From Gluconobacter sp. Gdi (GTDB lineage Bacteria; Pseudomonadota; Alphaproteobacteria; Acetobacterales; Acetobacteraceae): a DNA stretch of 64,000 nt. Both the position numbers and the translations under genes were made by a program. The stretch covers positions 62,001 through 126,000 of the forward strand of contig NZ_BLJQ01000001.1 in the NCBI RefSeq assembly GCF_014132155.1. Reading direction: 5' to 3'. Positions 1-64,000 of the stretch are shown here, in pieces; positions within the stretch are counted from its first letter, which is position 1; each line of letters opens with the position of its first letter. Below the pieces are notes generated by a model, which saw only the letters and a program-made list of their open reading frames with translations, was not told where the DNA came from and made no database searches.

Positions 1-3000
1 TCTGCAGCGTCACGACATCTTCGGGGTTAGCAGGGTTCGTCGCCCAGCCGGAGATGCGATTGCGTGTAGCGATGTCTATGAAGCCATCAAGAGGGGCCAC
101 TGGCGACGGTGCCAGAACGGCCTGTGGAATTTTCTGCTCCATCTGGTCCATCATCCAGGGCGTGTTGCCCAAGGGAGCATGATCGGTGGCGCGACGCACT
201 TCCAGAACGTGACGATCCAGCGGAGACAGACCGCCTGGAATATCAAATCGGAAGCCACAGGCTCCACCAACATCCGGCCTTGCCGTTCCCGTGGTGACTT
301 CGCCGAGAACAACCCCATTATCAAGGATCTGAAGGCGAACGGCGTCAGTGCTGCCCGGAACGCGTGCCCACCCTTCAATATGAGTGTGGGTTACAACGTC
401 CAGGAAGCCTTCCAGAGGGCCCGTTGCCACGCGTGTTTTAGTGGAAAGAGCGTTCAGGCGCGTCCGAATGGCGGCTAACTGAGCACCTTCTTCAACACGT
501 GGCGCACAATAGCGGGCCTGAACCTGCTCTGCCGCAGGATAGAGCGCATCATACTCGGAAGCATTGTGGAACATGCCACGAGAGCTATCGTCCACAAAGG
601 TTTCGGACTCTGCACCGTTCGCGAAGATGACGTCGTGGCTTTCCAGCTCAATGTGGAAATAAGCCACCTCATCCATGCGTTCTGCCTGAAGGATGCTTGT
701 GCCGTTGACCAGAGCGACTGCGGGGATCAGAACCCCGTCCAGATACATGGCGTGGAGTGGCGAAACGGACAGATCCTGTTGTGGCAGATTATTGCCTAGA
801 GAACCGCTACGGAAGATGACCGGAAGGATGTCACGGTTCCCATTAGCGAACGCGCCCGCATAGTTTCGGCGACCAATCCAGTGGATGGCTCGGAGACCGT
901 TCGAACGGGTCTGAACAAGATCAGCGATTTCGAGCTGTTCGACCGGAATCTCTCCGCGGTTCGTCATGATGAGTGTGCCGCGGCAATAGCAGGGCGTCCC
1001 TTCGGCCAGGAGAAGTGTGCCGCCTGTACTGTCAGACTGAAGGGTGAAGAAATCAGCGGCATAGTCGCTATCGAGGGCTATCGTATAGGTGTCTATGCCG
1101 TTGGAAATTTCCAGCGTGGAAGGGTCGGTCAGGGTTGCTGTGGTGCTGCTGGACCAGGCGAGTTCTGGCAGGTCCACTTTTGCACCACTGGAAAGATGGA
1201 TGTTTCGGGTCGTGCTGCCTGCATAAAGTGCAAGACGGCTTCCATCTCCAACGCTGACATTCGAGGCCGAACTGCCGCTATGGACGGCGGCGCTCTGGCT
1301 GCTTGTCAGAGTAATGTCAGACAGGGCTGTGCCGTTCGTAGCCCTGTAATCCGTCATTTCCAGAAGGGTCAGGGACGGATCGTGATCTGACTCTGCGTCG
1401 AGTTGTCCCGTATTAACGTGCAGGGTCTGGAACTGGCCCGCATTCGCAAACCCGTCCGTTCCGACCGTATGGTCGAGTGACTGCGCGTTGCCTTCATAGA
1501 TGTAGGTGTAGCGATTGCTTGCGTCTTCTTTGGTCTCCATGTCCGTCAGGCCAGCATTGGCATAGACCTGGTTGGCGTCGCTCCACGCCACGTCATTGAA
1601 GTCACCGAGGATGCCGATCTTGGCGGTAGGATCGCTCGAAAGCTGGTTCTGGACGTAGTTCGTGATGTACTGGGCCTGCGCGATACGGTTGTTGACCGTC
1701 GCTGTCGTGCCGCCATGATTTACTGGTGGCTGGGTCGCACCATACAGCTCCGAACTTCCGGCCTGCGAGGACAGATGCACGTTAATGAGCGTGACATCCT
1801 TGCCATTGAACTCGAAGGTTCCAACCAGGGGCAGGCGGGTGTTCTTAAACGTGCCGCTCAGTTCCTCACTGCCGATGGTGGTTACGGGTTCTTTCAGTGT
1901 GACGCGGTCTGCGTTGTAGAGGAAGACGCTGCGGATATTGCCGCCGGAGACGCCACCCTGCGTGCCATTCGCCGGATCGACCTGAGCCCAGGAATAGGTG
2001 GGCCCCCCGGCATCAGCGATGGCTTTGACCAGAGCGGCAAGGTTCTGCTCAGCGCTGACAGTTCCATCGTTAGTGACGCCACTGTCATCCTGAATTTCCT
2101 GAACAGCCAGAACATCCGGACTGTCAAGATTTTTGACGATGATCTGCGCGACCTGCTTCAGACGGTCCGCATTTGCCGGGTCCAGGGCGTTGAAATTCTC
2201 GATGTTGTAGTCGCTGACGAGAAGGTTCTGCTCGTCCTTGTGGAAGGTCGTAACTGGCGCAGGCGTTTCATTGTGAATGACCGTGACCTGTGTGGTCGGG
2301 ATCAGTTCATAAACGCCGTTGTAATACGTTAGAACACCCGTAATATCGCCGAGCTTGTCGCCTACTTCGGCACTGATGGCAGAGCCAGGCGTGACACCGC
2401 TATCATAGTATATCTCGACGCGCTGGGTGTTGATGCTGCTCTCGGTGCTCTGAAGAGCGCCGGTTGGCGTGAGCAGTCCATTGCCGTTATCCGGCACGAC
2501 CCATGTGGCGTTAGAGGCTGTGGCGCCGGTGGCCACAACGTCATGCAGGGTAATGACCTGACCGATGAGGCTCCGGTAAAAGTCCAAAGCGTTGGTGTCT
2601 GGATTGAGGGAAGCCGTACTGGTGTTGAGGTCGATCGCCTGTTGCAGATCGCCGAGATAGGAGGCCGCCGGAACGGTGAGGCCACCTTGACCCACCACCG
2701 CTGGGGTAATGGCCGTGTAGGCTGCACCCGTGTCTGTGTAGGAGACGAGATTGAGTTCCGGTAAAGTGAGGGACTTGCTCCAGGATGTACCGGAGTAGTT
2801 CGTGACAGTGCCGGTTACGGAGACTGTTGTGCCAACAGTCGGGAGCGTTGCGTTTTTTCCGGCATAGACAAACAGGCCGGTACTTCCGACGCTGTTGGCG
2901 TCCTTGCTGGACTGCTGGATCCAGAACCCGATACTGCCATTCGTATCAATGGCTGTGACGACACCCGTGGTGGTGACGCTGCTGCCCGCTACCGTACTGT

Positions 3001-3715
3001 AATAACCATTCCCGTTAATCTGCTGGATCGTCAGAGGTGTTGGTGTTGTCGGTGTAGTGGTGCCGGAGTCATCACCGCTACCGCCTGATCCCGTGTCCGA
3101 CCCGGAAGAGCCATCGTCAGACCCAGAGGAACCTCCGGCATCAGAGCCGTCGTTTGCAGCCTCGGGTGTTACGAGAACTGTTCCAGCGGCAGGCGTTGTG
3201 CCGTAACCCGCAATGCCAGAAAGAGCCGGATCATCCACAGTCCAGTCTGATGGGCTGTCAGTGTCCCTTCCGTCAGGAATGCGGGAGGCACCGGCAATTA
3301 ATTTGCCTGTGAGAACGGGCGCGTTCGCGTAAGTTGGATCGCCCTTTCCGCCATCTGAGACCGCAATGGTGTCACCGATTTCAGACCAGGGCGTAGAGGT
3401 GAAAGTGCCTGTGTTGGCCGTGTCCAGATCGTCTCCCGCTTTGCCAGTAAAATTTTTGACCAAGAGGACAGTTTGCGTGCCGTTCTGCAAAGAATTTGTC
3501 TGGTATGGTGTGACCCAGTAACCGTTGCTGTTAGTGACGCCGAGCTGAAAAACATTATCAATTTTACCGGCAGCCGTTCCATCGCCGTCTACGACGATTA
3601 GCGACCATGCACTATAATCCGTATCTGCATCACCCTTGATTTCTATAAATTCGTTCGGATCGCCAGAAATACTTGAGTTAAACATGAATTCATTGATGAG
3701 CAGCGTGGATGTCAT
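1..3715 (-). CDS. Large multidomain nuclease with Hint domain (C-terminus outside window)
   Basis: An unbroken frame runs from ATG 3715 (AAGG about 9 bases upstream) to the left edge, 1238 codons with the C-terminus missing. Seen in order: a lamin-tail-like module at about 1-160; an acidic Ser/Gly/Asp linker at 188-220; an OB-like region at about 225-470; an endonuclease/exonuclease/phosphatase domain at about 495-780 with QEIQD (537), NVHLSS (645), GDFND (703) and SDHDP (776); a Hint_2 domain from about 905 (GTPCYCRGT, later LSVSPLHAMYL at 986); then two copies of a module carrying GWA at about 1115 and 1223. The nuclease part resembles ExeM/NucH-type extracellular DNases. Hint domains are self-processing folds, and this variant is frequent in acetic acid bacteria. 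There is no N-terminal signal peptide, so export (if any) would need a C-terminal signal outside the window. Substrate and processing are inferred. Confidence 0.85.
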   Translation of the reverse strand, partial: MTSTLLINEFMFNSSISGDPNEFIEIKGDADTDYSAWSLIVVDGDGTAAGKIDNVFQLGVTNSNGYWVTPYQTNSLQNGTQTVLLVKNFTGKAGDDLDTANTGTFTSTPWSEIGDTIAVSDGGKGDPTYANAPVLTGKLIAGASRIPDGRDTDSPSDWTVDDPALSGIAGYGTTPAAGTVLVTPEAANDGSDAGGSSGSDDGSSGSDTGSGGSGDDSGTTTPTTPTPLTIQQINGNGYYSTVAGSSVTTTGVVTAIDTNGSIGFWIQQSSKDANSVGSTGLFVYAGKNATLPTVGTTVSVTGTVTNYSGTSWSKSLTLPELNLVSYTDTGAAYTAITPAVVGQGGLTVPAASYLGDLQQAIDLNTSTASLNPDTNALDFYRSLIGQVITLHDVVATGATASNATWVVPDNGNGLLTPTGALQSTESSINTQRVEIYYDSGVTPGSAISAEVGDKLGDITGVLTYYNGVYELIPTTQVTVIHNETPAPVTTFHKDEQNLLVSDYNIENFNALDPANADRLKQVAQIIVKNLDSPDVLAVQEIQDDSGVTNDGTVSAEQNLAALVKAIADAGGPTYSWAQVDPANGTQGGVSGGNIRSVFLYNADRVTLKEPVTTIGSEELSGTFKNTRLPLVGTFEFNGKDVTLINVHLSSQAGSSELYGATQPPVNHGGTTATVNNRIAQAQYITNYVQNQLSSDPTAKIGILGDFNDVAWSDANQVYANAGLTDMETKEDASNRYTYIYEGNAQSLDHTVGTDGFANAGQFQTLHVNTGQLDAESDHDPSLTLLEMTDYRATNGTALSDITLTSSQSAAVHSGSSASNVSVGDGSRLALYAGSTTRNIHLSSGAKVDLPELAWSSSTTATLTDPSTLEISNGIDTYTIALDSDYAADFFTLQSDSTGGTLLLAEGTPCYCRGTLIMTNRGEIPVEQLEIADLVQTRSNGLRAIHWIGRRNYAGAFANGNRDILPVIFRSGSLGNNLPQQDLSVSPLHAMYLDGVLIPAVALVNGTSILQAERMDEVAYFHIELESHDVIFANGAESETFVDDSSRGMFHNASEYDALYPAAEQVQARYCAPRVEEGAQLAAIRTRLNALSTKTRVATGPLEGFLDVVTHTHIEGWARVPGSTDAVRLQILDNGVVLGEVTTGTARPDVGGACGFRFDIPGGLSPLDRHVLEVRRATDHAPLGNTPWMMDQMEQKIPQAVLAPSPVAPLDGFIDIATRNRISGWATNPANPEDVVTLQ

Positions 3716-3954
3716 TGTTAAATACCCTTGCTGGAATAATTTTTCAGAATCGTTACTGAAAAGTTAAAAAACATTTCTGACTTTGCGTAATAAAGAGTCA
3801 ATATGCGTTGTTTGTATTTTTTAAAAAATCACAAAACATTCACTTCATTTCGTTTTGTGTCCTATTCCATGCTTTTAGAGAGCAATGATGTGTTGTCAGA
3901 AACCAGAACACGAGGGCGCTTGCTGGATGGCCCATAGAACGTCACATTGAGGGG

Positions 3955-4404
3955 ATGCAGATAAGCCTCCCTGATCAGACCTCGACCGAACATCTTGCTG
4001 CCCGAATCGCGACGCTTTGTGCCGCCGGAGACTGCATTGCCCTGTCGGGTGGACTGGGTGCTGGGAAGAGCACTTTTGCCCGGGCCTTTCTACGGTTTCT
4101 GGCAGGCGATGCTACGATGGAAGTCCCGAGCCCAAGTTTTGCGCTGGTTCAGCCTTATGACACCTCCGCCGGGCCAGTTTTCCACTATGATCTATGGCGG
4201 TTGGATGGGTCGGATGCGCTGTATGAACTGGCCTGGGATGAAGCCTGCGAAGGCATCATGCTGGTGGAATGGCCAGAGCGCGCCGAAGATCTCCTGCCCG
4301 CCAATGCCCTGCATCTGACGCTGACCTCTGGTGCGACAGAAGACGAACGTCTTGCAGACCTGACCGGCTGGCCGGACGAGCGCCTGAGCGGGATTGCGCT
4401 ATGA
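3955..4404 (+). CDS. tsaE: tRNA threonylcarbamoyladenosine biosynthesis ATPase TsaE
   Basis: This 149-residue P-loop ATPase of the YjeE family partners with TsaB/TsaD to make the t6A37 modification of ANN-decoding tRNAs in the cytoplasm. The Walker A motif GGLGAGKST is at about residue 33-41. VPSPSFALVQPY and FHYDLWRLD are typical family motifs, and EWPERAEDLLP is the conserved C-terminal signature. Length is normal. The stop overlaps the addB start (ATGA at 4401-4404), so the two are translationally coupled. It opens a co-directional run tsaE-addB-addA. The 239-base AT-rich gap upstream separates it from the divergent nuclease gene and should hold both promoters. Confidence 0.95.
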   Translation: MQISLPDQTSTEHLAARIATLCAAGDCIALSGGLGAGKSTFARAFLRFLAGDATMEVPSPSFALVQPYDTSAGPVFHYDLWRLDGSDALYELAWDEACEGIMLVEWPERAEDLLPANALHLTLTSGATEDERLADLTGWPDERLSGIAL

Positions 4405-7400
4405 CCGTTGTGACGATTGCGGGCACCGAGCCGTTTCTGGATCGGGTCGCTCATGAATGGCTGAAGCAGGACCCTGCCGCTGGAACGGATGGTCCGGGCC
4501 TGCTGCTCGTGCCGAGCCGTCGTGCCGGCCGTGCATTGATGGAAGCGTTCCTGCGCGTGCTGGATGGCAAGGCATCCCTTCTGCCGCGCATCGTTGCGAT
4601 CAATGACGTAGATGAAGAGGCGCTGGCGTCCATCGGGATTGATGTCTCGTTGCCCCCGGCTGTTGAGCCACAAAGACGGCTGGCTGTTCTGTCCATGCTG
4701 ATTCTGCAAACGCCCATTGTCAGTGTCGGAGTGGACAAAACCAAAGGCATTGATCGGGCATGGCCTCTCGCCAAGGCCCTGGCTGACCTGATGGATGAGG
4801 CCGAGCGGAGTGGCGTGGATCTGGCAAAAAGTCTGCCGGACGCTGTAGAGGAACGCTTTTCGGAACACTGGCAGCAGACGCTGAAATTTCTGGAAATCGT
4901 AACCACGATCTGGCCGAAATGGTTAGAAGAAGAGGGTCTGTCGAACCCCGTTGCCCGTCAGGTCGCGCGTCTGAAAGCGCAGGCGGCGGCATGGCAGCAT
5001 GTTCCGCCCCACACGCCAGTTTGGGCCGTCGGGTTCGCAGATGGGTCCGCAGCGGTTTCAGATGTGCTGGCGGCAGTAGCGACATTGCCGGCCGGACTGG
5101 TGATCCTTCCGGGGGTTGATCTGGACCTGCCTCAGGCAATGTGGGAGGCGCTTCCTGCGTCCCACCCACAAGCTGGTCTCAAGGAAATTCTTGCGGATCT
5201 GGGTCTGACACGCGACAATCTGACGGATTGGGACGGCGGCAGGGATCGGGCCAGAGAGCGTCTGATGCGTGGCGTCATGCTGCCGGAACAGGGGATTACG
5301 GCCTGGGGGCGGGATCTGAACCCGCGTGATATCTCTGGCCTGTCTCTGCTGCCTGCACAGGATCAGCAACAGGAAGCGCAGTCCATCGCGCTGATCCTTA
5401 GAAATGTGGTGTCCGTCTCCGGCCAGACCTGTGCGCTTGTGACGCCAGATCGTAGTCTTGCCCAGCGCGTCGGGACCGAGCTTTTGCGGTTCGGGATTTA
5501 TGCTGATGACAGTGCCGGTGAGCCTCTGGCGCAGACGCCAGCCGCCGTGTTCCTGCGCCTGATCGCCACGGCAGCCGAGGCGCAACTGTCCCCGGTGGCT
5601 CTGCTTTCCGTTCTGAAACACCCTTTAGCGTCGCTTGGGCGAACACCGGGCAACTGTCACGCCTCGGCCCGTCGGCTGGAGCGTCTGTTGCTGCGTGGAC
5701 CCGCTCCTGCACCGGGGATTGCAGGCCTTAAAGCGGCGCTTGAGACTTATATTCAGAACCAGCGTGATCCGGACAATGGGGCAAGCGCGGATGCTCCTGA
5801 TGAGCCGGAAGGGCCAGCAGCGTTCATCGCCCGGATTGAAGCCGCTTTCGAGCCTTTGCTTGGCCTGTCTGGCGCGGTTCCACTCCCTGAATTGCTGGAA
5901 GCCTTGATTCATACCGCCGAAGCTCTGGCTGCGACCGAAACAGAACTGACTGCAGAGCCTGAAGAAGGACTGCATCCGGGTGGCCGTCTCTGGATGGGGG
6001 ACGATGGTGAGGCGCTGTCTCGCCACTTGGCCGCTTTGATCCAGCATACCGGCATCCTGCCACCGCAAAGGTTGGCGCATCTGGATTCCTTCCTGAACAC
6101 GTCCATGGCCGGGCAGATGCTGACGGGTTTGCGCGCGCATCGGGGTGGTGTGGAGTTGGCCCATCCGCGTGTCACCATTCTCGGTGTGCTCGAAGCGCGT
6201 CTATTGGCGTTCGATGTGGTTGTTCTGGGTGGATTGAACGAAACGGTCTGGCCGCCCGCGACTGATCCTGGGCCATGGTTGAGCCGCCCGATGCGGACGC
6301 GTGTGGGTCTGCCGTCTCCTGAGCGGCAGATCGGGATCAGTGCCCATGATTTCGTCTCAACAGCGCTGGCCGCTGGGGAGGTCGTGTTTTCCAGTTCCGC
6401 CCGACGGGATGGTGCACCGGGTGTGCCTGCCCGCTGGATGGTGCGAATGGAAGCATTCCTGGGTGGTCGCGGCCAGAAGCTGCCTGTGCATCCAGCGCTC
6501 GAATGGCAAAAGGCCATGGATCAGCCGCTGGATGGTGCAGAAACCGTGGCTCCCCCAGAGCCAAGGCCTCCTGTGGCACTCCGGCCGCGGCGTCTGAGCA
6601 TCACGGAGATCGAAACGTGGATGCAGGACCCGTATGCCATTTACGCCAAGCATGTTCTGAAGCTGAAGGCACTCAAGCCGCTTGAAGAAGGGGCGGAACA
6701 TGCTGATTTCGGCATGATCGTGCATGAGGCTATGGATCGCGTTCTCAAGGACTATCCGGATCGTTGGCCGCAGAATGTGGCTGCCTCCTTGAAGCGTACC
6801 TTCGCCGAAGAACTTGCCAAGGCCAATATGCGACCTGCGCTGGTCAGTTGGTGGGCCCCAAGGCTGGAGCGTATTGCGGACTGGGTTGCCGTACAGGAGC
6901 GCACCCGTCGAGAACAGGAACACGCCGTCGCGCGACATATGGAAGTGTCTGCGTCCTTCAGGATCGAAGCTGCACGCGCACCCTTTGAGCTACGCGGGAG
7001 GGCAGACCGCATTGACGTTGATGAAGACGGCAAGGCGACGATCTTCGATTACAAGACCGGCTCTCCGCCAACAGGCAAAGCGGTAGAGGGTGGATGGTCC
7101 GTTCAGCTTGTTCTGGAAGGGGCATTGCTGGCCAAAGGTGCTTTCGAAGGCGTTCCGGCTGCCGAAACGAAACAGCTTCTGTACTGGCACCTGACAGGCG
7201 GCGATGATCCGGGGAAAGAGAGCGAAGTTCCAAGCCGGAAATCCAGCCTTGATGCCGCTGCCCTGATTGGTGAGGCCATGGAAAAACTGCGTGGCCTCAT
7301 TGATGAGTATGACCAGCCCGATCAACCCTATCGCTCCCAGCCCTGGGCCGGGCATGTGCCGCGCTATACGGATTACGCTCAGTTGGCACGGGTGGACGAA

Positions 7401-7436
7401 TGGCGCGCGGCCTATGCGGAAGGAGACGATTCATGA
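4401..7436 (+). CDS. addB: Double-strand break repair protein AddB
   Basis: AddB is the second subunit of the AddAB helicase-nuclease, the alphaproteobacterial counterpart of RecBCD, which resects double-strand ends for RecA. The start chosen is ATG 4401, overlapping the tsaE stop, giving 1011 residues (MTVVTIAGTEPFLD). An in-frame ATG at 4269 lies inside tsaE and is unlikely. The N-terminal inactivated-helicase half begins with GLLLVPSRRAGRAL. The C-terminal RecB-type nuclease domain at about 730-1000 contains SITEIETWMQDPYAIY, DFGMIVHEAMD, LRGRADRID and IFDYKTGSPP, which carry the metal-binding residues. The nuclease region has no cysteine, so the Fe-S cluster of Bacillus AddB is absent. 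The stop overlaps the addA start by three bases. Confidence 0.95.
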   Translation: MTVVTIAGTEPFLDRVAHEWLKQDPAAGTDGPGLLLVPSRRAGRALMEAFLRVLDGKASLLPRIVAINDVDEEALASIGIDVSLPPAVEPQRRLAVLSMLILQTPIVSVGVDKTKGIDRAWPLAKALADLMDEAERSGVDLAKSLPDAVEERFSEHWQQTLKFLEIVTTIWPKWLEEEGLSNPVARQVARLKAQAAAWQHVPPHTPVWAVGFADGSAAVSDVLAAVATLPAGLVILPGVDLDLPQAMWEALPASHPQAGLKEILADLGLTRDNLTDWDGGRDRARERLMRGVMLPEQGITAWGRDLNPRDISGLSLLPAQDQQQEAQSIALILRNVVSVSGQTCALVTPDRSLAQRVGTELLRFGIYADDSAGEPLAQTPAAVFLRLIATAAEAQLSPVALLSVLKHPLASLGRTPGNCHASARRLERLLLRGPAPAPGIAGLKAALETYIQNQRDPDNGASADAPDEPEGPAAFIARIEAAFEPLLGLSGAVPLPELLEALIHTAEALAATETELTAEPEEGLHPGGRLWMGDDGEALSRHLAALIQHTGILPPQRLAHLDSFLNTSMAGQMLTGLRAHRGGVELAHPRVTILGVLEARLLAFDVVVLGGLNETVWPPATDPGPWLSRPMRTRVGLPSPERQIGISAHDFVSTALAAGEVVFSSSARRDGAPGVPARWMVRMEAFLGGRGQKLPVHPALEWQKAMDQPLDGAETVAPPEPRPPVALRPRRLSITEIETWMQDPYAIYAKHVLKLKALKPLEEGAEHADFGMIVHEAMDRVLKDYPDRWPQNVAASLKRTFAEELAKANMRPALVSWWAPRLERIADWVAVQERTRREQEHAVARHMEVSASFRIEAARAPFELRGRADRIDVDEDGKATIFDYKTGSPPTGKAVEGGWSVQLVLEGALLAKGAFEGVPAAETKQLLYWHLTGGDDPGKESEVPSRKSSLDAAALIGEAMEKLRGLIDEYDQPDQPYRSQPWAGHVPRYTDYAQLARVDEWRAAYAEGDDS

Positions 7437-10400
7437 GCGAGACGCGCAACCGCGCTGACGTCATTGCGGAAGCTGATCGCACCCAGCTTGCCGCGTCTGA
7501 CCCGATGGCGTCCGTCTTCGTGTCTGCGTCTGCTGGATCAGGTAAGACGAAGCTGCTGATTGATCGTCTGCTTCGTCTGATGCTGCCCCTTGAAGTAGAA
7601 GCAGATGATGGGTCGATTGTGTTGGCCGAAGGGGCAAATCCGTCCCGCATCCTATGCTTGACCTACACCAAAGCCGCCGCCGCGGAGATGGCCAACCGTC
7701 TTCAGTCCCGGCTTGGCGAATGGGTATCGCTCCCGGATGAGCGTCTGGGCCGGGAACTTGAGAAACTGCGTGTCCCCAATACGGATGAGACACGTCGTGC
7801 GGCCCGGGCGCTGTTCCTGAAAGTTCTGGACCTGCCGGGCGGTCTGCGGATCGAAACGATCCATGCGTTCTGTCAGTCTCTTCTGCGTCGTTTCCCGCTG
7901 GAAGCCTCCGTTGATCCGCATTTCACTCTGATGGAAGATACGGATACGACGCTCGCTTTGCGGGAAGCCATGGAAGACGAACTCGCCAAGGCTCCGAAAA
8001 TCGTGGCCGAAGTGGCGGGGACCATCGGGATCGACCGGTTCTTCCAGCGGATACGTGCTCTGAACATGGAAGAAAGCCGCGTTCGTCCCCTGCTGGACCG
8101 CTGGCAGATCCTGCCGGACGCTGTGCTGAGCGCTTATCGGGGCGCCCTGAAAGCCGGGCAGGAGGCGGCGTCTGATCTGGAAGGGTTGATCTGTAAGCCT
8201 CGCAAGGAAGCGGAATTGCGGGCCGGACTTCAGGCGGCGCTCGGCGTGGTCACGGCCGCTGCGAAACCAACTGTGGAGCAGATGCTCCTATGGCTTGGGA
8301 CGCAGATAGAAGACCGTTCGGCACCTGTCTGGAGCAAATGTCTGCTGACGGACAAAGGCACCGTGCGGCAGATGAACCGCATCATCAGCAAGAAAGCACA
8401 GGACGCCGTTCCTGACATCGTGCCGCTGCTGGAAGAGGAAGGCCAGCGCCTTCTGGACCTGACCGAGAGCATCAAGCGCGCCGTGCTTCTTTCCCTGAAT
8501 CGCGCGCTTCTGTCCCTTGCCGCACCAATGCTGTCTAACTTCCGAGAGGGCAAGGCCGCGCGTGGACTGGTGGACTACAACGACCTTATTCAGGAAACGC
8601 GGAATCTGCTGGAAGATCCAGGTGCGGCCTGGGTGCTCTACAAGCTGGATGGCGGTATCGACCACCTGTTGCTGGACGAGGTGCAGGATAATTCCGGGCT
8701 TCAGTGGGAAATCGCCGGAGCTCTGACATCCGAGTTCTTCTCCGGTGAGGGCGCATGGGAGCAGGGGCCGAGACCCCGCACCGTGTTCGCGGTCGGCGAC
8801 TACAAACAGTCCATTTACGGATTTCAGGGCGCTGACCCCGAACAGTTTCATAGCTGGAGAGCCGAGTTTGCCCGTCGCGTTCAGAATGCGGGTCTGCCGT
8901 GGCGTGATCCGGATCTGAACGTCTCGTTCCGCTCCGTCACGCCCGTTCTGTCTTTTGTGGACGCGGTCTTTTCTCAGCCGAATGCCGCACATGGCCTGCT
9001 GGAGCAGGGGCAGGAGGCACTCCTTCCTCATGTGTCCGCGCGTCCGGGGCAGGGTGGGCGCGTTGAACTCTGGCCGCTCGTTCCGGTGCTGGAAGGCGAA
9101 GACGATGATGAAGGTCTGACGCCCTGGCAGGCTCCGAAAGCCAATACCGGCCAGCGCAGTGCACCACAGCGTCTGGCGGAGGCCCTTGCCGGGTGGATTG
9201 ATCAACAAATTGGTCGTTCGCCGCAACCGGGTCAGGCGCCGTTGAAAGCTGGTGATGTCCTGATTCTCGTCCCGCGTCGTTCGTCATTCCTGCGCTCCCT
9301 GATCCGGGCGTTGAAGTCGCGGAATGTGCCGGTGGCAACACTGGTGCGCGTTGGTCTGACACAGCAGGTCGCTGTGCGCGACCTCATGACGCTCTGTGCG
9401 GCACTGCTTTTGCCACAAGACGATCTGACACTGGCGGCGGTTCTGACCTCACCCCTCGGTGGACTGAGCGATGATTCCCTGATGGCGCTGGCGACAAAAG
9501 ATGGTCGCGCCCACGCCCTTGGCTCTAAAGGCCAGCCGCTCTGGACTGTCCTGCGGGAGCGTCATCGGGAGCGTGCGGAGTGGCAGTCCGCGTGGGTCAT
9601 GCTGTCCGCGCTTTATGCACGGGTGGATTATGCCACGCCGTATCGTCTGCTGGCCGAAGCCCTTGGCCCGCATGGTGGGCGCACAAGATTGCTGCGTCGT
9701 CTTGGGCCGGAAGCGGCTGAACCTGTGGACGAACTGCTGACCGCTGCCCTGCGCTACGAAGGACTGCACCCCCCTTCGCTTCAGGGGTTTCTGCATTGGC
9801 TGGAAGCTAGCGAAATCACCAGTAAGCGTGAAGCCGAAAGCGAGACCGGGGCTGTCCGCGTCATGACTGTGCATGGATCGAAGGGATTGCAGGCCCGTTT
9901 GGTCGTGATGCCGGATACGTTGTCCCGTGCGCCAGCCAGTGGCGATTTCCTGTGGGAGGAGGCGGTCGGGCTGGACCTTCCGATCTGGGTGCCGAAGAAA
10001 GATGCTGGCACGGATGTCACGACGGCCTTGTCTGCTCGCGATGCGGAGAAGGCACGGGCGGAAAATAACCGTCTACTCTACGTGGCCCTGACGCGCGCCA
10101 GTGACTGGCTGGTGATCTGCGGAGCCTCCACGAAACGTCAGCCGGAAGACACGAGTTGGTATCGTCAATGTCAGGCCGGGTTTGAAACGCTCATCAATGC
10201 GCGATCCGAACCGCTGGGACTGGGGTGGGACGGAGACCGTCTGCTTCTGGAAGAAGAGCGAAGTGTGGCTCCCGCGCCGGATGCCGCGCCGCAGATCGTC
10301 GCGCCCATGCTGGATTTGCCGGTCTGGCTAGGCCGTGCGCCCGAGTGGCGCGCGGATGTTGCGCCAATGGAAGACGCCATGACCCGGCCTCTGGCGCCGA

Positions 10401-10990
10401 GCCGGCCGGATGGCGCGGAGTTTGGCGAAGCGCCCGCAGCCCGCTCCCCGCTGGAACTTTTGGCGGGGAGACCAAAGCCAGTTCGGGAACAGGCCATGCG
10501 GCGCGGCACGATGATCCATCGCCTGCTTCAGCTTCTGCCGGAAACGCCTTCCGAAGATCGGCTGGCGCTTGCAGCCCGCTGGCTCTCCAGACCTGCGCTC
10601 GGGCTGACAGAGATCGAGGTCGAGCGTCTTACGGATCAGGTCATGGGCGTCCTGCATCATCCGGATCTCGCACCTCTGTTTCAGGCAGGTAGCAGGGCAG
10701 AGCAGCCAATATCGGGCATCAGTGAGGGGCGCGTGGTTCTGGGGCAGGTGGATCGTCTGTGGATCGGGAACGGAGAAATCTGGATCTGCGATTACAAAAC
10801 GAACCGTACTCCCCCGATTCGCGTTGAGCGCACACCCGTGGCCTATGTGCGGCAGATGGCGGCCTATAGGGCTGTTCTCCAGCAACTGCACCCCGATTTT
10901 GCCATTCACTGCTCGCTGGTCTGGACGGAGGGGCCCTCTGTGATGGTTCTTCCAGATGAGCTTCTGGATCGTGTACTGGAGGGGTCTTGA
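7433..10990 (+). CDS. addA: Double-strand break repair helicase-nuclease AddA
   Basis: AddA is the UvrD/Rep-type motor and nuclease subunit partnering AddB in recombinational repair. The start chosen is ATG 7433 (GGAG 8 bases upstream, overlapping the addB stop), giving 1185 residues; an in-frame ATG at 7400 would only add 11 residues inside addB. Seen: Walker A SASAGSGKT at about 31-39, LCLTYTKAAAAEM (motif Ia), LLLDEVQDNSGLQW (motif II), VGDYKQSIYGFQGA (motif III), VMTVHGSKGLQA (motif V), RLLYVALTRA (motif VI), and a C-terminal nuclease domain with RRGTMIHRLLQLLP and ICDYKTNRTPP. All catalytic motifs look intact. It is the third gene of the overlapping tsaE-addB-addA unit; trxA follows after 83 bases. 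Confidence 0.96.
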   Translation: MSETRNRADVIAEADRTQLAASDPMASVFVSASAGSGKTKLLIDRLLRLMLPLEVEADDGSIVLAEGANPSRILCLTYTKAAAAEMANRLQSRLGEWVSLPDERLGRELEKLRVPNTDETRRAARALFLKVLDLPGGLRIETIHAFCQSLLRRFPLEASVDPHFTLMEDTDTTLALREAMEDELAKAPKIVAEVAGTIGIDRFFQRIRALNMEESRVRPLLDRWQILPDAVLSAYRGALKAGQEAASDLEGLICKPRKEAELRAGLQAALGVVTAAAKPTVEQMLLWLGTQIEDRSAPVWSKCLLTDKGTVRQMNRIISKKAQDAVPDIVPLLEEEGQRLLDLTESIKRAVLLSLNRALLSLAAPMLSNFREGKAARGLVDYNDLIQETRNLLEDPGAAWVLYKLDGGIDHLLLDEVQDNSGLQWEIAGALTSEFFSGEGAWEQGPRPRTVFAVGDYKQSIYGFQGADPEQFHSWRAEFARRVQNAGLPWRDPDLNVSFRSVTPVLSFVDAVFSQPNAAHGLLEQGQEALLPHVSARPGQGGRVELWPLVPVLEGEDDDEGLTPWQAPKANTGQRSAPQRLAEALAGWIDQQIGRSPQPGQAPLKAGDVLILVPRRSSFLRSLIRALKSRNVPVATLVRVGLTQQVAVRDLMTLCAALLLPQDDLTLAAVLTSPLGGLSDDSLMALATKDGRAHALGSKGQPLWTVLRERHRERAEWQSAWVMLSALYARVDYATPYRLLAEALGPHGGRTRLLRRLGPEAAEPVDELLTAALRYEGLHPPSLQGFLHWLEASEITSKREAESETGAVRVMTVHGSKGLQARLVVMPDTLSRAPASGDFLWEEAVGLDLPIWVPKKDAGTDVTTALSARDAEKARAENNRLLYVALTRASDWLVICGASTKRQPEDTSWYRQCQAGFETLINARSEPLGLGWDGDRLLLEEERSVAPAPDAAPQIVAPMLDLPVWLGRAPEWRADVAPMEDAMTRPLAPSRPDGAEFGEAPAARSPLELLAGRPKPVREQAMRRGTMIHRLLQLLPETPSEDRLALAARWLSRPALGLTEIEVERLTDQVMGVLHHPDLAPLFQAGSRAEQPISGISEGRVVLGQVDRLWIGNGEIWICDYKTNRTPPIRVERTPVAYVRQMAAYRAVLQQLHPDFAIHCSLVWTEGPSVMVLPDELLDRVLEGS

Positions 10991-11073
10991 TTTAATGGGC
11001 AGGCTCTTGCAGTCCTGACCAGAGAAGCCGATATCGGTTTACAGAAACACGTTTCATCACAAGGAACACGTCC

Positions 11074-11400
11074 ATGAGCGCAAATACGGTTGCCGTTACG
11101 GATAGCAGCTTTGAAACAGACGTCCTGAAGTCTGACGGCCCGGTTCTGGTCGATTTCTGGGCAGAATGGTGCGGTCCGTGCAAGATGATTGCCCCGGCGC
11201 TCGAGGAAATCGGCGCTGAGTATCAGGGCCGCCTGAAGGTAGCCAAGGTCAACATCGACTCCAACCCGGAAGCCCCGACGCAGTACGGCGTCCGCAGCAT
11301 CCCGACGCTGATTGTCTTCAAGGACGGCAAGCCGGTCGCCCAGCAGATGGGTGCGATGCCGAAGAGCCAGCTCAAGGCCTGGATCGAAAAGTCCATCTGA
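11074..11400 (+). CDS. trxA: Thioredoxin 1
   Basis: This 108-residue single-domain cytoplasmic thioredoxin is the general protein-disulfide reductant. [14 protein letters not shown] carries the canonical WCGPC active site at about residues 31-35, and the cis-proline is in [13 protein letters not shown]. Length and motifs are those of TrxA, with no signal peptide or membrane segment. AAGGA sits upstream of ATG 11074. The addA-trxA neighbourhood is conserved in many Alphaproteobacteria. The 83-base gap after addA is long enough for its own promoter, as expected for an abundant protein. Confidence 0.97.
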
Positions 11401-11486
11401 TCTGACGGCTACTCGCTGTTCACTGTCCTTCATTAGAGGGCAGTGGGGGCGTGGTCAGAGGCGATTCCTTTGTGTAGGATCGGGCC

Positions 11487-12689
11487 ATGCGTCCGAAAGC
11501 CTCTGATTTCCCGTCCCCCGTCATCGTAACCTCCAGTGAAGAGGTTGCACGGCTCTGCAACAAGCTGAAGCAGGAGCCGTTCGTTACCATCGATACGGAA
11601 TTTGTTCGGGAAAAAACCTACTGGCCCGAGCTCTGCCTCGTGCAGCTTGCTGGCGCCGAAGACGTCGCCGTTATCGATACGCTGGCACCGGGCATTGATC
11701 TGGCTCCGCTGGGCGAACTTCTCGATGAGCCCGGATGCATCAAGGTGTTCCATGCCGCACGGCAGGACCTTGAAATCTTCCTTCATATTTTCGATCGGCT
11801 CCCGCAGTCCTTGTTCGATACGCAGGTCGCTGCGATGGTGGCCGGATTTGGCGATCAGGTCGGTTATGACAGCCTCGTAGGGGCTATCACTGGCAATGCG
11901 ATCGACAAGGCCCATCGGTTCAGTGACTGGTCAGCCCGTCCGCTGACGAAGGCGCAGATTGCTTACGCAGCAGCGGATGTGACGCATCTTCGCACAGTCT
12001 ATCTTGCGCTTCGCAAGCAGCTTGAAGATGAAGGTCGCCTACGCTGGGCTGATGCTGAACAGGCTGTTCTGACGTCCGAAGAGACATTCCGCCCTGATCC
12101 GCGCCGTCTTTGGGAAAAGCTGAAAGCCCGCACGAATAATCGCAGAATGCTTGGTATCCTGCGTGAGATAGCAGCATGGCGTGAAAAAGAGGCGCAGAAC
12201 GCCGATATTCCCCGGCAGCGGGTTATTCGGGATGAAAGTCTGCTCGAAATTGCTGCGATCAAGCCGGAAAACGTTGAGACGTTAGCGCGTGTCCGTGGTG
12301 TAACGCGTGGCTTTGCCGAAGGGCGCATGGGGCAGGGGCTTCTGGAAGTCGTTCGTGTCGGTGAAAACCTTCCGGAGTCCGAACTGCCCAAGCCACCGTC
12401 CAAGTCTGATCGTGGACGGCCATCAGCAGCACTGGTTGCGCTTCTTCGGGTGCTTCAGACAGCCAAGTGTGAAATGCACAAAGTCGCGCCGCGTCTGGTG
12501 GCGTCTTCCGAAGATCTGGACCGGATTGCGCTTGGTGAGACAGATGTCGGTGCTCTCAAGGGCTGGCGTCGTGAAGTTTTTGGGCTGGATGCGCTGGCGC
12601 TCGTACGTGGCGAGATCGCACTGGCTGTCGTAAAGGGATGTGTTGAGCTTCAGCGGGTTGCACCAGACGGTGAACCTGCGGACGCGTGA
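11487..12689 (+). CDS. rnd: Ribonuclease D
   Basis: RNase D is a 3'-to-5' exoribonuclease that trims tRNA precursors and other structured RNAs. The 400-residue protein has the DEDDy exonuclease domain: TIDTEFVREKTYWPELCLVQ (DxE) near residue 32, VFHAARQDLEIF around 88, and YAAADVTHLRTVYLAL (tyrosine-type last motif) around 150. An HRDC-like helical region follows (LREIAAWREKEAQ...RVIRDESLLEIA) at about 210-290. Length matches the family. It stands alone on the plus strand between trxA and gcrA. Confidence 0.95.
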   Translation: MRPKASDFPSPVIVTSSEEVARLCNKLKQEPFVTIDTEFVREKTYWPELCLVQLAGAEDVAVIDTLAPGIDLAPLGELLDEPGCIKVFHAARQDLEIFLHIFDRLPQSLFDTQVAAMVAGFGDQVGYDSLVGAITGNAIDKAHRFSDWSARPLTKAQIAYAAADVTHLRTVYLALRKQLEDEGRLRWADAEQAVLTSEETFRPDPRRLWEKLKARTNNRRMLGILREIAAWREKEAQNADIPRQRVIRDESLLEIAAIKPENVETLARVRGVTRGFAEGRMGQGLLEVVRVGENLPESELPKPPSKSDRGRPSAALVALLRVLQTAKCEMHKVAPRLVASSEDLDRIALGETDVGALKGWRREVFGLDALALVRGEIALAVVKGCVELQRVAPDGEPADA

Positions 12690-12822
12690 CAAGCACCTTC
12701 GACGCGGGCATGACTTTCTGGTAAGGAACGTCACCCAAAAGATTCCGGTCCTGTAAAAAGGGTCGGCGGGTAACAGGATAGTGGGCCAAGACAGGCCCGG
12801 ATGCGCGACAGAGGAACGATAT

Positions 12823-13470
12823 ATGGACTGGACGGACGAGACGATCGCCAGACTTCGCGAGTTGTGGAGTCAGGGACTTTCGACCGCCGAAATCGGCCGC
12901 CAGCTTTCCATCACGAAGAATGCTGTTGTTGGCAAGGCGCATCGCCTTGGCCTGCCGCCTCGCCCGTCACCCATCCGGAACCGCAAGGTCAAGGATGGCG
13001 AAACGCCGTCAACGGAAGTGCCACGGCGCAAGCCCCCCACCCGGAAGGCTGCGGCACCTGCCGAAGCAACTACTGACCTTTTGGGGGATAAGGTAGATGC
13101 CAAGGTTACCCCAGCCAAGGTGGATGCGCCCAAGGCTGCTCCTGCAAAGGCAGCAGAGACTGTGGCGGCCCGCCCTGTGGTTGCCCCAGTTGCACGCGCA
13201 ACTGCGGTTCCACCCCTGAAGGCTGAAGCGCCCGCCAAGCCGCCTGCTCCGGAACCCCGTGTGGCTCCGCCGGTCCGTCCGGCTCCGCCGCCGCGTTTTA
13301 CGGCCAGCATTGATCGTCCGACGCGTCGTGGGCCGTCCTGCTGTTGGCCGATCGGTGATCCGGGCACCCCGGGGTTCCATTTCTGTGGCGCGACCCCTCT
13401 GCCGGGTAAGCCCTACTGTGCGGAACATGCGGCCATCGCCTACGTCAAAATCCGCGATCGTCGCGATTAA
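12823..13470 (+). CDS. gcrA: Cell cycle regulator GcrA
   Basis: GcrA is an alphaproteobacterial transcription coactivator that binds sigma-70 RNA polymerase and CcrM-methylated promoters to drive S-phase genes. The start chosen is ATG 12823 (AGAGGAA upstream), giving 215 residues; an in-frame GTG at 12781 would add 14 atypical residues. The N-terminal helix-turn-helix begins MDWTDETIARLRELWSQG with NAVVGKAHRLGLPPRPSP. A long Ala/Pro/Lys-rich linker spans about 65-160. The C-terminal sigma-binding part has PSCCWPIGDPGTPGFHFCG and GKPYCAEHAAIAYV. It is longer than Caulobacter GcrA because of the linker. A strong hairpin terminator begins right at the stop codon. Confidence 0.95.
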   Translation: MDWTDETIARLRELWSQGLSTAEIGRQLSITKNAVVGKAHRLGLPPRPSPIRNRKVKDGETPSTEVPRRKPPTRKAAAPAEATTDLLGDKVDAKVTPAKVDAPKAAPAKAAETVAARPVVAPVARATAVPPLKAEAPAKPPAPEPRVAPPVRPAPPPRFTASIDRPTRRGPSCCWPIGDPGTPGFHFCGATPLPGKPYCAEHAAIAYVKIRDRRD

Positions 13471-13501
13471 AAAAAAGCCGTCCAAATGGACGGCTTTTTT
13501 A
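13471..13501. terminator. Bidirectional intrinsic terminator gcrA / efflux outer-membrane gene
   Basis: An A-tract, then GCCGTCCA, a two-base AA loop, TGGACGGC and a T-tract form a perfect hairpin with U-runs on both strands. It starts right at the gcrA stop and lies 27 bases from the stop of the convergent efflux gene, so it can end both transcripts. Confidence 0.92.
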
Positions 13502-13527
13502 TTGGCTATTTCTGGCCATCCGTCTGT

Positions 13528-15156
13528 TCAGGGATGGTTCGCCAGATCTCCCATTGGCAGGGAGGGAAGTTGCCTGTCATGGCCGAGGCCGGGCGTCGAA
13601 GGTGCGGTGCCCGTGAGGTTCTCGAACTGCTCCGGATGCTGTGATGCCGTGACATCCCCAACAGCCTTCGGGTGGTGCAGATTGTCATACTGGAGCGGCG
13701 CGATAGACAGCGTCTGGTCCATGGTTGGGAGCGCCTTGATGGACCACCCGCCACCCAGGCTGCGGATCAGGTCCACGTCTGCCGTATAAAGGCGCGTGGC
13801 GACCTCCACCTGATGGATGCGGCTTTCCAGTGTGTTTTCCTGACTGAAAATCGCTTCCAGGTATGTGCCAACGCCACCTTGATAAAGGGTCATGGTCATA
13901 TTCTGGGTGTCGAGATTGGCTTTGACGGCCTGCTCCAGGGCAGTGTTTTCTTTGGAGAGGCGTTCAGTCCGGGACAAGCCATCTTCGACTTCGCGGAAGG
14001 CATCAAGAATCTTCATGCGGTATTCGTCGCGCGTTTCCCGATATGCTGACCAGGTTCTCTGGAGTTCCGCCCGACGCAGGCCACCATCAAAGAGTGGCAT
14101 GTCGAGGCTGGCGCCATACGTCCAGAGTGAATTGGCCAGGTTGGCCAGATCGAAGCCATTGGACGCAAAACCGCCGCCCAGCTTCAAAGCGATATGCGGG
14201 TAGAATGCCGCACGGGCAATGCCGATTTCCCGGTTGGCCTGCGCCATTTCGCGTTCGGCCGACGCAATGTCGGGCCGACGTTGCAGCAGTTCGGAAGGCA
14301 CGGTGGTTGGGATGCTTGGCTGGATGAAGCTGAACGTTTGAACCTGCGGAATATGGAACGCCGATGGAGACGAGTTGGTCAGAACGGCAATGGCATGTTC
14401 GGTGACCTGACGGGCCGCCTGAATATCCAGCTGAGCGGCCTGCGTGGTGTAGAGCTGTGCCTGAGCACGGGCCAGATCCAGACGTGGGGCTGCCTGATTC
14501 TGAACCTGATTTTCCGTGATGGTGACAGCCCGCTTATAGAAAGCGATGGACTGTGAGTAGATCGCATCCTGTGCGTCATAACCGCGCAGTTCAATATAAT
14601 CGCGCGCCAGTTCCGCCTGTGTGCTCAGGCGCGCCATGGCGAAGTCTGCCGCGCGTTGCTGGGCAAACTGCTTCTGGGACCGAACGCGGTTCCGGATGGA
14701 CGACCAGAAATCCGGCTCCCAGGACACGAGCCCGCCGTAATCCTCTTCCGTTTGCGTGAGGGTGGCACCATTGCGGAACAAGCGGTCAGCAGACTGTTTG
14801 TTGTCTGACGCACCGGCTTCCAGGCTGGCATGGGGGAGTAGTTCGGACCGCGCCGCGGCTACGAGGGACCGCGCCTGAATGAAGCGCTCGGCCGCTGCCT
14901 GAATGTCCCCGTTGTCTGCGGTTGCGCGTTCCTCAAGCTCGTTCAGGAGTGGATCATGCAGCATGATCCACCAGTTTTCCGGAAGGAGCGTATCAGCAGG
15001 CGTGGCGACAGCGAACGGTGCCTGACCCTGCCAGCTCGCCGGGACAACGAAGCTGGGGGCCTTGTAGATCGGGGCGAGATCGCAGGCTGACAGCCCCAGA
15101 AGGGAGAGGGCTGAACCGCAGGCGAGTGAAAAACGGCGAAGGATGGGGCTGATCAT
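13528..15156 (-). CDS. RND efflux outer membrane lipoprotein (OprM/NodT family)
   Basis: This 542-residue TolC-like outer-membrane channel is the last gene of an RND-MFP-OMF operon. The lipoprotein signal is MISPILRRFSLACGS...LSAC with the lipidated Cys at about 25. Two outer-membrane-efflux-protein repeats follow, with SWEPDFWSSIRNRV, RPDIASAEREMAQANREIG (characteristic RRPDI..AE) and LFDGGLRRAEL. The C-terminal ~70 residues (from about ALPTMDQTLS) are Pro/His-rich and extend past the barrel-helix repeats. The start ATG 15156 overlaps the stop of the adaptor gene by four bases. Substrate cannot be read from the sequence. Confidence 0.93.
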   Translation of the reverse strand: MISPILRRFSLACGSALSLLGLSACDLAPIYKAPSFVVPASWQGQAPFAVATPADTLLPENWWIMLHDPLLNELEERATADNGDIQAAAERFIQARSLVAAARSELLPHASLEAGASDNKQSADRLFRNGATLTQTEEDYGGLVSWEPDFWSSIRNRVRSQKQFAQQRAADFAMARLSTQAELARDYIELRGYDAQDAIYSQSIAFYKRAVTITENQVQNQAAPRLDLARAQAQLYTTQAAQLDIQAARQVTEHAIAVLTNSSPSAFHIPQVQTFSFIQPSIPTTVPSELLQRRPDIASAEREMAQANREIGIARAAFYPHIALKLGGGFASNGFDLANLANSLWTYGASLDMPLFDGGLRRAELQRTWSAYRETRDEYRMKILDAFREVEDGLSRTERLSKENTALEQAVKANLDTQNMTMTLYQGGVGTYLEAIFSQENTLESRIHQVEVATRLYTADVDLIRSLGGGWSIKALPTMDQTLSIAPLQYDNLHHPKAVGDVTASQHPEQFENLTGTAPSTPGLGHDRQLPSLPMGDLANHP

Positions 15157-16334
15157 TGGTCTTTCCCATAGCCTGACTGGTTATAGCCGCGCTGACCTTC
15201 CACAACATTGACCTTGTCGCCTTCTAGCACATCGGCTGGTGGGTTGGAGATGATGCGGTCTGTCGGGGAAATGCCATTCTGGATTTCGGTCGATGTGTCG
15301 GCCATGCGACCAACGGTGACGTTCCGGTAATGGACGCGGCTGTTTTCATCGACGATGGCGACCTGCATGCCCTTTTCCTCGAAGACGAGAGCACTGGTCG
15401 GGATTTCGTAGAGATGTGCGTCTTCGTTGTGGGATTTCAGCGCTGCAGAGGCGAAGGTGCCCGGCCACAGGACTTCATCCTTGTTCTCAAGCGTAAACTC
15501 GGCAACGGCCGTACGGGTGGTCGGATCGAAGCCGCGTGATGTCGTCAGGTAATGGGCTTCAAACGTGCGGCCACGATACTGGGGCACACTGATGGTTGCG
15601 GTCAGATCCGGCTGCAGAACATAGGAGAATGTTTCTGGCACCGACACGAACAGACGCAGCTTCTGTACATCTGCAACCGTGAAGAGTTCGGATGCGCCAC
15701 CGGTTGAGTTCAGGCCGCCGCCGCCATTGTTGACGTAATCACCGACGTTGATGTTACGCGCCGTCACGACGCCATCAAACGGTGCAACGATGGTCTTGAA
15801 CTTCTCAAGAGCTTCGAAGTGATCAACGTTACGTTGTGCTGCATCCACTTCTGCATGGGCAGACTGTTCGTTTGCGTTGGACACCGAGACGGACTGCCCT
15901 GAAACGGACTGAGACCGCCCCATGGCGCGCCAGCGCTCGGCCGTCACGGTGGCGAGGTGGTACTTCGCCATTACAGAGTCCAGATCTGCCTTGGCCTGCG
16001 CATACTGTGCATCAAGGGCAGGGGCATTGATTTCGGCCAGAGCGTCGCCAGCCTTCACGTGTGCACCGTAGTCCTTGTACCACATCTTCACGTAGCCAGA
16101 GACCTGCGGGTAAATTGGCGCCTGATACCAGGCATCAATCGTGCCGGGGAGCGTCAGGGCGACCTTTTCAGGTGACTGTTTGGGCGTGACGACCGCGACG
16201 TTCTGGATTGCGCCAGCTTCAGTGTCAGCCTTCAGTTCCGTTGCCGCATGGGTTTTTTCGACAACGATGAAGCCCACGTAAAGCGCGAGAACGCAGCTTC
16301 CCGCAATGGCGAAGATTTTCGGAGAGCTGGCCAT
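15153..16334 (-). CDS. RND efflux periplasmic adaptor (HlyD/MFP family)
   Basis: This 393-residue membrane-fusion protein links the inner-membrane pump to the outer-membrane channel. An N-terminal hydrophobic anchor (IFAIAGSCVLALYVGFIVV) is followed by the biotinyl-lipoyl-like part (APIYPQVSGYVKMWYKDYGA), a coiled-coil hairpin at about 110-180, then FKTIVAPFDGVVTARNINVGDYV, which is the second lipoyl half. A beta-barrel/MP domain completes the protein. The start (16334) touches the stop of the permease gene and its own stop overlaps the OMF start, so the three genes are one translationally coupled operon. No regulator gene is adjacent. Confidence 0.94.
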   Translation of the reverse strand: MASSPKIFAIAGSCVLALYVGFIVVEKTHAATELKADTEAGAIQNVAVVTPKQSPEKVALTLPGTIDAWYQAPIYPQVSGYVKMWYKDYGAHVKAGDALAEINAPALDAQYAQAKADLDSVMAKYHLATVTAERWRAMGRSQSVSGQSVSVSNANEQSAHAEVDAAQRNVDHFEALEKFKTIVAPFDGVVTARNINVGDYVNNGGGGLNSTGGASELFTVADVQKLRLFVSVPETFSYVLQPDLTATISVPQYRGRTFEAHYLTTSRGFDPTTRTAVAEFTLENKDEVLWPGTFASAALKSHNEDAHLYEIPTSALVFEEKGMQVAIVDENSRVHYRNVTVGRMADTSTEIQNGISPTDRIISNPPADVLEGDKVNVVEGQRGYNQSGYGKDQ

Positions 16335-19300
16335 TAGACAGTTTCCTTCTGACGCGAAGAACGATTGTGGAGGATGGCGTAAACGCAGGGGACAAAGAGC
16401 AGCGTAGAGATCGTTGCGACCAGTAGACCGCCGATGACAGCCTTACCCAGTGGCGCGTTCGTGGAATTCGAAATGGCCATCGGGATCATGCCGACAATCA
16501 TGGCGAGTGCGGTCATGAGCACGGGGCGGATACGGCCAAAGCCGGCTTCCAGTGCTGCCTTGAGGGCGTCACCATGGATTTCGAGGCGTTCACGGGCGAA
16601 CGAGACCACGAGGATGGAGTTGGCCGTGGCCGTTCCCATGCACATGATGGCGCCCGTGAGAGCCGGAACGGACAGACGCGTATTTGTCAGGAACAGAGCC
16701 CAGGCAATACCGCCCAGAGCACCCGGCAGAGCCGTGATGATGATGAACGGGTCCAGCCAGGACTGGAAGTTCACAACGATCAGCAGATAGATCAGCACCA
16801 CGGAAACGCAGAGCCCGAAGACAAGCTGGGAATAGGCCCCATGCATGGTGGTGGCTTGTCCGTGGACGTCGATTTCAGCCGAGCGCGGGACGTTATGTGC
16901 GTCGGCCGCCAATACCTTTTTCACGCCGTCCAGAACGGAACCCATGTCCGTGCCCTCGACGTTTACGTAAATGTCCATTTCGGACATCGAGTTGTAGTGA
17001 GACACTTCGCCCGGTGTTCCGGCTGCAATCACGTTGGCAACGGCACCCAGAAGCTGCGGGTCGATGTTCTCCGTGTTGCCTTCACCCTTGTCCACCGGAA
17101 TGGTCAGCAGATCGCTCAGATGCGTCATCTGATCCTGTGAGGTGTAAAGGTTCAGCGGGAAGGTAACGTTGTCTTCCGGGTCAAGCCAGAACTGCGGGTC
17201 CACAACGGCTGAGCCCGAAAGCGTGTACAGTTCGTTCTGGGCAATATCGGCTTCCGTCACACCTGTTGCCTGACCGAAGGTCCGATCCCCGTTAACCATT
17301 AGCGTCGGCGTGGACATGGTTTGCTGGATGGTGACGTCCGCAGCACCTGGAACCTGACGGATCTTGCCGATGATGTGACGGGCATAATCGTAGTTCAGCA
17401 GGGCATCCGGACCGGAGATCTGAACGTCAATCGGAGCAGAAGATCCAAAGTTCAGGATTTTCTGGGTCAGATCAGCAGGCTGGAATGTGAAGACCGTGCC
17501 GGGGAAACGCTGTGACAGATCCTTGCGGAGCAGCTTGCGATAGTCCCAGACAGGGGAGGCATCATTTTTCAGGGCAATCGTCAGGTCGCAGTCCTGCGTT
17601 CCGACGCTTGGTGTGGGCATGAATGCCTGATTGTGAGGGCCTTCTGGCAGGCCGCAATCAGAAATGATGCTTTCAACCTTGCCTGCCAGATCCTGATGAA
17701 TGCGATCATCCACGAGGGCAGCGATACGGCCGGCAACCTCGATACGCGTTCCCAAAGGTGCACGCATATGCATCTGGAGAGTGCCGGATTTCACTTCAGG
17801 GAAGAAGTCTCGCCCTGCGAAGGCATAGAGTCCGGTTGAGGCAATGGAGATCAGCATGAAGATGCCGACGAAAGCGCCACGGCGGCTGATGCAGCGCTCC
17901 AGAAGGCTGCCATAGCCATCGCGGAACCGATTGAAGCGGGTTTCGAATCCGGCCTGGAACCGGCCAAAGAAGCCTTTGGGTTCAGGGTGGCCATGATCGG
18001 TTTCGCCATGCGCCCCATGATGAACCTGTCCTGCGAGAAGATACTTGGCCATGGTGGGCACGAGCGTACGGGACAGGATAAAGGACGCGATCATCGCGAA
18101 GATGATGGCTTCTGCCATTGGCATGAAGAGGTAGCCTGACACGCCATCCAGTTCGAAGAGTGGCAGCCAGACAATGCAGATGCAGGTTGTGGAAACGAAA
18201 GTCGGGATGACGATCTGGTTCGCCGCATCGATGATGGCGAGTTCCAGATCCTTGCCCATTTCAAGGTGGGTATCGATGTTCTCGATCATGACGGTGGCGT
18301 CATCGACGAGAATACCGACAGCCAGTGCAAGGCCGCCCAGTGTCATCACGTTGATGGACTGACCCGCCCAGCCCAGCCCGATGAGTGCGCAGAGAATGGC
18401 CAGCGGAATGGACGTGGCGATGATGACGGTGGATCGCCAGGAGCCAAGGAACAGCAGGACCACGATACCGGTCAGGAACGCGGCCGTGATCATTTCCTGA
18501 ACGACGTCCTTGATCTGGTCTTTCACCATCACGGAGGCGTCTTCAAGGATTGAGACATGCACATCAGGTGGCAGAATTTGACGCAGACGCGGAAGAAGCG
18601 CCTTGGTCGCAGCCACAACATCCAGAGTGGAGGCGGTACCACCCTTCTGGGTAATGACTTCTACAGCCTGACGGCCCTTCACCAGCACCAGGTTCGTCTG
18701 AGGATGCCCACCGCGATAGACGTCCGCAACGTCCCTCACATAGATGACCGCATTACCAACCCGTTTGACGGGGATATTGGCGATGTCTTCCATGCTCTGC
18801 GGGGCTGCGTTGGTCTGCACCATCCAGTCGGTCGCATCGATCTTCTGGTCACCAGCCGGCAGAACGATGTTCTGCTTGCGCAGGGCAGCCTGTACGTCCG
18901 CCGCAGCAAGATGATGAGCCCGGAGTTCCGCCTGGTTCATGGAGACCATGACAAAGCTGTCCATGCCGCCATTCGGATGGGCGACAACGGCTCCGGGAAC
19001 AGTTGCAAGAAGCGGACGAACTGTAATTACGCCGAGTTTGAACAGATCGGACGGTGTTTGTTTGTCAGATGTGATCTGCAAAGCAATGACGGGAACCTGA
19101 GACGGGTTCAGGGCCATGATCATTGGTGCAGGCACCATGGGCGGAAGGCCCAGGAGCACTGTCTGCGAAATTGCCGTCACTTCTGCTTCGGCTTCCCCGA
19201 TGGGCGTGCCGGGCTGGAAGTAAATATCTACAATCGACCGGCCATAGTAGGAGTTGGACTCCATATGCTCGATGTTCTGAACTGTTGTCGTAACAGCCAG

Positions 19301-19507
19301 TTCGAAGTTGTAGGTAATACGGCCAGCAAATTCCTGTGGCAGAAGACCTGGATAGGTCCAGACCGCTGCGACGACCGGAATCTTGATATTGGGGAATACG
19401 TCCGTTGGCGTCCTGAGGATCGAGAGGATGCCAAGCATCACAATCAGAATCGACAGGACGACGAACGTTAAGGGTCGTCTTAGCGCGGTGACAACAATGG
19501 CATTCAT
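16334..19507 (-). CDS. RND efflux transporter permease (AcrB-like)
   Basis: This 1057-residue inner-membrane proton-driven pump is the first gene of the efflux operon. It shows the usual duplicated architecture: TM1 (LTFVVLSILIVMLGILSIL), a large periplasmic loop, TM2-6, a second periplasmic loop, and TM7-12. GILVDDATVMIEN in TM4 has the two adjacent aspartates of drug-type (HAE) pumps, in contrast to the single acidic residue of heavy-metal CusA-type pumps. A His-rich cytoplasmic loop lies between the halves (about HHGAHGETDHGHPEP). Length is typical. The AT-rich region upstream (19508-19690) carries repeated ATTTAA boxes and should hold the promoter. Confidence 0.95.
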   Translation of the reverse strand: MNAIVVTALRRPLTFVVLSILIVMLGILSILRTPTDVFPNIKIPVVAAVWTYPGLLPQEFAGRITYNFELAVTTTVQNIEHMESNSYYGRSIVDIYFQPGTPIGEAEAEVTAISQTVLLGLPPMVPAPMIMALNPSQVPVIALQITSDKQTPSDLFKLGVITVRPLLATVPGAVVAHPNGGMDSFVMVSMNQAELRAHHLAAADVQAALRKQNIVLPAGDQKIDATDWMVQTNAAPQSMEDIANIPVKRVGNAVIYVRDVADVYRGGHPQTNLVLVKGRQAVEVITQKGGTASTLDVVAATKALLPRLRQILPPDVHVSILEDASVMVKDQIKDVVQEMITAAFLTGIVVLLFLGSWRSTVIIATSIPLAILCALIGLGWAGQSINVMTLGGLALAVGILVDDATVMIENIDTHLEMGKDLELAIIDAANQIVIPTFVSTTCICIVWLPLFELDGVSGYLFMPMAEAIIFAMIASFILSRTLVPTMAKYLLAGQVHHGAHGETDHGHPEPKGFFGRFQAGFETRFNRFRDGYGSLLERCISRRGAFVGIFMLISIASTGLYAFAGRDFFPEVKSGTLQMHMRAPLGTRIEVAGRIAALVDDRIHQDLAGKVESIISDCGLPEGPHNQAFMPTPSVGTQDCDLTIALKNDASPVWDYRKLLRKDLSQRFPGTVFTFQPADLTQKILNFGSSAPIDVQISGPDALLNYDYARHIIGKIRQVPGAADVTIQQTMSTPTLMVNGDRTFGQATGVTEADIAQNELYTLSGSAVVDPQFWLDPEDNVTFPLNLYTSQDQMTHLSDLLTIPVDKGEGNTENIDPQLLGAVANVIAAGTPGEVSHYNSMSEMDIYVNVEGTDMGSVLDGVKKVLAADAHNVPRSAEIDVHGQATTMHGAYSQLVFGLCVSVVLIYLLIVVNFQSWLDPFIIITALPGALGGIAWALFLTNTRLSVPALTGAIMCMGTATANSILVVSFARERLEIHGDALKAALEAGFGRIRPVLMTALAMIVGMIPMAISNSTNAPLGKAVIGGLLVATISTLLFVPCVYAILHNRSSRQKETV

Positions 19508-19572
19508 TGGTTGGCGCGTCCTGATGCGGTTTAGGTAGATGCGCCGATATACACACTATGTTGTAAAGCTGG

Positions 19573-19619
19573 ATTTAAACTCCCATTTAATACAGAGATT
19601 TAATTAAATGCAGATTTAA
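19573..19619. repeat. Four ATTTAA boxes upstream of the efflux operon
   Basis: ATTTAA occurs at 19573, 19585, 19598 and 19614 (three of them as GATTTAA), with steps of 12, 13 and 16 bases. The spacing near one or one and a half helical turns could suit a regulator or simply reflect a promoter UP-type AT tract; which one cannot be told from sequence. Confidence 0.4.
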
Positions 19620-19743
19620 TCTGTTGTTTGAAGTCGTGTATTCTATACGGCCTGTAATGAATTTATATTTATTAAAAGTAAATTTATTATAGAGAAAGTG
19701 GATTTGTATCAGAAGTGGGCTTTCCCGGGACATTGCGTATACG

Positions 19744-19782
19744 AAAAAGCCCGCTCCCCAGTCAGGGGAAGCGGGCTTTTCG
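19744..19782 (-). terminator. Intrinsic terminator after bactofilin gene
   Basis: AAAAGCCCGCTCCCC, a short GTCA-type loop, and GGGGAAGCGGGCTTTT form a long GC hairpin with one bulged base, followed on the minus strand by a T-run. It lies 29 bases past the stop of the bactofilin gene. Confidence 0.88.
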
Positions 19783-19810
19783 ATACCTTCAGAGAAAGAT
19801 GGAGGCTGGA

Positions 19811-20494
19811 TCAGCCTTCAGCTTTTTCCTCAGCGGCTTCCGGAGCAGCCTTCGCAGGTTCCACGATCGGGGAGCGTGGGGCGACGCCATCCGTGATCAT
19901 TTCGAGCTGACCGGTGATCTGGCCACCATCTTCAACCTGCAGACGACGGCACTTTGCCTTGCCGATCAGACGACCGCTGCCGCGGATTGTAAGGCTGCCG
20001 TTGACAGTCAGTGTGCCGTCAATCGTGCCGGCAACTTCTGCATCTTCAACTTCGATCGCACCGCGGAAGACACCGCCCTGTGCAACAACGACTTCCGCCG
20101 CCTGAATCATGCTGGACTCGACAGTCCCTTCAACGACCAGACGCTCGGCATCCTGAACCGAACCCTGAACGCTGATACCACGGCCGACGACCAGCGTGCG
20201 ACGCTCCGGACCCGTCTGGCGCGGTGCTCCCGGTACGCCTGCTGCACCCGGACGGGGCGCAGTTGCCGGCGTTGCGCCCGGCAGGTTGTTCGGGGATGGC
20301 GGCGCCGGGAAAGGGGTACGACCCATAGATGCGGGGTCCTTCTGCTGGTTGGGCTGCGGGCTGGCTGTTCCGGATCCGGACGCAGGAGTGGTCTGGCTGG
20401 AAGCATCCGGCCGGTTGGGAAAGATGGGCTGCCCGGCGAGCTTGCTTGTCTCGGCAGGCTTTGCGTCTTCTTCCGGTTTGCGTCTTCTGAACAA
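19811..20494 (-). CDS. Bactofilin (polymer-forming cytoskeletal protein)
   Basis: Bactofilins form nucleotide-free filaments that scaffold cell-shape or envelope enzymes. The DUF583 beta-helix core runs from about ERRTLVVGRGISVQGSVQDAE to ITGQLEMITDG, with the repeated turns VVEGTVESSMI, VVAQGGVFRGAIEV and VAGTIDGTLTVNG. It is flanked by a Pro/Ala/Gln-rich N-terminus and an Ala/Glu-rich C-tail, as usual. Start is uncertain: TTG 20494 gives 227 residues beginning (M)FRRRKPEED, the basic start common in bactofilins, with a GGGG stretch 5-6 bases upstream. The frame stays open to a TTG-type start at 20593, which would add 33 non-typical residues. It is monocistronic with its own terminator. Confidence 0.85.
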   Translation of the reverse strand: MFRRRKPEEDAKPAETSKLAGQPIFPNRPDASSQTTPASGSGTASPQPNQQKDPASMGRTPFPAPPSPNNLPGATPATAPRPGAAGVPGAPRQTGPERRTLVVGRGISVQGSVQDAERLVVEGTVESSMIQAAEVVVAQGGVFRGAIEVEDAEVAGTIDGTLTVNGSLTIRGSGRLIGKAKCRRLQVEDGGQITGQLEMITDGVAPRSPIVEPAKAAPEAAEEKAEG

Positions 20495-20788
20495 GGAAAC
20501 CCCGCTACGGATCTGGAAAGAACAAGGACTATGTCTCGGCCGCTCGACACCGGACCTGCTGGTGCAGGGTTTGTCAGGAACGGCCTCTGACAAGGCTTAC
20601 ACGGTCACGCCCCGAACGGACAACCCGCGCTTGCGTGCAAATGTCATAATCTGACATGCGCAGAACAGGAGAGTGCATTCGTCCCGGGTGTTGGCGTGTT
20701 CCCAGAGGGCACCTATGATCGTGTTGATTTAATGGCGCAGATGGCGTCTTGAACGATTTTTTGCCTTTTTGTGAACTCTGGAGCCTTA

Positions 20789-21769
20789 ATGTCAGCCCCC
20801 AAGCATGATCTCCTCTGCATCGGCAACGCGATTGTCGATGTTCTTGCCTCTGTTGACCCGGCTGTTATTGCCGATCTTGGTGCAACTCCAGGCAGCATGA
20901 CACTGATTGATGCCGCAACCGCGCAGGACATTGAAAACCGTATAGCTGTAGAGCGTGTGGCCGGTGGCGGCTCCGGTGCCAACACAGCCGTGGTTGCGGC
21001 CCGTATGGGCGCAAAAGTCTCTTATCTTGGCAAGGTCGCTGAAGATCAGGCCGGGACGCATTTTGCGCAGGACATCCGCGATCAGGGCCTGACTTTTCCG
21101 TCCCAGCCGCTGGCTGCGTCTGAAGAAATCCCGACCGCGCGCTGCATCGTGCTCGTGACGCCCGATGGGCAGCGTACCATGTTCACTTATCTCGGGGCTT
21201 GCACGGAATTCACACCGGCAGACGTTCACGAAGAGACAGTCACGGATGCTGCCATCACGTACATGGAAGGCTATCTGTACGATAAGCCCCATGCTCAGGC
21301 GGCTTTCGAACATGCCGCCACGCTGGCCCGCAAGGCTGGCCGTCGGGTTGCTCTGACACTGTCAGATACGTTCTGCGTGGGCCGTCATCACGCGGCATTC
21401 CGTGGGCTCGTTGCCGGTCACGTCGATATTCTCTTTGCCAACGAAGCCGAGCTTCTGGCGCTGTACGAAACGACTGATTTCGAAGAAGCCCTGCGTCAGG
21501 TCGCTGCAGAAACCCAGCTGGCTATCATCACGCGGAGCGAAAAGGGCGCTGTCGTTATCAGCAAGGGCGAGCGTCACGATGTTCCAACTACGCCGGTCAA
21601 GGTTGTGGATACGACCGGCGCTGGTGATGCATTTGCGGCCGGATTCCTTGCTGGCCTGAGCAAGCAGCATGATCTTGTGACTTGCGCGAAGCTCGGCAAT
21701 CAGGCTGCTGGTGCCATCATCACGCGCTTTGGTGCGCGGCCGCAGGAAGATTTTACTCTGCGCGCCTGA
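20789..21769 (+). CDS. PfkB-family kinase, adenosine kinase-like
   Basis: This 326-residue ribokinase/PfkB-fold kinase phosphorylates a sugar or nucleoside with ATP. VAGGGSGANTAVVAARMGAK is the family N-terminal signature, and VVDTTGAGDAFAAGFLAG (catalytic Asp in GAGD, anion hole) is the C-terminal one. It starts LCIGNAIVDVLASVD, as do alphaproteobacterial proteins annotated adenosine kinase. Start ATG 20789 has GGAG 8 bases upstream; an in-frame GTG at 20771 is less likely. Substrate (adenosine versus another ribose compound) is inferred from family only. It is convergent with the cytochrome gene. Confidence 0.9.
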   Translation: MSAPKHDLLCIGNAIVDVLASVDPAVIADLGATPGSMTLIDAATAQDIENRIAVERVAGGGSGANTAVVAARMGAKVSYLGKVAEDQAGTHFAQDIRDQGLTFPSQPLAASEEIPTARCIVLVTPDGQRTMFTYLGACTEFTPADVHEETVTDAAITYMEGYLYDKPHAQAAFEHAATLARKAGRRVALTLSDTFCVGRHHAAFRGLVAGHVDILFANEAELLALYETTDFEEALRQVAAETQLAIITRSEKGAVVISKGERHDVPTTPVKVVDTTGAGDAFAAGFLAGLSKQHDLVTCAKLGNQAAGAIITRFGARPQEDFTLRA

Positions 21770-21779
21770 GGGCAATACG

Positions 21780-21807
21780 TGATCCGGGGAAGTTATTTCC
21801 CGGATCA
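21780..21807. terminator. Hairpin between convergent kinase and cytochrome genes
   Basis: TGATCCGGG, a ten-base loop, and CCCGGATCA form a perfect nine-base-pair stem ten bases past the kinase stop. No long T-run follows, so it is a weak or factor-assisted terminator. Confidence 0.55.
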
Positions 21808-21824
21808 TCCCATAGTCCTACGCT

Positions 21825-22625
21825 TCAAAGATGTTTCTGGGCCAATCCTGACTGGCCGACTTCCTGAAGATAGGTCCAGAGTGCATCCAGATCGCTTTCC
21901 GAGATGGCGCTTTCCGGAAAAGACTCCATGTGTTCGCTTGGCCACTTCCTGACCTGCTTCGGGTTGCGGATGATGGCCCGGAATCCCTTGGGCGTTATGT
22001 ACTCTGTTACCGGGATGGGGCGCCCGAGATCCGGTCCCATGCTTCCCTCGCCAACGCCCATGAGCTGATGGCAGGGCAGGCAGTTTTCTGCAAAAATGAC
22101 CTGGCCTTTTGCGGCGGGTTCGCTCGTGCCAGACGGCAGCTCATTACTTGAGGATGGGGTAATGGCAGCGAGCTGGTCGACCCATTGTTCCTGCTTGATG
22201 ATGCCAACTTCCTCGCCGGTCCACACAAGGGCAAATGGTCCCAGGTCATGGCCGTGAGGACGGCGTTTAGGCCATTCCTTGTCTTCAATGGCGATCCACG
22301 CAGTGACGTGATGTTTGCGTGCCTGTTCAAAGACACTCCTGGGAATTTCCGCCGTAAAAAGATCTGTGGCCTGAAAAGCCAGCGCATCATCCTGATGGAT
22401 CAGCGCTGAAAGTGGGATCGCGGGAACGTCTGGTCCTAGAGGCTGCTTGATATGGGACAGATCGAGCCTCTGGGTTTCCGGGCGATGCAGAAGCTCTTCA
22501 ACGCTGAATTTATGAACGGTATCGCCGTCTTTGACGCTCAGAACTGTGGATGGATTAGCCCAGGCTGGTGAGGCTACAAGCCCGACGAGAAAAAACAGTC
22601 GTTTGAAAACATGCCGTCCGTTCAT
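21825..22625 (-). CDS. Monohaem cytochrome c with N-terminal molybdopterin-oxidoreductase-like domain
   Basis: This 266-residue exported protein has a signal peptide (RLFFLVGLVASPAWA). The first part, about 25-150 (VLSVKDGDTVHKFSVEELL...DLGPFALVWTGEE), resembles the periplasmic oxidoreductase molybdopterin-binding-like fold without an evident cofactor cysteine. The C-terminal domain has one haem c site, CLPCH at about 182-186, with GPDLGRP and a likely Met ligand in SEHMESFP. It is probably a periplasmic electron carrier. The start chosen is ATG 22625 with AAGG five bases upstream; GTG 22637 would add four residues. The redox partner is unknown; no dehydrogenase gene is adjacent. Confidence 0.85.
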   Translation of the reverse strand: MNGRHVFKRLFFLVGLVASPAWANPSTVLSVKDGDTVHKFSVEELLHRPETQRLDLSHIKQPLGPDVPAIPLSALIHQDDALAFQATDLFTAEIPRSVFEQARKHHVTAWIAIEDKEWPKRRPHGHDLGPFALVWTGEEVGIIKQEQWVDQLAAITPSSSNELPSGTSEPAAKGQVIFAENCLPCHQLMGVGEGSMGPDLGRPIPVTEYITPKGFRAIIRNPKQVRKWPSEHMESFPESAISESDLDALWTYLQEVGQSGLAQKHL

Positions 22626-22738
22626 TCTTGCCTTCACCCCTCTAAATCCTTGTTAATTCAAAAGTCTACAGTTCCCTGATATCATAATGATCTCGGAACG
22701 GAGTGAGTAAACAGCAAAAAAACGAGCGGTCCGACGCC

Positions 22739-23563
22739 TTAAAGATCCGACCAGCCAATCCGATCTATCTTTTCCTGTGTGAAAGCGTCGCGAACACCGG
22801 AATCGAGAAGAGCGGCCAGTTCTCCCTCCTGATCATAGGTCGGCATAAAGCGGTGCATCATGGCATTTTGGGCTGTGGCGGGATGGAAATAGATCTCGCT
22901 AACCCCATCCGGCAGTTTGGGGATCAGGGAACGGATACGATCAGGCGTCATATGGCCAGACCAGCGCAGCCCGAAACACCAGTCGTTCGTCTTGAGGCCC
23001 GCTTTGTGGATCTGATGGCGAAGGACTCCAATCCAGCGACGCAAGGCGCGATCACCGATGCTATCTTTTGCGTCCACAGGCTCAGGTGGCTCAAACGGAG
23101 AGCGCACAGCTTTCAGGCCATGCTCCAGCCCCGATTCAATCAGGAAGCGCCCTACAGTGGGGTGGAGATGCATATGCTTGTGGGCATTTGCGTGATCCAG
23201 CGGAAGGCCTGTACGGGCAAAGACGCGGTACTGCGCTTCAATTTCACGACGGATAGCGCTTCGGGCATGAGGGCTGAAGAAATATTCGACGCCTAGCCGA
23301 AGCTGGTTGCGACCAAACCAACCCTGTTCATCCGTGATGGCGGGAAGATCCAGGACGGATTTCCCTTCGATGGCGACAATATGTAGCCCCACCCGCAGAT
23401 TGGGCATGGACTTGGCCCGACGGATTGCGTCCGCTGCGGCATCTCCGGCGACCATCAGGCTTGCCGTTGAAAGGACGCCCTTGCGATGGGCTGCCTCGAT
23501 GGCTTCGTTGACTTCCAGGCTCATGCCGAAATCATCGGCGGAAACAATGGCGCGACGGGTCAC
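22739..23563 (-). CDS. hpnK: Hopanoid biosynthesis deacetylase HpnK
   Basis: This 274-residue ChbG/YdjC-family deacetylase removes the acetyl group from N-acetylglucosaminyl-bacteriohopanetetrol to give the glucosamine form, on the way to composite hopanoids. VSADDFGMS carries the metal-binding Asp, and LPLDHANAHKHMHLHP the conserved histidines. GTG 23563 has GGAG upstream. It follows hpnJ on the same strand, but a strong hairpin terminator lies between them, so its expression depends on read-through or a promoter in the 97-base gap. Confidence 0.93.
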   Translation of the reverse strand: MTRRAIVSADDFGMSLEVNEAIEAAHRKGVLSTASLMVAGDAAADAIRRAKSMPNLRVGLHIVAIEGKSVLDLPAITDEQGWFGRNQLRLGVEYFFSPHARSAIRREIEAQYRVFARTGLPLDHANAHKHMHLHPTVGRFLIESGLEHGLKAVRSPFEPPEPVDAKDSIGDRALRRWIGVLRHQIHKAGLKTNDWCFGLRWSGHMTPDRIRSLIPKLPDGVSEIYFHPATAQNAMMHRFMPTYDQEGELAALLDSGVRDAFTQEKIDRIGWSDL

Positions 23564-23596
23564 GATGAAGCTCCGGAATAGGGGAAGAAGGTCATG

Positions 23597-23633
23597 AAAA
23601 AAGGGGCATGGCCGTCAAGCCATGCCCCTTTTT
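23597..23633 (-). terminator. Hairpin terminator between hpnJ and hpnK
   Basis: AAGGGGCATGGC, a six-base loop, and GCCATGCCCCTT form a 12-bp GC-rich stem flanked by A/T-runs, giving a T-run after the stem on the minus strand. It lies 28 bases past the hpnJ stop and 34 bases before the hpnK start, and would end or attenuate the hpnM-I-J transcript. Confidence 0.85.
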
Positions 23634-23660
23634 GAGAAAACGAGGCCGTCAGGGACGGTC

Positions 23661-25085
23661 TCAGGCCGCGTGACGGTCCTTGAGGAACTGGAAGAATTCC
23701 ACACCTTCGCGCAGACGACGCTTCATCATCTGCGGGCTGCGGATCATCTCGTTCAGGATGGAAGCGATCTTGGAGCCGCGGAAATAGAACTTCCGATAGA
23801 ATTCTTCGACGCTCTCGAAGATTTCCGTGTGCGACAGGTGTGGATAATGCAGGGGAGCAATCTGCACACCGTTCTCGTCAATCAGCTCGGCCGCATCCAC
23901 GTTCAGCCAGCCATTCTCGGTTGCCTGCTTGTGGAGTGCCGTGCCCGGATAAGGAGCGGCCAGAGAAACCTGCAGCGTGTGCGGGTTGATTTCCTTGGCG
24001 AAAGCGATGGTCTCCTGAATGGTTTCCTTCGTTTCGCCCGGCAGGCCGACAATGAACGTGCCATGGATCTTGATGCCCAGCTTGTGGCAGTTCTTCGTGA
24101 ATTCCTTGGCGACTTCGACGCGCATGCCCTTCTTGATGTTGTGAAGGATCTGCTGGTTGCCGCTCTCATAACCCACGAGGAGAAGACGCAGGCCGTTCTC
24201 CTTCATGATCTTCAGCGTGTCGTAAGGAACGTTCGCCTTGGCATTGCAGGACCACGTAACGCCCAGCTTGCCCATTTCACGGGCAATCGCTTCGGCGCGC
24301 GGCAGATCGTCCGTGAAGGTGTCATCATCGAACATGAATTCCTGTACTTCCGGGAAGTACTGCTTGGCGAGACGGATCTCGGCAGCAACATGCTCCGGGC
24401 TACGCGTGCGGTAGCGATGGCCGCCAACCGTCTGCGGCCACAGGCAGAACGTGCAGCGGGATTTGCAGCCACGACCCGTGTAGATGGAAATGTAAGGGTG
24501 CTTCAGGTAGCCGATGAAGTAGTCGTTGATGTTGAGATCACGCTTGTAGACTTCCGTTACGAACGGAAGGCTGTCCATGTCCTCAATCATCGCGCGTTCT
24601 TTGTTCGCGATGATCTCGCCGTCAGCATTACGCCAGGTGATGCCGTCCACTTCCGCCAGCGGCTTGCCCTCGGCGATTTCCTTGATTGTGAAATCGAACT
24701 CGTTGCGCGCCACGAAGTCGATCGGGCTACCCTGTCTCATGCTCTCGTCAGGCTGCACGGCAACCTTGGCGCCGACCATGCCGATCATGATCTTCGGGTT
24801 GGCGTCTTTGATCATCTGCGCCACGCGGACGTCTGATGCGAAGGACGGCGTGGAGGTGTGCATGACGACGAGGTCGCGATTCTTCACGTCCTCAAGGATC
24901 GGATCCATGCCCATCTTCGCCGGTGGGGCATCGATCAAGCGGGAGCCGGGCACCAGAGCTGCCGGCTGAGCCAGCCATGTTGGAAACCAGAAAGACTTGA
25001 TTTCACGCTTGGCCTGATAACGGGAACCAGCACCACCATCGAAGCCGTCGAAGGAAGGAGGCTGGAGAAAAAGGGTTCTCATCAT
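23661..25085 (-). CDS. hpnJ: Hopanoid radical SAM protein HpnJ
   Basis: This 474-residue B12-binding-domain radical SAM enzyme is implicated in ring contraction of the glucosamine head group to the cyclitol ether of bacteriohopanetetrol. The N-terminal cobalamin-binding-like domain is at about 60-170 (VVMHTSTPSFASDV...IMIGMVGAK). The radical SAM core carries CKSRCTFC (CxxxCxxC) at about residue 202-209, followed by FDDDTFTDD and FIVGLPGETKET. Its start overlaps the hpnI stop by four bases (coupled translation). Length and motifs match HpnJ well. Confidence 0.94.
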   Translation of the reverse strand: MMRTLFLQPPSFDGFDGGAGSRYQAKREIKSFWFPTWLAQPAALVPGSRLIDAPPAKMGMDPILEDVKNRDLVVMHTSTPSFASDVRVAQMIKDANPKIMIGMVGAKVAVQPDESMRQGSPIDFVARNEFDFTIKEIAEGKPLAEVDGITWRNADGEIIANKERAMIEDMDSLPFVTEVYKRDLNINDYFIGYLKHPYISIYTGRGCKSRCTFCLWPQTVGGHRYRTRSPEHVAAEIRLAKQYFPEVQEFMFDDDTFTDDLPRAEAIAREMGKLGVTWSCNAKANVPYDTLKIMKENGLRLLLVGYESGNQQILHNIKKGMRVEVAKEFTKNCHKLGIKIHGTFIVGLPGETKETIQETIAFAKEINPHTLQVSLAAPYPGTALHKQATENGWLNVDAAELIDENGVQIAPLHYPHLSHTEIFESVEEFYRKFYFRGSKIASILNEMIRSPQMMKRRLREGVEFFQFLKDRHAA

Positions 25086-26296
25086 GATCGGACACTCCTG
25101 TGGGTGGTGGCGCCAGACTGGAACGCTGTGGCGCGCGCCGAAGATTTACGTTTTCTTCGGGCGATATGGACCGTTCTGCCGCGCCATGCAACGCGTGACC
25201 CTCTTGCACTGCCCACCATGATGGCTGCGGAGAGCCAGTCACGGATGACCAGAAGAGGGATTGCAGCGGGCAAAGGACACTCCGTTGCACGGTCTATAAT
25301 GCGGCTTCCAAGGCCACGAATGGCCCATGTCAGCCCAAGCAGCAGCCAGGTCCACCATGTGTTGGGACGAAAAAGAACGGCTGTGACGGCCCAGAACAGC
25401 GGGAGCTGAATGGAAGACAGGCCATAGCCGACGGGTTCAACATTCTTGACGGTTCTGCCCCAGCGTAACTCGTGAGAGAGCAACTCGCTGAGGGTATGTT
25501 CGCCAACGGTGGTATGGGTGAGGGACGGCGCAATGGCGATGCCCTGACCACGCTGACGGACAAGCTGACCAAGTTCAGCATCGTCGGCCACGTGATCGAC
25601 CAGAGCTTCCAGTCCGCCAATTTCAGTCAATGTCTGTCGAGTGAGAGCCATGGTGGCGCCCAGACAGTCCTGACGACCCAGCAGGCGTGACATCATCACG
25701 CCTGGCAGAAAATTGTGGTTGATCTGACAGGCGCCAAGTTGCTGGACCAGCGTTCCACCAGCTGTGCGCCCGGCATAAAGAGTCGTCACAAGTCCGACAC
25801 CTGGAGTTTCGAGGCTGGAAACGACGTGCTTCAGGTAAGTCGGAGCGCAGTGAATGTCAGAGTCTGAAATGACCAGAACATCGTGCTGCCCCTCATCAAA
25901 CATGTTGATGAGGTTGCTGACTTTCCGGTTCGGACCATGTTCCGCAGCATTGATGACAATGCTGACAGGGACATGCGGATGTTTCTGCCGAAGATCCTGA
26001 ACGACGAACAGAGCCGTATCGGCTTCGTCGTGAACGCCAAAGACAATCTGGAAGTCCGGATAGTCCTGCGCGAAGACACTCTCAAGCGCTTCCCGGAGCA
26101 GAGGCTCATTGCCGTGAAGAGGCTTGAGTACTGTAACAGCTGGCCAACGCCTGCCCGACATGCGGACGGCCTCGTCCTCTCGACGTTCCCGCGTGCGGAA
26201 ACGTGCAAGAAGGGTAGCCCCCGTAAGGGCCTGAATATTTCCAGCTACAGATACGAGTGTACAGAAGCCAGCTGCAATGGAGAGAGGTGAAGGCAC
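25082..26296 (-). CDS. hpnI: Hopanoid glycosyltransferase HpnI
   Basis: This 404-residue membrane-bound GT2 glycosyltransferase is the HpnI type, which adds N-acetylglucosamine to bacteriohopanetetrol. It has an N-terminal membrane segment (LSIAAGFCTLVSVAGNI), a GT2 domain with VTVLKPLHGNEPLLREAL and VISDSDIHCAPTYLK (DxD-like), LGATMALTRQTL, HVADDAELGQLVRQ (general base region) and HELRWGRTVK, then C-terminal membrane helices (PLFWAVTAVLF, WWTWLLLGLTWAI). The start appears to be GTG 26296 with a purine stretch 13 bases upstream, weaker than its neighbours. The stop overlaps hpnJ. Confidence 0.93.
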   Translation of the reverse strand: MPSPLSIAAGFCTLVSVAGNIQALTGATLLARFRTRERREDEAVRMSGRRWPAVTVLKPLHGNEPLLREALESVFAQDYPDFQIVFGVHDEADTALFVVQDLRQKHPHVPVSIVINAAEHGPNRKVSNLINMFDEGQHDVLVISDSDIHCAPTYLKHVVSSLETPGVGLVTTLYAGRTAGGTLVQQLGACQINHNFLPGVMMSRLLGRQDCLGATMALTRQTLTEIGGLEALVDHVADDAELGQLVRQRGQGIAIAPSLTHTTVGEHTLSELLSHELRWGRTVKNVEPVGYGLSSIQLPLFWAVTAVLFRPNTWWTWLLLGLTWAIRGLGSRIIDRATECPLPAAIPLLVIRDWLSAAIMVGSARGSRVAWRGRTVHIARRKRKSSARATAFQSGATTHRSVRS

Positions 26297-26354
26297 GGCG
26301 GTCTTTTATCTCCCCTTCACATCAGGAAGGAAGAGCTTCGTAGCCGCGCGGGAC

Positions 26355-27011
26355 TCAATCATGCAGGAATTTGGTCGTTTTCCGGTCCAGCAGATCTGCA
26401 AGACCGCTTGCACCGCCCTGAGACAGAGCGCCGCCGAAATCGGCACGTTGTGCGGCAACCTGGCTGATATGGGCATCCAGAAGAATGTCTGTGATGCGCC
26501 AGCCTGATGGGCCATTCGTCATGATGTAATCGATTGGCGTGCCACCATCAGAACCGCCGCCAATGGTCGTATCCACAATCTGTCCACCCGTTGGGTTAGG
26601 GCGGGTCTGTGGCAGGATCGTGAAGACAGCGTTGCTTCCCGGTTTGAAAGAAGATGCATATCGCGCGATTGTGAACTGACGGAACGATCCAAGCAGACGG
26701 GTGCGATCAGCTGCGCTCAGATTATTATAGCGCACCCCCACAGAGCGACGCAGAATGGCCTCAAGATCAAACGCATGGTCAACGGCCGGCGCAATCATCG
26801 CGGCGCGTTGCTGTGCAGTCTTGCCCGTCGTCTGCGCAGTTTTCAGAGCATCATACAAACCCTGAATTGGCGCGGCTGGCGCGGATGCAGAGCTTTCGCT
26901 GGCTGCTGGGGCGGTCTGGGCTTGCGCTGCTGCCACCGGGACGCCTGCGAAGAGGCTGGTCACAAGAAGGGACAGAGTCGCGTTCTGGGCAAATCGGGAA
27001 TTCATGGTCAT
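26355..27011 (-). CDS. hpnM: Hopanoid-associated MlaC-like periplasmic protein HpnM
   Basis: This 218-residue exported protein of the toluene-tolerance Ttg2D/MlaC family is the HpnM type, thought to help move hopanoids across the periplasm. The signal peptide is LSLLVTSLFAGVPVAAAQAQ (cleavage near 32), followed by an Ala/Ser/Pro linker. The MlaC fold begins at about 50 (GLYDALKTAQTTGKTAQQ) and includes RRSVGVRYNNLSAADRTRLL, FTIARYASSF and PIDYIMTNGPSGWRITDIL. GAGGA precedes ATG 27011. It is the first gene of hpnM-I-J(-K), divergent from hpnH across 302 bases. Confidence 0.92.
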   Translation of the reverse strand: MTMNSRFAQNATLSLLVTSLFAGVPVAAAQAQTAPAASESSASAPAAPIQGLYDALKTAQTTGKTAQQRAAMIAPAVDHAFDLEAILRRSVGVRYNNLSAADRTRLLGSFRQFTIARYASSFKPGSNAVFTILPQTRPNPTGGQIVDTTIGGGSDGGTPIDYIMTNGPSGWRITDILLDAHISQVAAQRADFGGALSQGGASGLADLLDRKTTKFLHD

Positions 27012-27313
27012 GCTTTCGTCCTCTGAGACGTTTTATGCAAGAGGTCATGCTCTTGCTGCACGGTATCAACCGCCGGATGCGGAAATCGTTCTGTGGTCGA
27101 ATGGCCACATCACTACATAGAATTGCAACCAACGACATTGAGGCCCACATGGCAATGAGGCTATAGCCAGTCAATCAAGAGTCCGATGCGCCTTCTCGGT
27201 GCCGGTTAACACAAACCGACATTGCCTAGGCCATACGGGCCTCATTCAGATGTTTAGGGCCCCGGCGCGCTGTCACGGCGCACACTGTCGGTGGCTAGAA
27301 CCAGAGGATTATA

Positions 27314-28510
27314 ATGGCCGTTCCTTTGATGCAGGCTGTCCGAGTCGGACGGTACGTTGTCAAGCAGCACCTCACGGGCCGCAAGCGATATCCGCTGGTC
27401 CTGATGCTCGAACCGCTGTTCCGCTGCAATCTGGCGTGTGCCGGTTGTGGTAAAATCGACTACCCGGCACAGATCCTGAACCAGCGCATGAGCTTGCAGG
27501 AATGTCTGGATGCCGACACGGAAGCAGACGCCCCCGTCATTGCCGTTGCAGGTGGTGAACCCCTTCTGCACAAGGAAATGCCTCAGATCATCAAGGGTCT
27601 GATTGCGCGCAAGAAGTACGTTTACCTTTGCACAAACGGTCTTCTCCTTGAGAAGAAGCTCGACGATTACGAGCCATCCCACTTCTTCTCCTGGGACGTG
27701 CATCTGGACGGCGACAAGCTGATGCATGACTCGTCGGTCTGTCAGGACGGCGTGTTCGAGAAGGCGACAGCAGCAATTCGGGCCGCCAAGGCACGTGGCT
27801 TCCGCGTTTCCATCAACTGCACGGTCTTTGATGGTGCGGTTCCCGAGCGTCTGGCTGCGTTCTTCGATGAAGTCATGGCTCTGGGCGTTGATGGCATCAT
27901 GACGGCTCCGGGCTATGCTTACGAGCGCGCTCCGGACCAGGCTCACTTCCTGAACCGCCAGAAGACCAAGCAGCTTTTCCGCGATGTCTTCCGTCTGGGT
28001 AAGGGCAAGAAGTGGCGCTTCACACAGTCGCCGCTGTTCCTGAACTTCCTTGCTGGTAACGAGAACTACCACTGCACACCTTGGGGCAAGCCCCTTCGTA
28101 CGGTGTTTGGCTGGCAGCGTCCCTGCTATCTGCTGGGTGAAGGCTATGCCAAAACCTTCAAGGAGTTGATGGACGACACCGAGTGGGAGAAGTATGGCAC
28201 AGGCGCATATGAGAAATGCGCTGACTGCATGGTTCACTCAGGCTACGAATCCACAGCTGTGATGGATGCCGTTCGTCGTCCCTGGCACATCGCCAAGGTC
28301 GCACTGTTCGGGCCGGAAACTGAAAAGCCGATGGTTCCGGAAATCTCGCTCGCCAACCAGCGTCCTGCCGAATACGGCTATGAAGCGCAGGTTGAGCAGC
28401 AGATGGAAAAGATCACGACAGGTGGCAAACCGGCTCGTGGTCCGCGTGTCCGTGTAAATGGCCGGCCGGCAGCCAATACTGTGACTGCGGCAGCTGACGC
28501 CGCTGACTGA
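27314..28510 (+). CDS. hpnH: Adenosyl-hopene transferase HpnH
   Basis: This 398-residue radical SAM enzyme joins 5'-deoxyadenosine to diploptene, the first step of C35 hopanoid side-chain synthesis. The cluster motif CNLACAGCGK is at about residue 37-45. AVAGGEPLLHKEMP and YVYLCTNGLLLEKKL are radical SAM core signatures, and the C-terminal region has GWQRPCYLL and EKCADCMVHSGYESTAV. AGAGGA precedes ATG 27314. It is divergent from hpnM, so all downstream hopanoid modification genes share this intergenic region. A clear terminator follows. Confidence 0.95.
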   Translation: MAVPLMQAVRVGRYVVKQHLTGRKRYPLVLMLEPLFRCNLACAGCGKIDYPAQILNQRMSLQECLDADTEADAPVIAVAGGEPLLHKEMPQIIKGLIARKKYVYLCTNGLLLEKKLDDYEPSHFFSWDVHLDGDKLMHDSSVCQDGVFEKATAAIRAAKARGFRVSINCTVFDGAVPERLAAFFDEVMALGVDGIMTAPGYAYERAPDQAHFLNRQKTKQLFRDVFRLGKGKKWRFTQSPLFLNFLAGNENYHCTPWGKPLRTVFGWQRPCYLLGEGYAKTFKELMDDTEWEKYGTGAYEKCADCMVHSGYESTAVMDAVRRPWHIAKVALFGPETEKPMVPEISLANQRPAEYGYEAQVEQQMEKITTGGKPARGPRVRVNGRPAANTVTAAADAAD

Positions 28511-28543
28511 CACAGTCTTTTTTGGACTGGGTTATGCAGAAAG

Positions 28544-28568
28544 ACCGGCCTTCAAGGCCGGTTTTTTT
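28544..28568 (+). terminator. Intrinsic terminator after hpnH
   Basis: ACCGGCC, a TTCAA loop, and GGCCGGT followed by seven Ts form a canonical hairpin 34 bases past the hpnH stop. Confidence 0.93.
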
Positions 28569-28664
28569 GTATTCTGTCATACAGAACTATGAGTGTGGCA
28601 TGAATGTCATGGTGTCGAACGGCAGTCCTGACTATCATCAGGGTCTCATTACTCCGGCCGGACC

Positions 28665-29957
28665 ATGTTGACCCCGATCTTTGTTATTTGCCTGCTTATT
28701 CTTCTGAACGCTGTTTTTGCCATGGGAGAGCTGGCACTTATTTCAGCCAAGCGCCCTCGGCTGGAAGTCCTTGCAAAGCAGGGTTTCCGCGGCGCGCCCG
28801 CAGCACTCCGCCTTGCGGAAGACCCGCATGCGTTTCTTCCTACCGTTCAGATCGGCATGACGCTGGTTTCGATTCTGGAAGGTACGTTTGGTGGTAGCCA
28901 GATTGAAGCCAACATCCGGGACTGGATAGCAACCGTTCCCGCTCTGCACCCCTTTGCGGGTGAGCTCTCGATTGTTCTGGTCGTGGCGATCATAACTTTT
29001 GCGATGCTGGTATTTGGTGAACTGGTTCCCAAGCAGATTGCGTTGCAGCAGCCTGAGATCATCGCGTCTCGCCTGTCCTGGCTCCTGGTCGTCGTCGCCC
29101 GTGTGGCTCAGCCTGTCGTGTGGCTTCTGAGCGGCACGTCGTCGCTTGTACTGCGCCTGCTTCGTGTCGGACCTCTAACCCGTGCCGCTGTGACGGAGGA
29201 GGAACTCCGAGCTGTTCTCGCTGAAGGCGCGCGCGCGGGCGTTCTGGAAACGGACGAACAGGCCATGATCGAACGCCTGCTCCGGCTGGCTGACCGTCCC
29301 GTCCGAGCCATCATGACACCTCGTAATGAGCTGTTCTGGGTGGATCGTCACGCTGACCAGGAAACGCTCGTGCGTAAGCTCAGGCAGTCATCCTATGCGC
29401 GTATCGTAGTGTGTGAGGGGGACGTCGATCATCCGGTCGGTGTCATTCTTGCCAAAGACATCATGGACCGTCTGTTGCTGGGAATGCCGGTGTCCATTGA
29501 GGCAGCATTGCGCGAGCCCCCTGTCATTCCTGATAGTCTGAGCGCGCAGGACATGATTGAACGCCTGCGTGGTGTAAATATCGGCATAACTTTCGTTCTG
29601 GACGAATACGGCTCTTTCGAAGGCATCGTGACACCGTCTGACGTTTTCGAAGCCATTGTTGGTGAAGAAAAGACCGAAGCCAATTCCTTCGAACTTCAGG
29701 CTGCCGAAGGCGGGGATGAATATCTGTTTGATGGATTCATGCCTGCCGATGAGCTCCGCTCTCGCCTGGACCTGCCGGAGCTGCCAGGGGGAGGCAGTTA
29801 TCATACTCTGGGTGGGGTAATTCTGGCTTTGTTGCGGCGTGTTCCAGCTAGAGGCGATAAGGTCGCCTTTGAAGGCTGGCTGTTCGAAGTGCTGGAAATG
29901 GATCGCCGCCGCGTCTCGAAGGTTAAGGTTAGCAGGCAGGTTCTAGCTGAAGACTAA
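28665..29957 (+). CDS. Hemolysin-family / CNNM-type membrane protein (DUF21-CBS-CorC_HlyC)
   Basis: This 430-residue inner-membrane protein has an N-terminal DUF21 region of about four membrane segments (PIFVICLLILLNAVFAMGELALIS; LSIVLVVAIITFAMLVFGEL with VPKQIAL), two CBS domains at about 205-325 (IMTPRNELFWVD; VGVILAKDIMDRLL; ITFVLDEYGSFEGIVTPSDV) and a C-terminal CorC_HlyC domain at about 340-428. Members such as CorB/C and YtfL/YoaE are linked to Mg2+ or Co2+ transport; 'hemolysin' is a historical label. Start is ATG 28665. It is monocistronic, between the hpnH terminator and convergent flagellar genes. Confidence 0.93.
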   Translation: MLTPIFVICLLILLNAVFAMGELALISAKRPRLEVLAKQGFRGAPAALRLAEDPHAFLPTVQIGMTLVSILEGTFGGSQIEANIRDWIATVPALHPFAGELSIVLVVAIITFAMLVFGELVPKQIALQQPEIIASRLSWLLVVVARVAQPVVWLLSGTSSLVLRLLRVGPLTRAAVTEEELRAVLAEGARAGVLETDEQAMIERLLRLADRPVRAIMTPRNELFWVDRHADQETLVRKLRQSSYARIVVCEGDVDHPVGVILAKDIMDRLLLGMPVSIEAALREPPVIPDSLSAQDMIERLRGVNIGITFVLDEYGSFEGIVTPSDVFEAIVGEEKTEANSFELQAAEGGDEYLFDGFMPADELRSRLDLPELPGGGSYHTLGGVILALLRRVPARGDKVAFEGWLFEVLEMDRRRVSKVKVSRQVLAED

Positions 29958-29969
29958 TTCTGCTTCTGG

Positions 29970-30377
29970 TCAGGCACGGCTAATGAACAGTGCCTGCCGT
30001 TGTCCTTCCTCCTGGGCATACGTCCCTGTATGCCCATAGCCCTGAACCATTTCTGACGGTGGAAAAGTTGTCAGGAGTTCTATGACGCGTTTCTGCGAAG
30101 AAATTGCGTGCTGGAGTAACTCGCCGTTTCGCTTTCCTAGCGCGATCATCTCTTCCAGAAGACTACGATGCTCTGGAGACAATGGTGTACCTGCAAAAGC
30201 ACACGCATCCTTTTCAGAGGCCGTTGCGATGGCTGTTTCCAGTTCTGCTGCTATGTCTTGTTTCTGTGGAATAAGCTTCAGGGCGTCAGAAAGTCGCGCT
30301 TCTGACAGGGCATCATTTTCAAGCGCCAGAATCGCAATAAGCTTTTTCATTGCTGAGATGATGGACGTGGTCATCAT
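29970..30377 (-). CDS. FlgN-like flagellar export chaperone (putative)
   Basis: This 135-residue, mostly helical protein (KKLIAILALENDALSEARL..., LIPQKQDIAAELETAI, LLEEMIALGKRNGELLQHAI) has the length and heptad character of FlgN/FliT-type chaperones for hook-associated proteins. Identity is weak in sequence; the call leans on context. Its ATG 30377 overlaps by four bases the stop of the rod-binding gene and it is the last gene of a flgI operon. It is convergent with the CorC-type gene, with only 12 bases between stops. Confidence 0.7.
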   Translation of the reverse strand: MMTTSIISAMKKLIAILALENDALSEARLSDALKLIPQKQDIAAELETAIATASEKDACAFAGTPLSPEHRSLLEEMIALGKRNGELLQHAISSQKRVIELLTTFPPSEMVQGYGHTGTYAQEEGQRQALFISRA

Positions 30378-30673
30378 TTTTTTTCCTGCATGGCCAGCAT
30401 CTGTCGATCAATGGCGTCTGTCATGCCCAGGCCGCCGTTGTTCTCCATCTGCTTCGCAATTTGCTCCACCAATATGGGACGGAATTGCTGCTCTCCCGCT
30501 CCTCCACTGAACATATTCTGACTATCCTCGCTGGACTGGAACATGGGTTGGAGCATCTGGTTGATGGTCATGGATTCAAAATCCCGCGCTGCTTTAAGGG
30601 TCTTTGCAGCATCCGGGGCATTGTCATGAAGGGCATAGCCCTGTGATAGTGGCTTTAGGTTTGAGGCAGTCAT
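30374..30673 (-). CDS. Flagellar rod-binding protein (FlgJ N-terminal-type / CheL)
   Basis: This 99-residue protein carries only the rod-binding part of FlgJ (AARDFESMTINQMLQPMF...GGAGEQQFRPILVEQIAKQMENNGG), the short form usual in Alphaproteobacteria, without the muramidase domain. It helps cap and assemble the flagellar rod in the periplasm. The start touches the flgI stop (shared base at 30673) and the stop overlaps the next gene, so the operon is flgI - rod-binding - FlgN-like. Confidence 0.86.
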   Translation of the reverse strand: MTASNLKPLSQGYALHDNAPDAAKTLKAARDFESMTINQMLQPMFQSSEDSQNMFSGGAGEQQFRPILVEQIAKQMENNGGLGMTDAIDRQMLAMQEKK

Positions 30674-31803
30674 CAGCGCATCTCCAGTTCTGCCTGCAGG
30701 GCTCCATCCGCTTTGATGGCTTGCAGAATGCTGATCATGTCACGCGGGCCAACCCCGAGTGCGTTCAGGCCGGACACCAGTTCTCTTAAGGTCGTTCCAC
30801 CTGGAAGAACGGCTAAATGGTTATTCTTGCCCGTATCAACTTTGACATTGGTACGAGGGACAACAGCGGTCTGACCGTTTGAAAACGGTCCAGGCTGAGA
30901 AACCTGTGGGGTTTCCGTGATCTGAACGGTCAGATTGCCCTGCGCAACCGCCACTGTGCTGATACGGACGTCAGCGCCCATGATGATTGTTCCGCTGGCT
31001 TCGTCCACGATAACCTTGGCGGGGTTGTCGGGCGTCACCAGCAGGTCTCCGATGCGAGACAGTGTGGGAACCGGGTCACGGGAACTGAGGTCCAGAACGA
31101 CTGTTCGAGGGTCTTCGACAACAGCGATGGGACCTATTGTGCGGTTGATAACGGCTGCCATTCGGCTTGCTGTCGTCAGATCAGGGTTCCGGAGGCTGAG
31201 ATGCAGGTTTTTGCGGTGACTGAGATCGAACGGAACCTCACGCTCCACAACCGCACCATTTGCGATATGGCCACTGGTTGGAACGTTGCGCGTCACGGAA
31301 GCAGCAGCACCGCGGGCACTGAATGCATTTGTCGCTAGGCTACCCTGCGCGACGGCGTAAACTTCGCCATCTGCTGCCATGAGAGGGGTAACGAGGAGTG
31401 TGCCCCCTGTCAGGGAGGAGGAATCTCCGGCTGCTGAAACCGTGACGTCGATTCTATTTCCACCATGGGCAAACGCCGGCAGGTCTGCCGTGACCATGAC
31501 GGCTGCGACGTCATGAGTCTGTAACTGTGTCTCCTGATCCCGAATGTTGACACCGAGCCGGTTGAGCATGGAAATCAGAGTCTCTCGGGTAAAAATGGAA
31601 TTTGTCAGCCGGTCCCCTGTGCCGTTGAGTCCCACCACGAGGCCATAGCCAATCAACTGGTTGGTTCTCACGCCTTCCATGTCCGTGATGTCCTTGATGC
31701 GGACGGTGGCAGCCAGCGTCAGAGACGGGATGGACAGGATAAAAGCGCAGAAAACAGCAGTTAGGCGCCGAAAAATTGGATGAGAGCTGAAGAGGACAGA
31801 CAT
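30673..31803 (-). CDS. flgI: Flagellar P-ring protein FlgI
   Basis: This 376-residue protein forms the periplasmic P ring around the flagellar rod in the peptidoglycan layer. The signal peptide is RLTAVFCAFILSIPSLTLA; the mature protein opens with VRIKDITDMEGVRTNQLIGYG and VVGLNGTGD, the family signature, followed by LLVTPLMAADGEVYAVAQG and the C-terminal LNALGVGPRDMISILQAIK. Length is standard. It is the first gene of a three-gene flagellar block; the other basal-body genes are not in the window. Confidence 0.96.
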   Translation of the reverse strand: MSVLFSSHPIFRRLTAVFCAFILSIPSLTLAATVRIKDITDMEGVRTNQLIGYGLVVGLNGTGDRLTNSIFTRETLISMLNRLGVNIRDQETQLQTHDVAAVMVTADLPAFAHGGNRIDVTVSAAGDSSSLTGGTLLVTPLMAADGEVYAVAQGSLATNAFSARGAAASVTRNVPTSGHIANGAVVEREVPFDLSHRKNLHLSLRNPDLTTASRMAAVINRTIGPIAVVEDPRTVVLDLSSRDPVPTLSRIGDLLVTPDNPAKVIVDEASGTIIMGADVRISTVAVAQGNLTVQITETPQVSQPGPFSNGQTAVVPRTNVKVDTGKNNHLAVLPGGTTLRELVSGLNALGVGPRDMISILQAIKADGALQAELEMR

Positions 31804-32028
31804 GAAAGTTCAGTGAAATCCTGACGGGTTAAACTGTAACAAAGACCCTTTGACACTCAGGATGACGCGGTATCGTAAAGAAACACCTAACACGGGCGCG
31901 GAATTCTGCGGTTGAAGGAGATATGGAATAAAGATCTACGGGGTTGGCGAAATGATCTGTGATGGCTATAAGCCGCGCGTTATCGCCCGCGGCTATCGAT
32001 CGGACGTTGGCGGATTAGCTGGGATTGG

Positions 32029-32448
32029 ATGCGCATGATTACGCTACCGCCGGATTATACCCCTTCCGACGAAGAAGAATTCATGAACCCCCTCCAGGTG
32101 GAGTACTTCAGGCAGAAGCTTCTGCGCTGGCGTGCGGACCTGCTGAAAGAGGCTGACGGCACACTTGCCAGTCTCTCAGAAGGCGGGATTCATGAATCTG
32201 ACATTACAGACCGTGCAAGCGTCGAAACGGATCGTGCTTTCGAGCTAAGAACCCGTGACCGTGCGCGTAAGCTTATTGCCAAGATCAATATGGCTCTGCT
32301 TCGGATCGAAGACGGAAGCTACGGTTTCTGTGAGGAAACCGGCGAGCCTATCGGTCTGAAGCGCTTGGAAGCACGCCCGATTGCTACACTTTCCATCGAC
32401 GCTCAGGAACGTCACGAGCGCATGGAAAAGGTACATCGCGACGATTAA
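32029..32448 (+). CDS. dksA: RNA polymerase-binding regulator DksA (single-cysteine alphaproteobacterial type)
   Basis: This 139-residue DksA/TraR protein binds the RNA polymerase secondary channel and, with ppGpp, mediates the stringent response. A coiled-coil (FRQKLLRWRADLLKEADGTL, ...TRDRARKLIAKINMALLRIEDGSYGFCEETGEPI) with the tip Asp-containing segment DITDRASVETDRA is present. The zinc-finger region keeps one cysteine (FCEETGEPIGLKRLEARPIATLS); the other three ligands are replaced, as in many alphaproteobacterial DksAs. Start may be ATG 32029, 32035 or 32083; the longest is given. A hairpin and tRNA-Thr follow. Confidence 0.92.
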   Translation: MRMITLPPDYTPSDEEEFMNPLQVEYFRQKLLRWRADLLKEADGTLASLSEGGIHESDITDRASVETDRAFELRTRDRARKLIAKINMALLRIEDGSYGFCEETGEPIGLKRLEARPIATLSIDAQERHERMEKVHRDD

Positions 32449-32459
32449 GGGGGTTGCAC

Positions 32460-32491
32460 TTGGCGCGCTGAAGAGATACGAAGCGCGCCAA
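32460..32491 (+). terminator. Hairpin between dksA and tRNA-Thr
   Basis: TTGGCGCGCT, a 12-base loop, and AGCGCGCCAA form a perfect ten-base-pair stem 12 bases past the dksA stop. There is no T-run, so it may be a 3'-end stabiliser or processing signal rather than a classic terminator. Confidence 0.5.
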
Positions 32492-32503
32492 GGCACCGGT
32501 ACT

Positions 32504-32578
<75 letters not shown>

Positions 32579-33015
32579 GTCTTTTCCCAGAAATTCGTTG
32601 AAGCTTTGCTTGGCCTTGGCTGCTACGGTAGGCCACATGCCACATCAAGGTTTAAGAGGCATTAACTGAGCGAGCCAGATAAGGCCGTCACTGCGTGCTT
32701 GAGTATGATGCCCATAAAGCATTTCAATCTCGCCGCACGCTCTTTCCTAAGAATTGCGCCATCATTTCGAACGGAACACCGCTTGTTCAGCGGTGTTCGT
32801 TGTCTACGCCGACTATATGGTGGGCTGGCGATATGAGAACAGGCCGCTGCGCTTCTGCGGCCATCCTTGTAGATTTTATCCAAAACACAGATACGCGCTT
32901 ACGGCCTATAAAGCCTTAGAAATACGTCAGCAAAGTTTGGACCCCAGAATCAGGCAGTCCGTCTTCCAGTCATTCTCTGGATAATTACTTAGAGATACCG
33001 GCGAGCTGTAGATTG
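32579..33015. other. Non-coding stretch after tRNA-Thr
   Basis: About 437 bases without a convincing gene. It contains one perfect hairpin (32774-32798) and no copy of the tRNA 3' end that would mark an integration site. Short open frames here have no family signature. It ends at the stop of the convergent phosphohexomutase gene. Confidence 0.5.
32774..32798. repeat. Perfect ten-base-pair inverted repeat downstream of tRNA-Thr
   Basis: GAACACCGCT, a five-base loop TGTTC, and AGCGGTGTTC. It is not followed by a T-run on either strand, and its role is unknown. Confidence 0.55.
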
Positions 33016-34485
33016 TTAGGCTAGCCATTTAGCAACATTCTGCAGGCTTTGAGTGAGTAATTCTTCAGCCCGTTCCTGAGTCTCAGCTTCCACATAGAGG
33101 CGTAATTCCGGAGCATTGCCTGACGGACGTAAATGAATAATGTCGCCCTGCTTGAACGTCATACGTATGCCGTCCGTCTCATCTACCTGCGTCACAGGAC
33201 CACACATGGTCACGAATCCCAGCATGTTGGTCACACCAGGAATATCGTCACGGAGTATCTGAAGCTGTGCTCTGCTGCGTTCCGTAGCGATCTCTTTCAA
33301 CCGGTCACTGACTGTAAAGCGGGGTGGAAGGGTGGGGAGAAGCCCTGCAAGACCGTCCTGACAGCCCTGTGCTGCAATGAGCGCACAAAGCATGGGAAGA
33401 ACCGCATCCCGCGTTGGGAGGGACCGAAGTATTTTTCCATCTTGAACAATATTACTGGCTAACAGGAAGCCGCCATTGGCCTCATAGCCCATGGAAGGTA
33501 CGAAGCCTTCTGCCGCTGCATCCATCATTGCGGAGACAACAAATGGCGAGCCAATTCGTGTCCGTCGGACAGAGGGGACAAATCTTGATGCTTCAAGCGC
33601 GGTGTTGCTGCTGATTGGAGTTGAGACTGCTGCAGCTCCCAGCTTCCGGGCAGCCAGAATACCCAGAACGTCTCCCCGGATCCAGCGGCCTTTCTGATCG
33701 GCCAGAAGAGGACGATCCGAGTCACCATCTGTGGTAAGGATGGCATCATACTGCCCCTCCTTAGCCCAGTCGTGCGCCAGATCCACGTCCTCCGGACGCA
33801 CGGCTTCCGTATCCACGGAAACGAATACATCAGAGCGTGCTAGTGGAACCGCTTTTCCGCCCAGAGCTTCGACAATGGTGACCAGAACGTCACGACCGAC
33901 CGCGGAGTGCTGGTAAATTCCCAGTGTCAGACCGGACAAGGAGGCGGCACCAAAGAAGTGACGATAGCGCTCTATGTAATCGGCAATAACGTCGGTGACG
34001 GCAGGAAGTGTGAAGTCTGTTCTCAGATGACCCTGTGCGTCAAACCAACCCTCAGGCAGAACAACGTCCTGTGTCCGCATGGCAGCTTCATCGTCTTTCA
34101 GGAATTCGCCATGGGCACGATTGAATTTGATCCCATTGCGGTCATCAGGAATGTGACTGCCGGTCACCATGAGAGACGGGATACCGCGAGAGAAGGCGTA
34201 GAGGCTTAGGGCAGGTGTCGGTACGAAACCACAGAAGACTGGCTCACCCTTCATCCAGGCAATTGCAGCGGCGCACGCCCTTAGAATGCTCGGTGTACTG
34301 GGGCGAAGGTCACCAGCAATAGCCACAGATGTTCCGGGAGAAAATTCCCCTAGTGTTTCAAGGTGCTTTAGGTACCCCACAGTGTAGGCAAAGCACACAG
34401 CATCTGTCATGGCCGTAACAAGGCCGCGGGCTCCGCTCGTTCCGAATGGGACGCCAGACTGCACCATCCACTCTGAAATCTTCAT
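33016..34485 (-). CDS. Phosphoglucomutase/phosphomannomutase-type phosphohexomutase
   Basis: This 489-residue alpha-D-phosphohexomutase interconverts 1- and 6-phosphosugars in the cytoplasm. Domain 1 has GTSGARGLV at about 15-23 and the phospho-Ser loop VTGSHIPDDRNGIKF (Ser110); domain 2 has the Mg2+ loop TTDGDSDRP (Asp253, 255, 257); domain 3 has the sugar-binding YEANGGFLLAS; domain 4 has LRPSGNAPELRLYVEA, the phosphate-binding loop. All catalytic elements are intact. Substrate (glucose- versus mannose-phosphate) is not decided by sequence. It stands alone, and is the last ordinary gene before the accessory metabolic region. Confidence 0.92.
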   Translation of the reverse strand: MKISEWMVQSGVPFGTSGARGLVTAMTDAVCFAYTVGYLKHLETLGEFSPGTSVAIAGDLRPSTPSILRACAAAIAWMKGEPVFCGFVPTPALSLYAFSRGIPSLMVTGSHIPDDRNGIKFNRAHGEFLKDDEAAMRTQDVVLPEGWFDAQGHLRTDFTLPAVTDVIADYIERYRHFFGAASLSGLTLGIYQHSAVGRDVLVTIVEALGGKAVPLARSDVFVSVDTEAVRPEDVDLAHDWAKEGQYDAILTTDGDSDRPLLADQKGRWIRGDVLGILAARKLGAAAVSTPISSNTALEASRFVPSVRRTRIGSPFVVSAMMDAAAEGFVPSMGYEANGGFLLASNIVQDGKILRSLPTRDAVLPMLCALIAAQGCQDGLAGLLPTLPPRFTVSDRLKEIATERSRAQLQILRDDIPGVTNMLGFVTMCGPVTQVDETDGIRMTFKQGDIIHLRPSGNAPELRLYVEAETQERAEELLTQSLQNVAKWLA

Positions 34486-34803
34486 ATCTCAATTCTATCC
34501 CGTCTGAGTGGTAGCTATTTAATAATTAGTATCAGAGATTTACTCGTAGGTTTTTCTGATAGCGCCTGGCTCGTTTGAAAGCCATTTCGCGGACTGTAGG
34601 TTTTAAGGCATTTCAACCAAATCTGGGCAAAATTCTAGCGTATTTGGAAGGAAGCAAAAACAGGCGTCTGTCGTTTGATACCCTCACGCGTGGAGCATGC
34701 CTTGGTCGACCAGCGCTCCTGGAAGGGACTGTGCATCCTCACCGTCGGGATCGAGCTGGCTATTATGAGATCGTCCTGCGTTTTCTTTAAATTCGTGCCG
34801 TGC
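34486..34803. other. Unassigned 318-base gap between phosphohexomutase and TetR genes
   Basis: It lies upstream of the phosphohexomutase gene (minus strand) and downstream of the TetR gene. The AT-rich segment 34500-34560 is a plausible promoter for the phosphohexomutase. Short frames on both strands (for example 34575-34790) show no family motif or good ribosome site. It could be a decayed gene remnant. Confidence 0.45.
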
Positions 34804-35457
34804 TCAAAGAGAAACAATTCTCAAAATCGTCTCGATGTTAAAGCGAATGCGCTCTGCCTGAGCGGCCTCAGACATCAGTTCCCGTTCGAAGATGATTGAG
34901 CCTGTGTACTGGTTTGTGAAGTAGTAGTAGCTGACTGCTGCAATGGTGATATTGAGCTGGACGGGATCAACGCCCTCTCGAAAGAGGCCTTGTGCCAACC
35001 CACGCTTCAAAATCGTGTCGACAAGGCCGACGAAGCGTCGACTGACAATTTTGACGGCATCGGAAGACTTCAGATGCCGGGCCTGAGCCAGATTCTCGCT
35101 ATTCACCAGTGAAATGAATTCAGGATTCTGAATGTAGTAGTTCCAGGTAAAACGGACGAGTCGTTCCAGAGCTTCTCTTGGGTCCAGACTATCCAGGTCC
35201 AGCTTCTTCTCGGATTCCCGAATATCAAAATACGCGTTTTCCAGAACAGTTTGGAAGAGCTTCTCTTTGCTTTCAAAATAGTGATAAATCATGCGCTTAT
35301 TGGCATTGGCTTCTAGCGCGATTGTATCGACACGGGCTCCTTCAAGGCCATTTTTCGCAAATTCTTTCTTTGCTGCCTCGAGAATCCGGCTCTTCGTAGC
35401 CTCGGCGTCGCGGATGCGAGGGCGGGACGACTGTGTGTCTTGGGACTGTGCACTCAA
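34804..35457 (-). CDS. TetR/AcrR-family transcriptional regulator
   Basis: This 217-residue one-component repressor has its helix-turn-helix at about 17-65: KSRILEAAKKEFAKNGLEGARVDTIALEANANKRMIYHYFESKEKLF. The ligand-binding C-terminal helices follow (TWNYYIQNPEFISLVNSENL, VSYYYFTNQYTGSIIFERE), resembling RutR-like/C-terminal TetR_C-type members. The start appears to be TTG 35457 with only a weak ribosome site, suggesting low expression. It is divergent from the aldehyde dehydrogenase gene across 477 bases, so it probably controls this catabolic block. Ligand is unknown; a sugar acid or an acyl-CoA would fit the neighbours. Confidence 0.9.
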   Translation of the reverse strand: MSAQSQDTQSSRPRIRDAEATKSRILEAAKKEFAKNGLEGARVDTIALEANANKRMIYHYFESKEKLFQTVLENAYFDIRESEKKLDLDSLDPREALERLVRFTWNYYIQNPEFISLVNSENLAQARHLKSSDAVKIVSRRFVGLVDTILKRGLAQGLFREGVDPVQLNITIAAVSYYYFTNQYTGSIIFERELMSEAAQAERIRFNIETILRIVSL

Positions 35458-35934
35458 CGGGAAATCTCGCTTTTTGCTAGAGCCGGGCCTGAAGCTCCCG
35501 CTTTATGGCCGGAAACGCGCAGACGTCAAAACATCACATAAAAAATAACATATAAAAGAGATTTATCTATCACTATAACGTGATTTATGGGATTTTTCAT
35601 TATGCGCTACCAAAGTAACCAGATGGTGCGAAGGGCGATTTGATCTCTCCATGGTGGAGGGGTGAAATCAGGAAGCGGGAGTGAGGAAAACATTTCGAAC
35701 AGTAGTTTTTTCGGAAACATTTTCGGAGAAATAGTCTTCTTGTGGAGGGTCCTGTCCACAGCGCACATTTTGAAAATGAGGTAAAACTCCCTCCAGCGCA
35801 CCGCCAGCCGTAGGCGGTTCAACAGTATCTTTACCGTTAAATAATCCTGGTGCGCTGACCGTCTGCTCACGGGACAATCTGAAACGACGATGCGTCATTG
35901 AGCGCTCGTCAAAAAAGACAGGGAGAAGCCGTCA
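35458..35934. promoter_or_regulatory. Long divergent regulatory region between TetR and aldehyde dehydrogenase genes
   Basis: 477 bases with no supported gene. An AT-rich core at 35530-35600 contains ATCAC-N6-GTGAT at 35569-35584. The part from 35690 to 35870 is also AT-rich and may carry a long leader of the dehydrogenase operon. A ribosome site (GGGAGAAG) precedes ATG 35935. Confidence 0.55.
35569..35584. promoter_or_regulatory. Candidate operator ATCAC-N6-GTGAT
   Basis: A five-base-pair inverted repeat with a six-base spacer (TATAAC) in the most AT-rich part of the TetR/dehydrogenase intergenic region, about 112 bases from the TetR start. It could be a site for autoregulation; short arms make it tentative. 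Confidence 0.35.
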
Positions 35935-37431
35935 ATGAACAAGATGGCACAGAAACTGGCTCCATCCGGAGTGGCTCGTGACTTTGGGTTTTTCATCGAT
36001 GGTGAGTGGCGCCACGGACGTGAGATGTTCGAGCGCAAGTCTCCCAGTCATGATGTTATTGTCACGCGAATTGCACGTTGCACGGAAGACGATCTGAATG
36101 ATGCGGTAGCCGCCGCGCGTCGTGCGTTTGAGAACGGCACATGGGTTGGTCTGGCAAGCTCAGAGCGCAGTGCGATCCTGCTGAAAACGGCTGAGCTTCT
36201 GAAGCAGCGTCGCGATGACATCGCCTTTTGGGAAGTGTTGGAAAACGGCAAGCCGATCTCACAGGCCAAGGCCGAGATCGACAACTGTATTTCCTGTTTC
36301 GAGATGGCTGCCGGTGCCGCGCGCCTTCTGCACGGCGACAGCTTCAACAATCTGGGCGAAAGCCTGTTCGGAATGGTTCTGCGCGAGCCGGTGGGTGTCG
36401 TTGGCCTCATCACGCCTTGGAACTTCCCGTTCATGATCCTGTGTGAGCGAGTGCCGTTCATTCTGGCATCAGGCTGCACGGTCGTCGTGAAGCCAGCGGA
36501 AGTCACCAGCGCCACAACGTTGATGCTTGCCGATATTCTAACGGAAGCCGGCCTGCCAAAGGGCGTCTATAACGTCGTGACGGGCACCGGAAAGAGTGTT
36601 GGTCAGGCTCTGACGCAGCACCCGGATGTAGATATGCTGTCCTTCACTGGTTCCACGGGTGTTGGCCGATCCTGTATCCATGCATCCGCAGACAGCAACC
36701 TCAAGAAGCTTGGTCTGGAGCTTGGTGGCAAGAACCCGATTGTCGTCTTTGCGGACAGCGATCTGGAAGATGCGGCCGATGCGGTGGCCTTTGGGATCAG
36801 CTTCAACACCGGGCAATGCTGCGTATCGTCCAGCCGTTTGATCGTTGAAGAGTCTGTAGCCGACAAGTTCGAAAAGCTTGTTGTCGCTAAGATGGAAAAG
36901 ATCCGCGTGGGCGACCCGTTTGACCCGGAAACGCAGATTGGCGCCATTACAACGGATGCGCAGAACAAGACCATTCTCGACTATATCGAGAAGGGTAAGG
37001 CCGAAGGCGCGCGCGTTCTGTGTGGCGGGAACAAGGTCGATCTGGGTCGTGGGCAGTACATTGCGCCAACGCTCTTCACAAATGTGAAGCCGGATATGTC
37101 CATTGCGACGGACGAGATCTTTGGTCCGGTGCTGTCCGTCTTCCGGTTTGGCACCTTGGAAGAAGCAATCTCGTTGGCCAATGACACGGTTTATGGTCTG
37201 GCCGCGTCTGTCTGGACGAAGGACATTAGTAAGGCCCTGAAGGTGACGCGTAAGGTTCAGGCCGGGCGCTTCTGGGTTAACACGATCATGGCTGGCGGCC
37301 CTGAAATGCCGCTGGGTGGTTTCAAGCAGTCTGGCTGGGGCCGTGAAGCGGGCATGTATGGGGTGGAAGAATACACCCAGATCAAATCCGTTCACGTAGA
37401 TCTCGGCAAACGGACGCACTGGATCGCATAA
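35935..37431 (+). CDS. NAD(P)-dependent aldehyde dehydrogenase, L-sorbosone dehydrogenase-like
   Basis: This 498-residue aldehyde dehydrogenase has TPWNFPFMILCERVPFILASG (cofactor-binding entry), the Rossmann motif FTGSTGVGRS, catalytic Glu in LELGGKNP and catalytic Cys296 in NTGQCCVSS, and EIFGPVLSVF. Its exact length, the following GMC dehydrogenase overlapping by one base, and the overall wording of conserved segments match the L-sorbosone dehydrogenase of Gluconobacter oxydans, which oxidises L-sorbosone to 2-keto-L-gulonate in the cytoplasm. No signal peptide. The aldehyde substrate here is inferred from this resemblance; a different sugar aldehyde is possible. Confidence 0.9.
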   Translation: MNKMAQKLAPSGVARDFGFFIDGEWRHGREMFERKSPSHDVIVTRIARCTEDDLNDAVAAARRAFENGTWVGLASSERSAILLKTAELLKQRRDDIAFWEVLENGKPISQAKAEIDNCISCFEMAAGAARLLHGDSFNNLGESLFGMVLREPVGVVGLITPWNFPFMILCERVPFILASGCTVVVKPAEVTSATTLMLADILTEAGLPKGVYNVVTGTGKSVGQALTQHPDVDMLSFTGSTGVGRSCIHASADSNLKKLGLELGGKNPIVVFADSDLEDAADAVAFGISFNTGQCCVSSSRLIVEESVADKFEKLVVAKMEKIRVGDPFDPETQIGAITTDAQNKTILDYIEKGKAEGARVLCGGNKVDLGRGQYIAPTLFTNVKPDMSIATDEIFGPVLSVFRFGTLEEAISLANDTVYGLAASVWTKDISKALKVTRKVQAGRFWVNTIMAGGPEMPLGGFKQSGWGREAGMYGVEEYTQIKSVHVDLGKRTHWIA

Positions 37432-39026
37432 TGATGACTGGTTTCGATTACGTTATCGTTGGTGGCGGCTCGGCAGGATGTGTTCTTGCCGCCCGTCTCT
37501 CCCGAAACCCGGCGGTGCGCGTCTGCCTGATCGAAGCAGGCAAGCGTGACACCAATCCGCTCATTCACATGCCGGTTGGCTTTGCGAAAATGACGACAGG
37601 CCCCCTGACATGGGGGCTTGTCACCACACCGCAGAAGCACGCCAATAACCGCCAGATCCCGTATGTGCAGGCGCGTGTTCTCGGTGGTGGTTCATCCATC
37701 AATGCCGAAGTCTTCACGCGTGGCCATCCATCTGATTTCGACCGGTGGGAGCAGGAGGGAGCTGACGGCTGGGGCTTCAAGAACATTCAGAAGTATTTCA
37801 TCCGCTCTGAGGGAAATTCCATTCTTGCGGGATCATGGCACGGAACGGATGGTCCACTCGGCGTGTCGAACCTGGATTGCCCCAATCCCGTCAGCCGCGC
37901 CTTCGTACAGAGCTGCCAGGAAATCGGAATTCCGTATAACCCTGACTTTAACGGTCCAGTTCAGCAGGGTGCTGGTATTTACCAGCTGACGGTGCGCAAT
38001 AACCGGCGCTGCTCTACGGCCGTTGGATATCTGCGTCCCGCTCTGAAGCGTAAGAACCTGACGGTGATTACTGGCGCGATGGTTCTGAAGGTCGTCTTCG
38101 AGGGGAAGCGTGCAGTCGGCGTGCAGTACATTGCGGACAAGCAGATGCACACTGCGCGTGCTGAGCAGGAAGTGCTGGTCACGTCCGGTGCAATCGGAAC
38201 GCCAAAGCTGATGATGCTGTCTGGTGTTGGTCCGGCTGCACATCTGAAAGAACACGGTATTCCCGTTGTTCATGATCTGCCGGGTGTGGGTCAGAATCTT
38301 CAGGATCACTTTGGTGTCGATATTGTTGCTGAGCTGAAAGGCCATGACAGTTTCGACAAGTACAACCAGTACAAGTGGATGATGTGGGCTGGCCTACAAT
38401 ATTCGCTGTTTAGAAGTGGTCCAGTGGCGTCGAACGTCGTGGAAGGCGGAGCCTTCTGGTACGGCGATCCGGCTGCAAGCTGCCCGGATCTTCAGTTCCA
38501 CTTCCTGGCGGGCGCTGGCGCGGAAGCGGGTGTGGCGTCTGTTCCGAAAGGGACGTCCGGCATCACGCTCAACAGCTATACGCTTCGGCCAAAAGCGCGT
38601 GGGTCTGTCACGTTGCGTTCGTCTGACCCTCGGGAAGCACCGATTGTGGATCCGAATTTTCTGGGTCACCCAGACGATCTGCGGACAACGGCCGAGGGCG
38701 TTCGCCTGAGCTATGAAATGTTCGGCAGCCACTCGCTGCAACAATACATCAGCAAGGTCTGCCTGCCAGAAGGCGGTGGCCGTACGCTCAAGGCATATGA
38801 GGATTATGCCCGCCAGCAGGGACGCACATCCTATCATCCGACCTGCACGTGCAAAATGGGCAGGGACGAAATGGCGGTTGTTGATCCACGCCTGCATGTG
38901 CATGGTCTGGAGGGCATCCGGATTTGTGATAGCTCGGTCATGCCATCATTGCTTGGGTCTAACACCAATGCGGCAACGGTCATGATTGGTGAACGAGCGG
39001 CGGACTTTATTCTGGGGAATGCTTGA
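37431..39026 (+). CDS. GMC-family FAD dehydrogenase, L-sorbose dehydrogenase-like
   Basis: This 531-residue glucose-methanol-choline oxidoreductase opens with the FAD-binding YVIVGGGSAGCVLAARLS, has VLGGGSSINAEVFTRGHP and GAIGTPKLMMLSGVGPA (GMC signature 2), and C-terminal catalytic residues in TSYHPTCTCKMG (His) and LLGSNTNAATVM (Asn). It closely resembles the L-sorbose dehydrogenase of Gluconobacter oxydans that forms L-sorbosone, in both length and motif wording. There is no signal peptide, so a cytoplasmic-face membrane-associated enzyme feeding quinone is plausible. It starts one base inside the preceding dehydrogenase stop (ATAATG), a coupled pair. Related choline dehydrogenase-type substrates cannot be excluded. 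Confidence 0.9.
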   Translation: MMTGFDYVIVGGGSAGCVLAARLSRNPAVRVCLIEAGKRDTNPLIHMPVGFAKMTTGPLTWGLVTTPQKHANNRQIPYVQARVLGGGSSINAEVFTRGHPSDFDRWEQEGADGWGFKNIQKYFIRSEGNSILAGSWHGTDGPLGVSNLDCPNPVSRAFVQSCQEIGIPYNPDFNGPVQQGAGIYQLTVRNNRRCSTAVGYLRPALKRKNLTVITGAMVLKVVFEGKRAVGVQYIADKQMHTARAEQEVLVTSGAIGTPKLMMLSGVGPAAHLKEHGIPVVHDLPGVGQNLQDHFGVDIVAELKGHDSFDKYNQYKWMMWAGLQYSLFRSGPVASNVVEGGAFWYGDPAASCPDLQFHFLAGAGAEAGVASVPKGTSGITLNSYTLRPKARGSVTLRSSDPREAPIVDPNFLGHPDDLRTTAEGVRLSYEMFGSHSLQQYISKVCLPEGGGRTLKAYEDYARQQGRTSYHPTCTCKMGRDEMAVVDPRLHVHGLEGIRICDSSVMPSLLGSNTNAATVMIGERAADFILGNA

Positions 39027-39083
39027 GAACGATAACCTTCTCAAGCGGCGCCTAATGCATCGCGATTTTTACAAGATCATAAG

Positions 39084-39101
39084 TAACTAACAAGATAGTT
39101 A
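39084..39101 (+). promoter_or_regulatory. Candidate operator upstream of CoA-transferase
   Basis: TAACTAAC-AA-GATAGTTA, an inverted repeat with one mismatched pair, 16 bases before the start codon. It matches the perfect palindrome at 42114-42135 in spacing and in 13 of 14 core bases, so the two are probably sites for the same regulator, most simply the TetR protein of this block. Confidence 0.6.
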
Positions 39102-39117
39102 TAGTGGATCAAAGGCA

Positions 39118-40689
39118 ATGACCAAGACCAGAACCGCAGCGGAAGCCGTCAGTCTTATCAAGGATGGTTCCACCATTGCGATCAACGCATCGTCCGGGCT
39201 TCTGTGCCCCGACGATGTTCTGAAGGCGCTCGGGGAGCGTTTTGAAAAGGAAGCGGCCCCGAAGAACCTGACGACGATCCATCCGATCGCGACGGGTGAC
39301 ATGTTTGGGACCAAGGGCGTGGATCATATCGCCCAGCCTGGCATGATCAAAAAGATCATCGGCGGGTCTTATCCGTCCGGTCCCAGCAATGCTGAGCCAC
39401 CGCTTATCTGGCAACGCATTCTGGCCGAGGACGTCGCCGCTTATAACCTTCCATCTGGCGTTATCTTCGACATGCTGCGTGAAGGTGCGGCCCTGCGTCC
39501 CGGCGTCCTGACAAAAGTTGGTCTCGATACATTCGTAGACCCGAAGCGGGAAGGCGGGGCGATGAATGAGACCGCACGCTCCAATCCCATCGTGCGTCAC
39601 ATGGACTTCGAGGGCGAAGACTGGCTGTATTTCCCGGCGCTGAGGCCGGACGTTGCCATCATTCGTGCTTCGACAGCGGACGAGAATGGCAATCTGACAT
39701 TCGAGCAGGAAGGTGCCACCCTTGGTGCCATGGAAATGGCTCTGGCGGCTCATAACAATGGTGGGCTGGTCATCGCGCAGGTTCGGCGCGTGGCAGAACA
39801 GGGCACGTTGAAGCCGCATGACGTCAAAGTGCCGGGTATTCTGGTGGACGTTGTTGTGGAAGCCCCGGATCAGTTGCAGACGACTGCTACGCCTTATGAT
39901 CCTGCAATTTCTGGTGAGATTTTCCGGCCTCTGTCGTCCTTCGCTATTCCGGATTTCAATCCGGGCAAGGTGATTGCGCGACGTGTGGCGCAGGAGCTGA
40001 AGGATGGCTGGGCCGTCAATATCGGCTTCGGTATTTCCGCCAATGTGCCGCGCATCCTGCTGGAAGAAGGGCTGCATGGTAGCGTGACATGGGTTATCGA
40101 ACAGGGACCGGTTGGCGGCGTTCCGCTGCTGGACTTCAAGTTCGGTTGCGCGAGTAACGCCGAGGCGTTTGTGGCCTCTCCTCATCAGTTCAGTTACTTC
40201 CAGGCGGGCGGCTTTGATTGCTCCCTGCTGTCCTTTCTTGAGATCGGGGCTGATGGGTCGGTCAATGTCAGCCGCCTTGCTGCCACGCCGCATCGGACGG
40301 CAGGGGCGGGCGGTTTCGTAGACATTACGGCACGGGCCAAGCGCATCATCTTCTCAGGCAATTTCAATGCCGGAGCCAAGATGCACATCGAGGACGGCCG
40401 TCTCGTGATTGATCGGGAAGGCAAGATTTCCAAGATCGTGCCAGAGGTGGATCAGGTCAGCTTCTCAGGGCGCAGAGCCACCGAAACAGGGCAGGACGTC
40501 ACCTACGTGACGGAACGCTGTGTTCTCAAGCTTCTGAACGGTGAACTGACGGTCACGGAAATCGCGCCGGGCATCGAGTTACAGAAAGATGTGCTCGATC
40601 AGGCATCCACGCCTCTGAAGGTTTCGCCTGAACTGAAGGAAATGGGTGCCGTTCTGTTCAGGGATGCCGTGATGGGGCTCAAGCTCTGA
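39118..40689 (+). CDS. Acyl-CoA:carboxylate CoA-transferase (propionate/acetate CoA-transferase family)
   Basis: This 523-residue family I CoA-transferase has the alpha and beta halves fused, like YdiF/propionate CoA-transferase. The N-terminal half begins EAVSLIKDGSTIAINASSG; the second half has WVIEQGPVGGVP, holding the probable catalytic Glu (about 328) that forms the acyl-glutamyl/CoA intermediate, and ends with VTYVTERCVLKLLNGELTVTEIAPGI. It would activate an organic acid by transferring CoA from a donor such as acetyl-CoA. It follows sdh after 91 bases containing a palindromic operator, so it starts a second transcription unit. Acid substrate is unknown. Confidence 0.9.
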   Translation: MTKTRTAAEAVSLIKDGSTIAINASSGLLCPDDVLKALGERFEKEAAPKNLTTIHPIATGDMFGTKGVDHIAQPGMIKKIIGGSYPSGPSNAEPPLIWQRILAEDVAAYNLPSGVIFDMLREGAALRPGVLTKVGLDTFVDPKREGGAMNETARSNPIVRHMDFEGEDWLYFPALRPDVAIIRASTADENGNLTFEQEGATLGAMEMALAAHNNGGLVIAQVRRVAEQGTLKPHDVKVPGILVDVVVEAPDQLQTTATPYDPAISGEIFRPLSSFAIPDFNPGKVIARRVAQELKDGWAVNIGFGISANVPRILLEEGLHGSVTWVIEQGPVGGVPLLDFKFGCASNAEAFVASPHQFSYFQAGGFDCSLLSFLEIGADGSVNVSRLAATPHRTAGAGGFVDITARAKRIIFSGNFNAGAKMHIEDGRLVIDREGKISKIVPEVDQVSFSGRRATETGQDVTYVTERCVLKLLNGELTVTEIAPGIELQKDVLDQASTPLKVSPELKEMGAVLFRDAVMGLKL

Positions 40690-40733
40690 ACGCCCCAGGC
40701 CGTCTTTTCCGTGAGTGGAGTCTGAAAGAAGCC

Positions 40734-41993
40734 ATGACAGTCGACGATCACAGTTTTCTGACAGGTCTGTTCAATGCCGCCATTACGGCCGCCGACGCAG
40801 ACCTCGTGCTGGCTGCCAACCTGCCGGAGCGCCCGAAAGGCAAGACGGTCGTGGTTGGCGCCGGGAAGGGGGCAGCCCAGCTTGCCGCAGCTTTCGAGCG
40901 CGTGTGGGATGGTCCGTTGGAAGGCGTTGTCGTCACCCGTTATGGCTATGGCTACCCTACAGAACAGATCCGTGTTCTAGAGGCTTCCCATCCGGTTCCG
41001 GATCAAGCCGGTCTGGCTGCAACGGCGGCTTTATTTGAGGCGGTGCGTGGATTAGGTCCGGATGATCTGGTCGTTGCACTGATCTGCGGAGGTGGATCGG
41101 CCTTGCTGCCATGTCCGCCAGAAGGATTCACGTTGGAAGATGAAGCGGAGCTCAGCCGGGTTCTCCTGTCTTCTGGCGCGCCGATTTCTGTTATGAACAG
41201 CATCCGCAAGCAGTTTTCGGGGATTAAGGGCGGTCGTCTGGCCGCTGCGGCTTCCCCGGCGAGAGTCGTTTCACTCATAGTTTCGGATGTACCGTTTGAT
41301 GATCCGGCACAGGTGGCCTCTGGACCAACAGTGCCTGATACAAAAACACGCGAAGACGCGCGGCATATGGCCAAGGCCTGGAAGCTCGCACTGCCGCCTA
41401 AAGTGCAGGCATGGCTTGACGGAGAGCTGGGGCAGGCGCCGCGTCCGGAAGATCCGGCATTCGCCGGGAACGAAGTTCGTATTGTGGCGTCGGCTCATCT
41501 GTCTCTTGAGGCAGCAGCAGCTGCGTCCAGAAATCTTGGAATTCCTGCTGTTATCCTGTCAGACGCGATTGAAGGGGAAGCCCGGGATGTCGGGAAGGTC
41601 CATGCAGCGATCGCGCGGGAAGTGATTATTCGTAATCAGCCATTCCAGAAGCCGGTTGTCATCCTCTCGGGGGGAGAAACAACGGTGACATTGCGTGGAC
41701 GTGGACGGGGTGGTCGCAACACGGAGTTTCTCCTGTCGTTTGCGCTCGCGGCTGAAGGGCTCCCGGTTTCCGCACTCGCTGCGGATACAGATGGAATTGA
41801 CGGGTCTGAGGACAATGCCGGTGCCTTTGCAGATGGCGAAAGTATGGGACGACTGCGCGCGCGCGGGATCAATCCGTCCGTCCTGCTGGCGGAAAACGAC
41901 GCCTATACTGCCTTTGAGGCATTAGATGACCTGTTTGTGCCAGGTCCTACCGGGACAAACGTCAATGATTTTCGCGCTATTCTGCTGAGGTAG
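40734..41993 (+). CDS. Glycerate 2-kinase (MOFRL / GckA-TtuD type)
   Basis: This 419-residue type II glycerate kinase phosphorylates D-glycerate to 2-phosphoglycerate; older annotations call it hydroxypyruvate reductase. KTVVVGAGKGAAQLAAAFE and VALICGGGSALL belong to the N-terminal domain, with MNSIRKQFSGIKGGRLAAAA carrying the conserved Lys; the C-terminal MOFRL domain has VILSGGETTVTLRGRGRGGRNTEF and ALAADTDGIDGSEDNAGA. It follows the CoA-transferase after 44 bases, same operon likely. Its presence implies that a C3 hydroxyacid or its precursor is an intermediate of this catabolic block. Confidence 0.92.
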   Translation: MTVDDHSFLTGLFNAAITAADADLVLAANLPERPKGKTVVVGAGKGAAQLAAAFERVWDGPLEGVVVTRYGYGYPTEQIRVLEASHPVPDQAGLAATAALFEAVRGLGPDDLVVALICGGGSALLPCPPEGFTLEDEAELSRVLLSSGAPISVMNSIRKQFSGIKGGRLAAAASPARVVSLIVSDVPFDDPAQVASGPTVPDTKTREDARHMAKAWKLALPPKVQAWLDGELGQAPRPEDPAFAGNEVRIVASAHLSLEAAAAASRNLGIPAVILSDAIEGEARDVGKVHAAIAREVIIRNQPFQKPVVILSGGETTVTLRGRGRGGRNTEFLLSFALAAEGLPVSALAADTDGIDGSEDNAGAFADGESMGRLRARGINPSVLLAENDAYTAFEALDDLFVPGPTGTNVNDFRAILLR

Positions 41994-42113
41994 AAAAAGA
42001 TGGCGAAGTAAAAAATGTTCCTTAACGAGAGCGAATTCATTCTGGGTATTATGAACATCAAGTTCTTTTGATTTCAAAACGCAGAATGGCCTTGAAAATA
42101 GATCAGTCACCAT

Positions 42114-42135
42114 AATAACTAACTGGTTAGTTATT
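42114..42135. promoter_or_regulatory. Perfect palindromic operator before acyl-CoA dehydrogenase operon
   Basis: AATAACTAAC, spacer TG, GTTAGTTATT: ten-base-pair perfect arms, 18 bases before ATG 42154 and just upstream of the ribosome site. The size and symmetry are typical of TetR-family operators. A near-copy lies at 39084-39101. Confidence 0.75.
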
Positions 42136-42153
42136 AAATAAGGGAATCGGGTT

Positions 42154-43296
42154 ATGTTTCTCAATGAAATGCAGGAGCAGGTTCGCGAGACCACACGGTC
42201 CTTCGTGGATGAAGTCATCCGCCCTGCTGCTGAGGCCCTCGACCGTGAAGAACGCTTTCCGGCCGAAATTTACGAAGAAATGGGCCGTCTTGGCCTGTTC
42301 GGCATTGCAGTTCCGGAAGAGCTCGGAGGGCCTGGCTTCGATACCCTGACCTATGCCGTCGTGATGGAAGAACTGTCCCGCGGCTATGCCAGTATCGCTG
42401 ATCAGTGTGGCCTGGTGGAACTGATTTCCACGCTCCTGGTGCGTCACGGCACGGATGAGCAGAAGAAGCTGCTGCCAGACATTCTCTCCATGAAGCGCAA
42501 GGTTGCTTACTGCATCACCGAACCGGAAGCCGGCACGGACGTGTCCGGCATTCGCACCACAGTTGAACGTGATGGCGATGGTTGGATTCTGAACGGCGGC
42601 AAGATCTGGATCCATAACGCCCCGGTGGCGGATCTCGGGTTCGTTCTGGCACGGACGGACAAGGAAGCCGGAAACCGCGGCATGTCCATTTTCATTGTGG
42701 ACCTGCATGCCAAAGGCGTTGAGCGCGGCCCGAAAGAACACAAGATGGGTCAGCGGGCCAGCCAGGTTGGTGCGCTTGATTTCTCCGATGTGCGCCTCGG
42801 CCCGGATGCTCTTCTGGGCGAGATGAACCGGGGCTTCCACATGATGATGAGTGTGCTGGACAAGGGACGTGTTGGCATCGCAGCGCTCGCTGTTGGCATC
42901 GCACAGGCCGGTCTTGAAGCCGCTGTCGATTATGCTGGAACGCGCAAGCAGTTCGGCAAGCACATCTCCGAATTCCAGGGTGTTCAGTGGCTTCTGGCCG
43001 ATATGGCCAAGGACATTGAAGCTGCCCGTCTGCTGGTTCATTCCGCTGCGGTGAAGATCGATAACGGTCAGGACGCCACGCGCTCCTGCTCCATGGCGAA
43101 ATGCTTTGCCGGTGACATGGCGGTGGCCCGCACAGCCGATGCCGTGCAGGTTTTTGGCGGCTCCGGTTACATCCGTGGCTTCGAAGTTGAGCGTCTGTAT
43201 CGCGATGCCAAGATCACACAGATCTATGAAGGTACGAACCAGATCCAGCGCATGATCATCGCGCGTGAACTGCTCAAGAAGGGCGCCCGTACATGA
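42154..43296 (+). CDS. Acyl-CoA dehydrogenase
   Basis: This 380-residue FAD enzyme of the acyl-CoA dehydrogenase family introduces an alpha,beta double bond into an acyl-CoA and passes electrons to ETF. Motifs: VAYCITEPEAGTDVSGIRTT (FAD/substrate), ILNGGKIWIHNAPVAD, GYIRGFEVERLYRDAKITQIYEGTNQIQ split around the catalytic Glu of YEGTNQIQ. Length is that of short-chain/branched-chain members. AAGGGAA precedes ATG 42154. It leads a compact operon whose genes overlap or nearly touch, and EtfAB plus ETF-QO in the same operon supply its electron path. No enoyl-CoA hydratase or thiolase is present. Confidence 0.94.
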   Translation: MFLNEMQEQVRETTRSFVDEVIRPAAEALDREERFPAEIYEEMGRLGLFGIAVPEELGGPGFDTLTYAVVMEELSRGYASIADQCGLVELISTLLVRHGTDEQKKLLPDILSMKRKVAYCITEPEAGTDVSGIRTTVERDGDGWILNGGKIWIHNAPVADLGFVLARTDKEAGNRGMSIFIVDLHAKGVERGPKEHKMGQRASQVGALDFSDVRLGPDALLGEMNRGFHMMMSVLDKGRVGIAALAVGIAQAGLEAAVDYAGTRKQFGKHISEFQGVQWLLADMAKDIEAARLLVHSAAVKIDNGQDATRSCSMAKCFAGDMAVARTADAVQVFGGSGYIRGFEVERLYRDAKITQIYEGTNQIQRMIIARELLKKGART

Positions 43297-44060
43297 GACA
43301 GGTCGCTCTCGTCACCGGCTCTTCACGCGGGATCGGCCTGGCCGCCGCAGAAGCGCTCGCTAAGGAAGGTTTTTCTTTAGCGGTAAATGGACCGGTTGAT
43401 GATGCAGAACTGCGTGCAGCCGTGGCCCGTCTGGAAGGGCTGGGCGCCAAGGTTGTAGCTGCCCCGTTCGATGTGTCCGACATCAGCGCCCATGCGGGTG
43501 TTCTGGCGCGGATCGAAGACGAACTCGGCCCGCTAACAACGTTGGTGAACAATGCGGGCGTCGGCGTCCTCCAGCGGGGTGACCTGCTGGACGTGTCCGA
43601 AGCAAGCTGGGACCGGTGCCTGATGATCAATGCGAAGGCGGTATTCTTCCTGTCACAGGCTTTCGCAAAGCGCCTTCTGAGCCGGGAACGGTCAGCCGAT
43701 GCGTTCCATTCGATCGTCAACGTCACATCGTCAAATGCGACGGCTGTGGCAGTGCAGCGGTCTGAATACTGCGCGTCAAAGGCTGCGGCGGCCATGGTGT
43801 CCAAAGCTCTGGCCGTTCGTCTCGGGATCGAAAATATCGCGGTCTATGACGTTCAGCCCGGCCTGATCGCTACAGAAATGACGGCTGCCGTGATCCAGCA
43901 CTACCGCCAGCGCGCGGAAGAGGGACTGACCCTGCTTCCCCGCGTTGGAGAGCCCTCGGACATGGGGCGCATCATTGCGGCTCTTGCCACCGGGAAACTG
44001 CCTTACACCACAGGCCAGGTTATTTCGGCGGATGCCGGAATGCTTGTGCCGCGCTTCTGA
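43293..44060 (+). CDS. SDR-family 3-ketoacyl reductase-like oxidoreductase
   Basis: This 255-residue classical short-chain dehydrogenase has the cofactor motif VTGSSRGIGLAAAEAL, NNAGVGV, catalytic Ser in NVTSSNATA and YCASK (Tyr/Lys), and VQPGLIATEM. Its start overlaps the acyl-CoA dehydrogenase stop by four bases. In this setting it could oxidise or reduce a hydroxy/keto group on the CoA-linked or free intermediate; the name 3-ketoacyl-ACP reductase given to relatives is not evidence of a fatty-acid role here. The DUF993 gene follows after nine bases. Confidence 0.9.
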   Translation: MRQVALVTGSSRGIGLAAAEALAKEGFSLAVNGPVDDAELRAAVARLEGLGAKVVAAPFDVSDISAHAGVLARIEDELGPLTTLVNNAGVGVLQRGDLLDVSEASWDRCLMINAKAVFFLSQAFAKRLLSRERSADAFHSIVNVTSSNATAVAVQRSEYCASKAAAAMVSKALAVRLGIENIAVYDVQPGLIATEMTAAVIQHYRQRAEEGLTLLPRVGEPSDMGRIIAALATGKLPYTTGQVISADAGMLVPRF

Positions 44061-44069
44061 GAAACGGTT

Positions 44070-45218
44070 ATGAAGATCATCCTGCCCGACGAAACCGGCC
44101 GGAAGATGGACTACCATCTGATCGGTACTCCTGTTCCTCGCAGTGTCCTTCCTGCCAATCCGGCCCGGATTGTTTATTCGGCGGCCCATGTCGTCGCAGA
44201 TCCGTTTACGGATAACGCACCGTCCGGCCGCGCCACGATTGACTGGAAGAAGACGCTTGAGTTCCGGCGCTATCTCGTCGGCATGGGGCTCGGTATTGCT
44301 GAAGCCATGGATACGGCCCAGCGCGGCATGGGTCTGGACTGGCCCGGCGCGCTGGATCTGATCCGTCGCACCAAGGCCGAACTGCCCGATGCGATGGTCG
44401 TGAACGGAGCGGGGACAGACCATCTGGACCCGAAGGATGCACGCTCTGTCGATCATGTGCTCGCAGCATATCGGGAACAGGTCGAGGCGATCCAGAAAGT
44501 TGGCGCACGCGTCATCCTGATGGCCAGCCGAGCCCTCGTCCGCGTGGCATCCAGTGCGGAGGACTATAAGCGGGTCTACCGCGAGGTGCTCTCTGCCTGT
44601 GCTGAGCCTGTCGTTTTGCACTGGCTGGGCAAGGATTTCGATCCGGCTCTGGAGGGCTACTGGGGCACGGATGATTTCAATGAGGCACTGGAAACAGTCC
44701 TGAGCATCATTGAAGAAAACGTCTCGAAGGTGGACGGCATCAAGATTTCCCTTCTCGACAAGGAGAAGGAAATCATCATGCGCCGTCGCCTGCCCAAGGG
44801 CGTGCGGATGTATACGGGTGATGACTTCAATTATCCTGAACTGATCGCTGGTGACGAGCAGGGCTATAGCCACGCACTTCTCGGCATTTTCGATCCGATT
44901 GCACCGCTTGCTGCTCGTGGTGTGAAACTGCTCGGCGAGGGGGACGTGAAAGGTTTTCACGACGCACTCGACCCGACTGTTCCGCTGGCTCGTGTAATCT
45001 TTCAGGCCCCGACGCAGTACTACAAGACGGGTGTGGTGTTTCTGGCCTGGCTGAATGGCTTTCAGGATCACTTCGTCATGCTGAATGGTGCGCAGTCCAT
45101 GCGGTCCCTCCAGCATTTCACGGAGATCTTCCGTCTCGCTGATGGCTGCGGCCTGTTGCGGAACCCGGATCTGGCTGTGCACCGCATGAAGTCGCTTCTG
45201 TCGGTGTACGGGGCCTGA
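44070..45218 (+). CDS. DUF993 protein, DapA-like TIM barrel (putative aldolase/lyase)
   Basis: This 382-residue DUF993 protein is annotated in databases as dihydrodipicolinate-synthase-family. Seen: an N-terminal segment MKIILPDETGRKMDYHLIGT, then IVYSAAHVVADPFTD, ALDLIRRTKAELPDAMVVNG and VEPVVLHWLGK-like strand AEPVVLHWLGKDFDP. VDGIKISLLDKE holds a Lys at about 225 where DapA-type enzymes form the Schiff base. This suggests retro-aldol cleavage or dehydration of a keto acid, but no member has a firm function known to me. It sits between an SDR and an epimerase-type TIM barrel (two bases before the next start), so it acts in the same pathway. Confidence 0.87.
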   Translation: MKIILPDETGRKMDYHLIGTPVPRSVLPANPARIVYSAAHVVADPFTDNAPSGRATIDWKKTLEFRRYLVGMGLGIAEAMDTAQRGMGLDWPGALDLIRRTKAELPDAMVVNGAGTDHLDPKDARSVDHVLAAYREQVEAIQKVGARVILMASRALVRVASSAEDYKRVYREVLSACAEPVVLHWLGKDFDPALEGYWGTDDFNEALETVLSIIEENVSKVDGIKISLLDKEKEIIMRRRLPKGVRMYTGDDFNYPELIAGDEQGYSHALLGIFDPIAPLAARGVKLLGEGDVKGFHDALDPTVPLARVIFQAPTQYYKTGVVFLAWLNGFQDHFVMLNGAQSMRSLQHFTEIFRLADGCGLLRNPDLAVHRMKSLLSVYGA

Positions 45219-45220
45219 TC

Positions 45221-46078
45221 ATGCGGGACTTTCGCCACGATCATTCGGCTCTCGCCCTCAATACCGCAACGCTTGGCCATAACGTGCCGGGTGTTGGGGC
45301 AGGGTGGTCACCGGAACAGACGATCGACGCCTGTGCTGAACGTGGCATCGGCGGGATCGTGTTCTGGCGGCGGGAGATCGAAGGCCGGGCTGCGGAAATT
45401 GGAGACCGGGCGCGTCAGGCCGGGGTGCAGGTTGTCGGCCTGTGCCGGACGCCCTTTCTGGTCGGTCCGCTGGGCCTTCAGAGCGAAGAGGCAATCCTGT
45501 CGGATTTCCGTCAGTCCATTGACCAGACAGCCGCACTCGAAACCGATGTTCTGACCATCGTTGTCGGTGGTGTGGAAACCGGCACGAAGGGCGTGGCTCA
45601 CAGCCTAGACATCGTGGCGGACCGGATGGCGAAGGCCATTCCCTACGCTGAAGCCTCTGGCGTGAAACTCGCATTGGAGCCGTTGCATCCGGCCTATGCC
45701 GGAGACCGCTCCTGCCTCACGACCACCCGTGACGCCCTGGATCTATGCGACCTTCTGGCGTCGGATAGCGTGGGCGTTGCGATCGATATCTACCATGTGT
45801 GGTGGGACACGGACCTGCCACGCCAGCTCGCTCGTGCGGGAAACCGCATTCTGGGCTTTCACCTCTGTGACTGGCTTGTTCCTACAACTGACATCCTGCT
45901 TGACCGCGGGATGATGGGGGACGGCGTTGCGGACCTGCGGGGGATCCGCAGGGAGGTGGAAGCCGCCGGGTATTCCGGCTTCTGCGAGGTGGAAATCTTT
46001 TCCGCGAACAACTGGTGGAAGCGCCACCCGGCTGACGTGCTGGACACGATGGTCGAACGCTTCCGCACTGTCTGCTGA
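45221..46078 (+). CDS. Sugar phosphate isomerase/epimerase family TIM barrel (AP_endonuc_2)
   Basis: This 285-residue xylose-isomerase-like TIM barrel carries the usual metal-binding acids: Glu in KLALEPLHP, Asp in [12 protein letters not shown], His in [12 protein letters not shown], and Glu in GFCEVEIFS. Relatives include hydroxypyruvate isomerase, tagatose/psicose epimerases and IolE/IolI-type dehydratase/isomerases, so it probably isomerises a keto sugar or sugar acid. It begins two bases after the DUF993 stop, and EtfB follows after 16 bases. The exact reaction cannot be read. Confidence 0.9.
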
Positions 46079-46094
46079 CCCATCGGAGGGCATC

Positions 46095-46856
46095 ATGAAG
46101 ATCCTCGTCCCTGTCAAACGTGTCGTCGATTACAACGTCCGCATCCGCGTAAAGGGTGACGGATCTGGGGTCGAGCTTGCGAACGTCAAGATGTCGGTCA
46201 ATCCGTTTGACGAAATCGCCATCGAAGAAGCCGTCCGTCTCAAGGAAAAAGGTATCGCCACGGAAGTGGTCGCTGTCTCTATCGGTGTGCCGCAGGCGAA
46301 GGAAACACTGCGCACCGTGCTCGCGATGGGCGCGGACCGTGCCATTCTCGTTGAAGCCACGACAGATGTGAATGTGGATATCGAGCCTCTCGCCGTCGCC
46401 AAACTGCTGGCGAAGGTGATTGAGGATGAGAAACCGAACCTCGTCATCGCGGGCAAGCAGGCCATCGATAACGACATGAACGCGACCGGCCAGATGCTCG
46501 CCGCTCTGCTGGGCTGGGGCCAGGCCACCTTCGCGTCGTCCGTCGAGATTGAGGGCGACAGTGCAACCGTCAGCCGTGAGGTTGATGGTGGCCTTCAGAC
46601 CATCCGCGTGAAGCTGCCCGCCATCATCACGTCCGATCTGCGCCTGAACGAGCCGCGCTATGTCGCGCTGCCTAACATCATGAAGGCCAAGAAGAAGCCG
46701 CTCGAAGAACGCAAGGCGTCTGACCTCGGCGTGGACATTGCGCCGCGTCTGAAGGTCATCCGCACGGCTGAACCGCCTCAGCGTCAGGCTGGTGTGAAGG
46801 TCAGTTCCGTTGATGAGCTGGTTTCGAAACTCAAAAATGAAGCAGGAGTGATCTGA
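46095..46856 (+). CDS. etfB: Electron transfer flavoprotein beta subunit
   Basis: This 253-residue EtfB binds AMP and pairs with EtfA. It starts [20 protein letters not shown] and contains [34 protein letters not shown] (ETF-beta signature region) and a C-terminal [19 protein letters not shown], the recognition loop that docks acyl-CoA dehydrogenases. The start is ATG 46095 with GGAGGG upstream; an in-frame ATG at 45927 lies inside the previous gene. Its stop overlaps the etfA start by one base (TGATG). Confidence 0.95.
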
Positions 46857-47782
46857 TGTCTGTTCTGCTGCTCGCTGAAGTGGCCAATGGCCACCTCGTA
46901 ACCGATACCGTTGCCAAGGCCCTGTCTGCCGTCAAAGCGCTGGGTGATGTGACGGTTCTCGTTGCCACCCAGAACGGCGTGGAAGCTGCCGCCGAAGCTG
47001 CAAAGCTTGAGGGTGTCTCCAAGGTCCTGCTGGCGGATGATGCGTCTCTGGCTCATGAACTGGCTGAACCTGTCTCTGCCTTCATCGTGTCTTTGGCTTC
47101 CGGCTATAGCCATATCGCTGCGGGCTCGACGGCGTTCTCCAAGAACGTTCTGCCACGCGTTGCCGCTCTTCTGGATGTCATGATCCTGTCAGACGTAACG
47201 GCTGTGAAGGATGCCGAGACGTTCGATCGTCCGGTCTATGCTGGCAATGCGATCCAGACAGTGCAGTCCTCCGATCCGGTGAAGGTTTTCACCATTCGTA
47301 CGGCGGCTTTCTCGGCTGTTGGCGAAGGTGGCTCGGCCAGTGTGGAAAATGTCTCTGTTCCGGCGGATCCGGGTCTCTCGTCCTGGGTGGAAGACAAGGC
47401 AGTTGAGTCCGAACGTCCGGAACTGACGGCAGCCAAGAACATCGTCTCAGGCGGCCGTGGCGTCGGATCGAAAGAGAACTTCGACACCATCGCCAACCTT
47501 GCGGACAAGCTGAATGCCGCCATCGGCGCCAGCCGTGCGGCTGTGGATGCAGGCTACGCGCCGAATGACTGGCAGGTCGGGCAGACGGGCAAGATCGTGG
47601 CACCTGATCTGTACATCGCGGTCGGTATCTCCGGAGCGATCCAGCATCTGGCGGGCATGAAGGATTCCGGGGTGATCGTCGCCATCAACAAGGACGAAGA
47701 CGCCCCGATTTTCCAGGTCGCGGATTATGGGCTGGTGGGAGACCTCTTCACCATCCTTCCCGAACTGACGGCAAAACTCTGA
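46856..47782 (+). CDS. etfA: Electron transfer flavoprotein alpha subunit
   Basis: This 308-residue EtfA, carrying FAD, forms the ETF heterodimer that takes electrons from the acyl-CoA dehydrogenase. The C-terminal FAD domain has [54 protein letters not shown] and [20 protein letters not shown], the family signature. Length is standard. It is coupled to etfB by a one-base overlap; ETF-QO follows after 34 bases. Confidence 0.96.
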
Positions 47783-47816
47783 CAGGCCCTGGCAGTCTGC
47801 AGGGAGGAGAAAGACC

Positions 47817-49469
47817 ATGACTACGATCGAACGGGAAAGCATGGACTATGACGTTGTCATCGTCGGCGCTGGCCCTGCCGGTCTCTCCGCGGCGATCCGG
47901 CTCAAACAGAATGAGCCGGACCTTTCCGTGGTCGTACTGGATAAAGGGTCTGAAGTCGGGGCGCATATCCTGTCAGGCGCGGTCATTGATCCGTGCGCGC
48001 TGGACGTGCTGCTCCCTGACTGGCGGACAATGGATGCGCCCATCACCGTGCCGGTGAGGGAAGACAATTTCTTCCTGCTGACGGAAAAGAGCCAGATCCG
48101 CCTGCCTAATGTTCTGATGCCGAAGCTTATGGACAACCATGGGAATTACATTGTCTCGCTGGGGAATGTCTGCCGCTGGCTTGCACAGGTCGCAGAGGGT
48201 CTGGAAGTGGAAATCTTTCCCGGCATGGCGGCAAGCGAAGTCGTTTATGACGATCAGGGTCGCGTTGCAGGTGTGGTGGCTGGCGAGTTCGGTAAAAACC
48301 CGGATGGAACGCCAGGAGATGCCTATGAGCCTGGTATGGAACTGCGCGGGAAATACGTGTTCTTCGCCGAAGGTGCGCGGGGGGCACTGGCCCGGCAGCT
48401 GATGGATCGTTTCGCGCTTTCCGAGGGCAAGGACCCGCAGAAATTCGGGCTGGGCCTCAAGGAAATCTGGGAGATCGATCCCGCCAAACATCATGAAGGC
48501 ACAGTCACACACACCATGGGCTGGCCGCTGAACAGCAAGGCGGGTGGCGGGTCCTTCATCTACCATCTCGACAACAATCAGGTCTGCGTCGGGTTTGTTG
48601 TCCATCTGGGCTATGAAAACCCGTATCTGGACCCCTACCGTGAGTTTCAGGAGTTCAAGCACCATCCGATGGTGGCCGAACTGCTGAAGGGCGGAAAACG
48701 CGTGGCCTATGGTGCGCGTGTGCTATCCGAAGGTGGCTGGCAGTCCATTCCGAAAGTGACTTTCCCTGGCGGCGTTCTGCTCGGGTGTTCCGCCGGACTT
48801 GTGAATGTTCCGCGCATCAAGGGCAGTCATAACGCCATTTTCTCCGGCATTGCCGCTGCCGATGCGGCCCGCGCTGCGCTGGCGTCTGGGCGCGCTCAGG
48901 ACGAACTGACGGATTATGAGGAAGAACTGCGAAACGGCCCTGTCGGGACAGACTTAAAGGCCGTCCGTAACGTCAAACCTCTGTGGGAGCGGTTTGGCCT
49001 CCTGGGCGGTGTTGCGCTCGGTGGTCTGGATATGTGGATGACAACTCTGACCGGACACTCTCCCTTCAGAACGCTCGGACACGGAAAGTCCGATGCTGCG
49101 GCAACAGGGTTGGCTGCTAGTTTCAAGCCGATTGAATATCGCAAGCCGGACGGGCAACTCAGCTTTGATCGCACAACCAATGTGGCGTTTGCCTTCACCA
49201 ACCACGAAGAACGCCAACCCTGCCATCTGACACTCCGTGATCCATCCATCCCAATCCAGGTGAACCTGCCGCTCTACGCTGAGCCTGCCCAGCGTTACTG
49301 CCCGGCGGGCGTGTATGAGGTTCTGCGTCCGGAGAATGAACAGCCACGGTTCCAGATTAACTTCCAGAACTGTGTGCATTGCAAAACCTGCGACATCAAA
49401 GATCCGAGCCAGAATATCGTTTGGATAACGCCGCAGGGAGGTGATGGACCGAACTATCCGAACATGTAA
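47817..49469 (+). CDS. Electron transfer flavoprotein-ubiquinone oxidoreductase
   Basis: This 550-residue membrane-associated FAD/[4Fe-4S] enzyme passes electrons from ETF to ubiquinone. The N-terminal YDVVIVGAGPAGLSAAIRL binds FAD; a quinone-binding/membrane surface lies in the middle (LGLKEIWEIDPAKHHEGTV); the C-terminal ferredoxin-like part has RYCPAGVYEV and NCVHCKTCDIKDPSQNI, giving four cluster cysteines. GGAGGAGAAA precedes ATG 47817; an internal ATG at 47841 is possible. It ends the electron-transfer part of the operon and ties this pathway directly to respiration. Confidence 0.95.
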   Translation: MTTIERESMDYDVVIVGAGPAGLSAAIRLKQNEPDLSVVVLDKGSEVGAHILSGAVIDPCALDVLLPDWRTMDAPITVPVREDNFFLLTEKSQIRLPNVLMPKLMDNHGNYIVSLGNVCRWLAQVAEGLEVEIFPGMAASEVVYDDQGRVAGVVAGEFGKNPDGTPGDAYEPGMELRGKYVFFAEGARGALARQLMDRFALSEGKDPQKFGLGLKEIWEIDPAKHHEGTVTHTMGWPLNSKAGGGSFIYHLDNNQVCVGFVVHLGYENPYLDPYREFQEFKHHPMVAELLKGGKRVAYGARVLSEGGWQSIPKVTFPGGVLLGCSAGLVNVPRIKGSHNAIFSGIAAADAARAALASGRAQDELTDYEEELRNGPVGTDLKAVRNVKPLWERFGLLGGVALGGLDMWMTTLTGHSPFRTLGHGKSDAAATGLAASFKPIEYRKPDGQLSFDRTTNVAFAFTNHEERQPCHLTLRDPSIPIQVNLPLYAEPAQRYCPAGVYEVLRPENEQPRFQINFQNCVHCKTCDIKDPSQNIVWITPQGGDGPNYPNM

Positions 49470-49554
49470 ATTTGAATAAAAAGAAATATAACCTGTCTCT
49501 TTTATTTGATTTTACTTGAATAAACAACCTGAGAACATGCTGCGTTGAAAGACT

Positions 49555-49571
49555 ATTCCCATAATGGGAAT
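49555..49571. promoter_or_regulatory. Palindrome upstream of sugar transporter
   Basis: ATTCCCAT-A-ATGGGAAT: perfect eight-base-pair arms with a one-base centre, 21 bases before the transporter start and downstream of an AT-rich promoter-like stretch (49480-49540). Its sequence differs from the AACTAAC operators, so a second regulator is likely. Confidence 0.6.
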
Positions 49572-49591
49572 CTGAAGTAAGGAATAAGGCA

Positions 49592-50992
49592 ATGAGTGGC
49601 ATCGACCTTTCGGCACCACCGCCGCCAGTGTCTCTGAATGGTAAAAGTGTCCTGACGGCAATTCTGGCTGCTGTTGCGGGTCTGATGTTTGGTCTCGATC
49701 TGGGTGTGATTTCAGGGGCTCTGAAATTCATCGGTCTGGAATTCAACGTCACGGACTTCGGCAAGGAGTGCATCGTCTCATCGATGATGGTTGGTGCGGC
49801 GGTAGGTGCCGTCTGCGGCGGGCGCCTGTCCTATCTTTTTGGCCGGAAGCGTCTGCTGCTGTCTTCCGCTGTTCTGTTCGTTCTCGGGTCGCTGCTGTGC
49901 GCGCTGGCAACATCCGTCACGCTTTTGATTGTGGGACGTATGGTGCTTGGAGTGTCTGTTGGCATCGCAAGCTTTACCGCTCCACTTTACATCTCCGAGA
50001 TTGCGCATCAGCACTACCGTGGGTCCCTGATCTCGGTTTACCAGCTCATGATTACGGTCGGGATTTTTGTAGCGTTCATCTCTGATGCGCTGCTGGCTTA
50101 TTCCGGCTCATGGCGCTGGATGCTCGGCATCGTCGCTATTCCAGGCGTCGTGTTTCTGCTTGGCGTGCTGCTGCTGCCCGACAGCCCCCGTTGGCTCGTA
50201 TTGCGGGGCCGTAAGGACGAAGCCTTTACGGTTCTGCATCAGTTGCGTGGCCATGAAGGCGACGCACGTGCCGAGATCTCGGACATTGAAGAGCAGCTTG
50301 CGCAGATTGAAGGCGGCTATGGCCTGTTCAAGGCCAACGCCAATTTCCGCCGCTCTGTTTTTCTGGGCATCCTGCTCCAGACCATGCAGCAGTTCACGGG
50401 CATCATCGTGGTGATGTACTACGCCCCCCGCATCTTCGAAGTCGCAGGCTTTGGCGATAACGCAGCCATGTGGGGCACAGCCATTGTCGGTCTGGTGAAT
50501 GTGCTTTCGACGTTCATTGCCATCGGCTTCGTGGACAAATGGGGCCGTCGCCCGATGCTGGTTGCCGGCTTCATCATCATGACGATCGGCATGGCTTCAG
50601 TTGGCACGCTGCTCTACTTCGGAACCGGCAATAGCGAACTTGCGCGATATGGCGCCGTGATCATGCTGCTGGCCTTCATCGTCGGATTTGCGTTCTCTGC
50701 CGGTCCGCTGGTGTGGATCCTTTGCTCGGAAGTTCAGCCCATCAAAGGGCGCGATTTCGGCATCGGTTGCTCCACCTTCACGAACTGGGTCACGAACATG
50801 ATCGTCGGCCTGACGTTCCTGATGCTCCTGAACACCATCGGGAATGCCCAGACCTTCTGGATGTACGCGGCGTTCAATGCGTTCTTCATCTACCTCACCC
50901 TGAAATTTGTGCCTGAAACCCGCGGTGTTTCCCTTGAGCAGATTGAGCGGAACCTGATGGCGGGCAAGTCACTCAACCGGATCGGTCTGTGA
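49592..50992 (+). CDS. MFS sugar transporter (sugar porter family)
   Basis: This 466-residue 12-helix proton symporter of the GalP/XylE/AraE type. Sugar porter signatures: GLMFGLDLGVISGALKFI (helix 1), GRKRLLLSS (loop 2-3), VGRMVLGVSVGIAS, LPDSPRWLVLRGR (end of helix 6), QFTGIIVVMYYAPRIF (QxTG..YY sugar-binding helix 7), DKWGRRPML (loop 8-9) and PETRGVSLEQIE (C-terminal). It probably imports a hexose or polyol-derived sugar for the neighbouring catabolic operon. It has its own AT-rich promoter region with a palindrome and a double-hairpin terminator. Confidence 0.94.
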   Translation: MSGIDLSAPPPPVSLNGKSVLTAILAAVAGLMFGLDLGVISGALKFIGLEFNVTDFGKECIVSSMMVGAAVGAVCGGRLSYLFGRKRLLLSSAVLFVLGSLLCALATSVTLLIVGRMVLGVSVGIASFTAPLYISEIAHQHYRGSLISVYQLMITVGIFVAFISDALLAYSGSWRWMLGIVAIPGVVFLLGVLLLPDSPRWLVLRGRKDEAFTVLHQLRGHEGDARAEISDIEEQLAQIEGGYGLFKANANFRRSVFLGILLQTMQQFTGIIVVMYYAPRIFEVAGFGDNAAMWGTAIVGLVNVLSTFIAIGFVDKWGRRPMLVAGFIIMTIGMASVGTLLYFGTGNSELARYGAVIMLLAFIVGFAFSAGPLVWILCSEVQPIKGRDFGIGCSTFTNWVTNMIVGLTFLMLLNTIGNAQTFWMYAAFNAFFIYLTLKFVPETRGVSLEQIERNLMAGKSLNRIGL

Positions 50993-51011
50993 TCCTGCCC
51001 CTCGGCACGAC

Positions 51012-51062
51012 TGTCCCGGCGCTTTCACACCTGCCGGGACAAACCGCCTTTGCGGCGGTTTT
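51012..51062 (+). terminator. Tandem hairpin terminator after sugar transporter
   Basis: First hairpin TGTCCCGGC / GCCGGGACA (51012-51041, 12-base loop), immediately followed by AAACCGCC / GGCGGTTT (51041-51061, five-base loop) with a short T-run. They lie between the transporter stop and gap. Confidence 0.8.
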
Positions 51063-51083
51063 CCCTGACGGAGACCAAAGACA

Positions 51084-52103
51084 ATGACAGTAAAGATCGC
51101 CATTAACGGTTTTGGCCGTATTGGCAGACTGGCCCTTCGCAGCATTCTTGAAAGCGGCCGGGATGACGTTGTGCCCGTCGCCATCAATGGCCCGGGGTCA
51201 GTTGAAGACAAGATTCACATGCTGACATATGACAGCGTGCATGGCCGCCTGCCAGGGGAAGTCCACGTCGAAGGCGATATGCTGACCCTGACCCATAACG
51301 GGCGGTCTTACGGCCCCATTCGCATTTCATCCGAGCGTGACCCGTCGAAGGTGCCATTTGACGGTGTCGATGTGGCTCTTGAATGTTCCGGACTGTTCAC
51401 CACCAAGGAAAAAGCTTCCACGCTTCTTCAGGCTGGTGCCCGGAAAGTCCTGATTTCAGCGCCTGGCACGGATGTGGACGCAACCATCGTCTACGGCGTG
51501 AACAATGACATGCTGAAGCCGGACATGACGGTCATTTCCAATGCCTCCTGCACAACGAATTGTCTGGCGCCGCTCGTGAAAGTGCTCGACGACAATTACG
51601 GTATCGAGTGCGGATACATGGTGACGATCCACTCTTTCACCGGAGATCAGCAGATCGTTGACCGGCGGCACAAAGACCTTCGCCGTGCCAGAGCCGCATC
51701 GCTCAACATGGTGCCTACGTCCACGGGAGCGGCCAAGGCAATTGGTCTGGTTCTGCCGCACTTGAAGGGTCGGCTGGATGGCACGTCCATTCGCGTGCCA
51801 ACGCCTAATGTTTCTCTAGTATCGTTCGACTTCCTGTCCCGCCGTCCACCGGAAACGGCCAAAGACGTCAATCGCGTCATGCAGGAAGCTGCTTCGGGCC
51901 CCTTGAAAGGTGTGCTGGCCTATAGCAGCGCCCCGTTGGTTAGTAGCGACTTCAACCATTCGCCTGCATCCTCGAATTTTGACGCCACGCAGACGGCCAT
52001 CATGGAATGTGGTCGAATGGTTCGCGTCTGCTCATGGTATGACAATGAATGGGGCTTCTCGAACCGCATGATCGATACAGCTGTTCTGTTCGGCTCCCTG
52101 TAA
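51084..52103 (+). CDS. gap: Type I glyceraldehyde-3-phosphate dehydrogenase
   Basis: This 339-residue GAPDH has the Rossmann motif INGFGRIGRLALR, the catalytic SNASCTTNCLAPLVKVLDD, and phosphate-binding RAASLNMVPTSTGAAKAIGLV; the C-terminal SWYDNEWGFSNRM is canonical. The position after VAIN, an Asp in NAD-specific enzymes (Asp33 of E. coli), is Gly36 here, which may loosen NAD specificity towards NADP. GGAGACC precedes the start. It stands alone, not with pgk, and lies between terminators. Confidence 0.95.
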   Translation: MTVKIAINGFGRIGRLALRSILESGRDDVVPVAINGPGSVEDKIHMLTYDSVHGRLPGEVHVEGDMLTLTHNGRSYGPIRISSERDPSKVPFDGVDVALECSGLFTTKEKASTLLQAGARKVLISAPGTDVDATIVYGVNNDMLKPDMTVISNASCTTNCLAPLVKVLDDNYGIECGYMVTIHSFTGDQQIVDRRHKDLRRARAASLNMVPTSTGAAKAIGLVLPHLKGRLDGTSIRVPTPNVSLVSFDFLSRRPPETAKDVNRVMQEAASGPLKGVLAYSSAPLVSSDFNHSPASSNFDATQTAIMECGRMVRVCSWYDNEWGFSNRMIDTAVLFGSL

Positions 52104-52143
52104 ACGGGCGACAGCATTTGTTTCAGGATGTGTTTCGGCGCAT

Positions 52144-52174
52144 AAAAGCACTTTCCTGACTGGAGAGTGCTTTT
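52144..52174 (+). terminator. Hairpin between gap and DUF3465 gene, overlapping the latter's ribosome site
   Basis: AAAAGCACT, a 13-base loop containing GGAG, and AGTGCTTTT. It looks like the gap terminator, but its right arm ends one base before ATG 52176 and its loop holds the only ribosome-binding sequence for that gene. Confidence 0.65.
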
Positions 52175-52175
52175 G

Positions 52176-52640
52176 ATGATGTCCCGTCTGAGACTTCTGG
52201 CTGCGATGGCGTGTTTTGGTGCGCCACTCCCTGCTCTGGCACAGGCGATAGCGCCGATGCCGGCAAGCTGTGACAATGCAAAATTCCTGAGTGACCAGCA
52301 GACCTTCGAGCAACGTGGCGCCACCCGGACGGATCTTCCCGAGCATATTTGCGGGCGCGTCATCGCCATTGCACCCCATGCGAAGCGAACCCGCAGCGGA
52401 TGGCATGGCTATTTCTACCTGGATGTAGGGCAGGGCGTGTCCATCCGGATTGTCTCGGGGCTTGATGAAATGACTGCCCCACAATGGCCCTGGGTGCAGA
52501 AGGGCGACACCGTCGAGGTTCAGGGGCGGTACTACTACGACAGCCTGCGCAAGCAGGGGGTCGACTGGACGCATCACGGCACCAGCCGCAAATGGCCGTG
52601 GCCCGGCTATGTGACCGTCAACGGACACCGCTACGAATAA
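52176..52640 (+). CDS. Secreted DUF3465 domain protein
   Basis: This 154-residue exported protein has signal peptide RLRLLAAMACFGAPLPALAQA (cleavage near 23). The mature domain has SWHGYFYLD-like GWHGYFYLDVGQGVSIRIV, KGDTVEVQGRYYYD and GVDWTHHGTSRKWPWPGY, the conserved DUF3465 core, which looks like a small OB/beta-barrel with a putative DxTHH metal or ligand site. Function is unknown. Two cysteines (about 32 and 60) could form a disulfide. The start is ATG 52176 or 52179; GTG 52167 is inside the hairpin arm. A strong terminator follows. Confidence 0.85.
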   Translation: MMSRLRLLAAMACFGAPLPALAQAIAPMPASCDNAKFLSDQQTFEQRGATRTDLPEHICGRVIAIAPHAKRTRSGWHGYFYLDVGQGVSIRIVSGLDEMTAPQWPWVQKGDTVEVQGRYYYDSLRKQGVDWTHHGTSRKWPWPGYVTVNGHRYE

Positions 52641-52673
52641 AAAAAGCCCGTAGGAATGTCCTACGGGCTTTTT
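52641..52673. terminator. Bidirectional terminator between DUF3465 gene and clpA
   Basis: AAAAAGCCCGTAGGA, three-base ATG loop, TCCTACGGGCTTTTT: a perfect 15-base-pair hairpin with T-runs on both strands, directly after the stop of the plus-strand gene and 14 bases from the clpA stop. Confidence 0.95.
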
Positions 52674-52686
52674 CGTGACGGGCGGC

Positions 52687-54999
52687 CTAGTTGGTCGCTT
52701 CGTCTTTCTTCTCGGCGCTACTGTCGCCTTTGACGCCAGTCCCTTCGATGATCTCGAAGTCCAGCACGTCGTTCTTGAGGCCGATCTTGACGGCCCCACC
52801 TTTGGCCAGTCGACCGAAGAGCAGTTCCTCGGCCAGTGGCTTCTTGATGTGCTCCTGAATAACGCGCCCCAGAGGACGTGCGCCATACAGGCGATCATAA
52901 CCCTTCTCGGCCAGCCATTCCTTGGCAGCAGAGGAGATTTCGATCGTAACGTGACGGTCAGCCAACTGGGCTTCGAGCTGGAGAACGAACTTCTCCACCA
53001 CGCGGCCCACGGTCTCCGGTGTCAGGTTAGCGAACGGAATGATCGCATCCAGACGATTGCGGAACTCAGGCGTGAAGGTGCGTTTGATCGCCTCTTCATC
53101 CTCGCCCGCACGGCTGGTCCGGCCAAAACCGATCGCTTCCTTGGACAGGTCAGCCGCGCCCGCATTCGTGGTCATGATCAGGATCACGTTGCGGAAATCG
53201 ACTGTCTTGCCATTGTGGTCTGTCAGGCGGCCATGATCCATGACCTGAAGCAGGACGTTGTAAAGGTCCGGATGGGCCTTTTCGATTTCGTCCAGCAGCA
53301 GGACGGCATGGGGATGCTGGTCAATCGCATCCGTCAGCAGTCCACCCTGATCAAACCCGACATACCCTGGAGGCGCGCCGATCAGACGGGAGATCGAATG
53401 ACGCTCCATGTACTCGGACATGTCAAAGCGGATCAACTCGATGCCCAGAGACGACGCCAACTGACGCGCAACTTCCGTCTTGCCGACGCCCGTAGGGCCG
53501 GAGAACAGGTAGTTGCCAATCGGCTTCTCCGCATCACGCAGGCCCGCACGGGACAGCTTGATCGCCGCAGCCAGTGCATCAATCGCCTTGTCCTGCCCGA
53601 ACACCATGTTCCGCAGATCCCGCTCCAGATGGCGCAGGGTCTCCCGATCATCCGCCGTGACACTCTTGGGTGGGATGCGGGCAATCTTGGCGATTGCATC
53701 TTCCACATCCCGCAGCGTCACGGTCTTGCGGCGCTTGTTCTCAGGCACCAGCATCCGCGCCGCACCGACTTCGTCAATAACGTCGATGGCTTTATCGGGC
53801 AGTTTGCGGTCATGCACATACCGGGCTGCCAATTCGACGGCGCCACGCAGGGCTTCGTCGGTATAGCGAACCTTGTGATGCTTCTCGTAGCTGCCTTTAA
53901 GGCCGCGCAGGATCTTGATCGTGTCCTCGACTGACGGCTCAGGGACGTCAATCTTCTGGAAGCGCCGCACCAGTGCACGGTCTTTCTCGAAGTGCTGACG
54001 GAACTCCTTGTATGTCGTGGAGCCAATGCAGCGCAGCGTCCCTGCAGCCAGAGCTGGCTTGAGCAGGTTCGATGCATCCATCGCACCACCAGACGTCGCA
54101 CCCGCGCCAATGACTGTGTGGATTTCGTCAATGAACAGGATCGCACCGGGCGTCTGGTCCATTTCCGTCACGACAGCCTTGAGGCGTTCTTCGAAATCAC
54201 CGCGGTAACGTGTGCCAGCCAGCAGGGAACCCATGTCGAGAGAGTAGATTGTGCAGTCCTGCAGGACTTCAGGCACATCTTTCTCAACAATACGCTTTGC
54301 CAGGCCTTCCGCGATCGCAGTCTTGCCGACGCCCGGGTCACCCACATACAGCGGGTTGTTTTTGGTGCGGCGGCACAGGATCTGAATCGTGCGTTCGATC
54401 TCCTGATCGCGACCAATCAGTGGATCGATCCGCCCTTCACGGGCACGGTCGTTCAGATTGACGCAATAGGTCGCGAGGGCGCCGTCCTTGGCTGTTTCCT
54501 TGCGCTCTTCACGCTCGGAATTATCCTTGGATGCAGCGGCAGCCTTACGGCCAGCGCCACGGTCCGGCGCTTTGGCGATGCCATGCGAAATGAAGTTCAC
54601 GGCGTCGAGTCGCGTCATGTCCTGCAATTGCAGGAAATATACGGCGTGGCTTTCACGTTCCGCAAAAAGCGCAACGAGAACGTTGGCACCCGTAACTTCA
54701 TCGCGGCCTGTGCTTTGCACATGGATAGCCGCGCGTTGAATTACGCGCTGGAAAGCCGCTGTTGGTTTTGGTTCTGTCGGACGGTCGGACGCAAGACCGG
54801 CAAGGTCCTTGTCCAGAAAGTCCGTCAGATCCGAACGCAGCTTGTCGAGGTCAATTCCGCAGGCGCGGAAAACCGTCAGTGCATCGGCATCTTCTGTCAG
54901 AGCCAGCAGCAGATGTTCGAGGGTGGCATACTCATGACGCCGATCACCTGCGAATGTCAGGGCGCGGTGGAGCGTCTGTTCGAGCGTACGGGACAGCAT
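52687..54999 (-). CDS. clpA: ATP-dependent Clp protease ATP-binding subunit ClpA
   Basis: This 770-residue AAA+ unfoldase feeds substrates to ClpP. A Clp-N domain spans residues 1-140 ([24 protein letters not shown]); AAA-1 has [15 protein letters not shown] and [16 protein letters not shown]-2 has [15 protein letters not shown] and [14 protein letters not shown], with the ClpP-docking loop AIGFGRTS. An acidic/Lys C-tail ends the protein. It lies downstream of clpS on the same strand with a 124-base gap, the usual clpS-clpA order. clpP is not in the window. Confidence 0.96.
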
Positions 55000-55123
55000 A
55001 GGGTGGCGCTCCTCTCGACCTCTCGTGGAAGAGGTATCTTGTCGTGGTGCAACACGTAACGCCAGTCAGAAACGTAAGGCTGAACAAGAAATTGTCCGAT
55101 GCCTGTATGACTGTGGCGGGAAA

Positions 55124-55552
55124 TCAGTCTTTTTCGATCGTACACTGAAGCGGATGCTGGTTCTGGCGGGCCAGATCCATAACCTGAGCGACCTTGCTCT
55201 CCGCAACTTCGTAAGTGAAAACGCCGCAGACCCCTACGCCCCGCTGATGCACATGCAGCATGATGGTGGTTGCTTCTTCCCTGTTCTTGGAGAAAAACCG
55301 TTCCAGCACGTGCACGACAAACTCCATCGGTGTGTAGTCATCGTTGAGCATAAGAACCTTGTACATCGACGGCTTGCGCGTCCGTGTACGAGGGCGAACG
55401 ACAACGCTGATCTCAAGATCTTCGTCATCGGGCAGGCGTGGATTTGTCGGGCCTTTGGGGTCCGATGATCCTGGTCCCATCCTGATCGGCCCGGAAATGG
55501 ACTCGGCTACAGAATGGGAGGTGGCTGGTGAAGGGAGATCGTAAGAAGACAT
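55124..55552 (-). CDS. clpS: ClpA adaptor protein ClpS
   Basis: ClpS delivers N-degron substrates to ClpA. The core is [24 protein letters not shown] ([10 protein letters not shown] binding pocket), followed by [28 protein letters not shown], which is intact. The start chosen is ATG 55552 (MSSYDLPSP), giving 142 residues; the frame extends to 55660. The 60-residue N-terminal extension before the core is Pro/Ser/Arg-rich and longer than in E. coli ClpS (about 106 residues in all). It is divergent from the carboxypeptidase gene. Confidence 0.94.
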
Positions 55553-55799
55553 GACTGGTATGATATGGGACGCTTCCCCCGACTTGAGAAGGGGGTAAGG
55601 ATGAGTACATTTCGTGAATATCGCCATCTTCCTGACATGTTCTGGTCGGGTTTGGGTCATGCTTACGAAAAATTAAGCAAACTGCCCCAAACCTTGTGGA
55701 CGGGCGCTTTTTGTTGCGCCTAGAGTAACGGGATTAAGGACTGCGTTAAACAGTCCGATGTTTCCAGCGTTCAATGTTTTGTTCAGAGGCTGCCACATA

Positions 55800-56855
55800 A
55801 TGCGTTTCCCTGTCCGCAAGGCCCTTCTGTTATGCGCTCTGACTGCAGTTGGTGCGGGCTCTGCCAAGGCACAATACGCAGGCCACACGTCCAGTTTCGT
55901 GATGGATGCACATTCAGGCGCTGTTCTGTCCCAGTCGGACGCCGATCTTCAGCGGTATCCTGCATCTCTGACAAAACTCATGACGTTGTATCTGACCTTC
56001 CGTGCGCTGGAAGCCCATCAGATTACGCTGGATCAGGAAGTCCCGGTTTCCATTCATGCTTCCATGCAGGCTCCATCCAAGCTTGGACTGGTCCCAGGCA
56101 CTCGGCTGACCGTTGAGCAGGGCATTCTGGCGCTTGTCACCAAGTCCGCCAATGACGCTGCGTGCGCTCTGGGTGAGTTCCTGGGGGGGGGCGACGAAGT
56201 CCGTTTTGCTCAGCTCATGACGCAGCAGGCGCGTGCTCTGGGAATGGCCAACACAACGTTCCGCAACGCATCCGGCCTGCCTGACCCCGATCAGGTCACG
56301 ACAGCGCATGATCTAGGGCTTCTCGCACAGCACCTGATCAACGATTTCCCGCAGTATTATCACTATTTCGGCGTGCCTTCCTTCTATTTCCATCGTCATC
56401 TGGTTCCCAACCATGATCCGATGCTGAAAATCTATTCGGGCGCTGACGGCATGAAGACGGGTTACACCGATGCTGCGGGGCGGAATCTTGTCACGTCTGC
56501 CATCCGTGGAAATGTTCGTCTGATTGGTGTGGTCCTTGGGTCGTCCTCAAATGCGCGTCGTTCGATGGAAATGGCGTCCATTCTGGATGATGGTTTCGCT
56601 TCAGAAGGCGTCGCGCCACAGCCTCTGCTTCATCCGGTCGCTCCGCGCACTGTCATGATCGCGTCTGCGCGTCGTGGTGGTCGTTTTGCTCATCATGGGA
56701 CAATGGTTGCATCCAGCCGTCCTATTGAAGTGGCGGATGCGCCAACGTCACCGCGCCGTTATGGCCGTGTTGCGCATCATTCAGCCTCTGTTCGCATGGT
56801 CAGTGCTCACCATGTTGCTGCCCATCACAAGCCGGGCCGTCACCCGCGCGGGTGA
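55800..56855 (+). CDS. D-alanyl-D-alanine carboxypeptidase (PBP5/6 family)
   Basis: This exported penicillin-binding protein of 351 residues trims the terminal D-Ala from peptidoglycan pentapeptides. The signal peptide is KALLLCALTAVGAGSAKA. Catalytic motifs are intact: SxxK in YPASLTKLMTLY, SxN in VTKSANDAACALGE, and KTG in GADGMKTGYTDAAG. The start is ATG 55800 (AGAGG upstream); ATG 55758 would add 14 residues before the signal. Instead of the usual PBP5 C-terminal domain and amphipathic anchor, the last ~60 residues form a basic, His/Arg/Ser-rich low-complexity tail (RRGGRFAHHG...SAHHVAAHHKPGRHPRG), perhaps a wall-binding segment. Confidence 0.93.
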   Translation: MRFPVRKALLLCALTAVGAGSAKAQYAGHTSSFVMDAHSGAVLSQSDADLQRYPASLTKLMTLYLTFRALEAHQITLDQEVPVSIHASMQAPSKLGLVPGTRLTVEQGILALVTKSANDAACALGEFLGGGDEVRFAQLMTQQARALGMANTTFRNASGLPDPDQVTTAHDLGLLAQHLINDFPQYYHYFGVPSFYFHRHLVPNHDPMLKIYSGADGMKTGYTDAAGRNLVTSAIRGNVRLIGVVLGSSSNARRSMEMASILDDGFASEGVAPQPLLHPVAPRTVMIASARRGGRFAHHGTMVASSRPIEVADAPTSPRRYGRVAHHSASVRMVSAHHVAAHHKPGRHPRG

Positions 56856-56882
56856 AAAACTCGCATCACTGCCTTGCGATCC

Positions 56883-56911
56883 GGTCGGGACGGTCGCATT
56901 TTGTCCCGACC
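56883..56911 (+). terminator. Hairpin after D,D-carboxypeptidase gene
   Basis: GGTCGGGAC, 11-base loop, GTCCCGACC: perfect nine-base-pair stem 28 bases past the stop; no T-run follows, so efficiency is uncertain. Confidence 0.55.
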
Positions 56912-56941
56912 AGTTAAGAGATTTAGGATCGGGCGGTAGAC

Positions 56942-57745
56942 ATGGGTGATAATTCGCGTGGGATTGTTCTTTATGACAGTGAAGATTTCAAACATCTAAG
57001 AACGGTTGGGCATCTGGCAGCGGCAACGCTGGATATGATTACCGAGCATGTTCAACCCGGCGTCACGACGGAAGAACTCAATACCCTTATTCATGAGTTC
57101 ACTCTGGCGCACGGCGCTACACCGGCTCCTCTGAATTATCATGGCTTCCCGAAATCCTGCTGCATTTCGATCAACCATGTTGTGTGTCACGGCATCCCCG
57201 GTGAGAAGAAACTGGCCAACGGCGATATCGTCAATATTGACGTCACGTCCATTCTGGATGGCTGGTACGGGGATAATTCCCGGATGTACATCGTAGGCAA
57301 GGCCCCCAAGAAAGCTGAAAAACTCGTTGAGGTGACCTATGAGTCCCTCATGCTCGGCATTGAGCAGGTCAAGCCAGGCAAGACGCTGGGCGATGTCGGT
57401 CATGCCATTCAGGTCCATGCGGAAAAGAACCGTTTCTCCATCGTGCGTGATTTTTGTGGTCACGGCATTGGCCGGGAATTCCATGCCGCTCCGAACGTTC
57501 TGCATTACGGCAAGCCAGGGCAGGGCGTGAAGCTCGTGCCGGGAATGGTTTTCACCATTGAGCCGATGCTGAATATCGGCAAACCTGAAGTGAAAATTCT
57601 TGATGATGGCTGGACAGCTGTCACGCGTGACCGGACGCTGTCTGCACAATTCGAGCATATGATTGGCGTGACGGACGACGGATGTGAAATCTTCACGCTG
57701 TCCCCGAAAGGTTACAACAAGCCCCCATACGGAGCTGGCGCATGA
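56942..57745 (+). CDS. map: Type I methionine aminopeptidase
   Basis: This 267-residue metalloprotease removes the initiator Met from nascent proteins. Metal ligands lie in NGDIVNIDVTSILDGWYGDNS (two Asp), FCGHGIGREFHAAPNVLHYG (His), VFTIEPMLNIG (Glu) and SAQFEHMIGVTDDG (Glu). The short form without an N-terminal zinc finger is standard. The start is ATG 56942. Its stop overlaps the gamma-glutamyltransferase start by four bases, an unusual pairing that couples the two. Confidence 0.96.
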   Translation: MGDNSRGIVLYDSEDFKHLRTVGHLAAATLDMITEHVQPGVTTEELNTLIHEFTLAHGATPAPLNYHGFPKSCCISINHVVCHGIPGEKKLANGDIVNIDVTSILDGWYGDNSRMYIVGKAPKKAEKLVEVTYESLMLGIEQVKPGKTLGDVGHAIQVHAEKNRFSIVRDFCGHGIGREFHAAPNVLHYGKPGQGVKLVPGMVFTIEPMLNIGKPEVKILDDGWTAVTRDRTLSAQFEHMIGVTDDGCEIFTLSPKGYNKPPYGAGA

Positions 57746-59541
57746 AAAAACTGTTTGCCCTGATTGTTGCGGGCCTGACGGGGGGCACGGCGCTGGCTGC
57801 TCCCACGGCAGCCCCTTTGAGCTCTGCCCATGATCCGCTGGCCTTTGGTCCGGATCATACGTCTCCGGGCGTTCTGGTCTCTGGCAAGCACGGCATGGTG
57901 GTTTCCGCCCAGCATCTCGCTTCTGATGCCGGCGCCAAAATCCTGGCGGAAGGTGGCAATGCCATCGATGCAGCGGTTGCGGTGGGTTATGCGCTGGCTG
58001 TCGTTTACCCCGCTGCGGGTAATATCGGCGGTGGCGGCTTCATGACGATCCGCCTGAAATCCGGGCAGACAGTGTTTGTGGACTTCCGGGAGCATGCCCC
58101 GGGTGCTGCGACAGCCACCATGTATCAGGATGCGTCTGGTAAAGTCATTCCGGGGCTTTCAACGGAAGGCTGGAAAGCGGTCGCCATTCCGGGGACTGTC
58201 GCAGGATTGGACACGATCCTTCAGAAGTGGGGGCGTTTGCCACGCGCAAAAGTCATGGCTCCAGCCATAGCGCTCGCCCGTGATGGGTTTGTGCTCAATG
58301 AAGGCGACGTACAGCTCCTCGACACGTCCACGAAGTATTTCCGTCAGGACCCATACGCACGTTCTATTTTTCTGCGTCCGGACGGATCGTCCTTTCAGCC
58401 TGGAGACCGGCTGGTTCAGAAAAATCTGGCCAATTCTCTTGAACTGGTCGCCAAGAATGGTCCGAAAGCGTTCTACGAAGGTCCGATTTCCGCTGAAATC
58501 GTGCGGGCCAGCGAAGAAGGCGGTGGCCTTCTGAAGCCATCAGATTTCACGAATTATCATATCCGGTTTCTTGAGCCGATCCGCTGCACCTATCGTGGGT
58601 ACACGATCGACACGGCACCCCCTCCGAGCGGTGGTGGCATCGCGCTATGCGAAATTCTGAATATTCTCTCCGGCTACGATATGCACGCCCTTGGCTTGCA
58701 CACGGCGGCGTCTGCGCAGCGTGAAATTGAAGCCATGCGACATGCGTACTCGGATCGACGCGATCTCGGGGATCCGGCATTCGTCAAGAATCCGATCGAG
58801 CACCTGAATGATCCGACATATGCCGCACAGGTCAGGGCAGGGATCCCGCTTGATCAGGCATTGCCGTCCAGCACCCTCCGCGCTGGTGAGGCGCTTCCGG
58901 TTAAAGCTGCCCAGGCTGCTCCTGACACGCAGGAAAAGCACGAGACGACCCAGTTCTCGGTATTGGACAAGAGCGGCATGGCCGTTTCCGCGACATATAC
59001 CCTGAACGGGTGGTTCGGCTCAGGTGTCATGGGTGGCAACACCGGCATCTGGCTCAATGACGAGATGGATGATTTCTCGGCCAAGCCAGGTGCCCCCAAT
59101 ATGTTTGGGATTGTTGGCTCGGAAGCCAATGCCATTGCTCCGGGCAAAACGCCGCTATCGTCCATGTCTCCGTCGATTGTCTCCAAGGATGGAAAGGTGA
59201 TTATGGTGATCGGCAGCCCTGGTGGTTCCCGTATTCCAACGATCACACTTTCGGCCATTCTGGGCGTGCTCGATTACGGGCTGGACATCCGTCAGGCTGT
59301 TGATCTGCCGCGAATCCACGAGCAGTGGGAGCCATCTGCTGTTGAGCTGGAACCAGGTGCCCTGGCGGATGACGTCATGGATAAGCTGAAATCTGAAGGA
59401 TATGCGCTGTCTCTGCACCGCCCATGGGGTGTGGCAGAAGGTATTCTTGCGGATCGTCCAAGCCTCTCTGCACACAAAACCGGGCTCATTTATGGGGCTG
59501 CTGATCCGCGTCATGCCGGGGGTGAAGCCGCGGGTGAATGA
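57742..59541 (+). CDS. ggt: Gamma-glutamyltransferase
   Basis: This 599-residue periplasmic enzyme cleaves glutathione and transfers its gamma-glutamyl group. The signal peptide is KKLFALIVAGLTGGTALA. The proenzyme self-cleaves before the nucleophilic Thr in KHETTQFSVLDKSGMAVS, giving large and small subunits. NGWFGSGVMGGNTGIWLNDEMDDFS and SSMSPSIV (substrate-binding) are in the small subunit; AVVYPAAGNIGGGGFM and VDFREHAPG (Arg for the glutamyl carboxylate) are in the large. Length is usual. It is translationally coupled to map; the SRP RNA follows after 44 bases. Confidence 0.95.
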   Translation: MKKLFALIVAGLTGGTALAAPTAAPLSSAHDPLAFGPDHTSPGVLVSGKHGMVVSAQHLASDAGAKILAEGGNAIDAAVAVGYALAVVYPAAGNIGGGGFMTIRLKSGQTVFVDFREHAPGAATATMYQDASGKVIPGLSTEGWKAVAIPGTVAGLDTILQKWGRLPRAKVMAPAIALARDGFVLNEGDVQLLDTSTKYFRQDPYARSIFLRPDGSSFQPGDRLVQKNLANSLELVAKNGPKAFYEGPISAEIVRASEEGGGLLKPSDFTNYHIRFLEPIRCTYRGYTIDTAPPPSGGGIALCEILNILSGYDMHALGLHTAASAQREIEAMRHAYSDRRDLGDPAFVKNPIEHLNDPTYAAQVRAGIPLDQALPSSTLRAGEALPVKAAQAAPDTQEKHETTQFSVLDKSGMAVSATYTLNGWFGSGVMGGNTGIWLNDEMDDFSAKPGAPNMFGIVGSEANAIAPGKTPLSSMSPSIVSKDGKVIMVIGSPGGSRIPTITLSAILGVLDYGLDIRQAVDLPRIHEQWEPSAVELEPGALADDVMDKLKSEGYALSLHRPWGVAEGILADRPSLSAHKTGLIYGAADPRHAGGEAAGE

Positions 59542-59585
59542 TAGGGGGTTGTCAGACACCCCTATCTCCGTGTTAGGAGAGCGCC

Positions 59586-59682
59586 GGGAGGTCGGCTTTG
59601 GACGGATACCTTGCCAACCCGGTCAGGTCCGGAAGGAAGCAGCCGCAGTGAGTTTTATCCGGGTTAAATGTCCGGCCTCCTA
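59586..59682 (+). ncRNA. ffs: Signal recognition particle RNA (4.5S / small type)
   Basis: About 97 bases fold as one long hairpin. The base is GGAGGTCGG pairing with CCGGCCTCC (59587-59595 with 59672-59680); the tip carries the universal symmetric loop GGTCAGGTCCGGAAGGAAGC (Ffh-binding, GGAA tetraloop). Ends are set by the outer pairing and may be off by a few bases. The position just upstream of dnaX-ybaB-recR is conserved in related bacteria. Confidence 0.93.
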
Positions 59683-59783
59683 CCTAGTGCAGCCTGTGGG
59701 CGCGGCAGTTTTACTGTCAGGCGCCCCGGTGCAAGACCGACAGAGTGCGGTCTCATTCCCCGCTCTGACGGCTTTCCAGTTTC

Positions 59784-61727
59784 ATGACTGACGATATCGA
59801 CGATCTTCCCCTGCCGCCCGAGAGCGGTGGTGGCTTCTTTGGTGAAGCCCCGGCCGAGCAGGTTCCAGTTCCTGTTCAGGCAGAAAAAAGCACGCCTTAT
59901 CGTGTCCTTGCCCGAAAATATCGTCCCCAGACACTCGATGATCTGATTGGTCAGGACTCGCTGGTACGAATCCTGCGTCGTGCGTTCGAGCTGAAGCGTG
60001 TGGCGCATGCCTTCATGCTGACGGGTGTGCGCGGCGTGGGGAAAACTACGACCGCCCGGATTATCGCACGCGCCTTGAACTGCATTGGGCCAGACGGGAA
60101 GGGTGGACCGACCGCGGAGCCCTGTGGCGTCTGTGCAAACTGCACTGCCATCCTCGCGGACCGGCATCCGGACGTTCTGGAAATGGATGCAGCGTCTCGC
60201 ACGGGCGTTGATGATGTGCGTGAAATCATTGAGGCGACCCGTTTCCGCCCGATGCAAGCGCGCATGAAAGTCTTCATCATTGATGAAGTGCACATGCTGT
60301 CTCGCAATGCGTTCAATGCTCTGCTGAAAACGCTGGAAGAGCCTCCGTCACAGGTCACGTTCATTTTTGCCACGACGGAATTGCGGAAAGTACCGGTGAC
60401 GGTGCTGTCCCGCTGTCAGCGGTTTGACCTCCGGCGCGTGCCTCAGGCGCTGCTGACCGAACATTTTGGACGTATTGCCGAAAAGGAAGGAGCCACTCTT
60501 TCCGAAGACGCTTTGGCGCTCATTGCACGTGCAGCTGATGGCTCGGTCCGTGACGGACTATCTCTGCTGGATCAGGCGATTGCACAGGGTGCGAGCGACG
60601 CCGATGCCGTGTCAGACATGCTGGGTCTGGCAGATCGTGGACTGGTCTTTGATCTGCTTGATGCCCTTATGGCCGGCAAGGCAGCAGAGGCCTTGGATCT
60701 TACCGATCAGGCTTATGCGCGTGGTGCTGATCTTGGCGTTCTCCTGACGGATCTTCTGGATCTTCTGCATCTTGTTTCCCGTCTCAAGGCGATGCCGGGT
60801 CTTCGTGAAAGCCGGGACCTTCCAGAAGCCGAAAGACTGCGTGGTGGCGTGCTGGCAGACAGGCTCTCAACCAGCAGTTTGGGACGCGCCTGGCAGATTC
60901 TTCTGAAGGGTGTGAACGAGGTCGAATCTGCGCCGGATCGTCGTCAGGCGGCTGAGATGGTCCTGATTCGACTGTGCCACGCCAGCCTTCTACCGACGCC
61001 TGACCGTCTGATCCGTCAGTTGACTGAAGGCGGGGTCGATCTCTCCTTGCCATCAGGCCCTTCGGGTGGAGCAGCTCCGTCCGGAGAGGTGTCGTCTGGG
61101 TTGCAGACTGCGCCTGTGCTGTCGACGTCCGTATCGCCCACTGACACGGGTGGCCCTCGTGCGCATGTCCGTCTGGTGGCCAATGGCGGCGAAATTATTG
61201 AGCCGGGTTATGCGGAGGCCGCTCCTGAGCTGGCCCCGGAACCCGAACTTCCTCCGCCCCCGCCACGAACATGGCGCGAGATGGTCGCTCTGGTTTGGGA
61301 CAAGCAGCCGCAGTTGCATGGGGTTCTGCGCTCGTCGGTGCATCTGGTACGTTTTTCGCCCCCCGATGTGCAGGTTCGCCTGGAAGACCAGCACACCAAG
61401 GCGGACCGTCTCCTTCAGAATTTTCTTGAAGAGATGTTTCCCGGCCAGTGGCGCATCAGTCTTTCCACAGCCGAAGGTGAGCCAACTCTGGACGAACAGG
61501 GTGCGGAGGTGGTGGCCATCAACCGTGCAATGGTTGAGGCACACCCGTTGGTCCAAGCCATTCTTGATGCTTTCCCCGGTGCGAAAATCGGCGATGTGCA
61601 AGACCACTCCCTTGATGAATACGGTCTTCCACCCGAAATAACCGCACCATTGACGGAGGACTCTCCTCCGGATCTGGAATTCGCGCCTTTGGACGCTGAT
61701 TTCCTTGATGAAGATGATCTGAACTGA
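59784..61727 (+). CDS. dnaX: DNA polymerase III subunit gamma/tau
   Basis: DnaX, 647 residues, is the clamp-loader ATPase of the replisome. After an acidic N-terminal extension ([24 protein letters not shown]), [20 protein letters not shown] begins the AAA+ domain, with Walker [21 protein letters not shown], zinc cysteines [32 protein letters not shown] (Walker B) and the SRC motif [12 protein letters not shown]. The tau region after about 370 has a Pro-rich linker and a C-terminal polymerase-binding part. No likely frameshift site in the right position is seen, so only full-length tau is expected. Confidence 0.96.
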
Positions 61728-61743
61728 AAGACCAGGAGACGTT

Positions 61744-62067
61744 ATGAAGAACCTTGCAGGACTGATGAAGCAGGCCAGCCAGATGCAGTCCAAAATGGAA
61801 GAGGCCCAGAAAAATCTGGCAAATCTGACGGTAGATGGTTCGGCTGGCGCTGGTCTCGTGACACTTCAACTTACGGGTAAAGGCGAAATGCGTGGTCTGA
61901 AAATCGATCCGAAGCTCGCCGATCCGAACGAGATGGAAATGCTTCAGGACCTGATCGTGGCAGCCTACACGGATGCCAAGAACAAGGCTGAAGCGGCCAG
62001 CTCTGAAGCCATGCGAGACGTTACGGGCGGTCTGGACCTGCCGCCAGGTCTGAAGCTTCCGTTCTGA
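61744..62067 (+). CDS. YbaB/EbfC family nucleoid-associated protein
   Basis: This 107-residue dimeric DNA-binding protein has the tweezer-like fold: [21 protein letters not shown] (helix 1), then [20 protein letters not shown] and [20 protein letters not shown]. It is the middle gene of the conserved dnaX-ybaB-recR cluster, 16 bases after dnaX. It probably has an architectural or recombination-associated role. Confidence 0.95.
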
Positions 62068-62097
62068 TCTGAATAGTCTTTCTGCGGGCGTCACATC

Positions 62098-62694
62098 ATG
62101 ATGATCAGCAATGACATCGAGCAGCTGATTTCCATGCTGTCTCGCCTGCCGGGGCTCGGCCCGAGGTCGGCCCGTCGCGCTGCGCTCAGTTTGCTGCGGC
62201 AGCCAGAGGCGCGGATGTTGCCTTTGGCGCATCTCATGGAACGGGCTGCCACAAGCGTCCGCACATGCTCCCTTTGCGGCAATCTCGACACCATCGATCC
62301 CTGCCACATCTGTACGGACTCAACCCGTGACGGCGGTCTGGTGTGCGTGGTCGAAACTGTGGGTGATCTGTGGGCCCTGGAACGTGCTGGCGTACATCGC
62401 GGGGTCTATCAGGTTCTGGGTGGAACGTTATCGGCGCTTGCCGGTCTTGGCCCTGAAGATCTGAATGTCTCTTCTCTGCTGGACCGTATTGCCGAAGGTG
62501 GCGTGAGAGAAGTCATCCTCGCTCTTGGTGCGACAGTCGAGGGGGCGACCACAGCGCACTGGCTTCAGGAAAAACTGGCATCAACGGGTGTGGTCGTCAG
62601 CCGTGTCGGACATGGCGTTCCCATGGGGGGCGCTCTGGACGTGCTGGATGATGGCACGCTGGCTGCTGCCCTGATTGCACGACGCGCATTATGA
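62098..62694 (+). CDS. recR: Recombination protein RecR
   Basis: RecR (198 residues) acts with RecO/RecF to load RecA at gaps. The helix-hairpin-helix LSRLPGLGPRSARRAALSLL is at about 14-33. The zinc finger is CSLCGNLDTIDPCHIC (four Cys), followed by the Toprim VCVVETVGDLWALERAG. It overlaps the next SDR gene by four bases. Confidence 0.96.
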   Translation: MMISNDIEQLISMLSRLPGLGPRSARRAALSLLRQPEARMLPLAHLMERAATSVRTCSLCGNLDTIDPCHICTDSTRDGGLVCVVETVGDLWALERAGVHRGVYQVLGGTLSALAGLGPEDLNVSSLLDRIAEGGVREVILALGATVEGATTAHWLQEKLASTGVVVSRVGHGVPMGGALDVLDDGTLAAALIARRAL

Positions 62695-63437
62695 TTTCCG
62701 CTCTAGTCCCCCGTACGGCGATTGTGACCGGTGGTGCGCGTCGGATTGGCCGGGCGCTGGTTGAAATGCTGGCCGGGCAGGGTTTTTCTGTTGCCATTCA
62801 TTATCGCGATAGCAAAACAGAAGCGCTGGATCTGCTCGATCACATTGGCGGCCGAGGATGTGTGATTGGCGCAGATCTGTCGTGTGAAGCGGATGTGAAC
62901 AGGCTGGCTGCTGAAGCAGTTCAGCAGCTTGGGCCGATCGGTGTGCTCATCAACAACGCTTCAGCATTCATTCGTGATGAAGTCGAGACTGTAACTCGTG
63001 AAAGCTGGGACCAGCATCTTGAGCCGAATTTGAGGGCTCCGTTCGTCCTGTCTCAGGCGGTGGCAGCAGCCCTGCCGGCAGAGGCTGAAGGGCTGATTTT
63101 GAATATGCTGGATCAGCGCGTGTGGAATCTGACGCCACATTTTATCAGCTACACCGTGTCCCGAGCTGGCTTGTGGACACTGACACAAACGCTTGCGCTG
63201 GCACTGGCGCCGCGTATTCGCGTTAATGCCATTGGTCCAGGGCCTGTTCTGCCAACGGTAGGCCGACAGTCTCAGGAGCATTTTGACAAGATGTGCGCAC
63301 AAACGCCCCTGAAGCGTGGGTCGTCTCCCGAAGAAATCGCTGAAGCCACGCTCGCGCTGTTTTCTCTCCCGTCCGTCACGGGGCAAATGCTGGCCATGGA
63401 TGGCGGGCAGCACCTGAACTGGTCGCCTGCGCGATAA
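62691..63437 (+). CDS. SDR-family oxidoreductase, pteridine reductase-like (YxxxR variant)
   Basis: This 248-residue short-chain dehydrogenase has AIVTGGARRIGRALVEML (NADPH-binding with Arg-rich turn, as in FolM/PTR1), LINNASAFIRD, LNMLDQRVWNLTPHF and a C-terminal VTGQMLAMDGGQHLNW. These features resemble dihydromonapterin/pteridine reductases. The catalytic motif reads SYTVSRAG: Tyr is kept but the usual Lys is Arg (codon CGA). It is coupled to recR by ATGA overlap and ends one base before the convergent lipoprotein gene. Confidence 0.87.
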   Translation: MISALVPRTAIVTGGARRIGRALVEMLAGQGFSVAIHYRDSKTEALDLLDHIGGRGCVIGADLSCEADVNRLAAEAVQQLGPIGVLINNASAFIRDEVETVTRESWDQHLEPNLRAPFVLSQAVAAALPAEAEGLILNMLDQRVWNLTPHFISYTVSRAGLWTLTQTLALALAPRIRVNAIGPGPVLPTVGRQSQEHFDKMCAQTPLKRGSSPEEIAEATLALFSLPSVTGQMLAMDGGQHLNWSPAR

Positions 63438-63438
63438 A

Positions 63439-64000
63439 TCAGGGCTGAGGTTTCAGCGCACCAGGCAGATAATCTTCCACAACCAGAGAAATTGGTGCGT
63501 TGTCTGAAGCACGTCTGAGGAGCGCACGGTTTTCGAGTACGATTCCTGTGGCGTTATTTGGAAAACGTGTTTCGAGTCGCTGGCGATAAAAATTCGTCTT
63601 CGAGACAGCTTTACCGAAAGGCGTATCTGTCGTTTCCAGCAGATGGTTCATGTCATCTGTCAGGCGTTCCGGCACATACCAGTTCCAGGCATCAGAGAGC
63701 GGGACATCCCCACACAGAAGCTGAACGTGACGTGTGCGAACCTGCCGAGGGTCTGAGACTTCCAGAAGACGCAGGGTTTCCTGTGAAGGCTGCTCTCCAA
63801 CGGAGAGGCGCACGACGCGAATGGGAACGGAGCAGTGCTCCTGAAGAACTGCTGTTGCGCTGGGATGGCGCTCCAGGCGGTCCTTTAATGCACGAACGGC
63901 TGCGCCATCCGGGGACAAGGCGTCTCCCGGACCGGCACAGCCGCTCAATACTGCTGCAAAGGAAAGAGCACGGACGACCTTAGTGGTCGTCGCGGTCGTC
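63439..64000 (-). CDS. Putative lipoprotein with chorismate lyase/UTRA-like fold (5' end outside window)
   Basis: The frame is open to the right edge; the last bases read TTATTTKVVRALSFAAVLSGCAG, a lipoprotein signal with LSGC lipobox, and the base at the edge would fit an ATG just outside. The mature part has LQEHCSVPIRVVRLSV, RTRHVQLLCGDVPLSDAWNW, ERLTDDMNHLLETTDTPFGKAV and GIVLENRALLRRASDNAPISLVVEDYL. This layout recalls chorismate lyase (UbiC)-type folds seen in alphaproteobacterial hypothetical proteins, but a catalytic role is unproven and a periplasmic lipid anchor would be odd for UbiC. The in-frame TTG at 63948 is not a credible start because it would cut the lipobox. Confidence 0.72.
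   Translation of the reverse strand, partial: TTATTTKVVRALSFAAVLSGCAGPGDALSPDGAAVRALKDRLERHPSATAVLQEHCSVPIRVVRLSVGEQPSQETLRLLEVSDPRQVRTRHVQLLCGDVPLSDAWNWYVPERLTDDMNHLLETTDTPFGKAVSKTNFYRQRLETRFPNNATGIVLENRALLRRASDNAPISLVVEDYLPGALKPQP

Follow-up and report, generated by a model that had tools for sequence, protein, structure and literature searches.

A portable gene block of Gluconobacter joining sugar-oxidizing enzymes, CoA-linked chemistry and a DUF993 protein: a candidate pathway of sugar catabolism

Introduction

Acyl-CoA dehydrogenase (ACAD), EtfBA and ETF-ubiquinone oxidoreductase (ETF-QO) ordinarily serve fatty or branched-chain acids, and the non-phosphorylative Entner-Doudoroff route relies on an aldolase of the DHDPS fold, an aldehyde dehydrogenase and a glycerate 2-kinase of the MOFRL type. 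The gene block of Gluconobacter sp. Gdi analyzed here shares with the latter route a DHDPS-fold protein (DUF993), an aldehyde dehydrogenase and a MOFRL-type glycerate 2-kinase, but it adds CoA and ACAD genes, and its DUF993 sequence is far from the KDG aldolases; no sugar-acid dehydratase was found among the block's own proteins with Pfam and NCBIfam profiles.

The closest described relative is the acyl-CoA pathway of deoxyribonate catabolism proposed for Klebsiella michiganensis M5al (Price et al. 2019; PMC6365646). According to the available text of that article, both systems have in common a sugar acid proposed to be carried as CoA ester, a FabG-like SDR, a propionate-CoA-transferase-like enzyme and a glycerate kinase through which glycerate enters as 2-phosphoglycerate; a CoA-synthetase and a thiolase belong to the Klebsiella scheme only, and the same text names no DUF993, ACAD, ETF, GMC or EPI protein (PMC6365646). 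The SDR, CoA-transferase and glycerate kinase that mark the deoxyribonate type occur together in the block, whereas its thiolase lacks a counterpart (no Thiolase_C match in the host): DUF993 would stand at the thiolase's step, with ACAD, EtfBA and ETF-QO added. In a variant of the deoxyribonate pathway, which the available text assigns to P. simiae, P. bryophila and B. phytofirmans, a beta-keto acid cleavage enzyme is used (PMC6365646): As proposed for the block, an SDR leads to a 3-keto acid, one enzyme cleaves the carbon-carbon bond and a glycerate kinase is present; the free acid is used, as may be the case for DUF993 loci with a Gfo/Idh dehydrogenase. Unlike the block, the cleaving enzyme comes from another family, and neither ACAD nor ETF appears in that text. 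A description of such a gene block was not found among the open-licence PMC papers searched, in agreement with the preliminary description of the locus as a candidate undescribed pathway.

Results and Discussion

Gene content and extent of the block

The window (64,000 nucleotides; contig NZ_BLJQ01000001.1, positions 62,001 to 126,000) contains a block of 14 genes that spans 34804-52103, TetR through GAPDH. All genes named in the preliminary description for 34804..50992 were found in place as open frames, and the Pfam and NCBIfam profiles returned the named folds; the right end, however, had been set too early at 50992, as the block extends to the co-travelling GAPDH gene. The features are as follows:

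34804..35457 (-), TetR-family regulator, divergent from the block (Pfam TetR_N and TetR_C_29)
35569..35586 (+), candidate TetR operator, imperfect inverted repeat
35935..37431 (+), aldehyde dehydrogenase (ALDH; candidate sndh; Pfam Aldedh, 575 bits)
37431..39026 (+), GMC oxidoreductase (candidate sdh; Pfam GMC_oxred_N and _C)
39118..40689 (+), fused CoA-transferase, YdiF/Pct-type (Pfam CoA_trans; solved relative 2ahu YdiF, 372 bits)
40734..41993 (+), glycerate kinase, DUF4147 + MOFRL type (NCBIfam glycerate 2-kinase models below cut-off)
42154..43296 (+), ACAD, short-chain-type, with YEGT motif (Pfam/NCBIfam)
43293..44060 (+), FabG-like SDR (PRK12745 above cut-off)
44070..45218 (+), DUF993, DHDPS-fold, candidate Schiff-base lysine Lys225 (592 bits)
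45221..46078 (+), EPI, xylose-isomerase-like TIM barrel (Pfam AP_endonuc_2; solved relatives 3ju2, 3qc0, 7vpf)
46107..46856 (+), EtfB, start inferred (Pfam ETF)
46856..47782 (+), EtfA (NCBIfam EtfA-type models)
47817..49469 (+), ETF-QO (FixC/ETF-QO-like; Fer4_ETF_QO domain), second, block-tied copy
49592..50992 (+), sugar porter (MFS; TIGR00879 above cut-off)
51084..52103 (+), GAPDH, second copy moving with the block (TIGR01534 above cut-off)

The genes are tightly packed on one strand, with overlaps of 1 base between ALDH and GMC, 1 base between EtfB and EtfA and 4 bases between ACAD and SDR, and with 9 bases from SDR to DUF993 and 2 from DUF993 to EPI. A scan for promoters and terminators gave results near chance level. 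TetR was present at the equivalent place in the 8 Gluconobacter block stretches that cover this end and in one further locus (L114). The operator pattern had a single match in the window (0.01 expected). Of 125 loci, 10 carried it exactly, each of them a Gluconobacter block locus; these counts are not independent, as nine of those loci, together with the window, had served to derive the pattern.

Unity and mobility

The block was present in 12 of 26 Gluconobacter genomes, in two chromosomal settings with unchanged gene order. Each of the 12 holders had two copies of ETF-QO and two of GAPDH, the remaining 14 genomes one of each; the view of the block's ETF-QO as the genome-wide enzyme was weakened accordingly, another ETF-QO being present in all 26 genomes. 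Outside this locus, an uninterrupted ACAD-SDR-DUF993-EPI series was seen in 26 of the 30 loci that carry ACAD, and the CoA-transferase (23/30 versus 6/50), GMC (21/30 versus 1/50) and ALDH (17/30 versus 2/50) accumulated near the ACAD-bearing core, with locus and genus counts that are not independent (L008 is apparently genome G017, L002 probably G008). EtfB (8/30), ETF-QO (3/30) and glycerate kinase (6/30) adjoined a minority of these clusters, many loci being cut by contig ends. The entire operon was found in locus L086 together with an ABC importer, whose binding protein matched 2rjo (271 bits) and otherwise general sugar-binding relatives. The distance matrix of ACAD correlated with those of DUF993, SDR, CoA-transferase and EPI (rho 0.77-0.87, n=24-31), that of GMC to a lower degree (rho 0.48, n=22), correlations that common species history could partly explain. 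Within the block, conservation was highest for ACAD (95-97% between the two Gluconobacter groups); GMC and ALDH formed the least tightly linked pair.

The preliminary description had favored a single sugar-linked unit and had allowed for two. Co-occurrence across genera and joint transfer within Gluconobacter bear out the former: The halves clearly do occur together, and that the genes constitute one unit is close to certain. Two unrelated adjoining units (34804-41993 and 42154-49469) might be suspected from the 157-base gap between glycerate kinase and ACAD and from ALDH-GMC pairs that lie on the opposite strand or outside the core (e.g. in L005, L006, L010, L014 and L015); as the halves remain close in many genera despite rearrangement and the Gluconobacter block was transferred whole, this reading is scarcely credible and was dropped. 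Gene content, unity and portability are direct observations, and the block is very probably a single portable set for the catabolism of a sugar or sugar alcohol.

The DUF993 protein and its partner modules

In a Foldseek comparison, the first of the matches listed was 4dnh, a solved member of the DUF993 family titled only "hypothetical protein", and ranks 2-50 were entries of the DHDPS family (E from 2e-10). Lys225 was invariant in 29 of 29 sequences and aligned with the lysine of the DapA GVK motif (GIK/GVK), although the profile comparison of DUF993 with DHDPS was weak (probability 3.6%); a histidine occupied the position aligned with the DapA tyrosine. A carboxylate-binding GTTGE motif and a catalytic tyrosine mark the 2-keto-acid aldolases. 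As judged by eye, both are replaced in DUF993, by GxGTD and by a His-Trp pair that is invariant; a 2-keto acid as substrate is therefore uncertain. DUF993 is a DHDPS-type TIM barrel with a candidate Schiff-base lysine and looks built for carbon-chain cutting. The aldolase role proposed in the preliminary description thus gains support from the fold and the invariant lysine, and its reaction stays a candidate.

The family was not named in the open-licence PMC papers searched. Solved members resembling the block's DUF993 and EPI are known from S. meliloti, SMc04132 (4dnh; 481 bits) and SMc04130 (3ju2, 3qc0; 264 bits), respectively, both listed without assigned function; these are chromosomal copies, unlike the CoA-type cluster on pSymA. 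In the available text of one article, SMc04132 and SMc04133 are tabulated among regulated genes, with no function given (PMC12542648).

Among 80 DUF993 loci, SDR or CoA-transferase never occurred together with a close Gfo/Idh dehydrogenase, "close" being defined by a 33% identity threshold; a laxer threshold yields three loci with both (L031, L039 and L064, with Gfo/Idh matches of 25-27% identity, all with CoA-transferase). SDR and CoA-transferase were found together in 26 of the 80. This exclusion suggests two alternative routes to the ketone presumably accepted by DUF993, one through the CoA module and the other through Gfo/Idh. Since the Gfo/Idh-type clusters contain DUF993 without CoA genes, DUF993 itself does not need CoA.

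The latter point also suits a different order of events, in which cleavage comes first: GMC, ALDH and SDR would oxidize a sugar or sugar acid that DUF993 splits without CoA; one product would become glycerate, and the other, a short acid, would be activated by the CoA-transferase and oxidized by ACAD, EtfBA and ETF-QO. The resemblance of the CoA-transferase to YdiF and the nearest NCBIfam model of ACAD, acryloyl-CoA reductase (370 bits, below the cut-off of 640), are in line with this order. However, ACAD as well as SDR are translationally coupled upstream of DUF993, and the exchange of the SDR and CoA genes for Gfo/Idh suggests a role preceding DUF993, which leaves cleavage before activation rather doubtful. 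The YEGT motif, which we take to be the catalytic-glutamate motif, was conserved in 30 of 30 related ACADs.

The ALDH-GMC pair

The profile libraries assigned the pair as GMC and ALDH only, and for ALDH no NCBIfam cut-off was reached among the matches listed. ALDH (1497 nt) followed by GMC (1596 nt) comes near to the sizes of the sndh-sdh pair of strain T-100; as in the block, an ALDH and an FAD-type GMC are adjacent there, in nearly equal size and order. For G. oxydans T-100, the L-sorbose/L-sorbosone dehydrogenase pair (Saito 1997) is described in the available text of three articles (PMC8064726, PMC13209538, PMC8102297). By analogy, GMC and ALDH might convert L-sorbose to 2-keto-L-gulonate, with the CoA and ACAD genes in a side reaction; DUF993 would then split a keto-hexonate, giving a triose and either hydroxypyruvate or tartronate semialdehyde, EPI would isomerize, and glycerate kinase would end the route. 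Besides the gene sizes, the weak match of EPI to the NCBIfam hydroxypyruvate isomerase (E 7e-8, far below cut-off) points in this direction, and two C3 products would suit the presence of both GAPDH and glycerate kinase. Such a route is nevertheless improbable: It leaves no main role for ACAD, the most conserved gene, and is built upon the least tightly linked pair (21/30 and 17/30; rho 0.48).

Fatty-acid or leucine oxidation

With ACAD, ETF and ETF-QO, the block contains one part of a beta-oxidation system; an enoyl-CoA hydratase and a thiolase were found neither in the operon nor in the genome, ECH_1, MaoC and Thiolase_C having no match in the host. The stated lack of hydratase and thiolase thus stands for the host, but for the hydratase it does not extend to the wider cluster family: ECH or MaoC lay in the examined flanks of 16 of 24 ACAD-bearing loci outside the Acetobacteraceae (0 of 6 in Acetobacter/Gluconobacter), ECH genes were present in 12 of 12 other cluster holders tested, and the ECH of L086 retrieved weak matches (26-30% identity) from 4 of 26 Gluconobacter genomes, of which three carry the block. 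Given the ECH genes of the other holders and these weak matches, a missing hydratase is not a defining trait of the pathway.

The same hydratase neighbors would fit an operon for fatty- or branched-chain-acid oxidation lying by chance among sugar genes, for which ACAD, EtfBA and ETF-QO are the usual partners. The unmatched beta-oxidation profiles of the host and the sugar importers and sugar-type enzymes within the operon in many genera render this very improbable. Fatty-acid or leucine oxidation is therefore disfavored, as the preliminary description had doubted it; conservation only for such breakdown was not what the loci displayed.

Proposed pathway

We infer the order of the pathway, all its reactions and its substrate, and assign a probability of roughly 45% to the reading of the block as a single pathway by which a neutral sugar or polyol is catabolized, resembling beta-oxidation with DUF993 in the thiolase's place. 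The substrate would be imported by the sugar porter, its primary alcohol oxidized to the acid by GMC and then ALDH, and the acid converted to a CoA thioester by the YdiF/Pct-type CoA-transferase. ACAD would desaturate the thioester and pass electrons via EtfBA and ETF-QO to ubiquinone; the double bond may be hydrated in holders having ECH or MaoC, and the FabG-like SDR would form a 3-keto compound. DUF993, as a putative class I-type lyase, would cleave the chain through a Schiff base at Lys225, and the C3 part would reach D-glycerate (EPI, ALDH) and, by glycerate kinase, 2-phosphoglycerate. With a GAPDH gene included in its block, Gluconobacter may route some of the carbon through triose phosphate.

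This reading is supported by the mutual exclusion of SDR/CoA-transferase and Gfo/Idh, by the DHDPS fold with Lys225, by the lack of beta-oxidation matches in the host and by the K. michiganensis precedent, in which similar enzymes are proposed to handle sugar-acid CoA esters (PMC6365646). Against it, an enoyl-CoA would be without a known hydratase in this host, and EtfB, ETF-QO and glycerate kinase adjoin few ACAD-bearing loci. The CoA-linked chemistry proposed in the preliminary description is plausible. More tentatively, the loci might represent a widespread, horizontally moving pathway, in which a sugar-derived acid is oxidized as CoA thioester, a dedicated ACAD feeds ubiquinone, DUF993 replaces the thiolase as a Schiff-base lyase of a new class and sndh-sdh, the classical genes for the precursor of vitamin C, provide the first two steps.

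Significance

The block joins sugar-oxidizing enzymes, fat-type chemistry and DUF993, and links the latter to two alternative oxidation modules, so that its type of substrate (a ketone formed by Gfo/Idh or by SDR and CoA chemistry) becomes testable. If the proposed chemistry is true, ACAD and ETF would here belong to sugar breakdown, and fatty-acid labels would be misleading in rhizobia, rhodobacters, acetic acid bacteria and pseudomonads; genes that are possibly those used in 2-keto-L-gulonate production would thereby gain a natural context.

Organization of the block and its distribution in Gluconobacter

Open reading frames and domain profiles recovered all thirteen genes that the preliminary description had listed for 34804-50992; their gene content stands, the end point does not, as the block is longer and runs from TetR to GAPDH (34804-52103). 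The genes on the + strand are tightly spaced, with overlaps between aldehyde dehydrogenase (ALDH) and GMC oxidoreductase (GMC), acyl-CoA dehydrogenase (ACAD) and FabG-like SDR, and EtfB and EtfA. The Gluconobacter blocks have an imperfect inverted repeat in common, a candidate TetR operator, located between TetR and ALDH (35569-35586 in the window).

DUF993 was present as a single copy in 12 of 26 Gluconobacter genomes. At least one ETF-QO was encoded in all 26, a second copy in precisely the 12 DUF993 holders; the same 12 possessed two GAPDH copies, the remaining 14 one. Among 17 stretches retrieved and gene-mapped, the ten block stretches retained, as far as each extends, the unchanged order TetR-ALDH-GMC-CoA-transferase-glycerate kinase-ACAD-SDR-DUF993-EPI (xylose-isomerase-like TIM barrel)-EtfB-EtfA-ETF-QO-sugar porter-GAPDH (in genomes G017 and G024, GAPDH lies just beyond the retrieved stretch, and TetR of G024 would fall past the contig end; the contig of G008 starts at DUF993, with the first half of the block outside it). 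The proposal that these genes form one unit is thus borne out by the matching second copies and the conserved gene order.

The block adjoins clpA in five genomes (G000, G006, G007, G008, G022) and lies on a different contig from clpA in seven (G004, G013, G014, G016, G017, G018, G024); six DUF993-less genomes (G002, G009, G011, G012, G020, G025) contained neither block nor GAPDH within the approximately 17 kb that flank clpA on one side. When the two groups of holders are compared, the identity of the block proteins ranges from 62 to 97% (mostly 74-87%; ACAD as the most conserved, 95-97%) versus 94% for ClpA, which speaks for a separate acquisition or a faster change of the block. In the G014 copy (G014:C2:86000-105900), GMC and ACAD each matched in two pieces in a frameshift-like manner; this copy may be broken or decaying, or the sequence or assembly may be wrong.

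The clpA neighbourhood itself is rearranged among Gluconobacter. A tRNA-Thr and a phosphomannomutase/GlmM-like gene (32504-34485) separate TetR from the gene at 30673-31803. Less than 1 kb lies between TetR and this gene in G006, a very similar genome, and the segment is therefore variable. The four genes at 26355-31803 are reversed relative to clpA in three stretches of DUF993-less genomes and in G013 (L116, L118, L119) and show further arrangements in others.

Distribution of the gene set beyond the genus

The genome-collection scan with DUF993 was evaluated for the best 80 loci of 586 confirmed candidates, to which all locus counts below refer; the nearest relative was that of G. japonicus (98%). 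ACAD (counted at an identity of at least 60%) was present in 30 loci, both flanks being available in 18 of these, as contig ends cut many, and loci of the same genus not being independent. The run ACAD-SDR-DUF993-EPI was unbroken and in that order in 26 of the 30 (exceptions: L026, L029, L039, L049). Among these loci are members of the Alpha-, Beta- and Gammaproteobacteria as well as a single one labelled as an actinomycete (Enemella, L019). Loci with ACAD differed from those without in their content of SDR (30/30 versus 3/50), CoA-transferase (23/30 versus 6/50), GMC (21/30 versus 1/50) and ALDH (17/30 versus 2/50); EPI did not discriminate (28/30 and 46/50), and glycerate kinase (6/30), EtfB (8/30) and ETF-QO (3/30) accompanied a minority of the ACAD loci. 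ACAD distances correlated with those of DUF993, SDR, CoA-transferase and EPI (rho 0.77-0.87) and less closely with those of GMC (0.48), for which species history may be a partial cause.

Longer operons were found in annotated plasmid records of Roseateles sp. (L086), S. meliloti pSymA (L085), Paracoccus (L083), Sagittula (L084), Rhizobium (L097) and Janthinobacterium (L087), with varying combinations of an ABC sugar importer, zinc-type alcohol dehydrogenase, aldo/keto reductases and enoyl-CoA hydratase (ECH); the Roseateles plasmid carries TetR, importer, ALDH, GMC, CoA-transferase, ECH, glycerate kinase, ACAD, SDR, DUF993, EPI, EtfBA and ETF-QO in a single run. ParDE-type toxin-antitoxin pairs occur within or just past the operon (L085:6554-7160; L086:23592-24139), and a small Dabb-family protein (L084:11147-11458) recurs in several clusters of the CoA type, next to ECH and CoA-transferase.

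SDR occurred in 34 and a Gfo/Idh dehydrogenase in 39 of the 80 loci, both in none and neither in seven; none of the 30 loci with CoA-transferase contained Gfo/Idh. Counted per genus (44 labels, 52 states), the two were never together, apart in 25 and 20, and both absent in 7 (Fisher p 7e-9). Three weaker Gfo/Idh hits (25-27% identity) fell below the threshold; each of these loci carries CoA-transferase. Peteryoungia (SDR and CoA-transferase) and Roseibium (CoA-transferase) possess a Gfo/Idh gene approximately 12 and 13 kb from DUF993, respectively; in Glaciihabitans Gfo/Idh adjoins DUF993, with a CaiB-type CoA-transferase and ECH a few kb distant. In our reading, DUF993 acts on a ketone that comes either from Gfo/Idh directly or from the CoA module.

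DUF993 and the proposed reaction sequence

The predicted DUF993 structure (pLDDT 90, pTM 0.90) matched 4dnh best among solved structures (S. meliloti SMc04132, TM 0.96), followed by dihydrodipicolinate synthases (E from 2e-10, TM by target mostly 0.7-0.85). By sequence profile alone the relation to the latter was hardly visible (probability 3.6%), with the candidate Schiff-base lysine Lys225 aligned to the DapA lysine. All 29 aligned members have Lys225, even the one that adjoins a Streptomyces polyketide synthase. The suggested TIM-barrel aldolase is accordingly right in fold and likely in chemistry. The closest solved relative of EPI is S. meliloti SMc04130; judged from the locus tags, two apart, the EPI-DUF993 pair probably lies together there as well. 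The divergent Streptomyces plasmid DUF993 that keeps Lys225 (L091:9998-11185) immediately precedes a type I polyketide synthase and may have a role in biosynthesis.

The proposed absence of hydratase and thiolase holds for the host, that of hydratase not in general: profile searches of its genome (99.97% complete) yielded no match for ECH_1, MaoC or Thiolase_C (matches in 13, 8 and 12 of 14 control genomes), whereas ECH genes were present in 12 of 12 other holders tested. ECH or MaoC occurred in the available flanks of 16 of 24 ACAD loci outside Acetobacteraceae versus 0 of 6 within. Four further ACAD-type middle domains in the host scored 23-57 bits versus 95 for the ACAD of the block. The block is unlikely to serve ordinary beta-oxidation. 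The ACAD substrate would carry removable hydrogens next to the thioester, e.g. a deoxy-sugar acid; alternatively, in hosts without hydratase, ACAD might desaturate a hydroxyacyl-CoA to an enol and hence a ketone, for which we know of no precedent.

The proposed chemistry is plausible by analogy: the route put forward for K. michiganensis leads from deoxyribonate via deoxyribonyl-CoA, 3-keto-deoxyribonyl-CoA and glyceryl-CoA to glycerate; its proposed enzymes are a FabG-like SDR, a thiolase, a relative of propionate-CoA-transferase and a glycerate kinase (PMC6365646). The block has SDR, CoA-transferase and kinase of the same kinds; DUF993 takes the place of the cleaving enzyme, and ACAD/EtfBA/ETF-QO are added in front. 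As far as the searches of open-licence PMC papers go, the block is undescribed; it is one real, portable catabolic unit.
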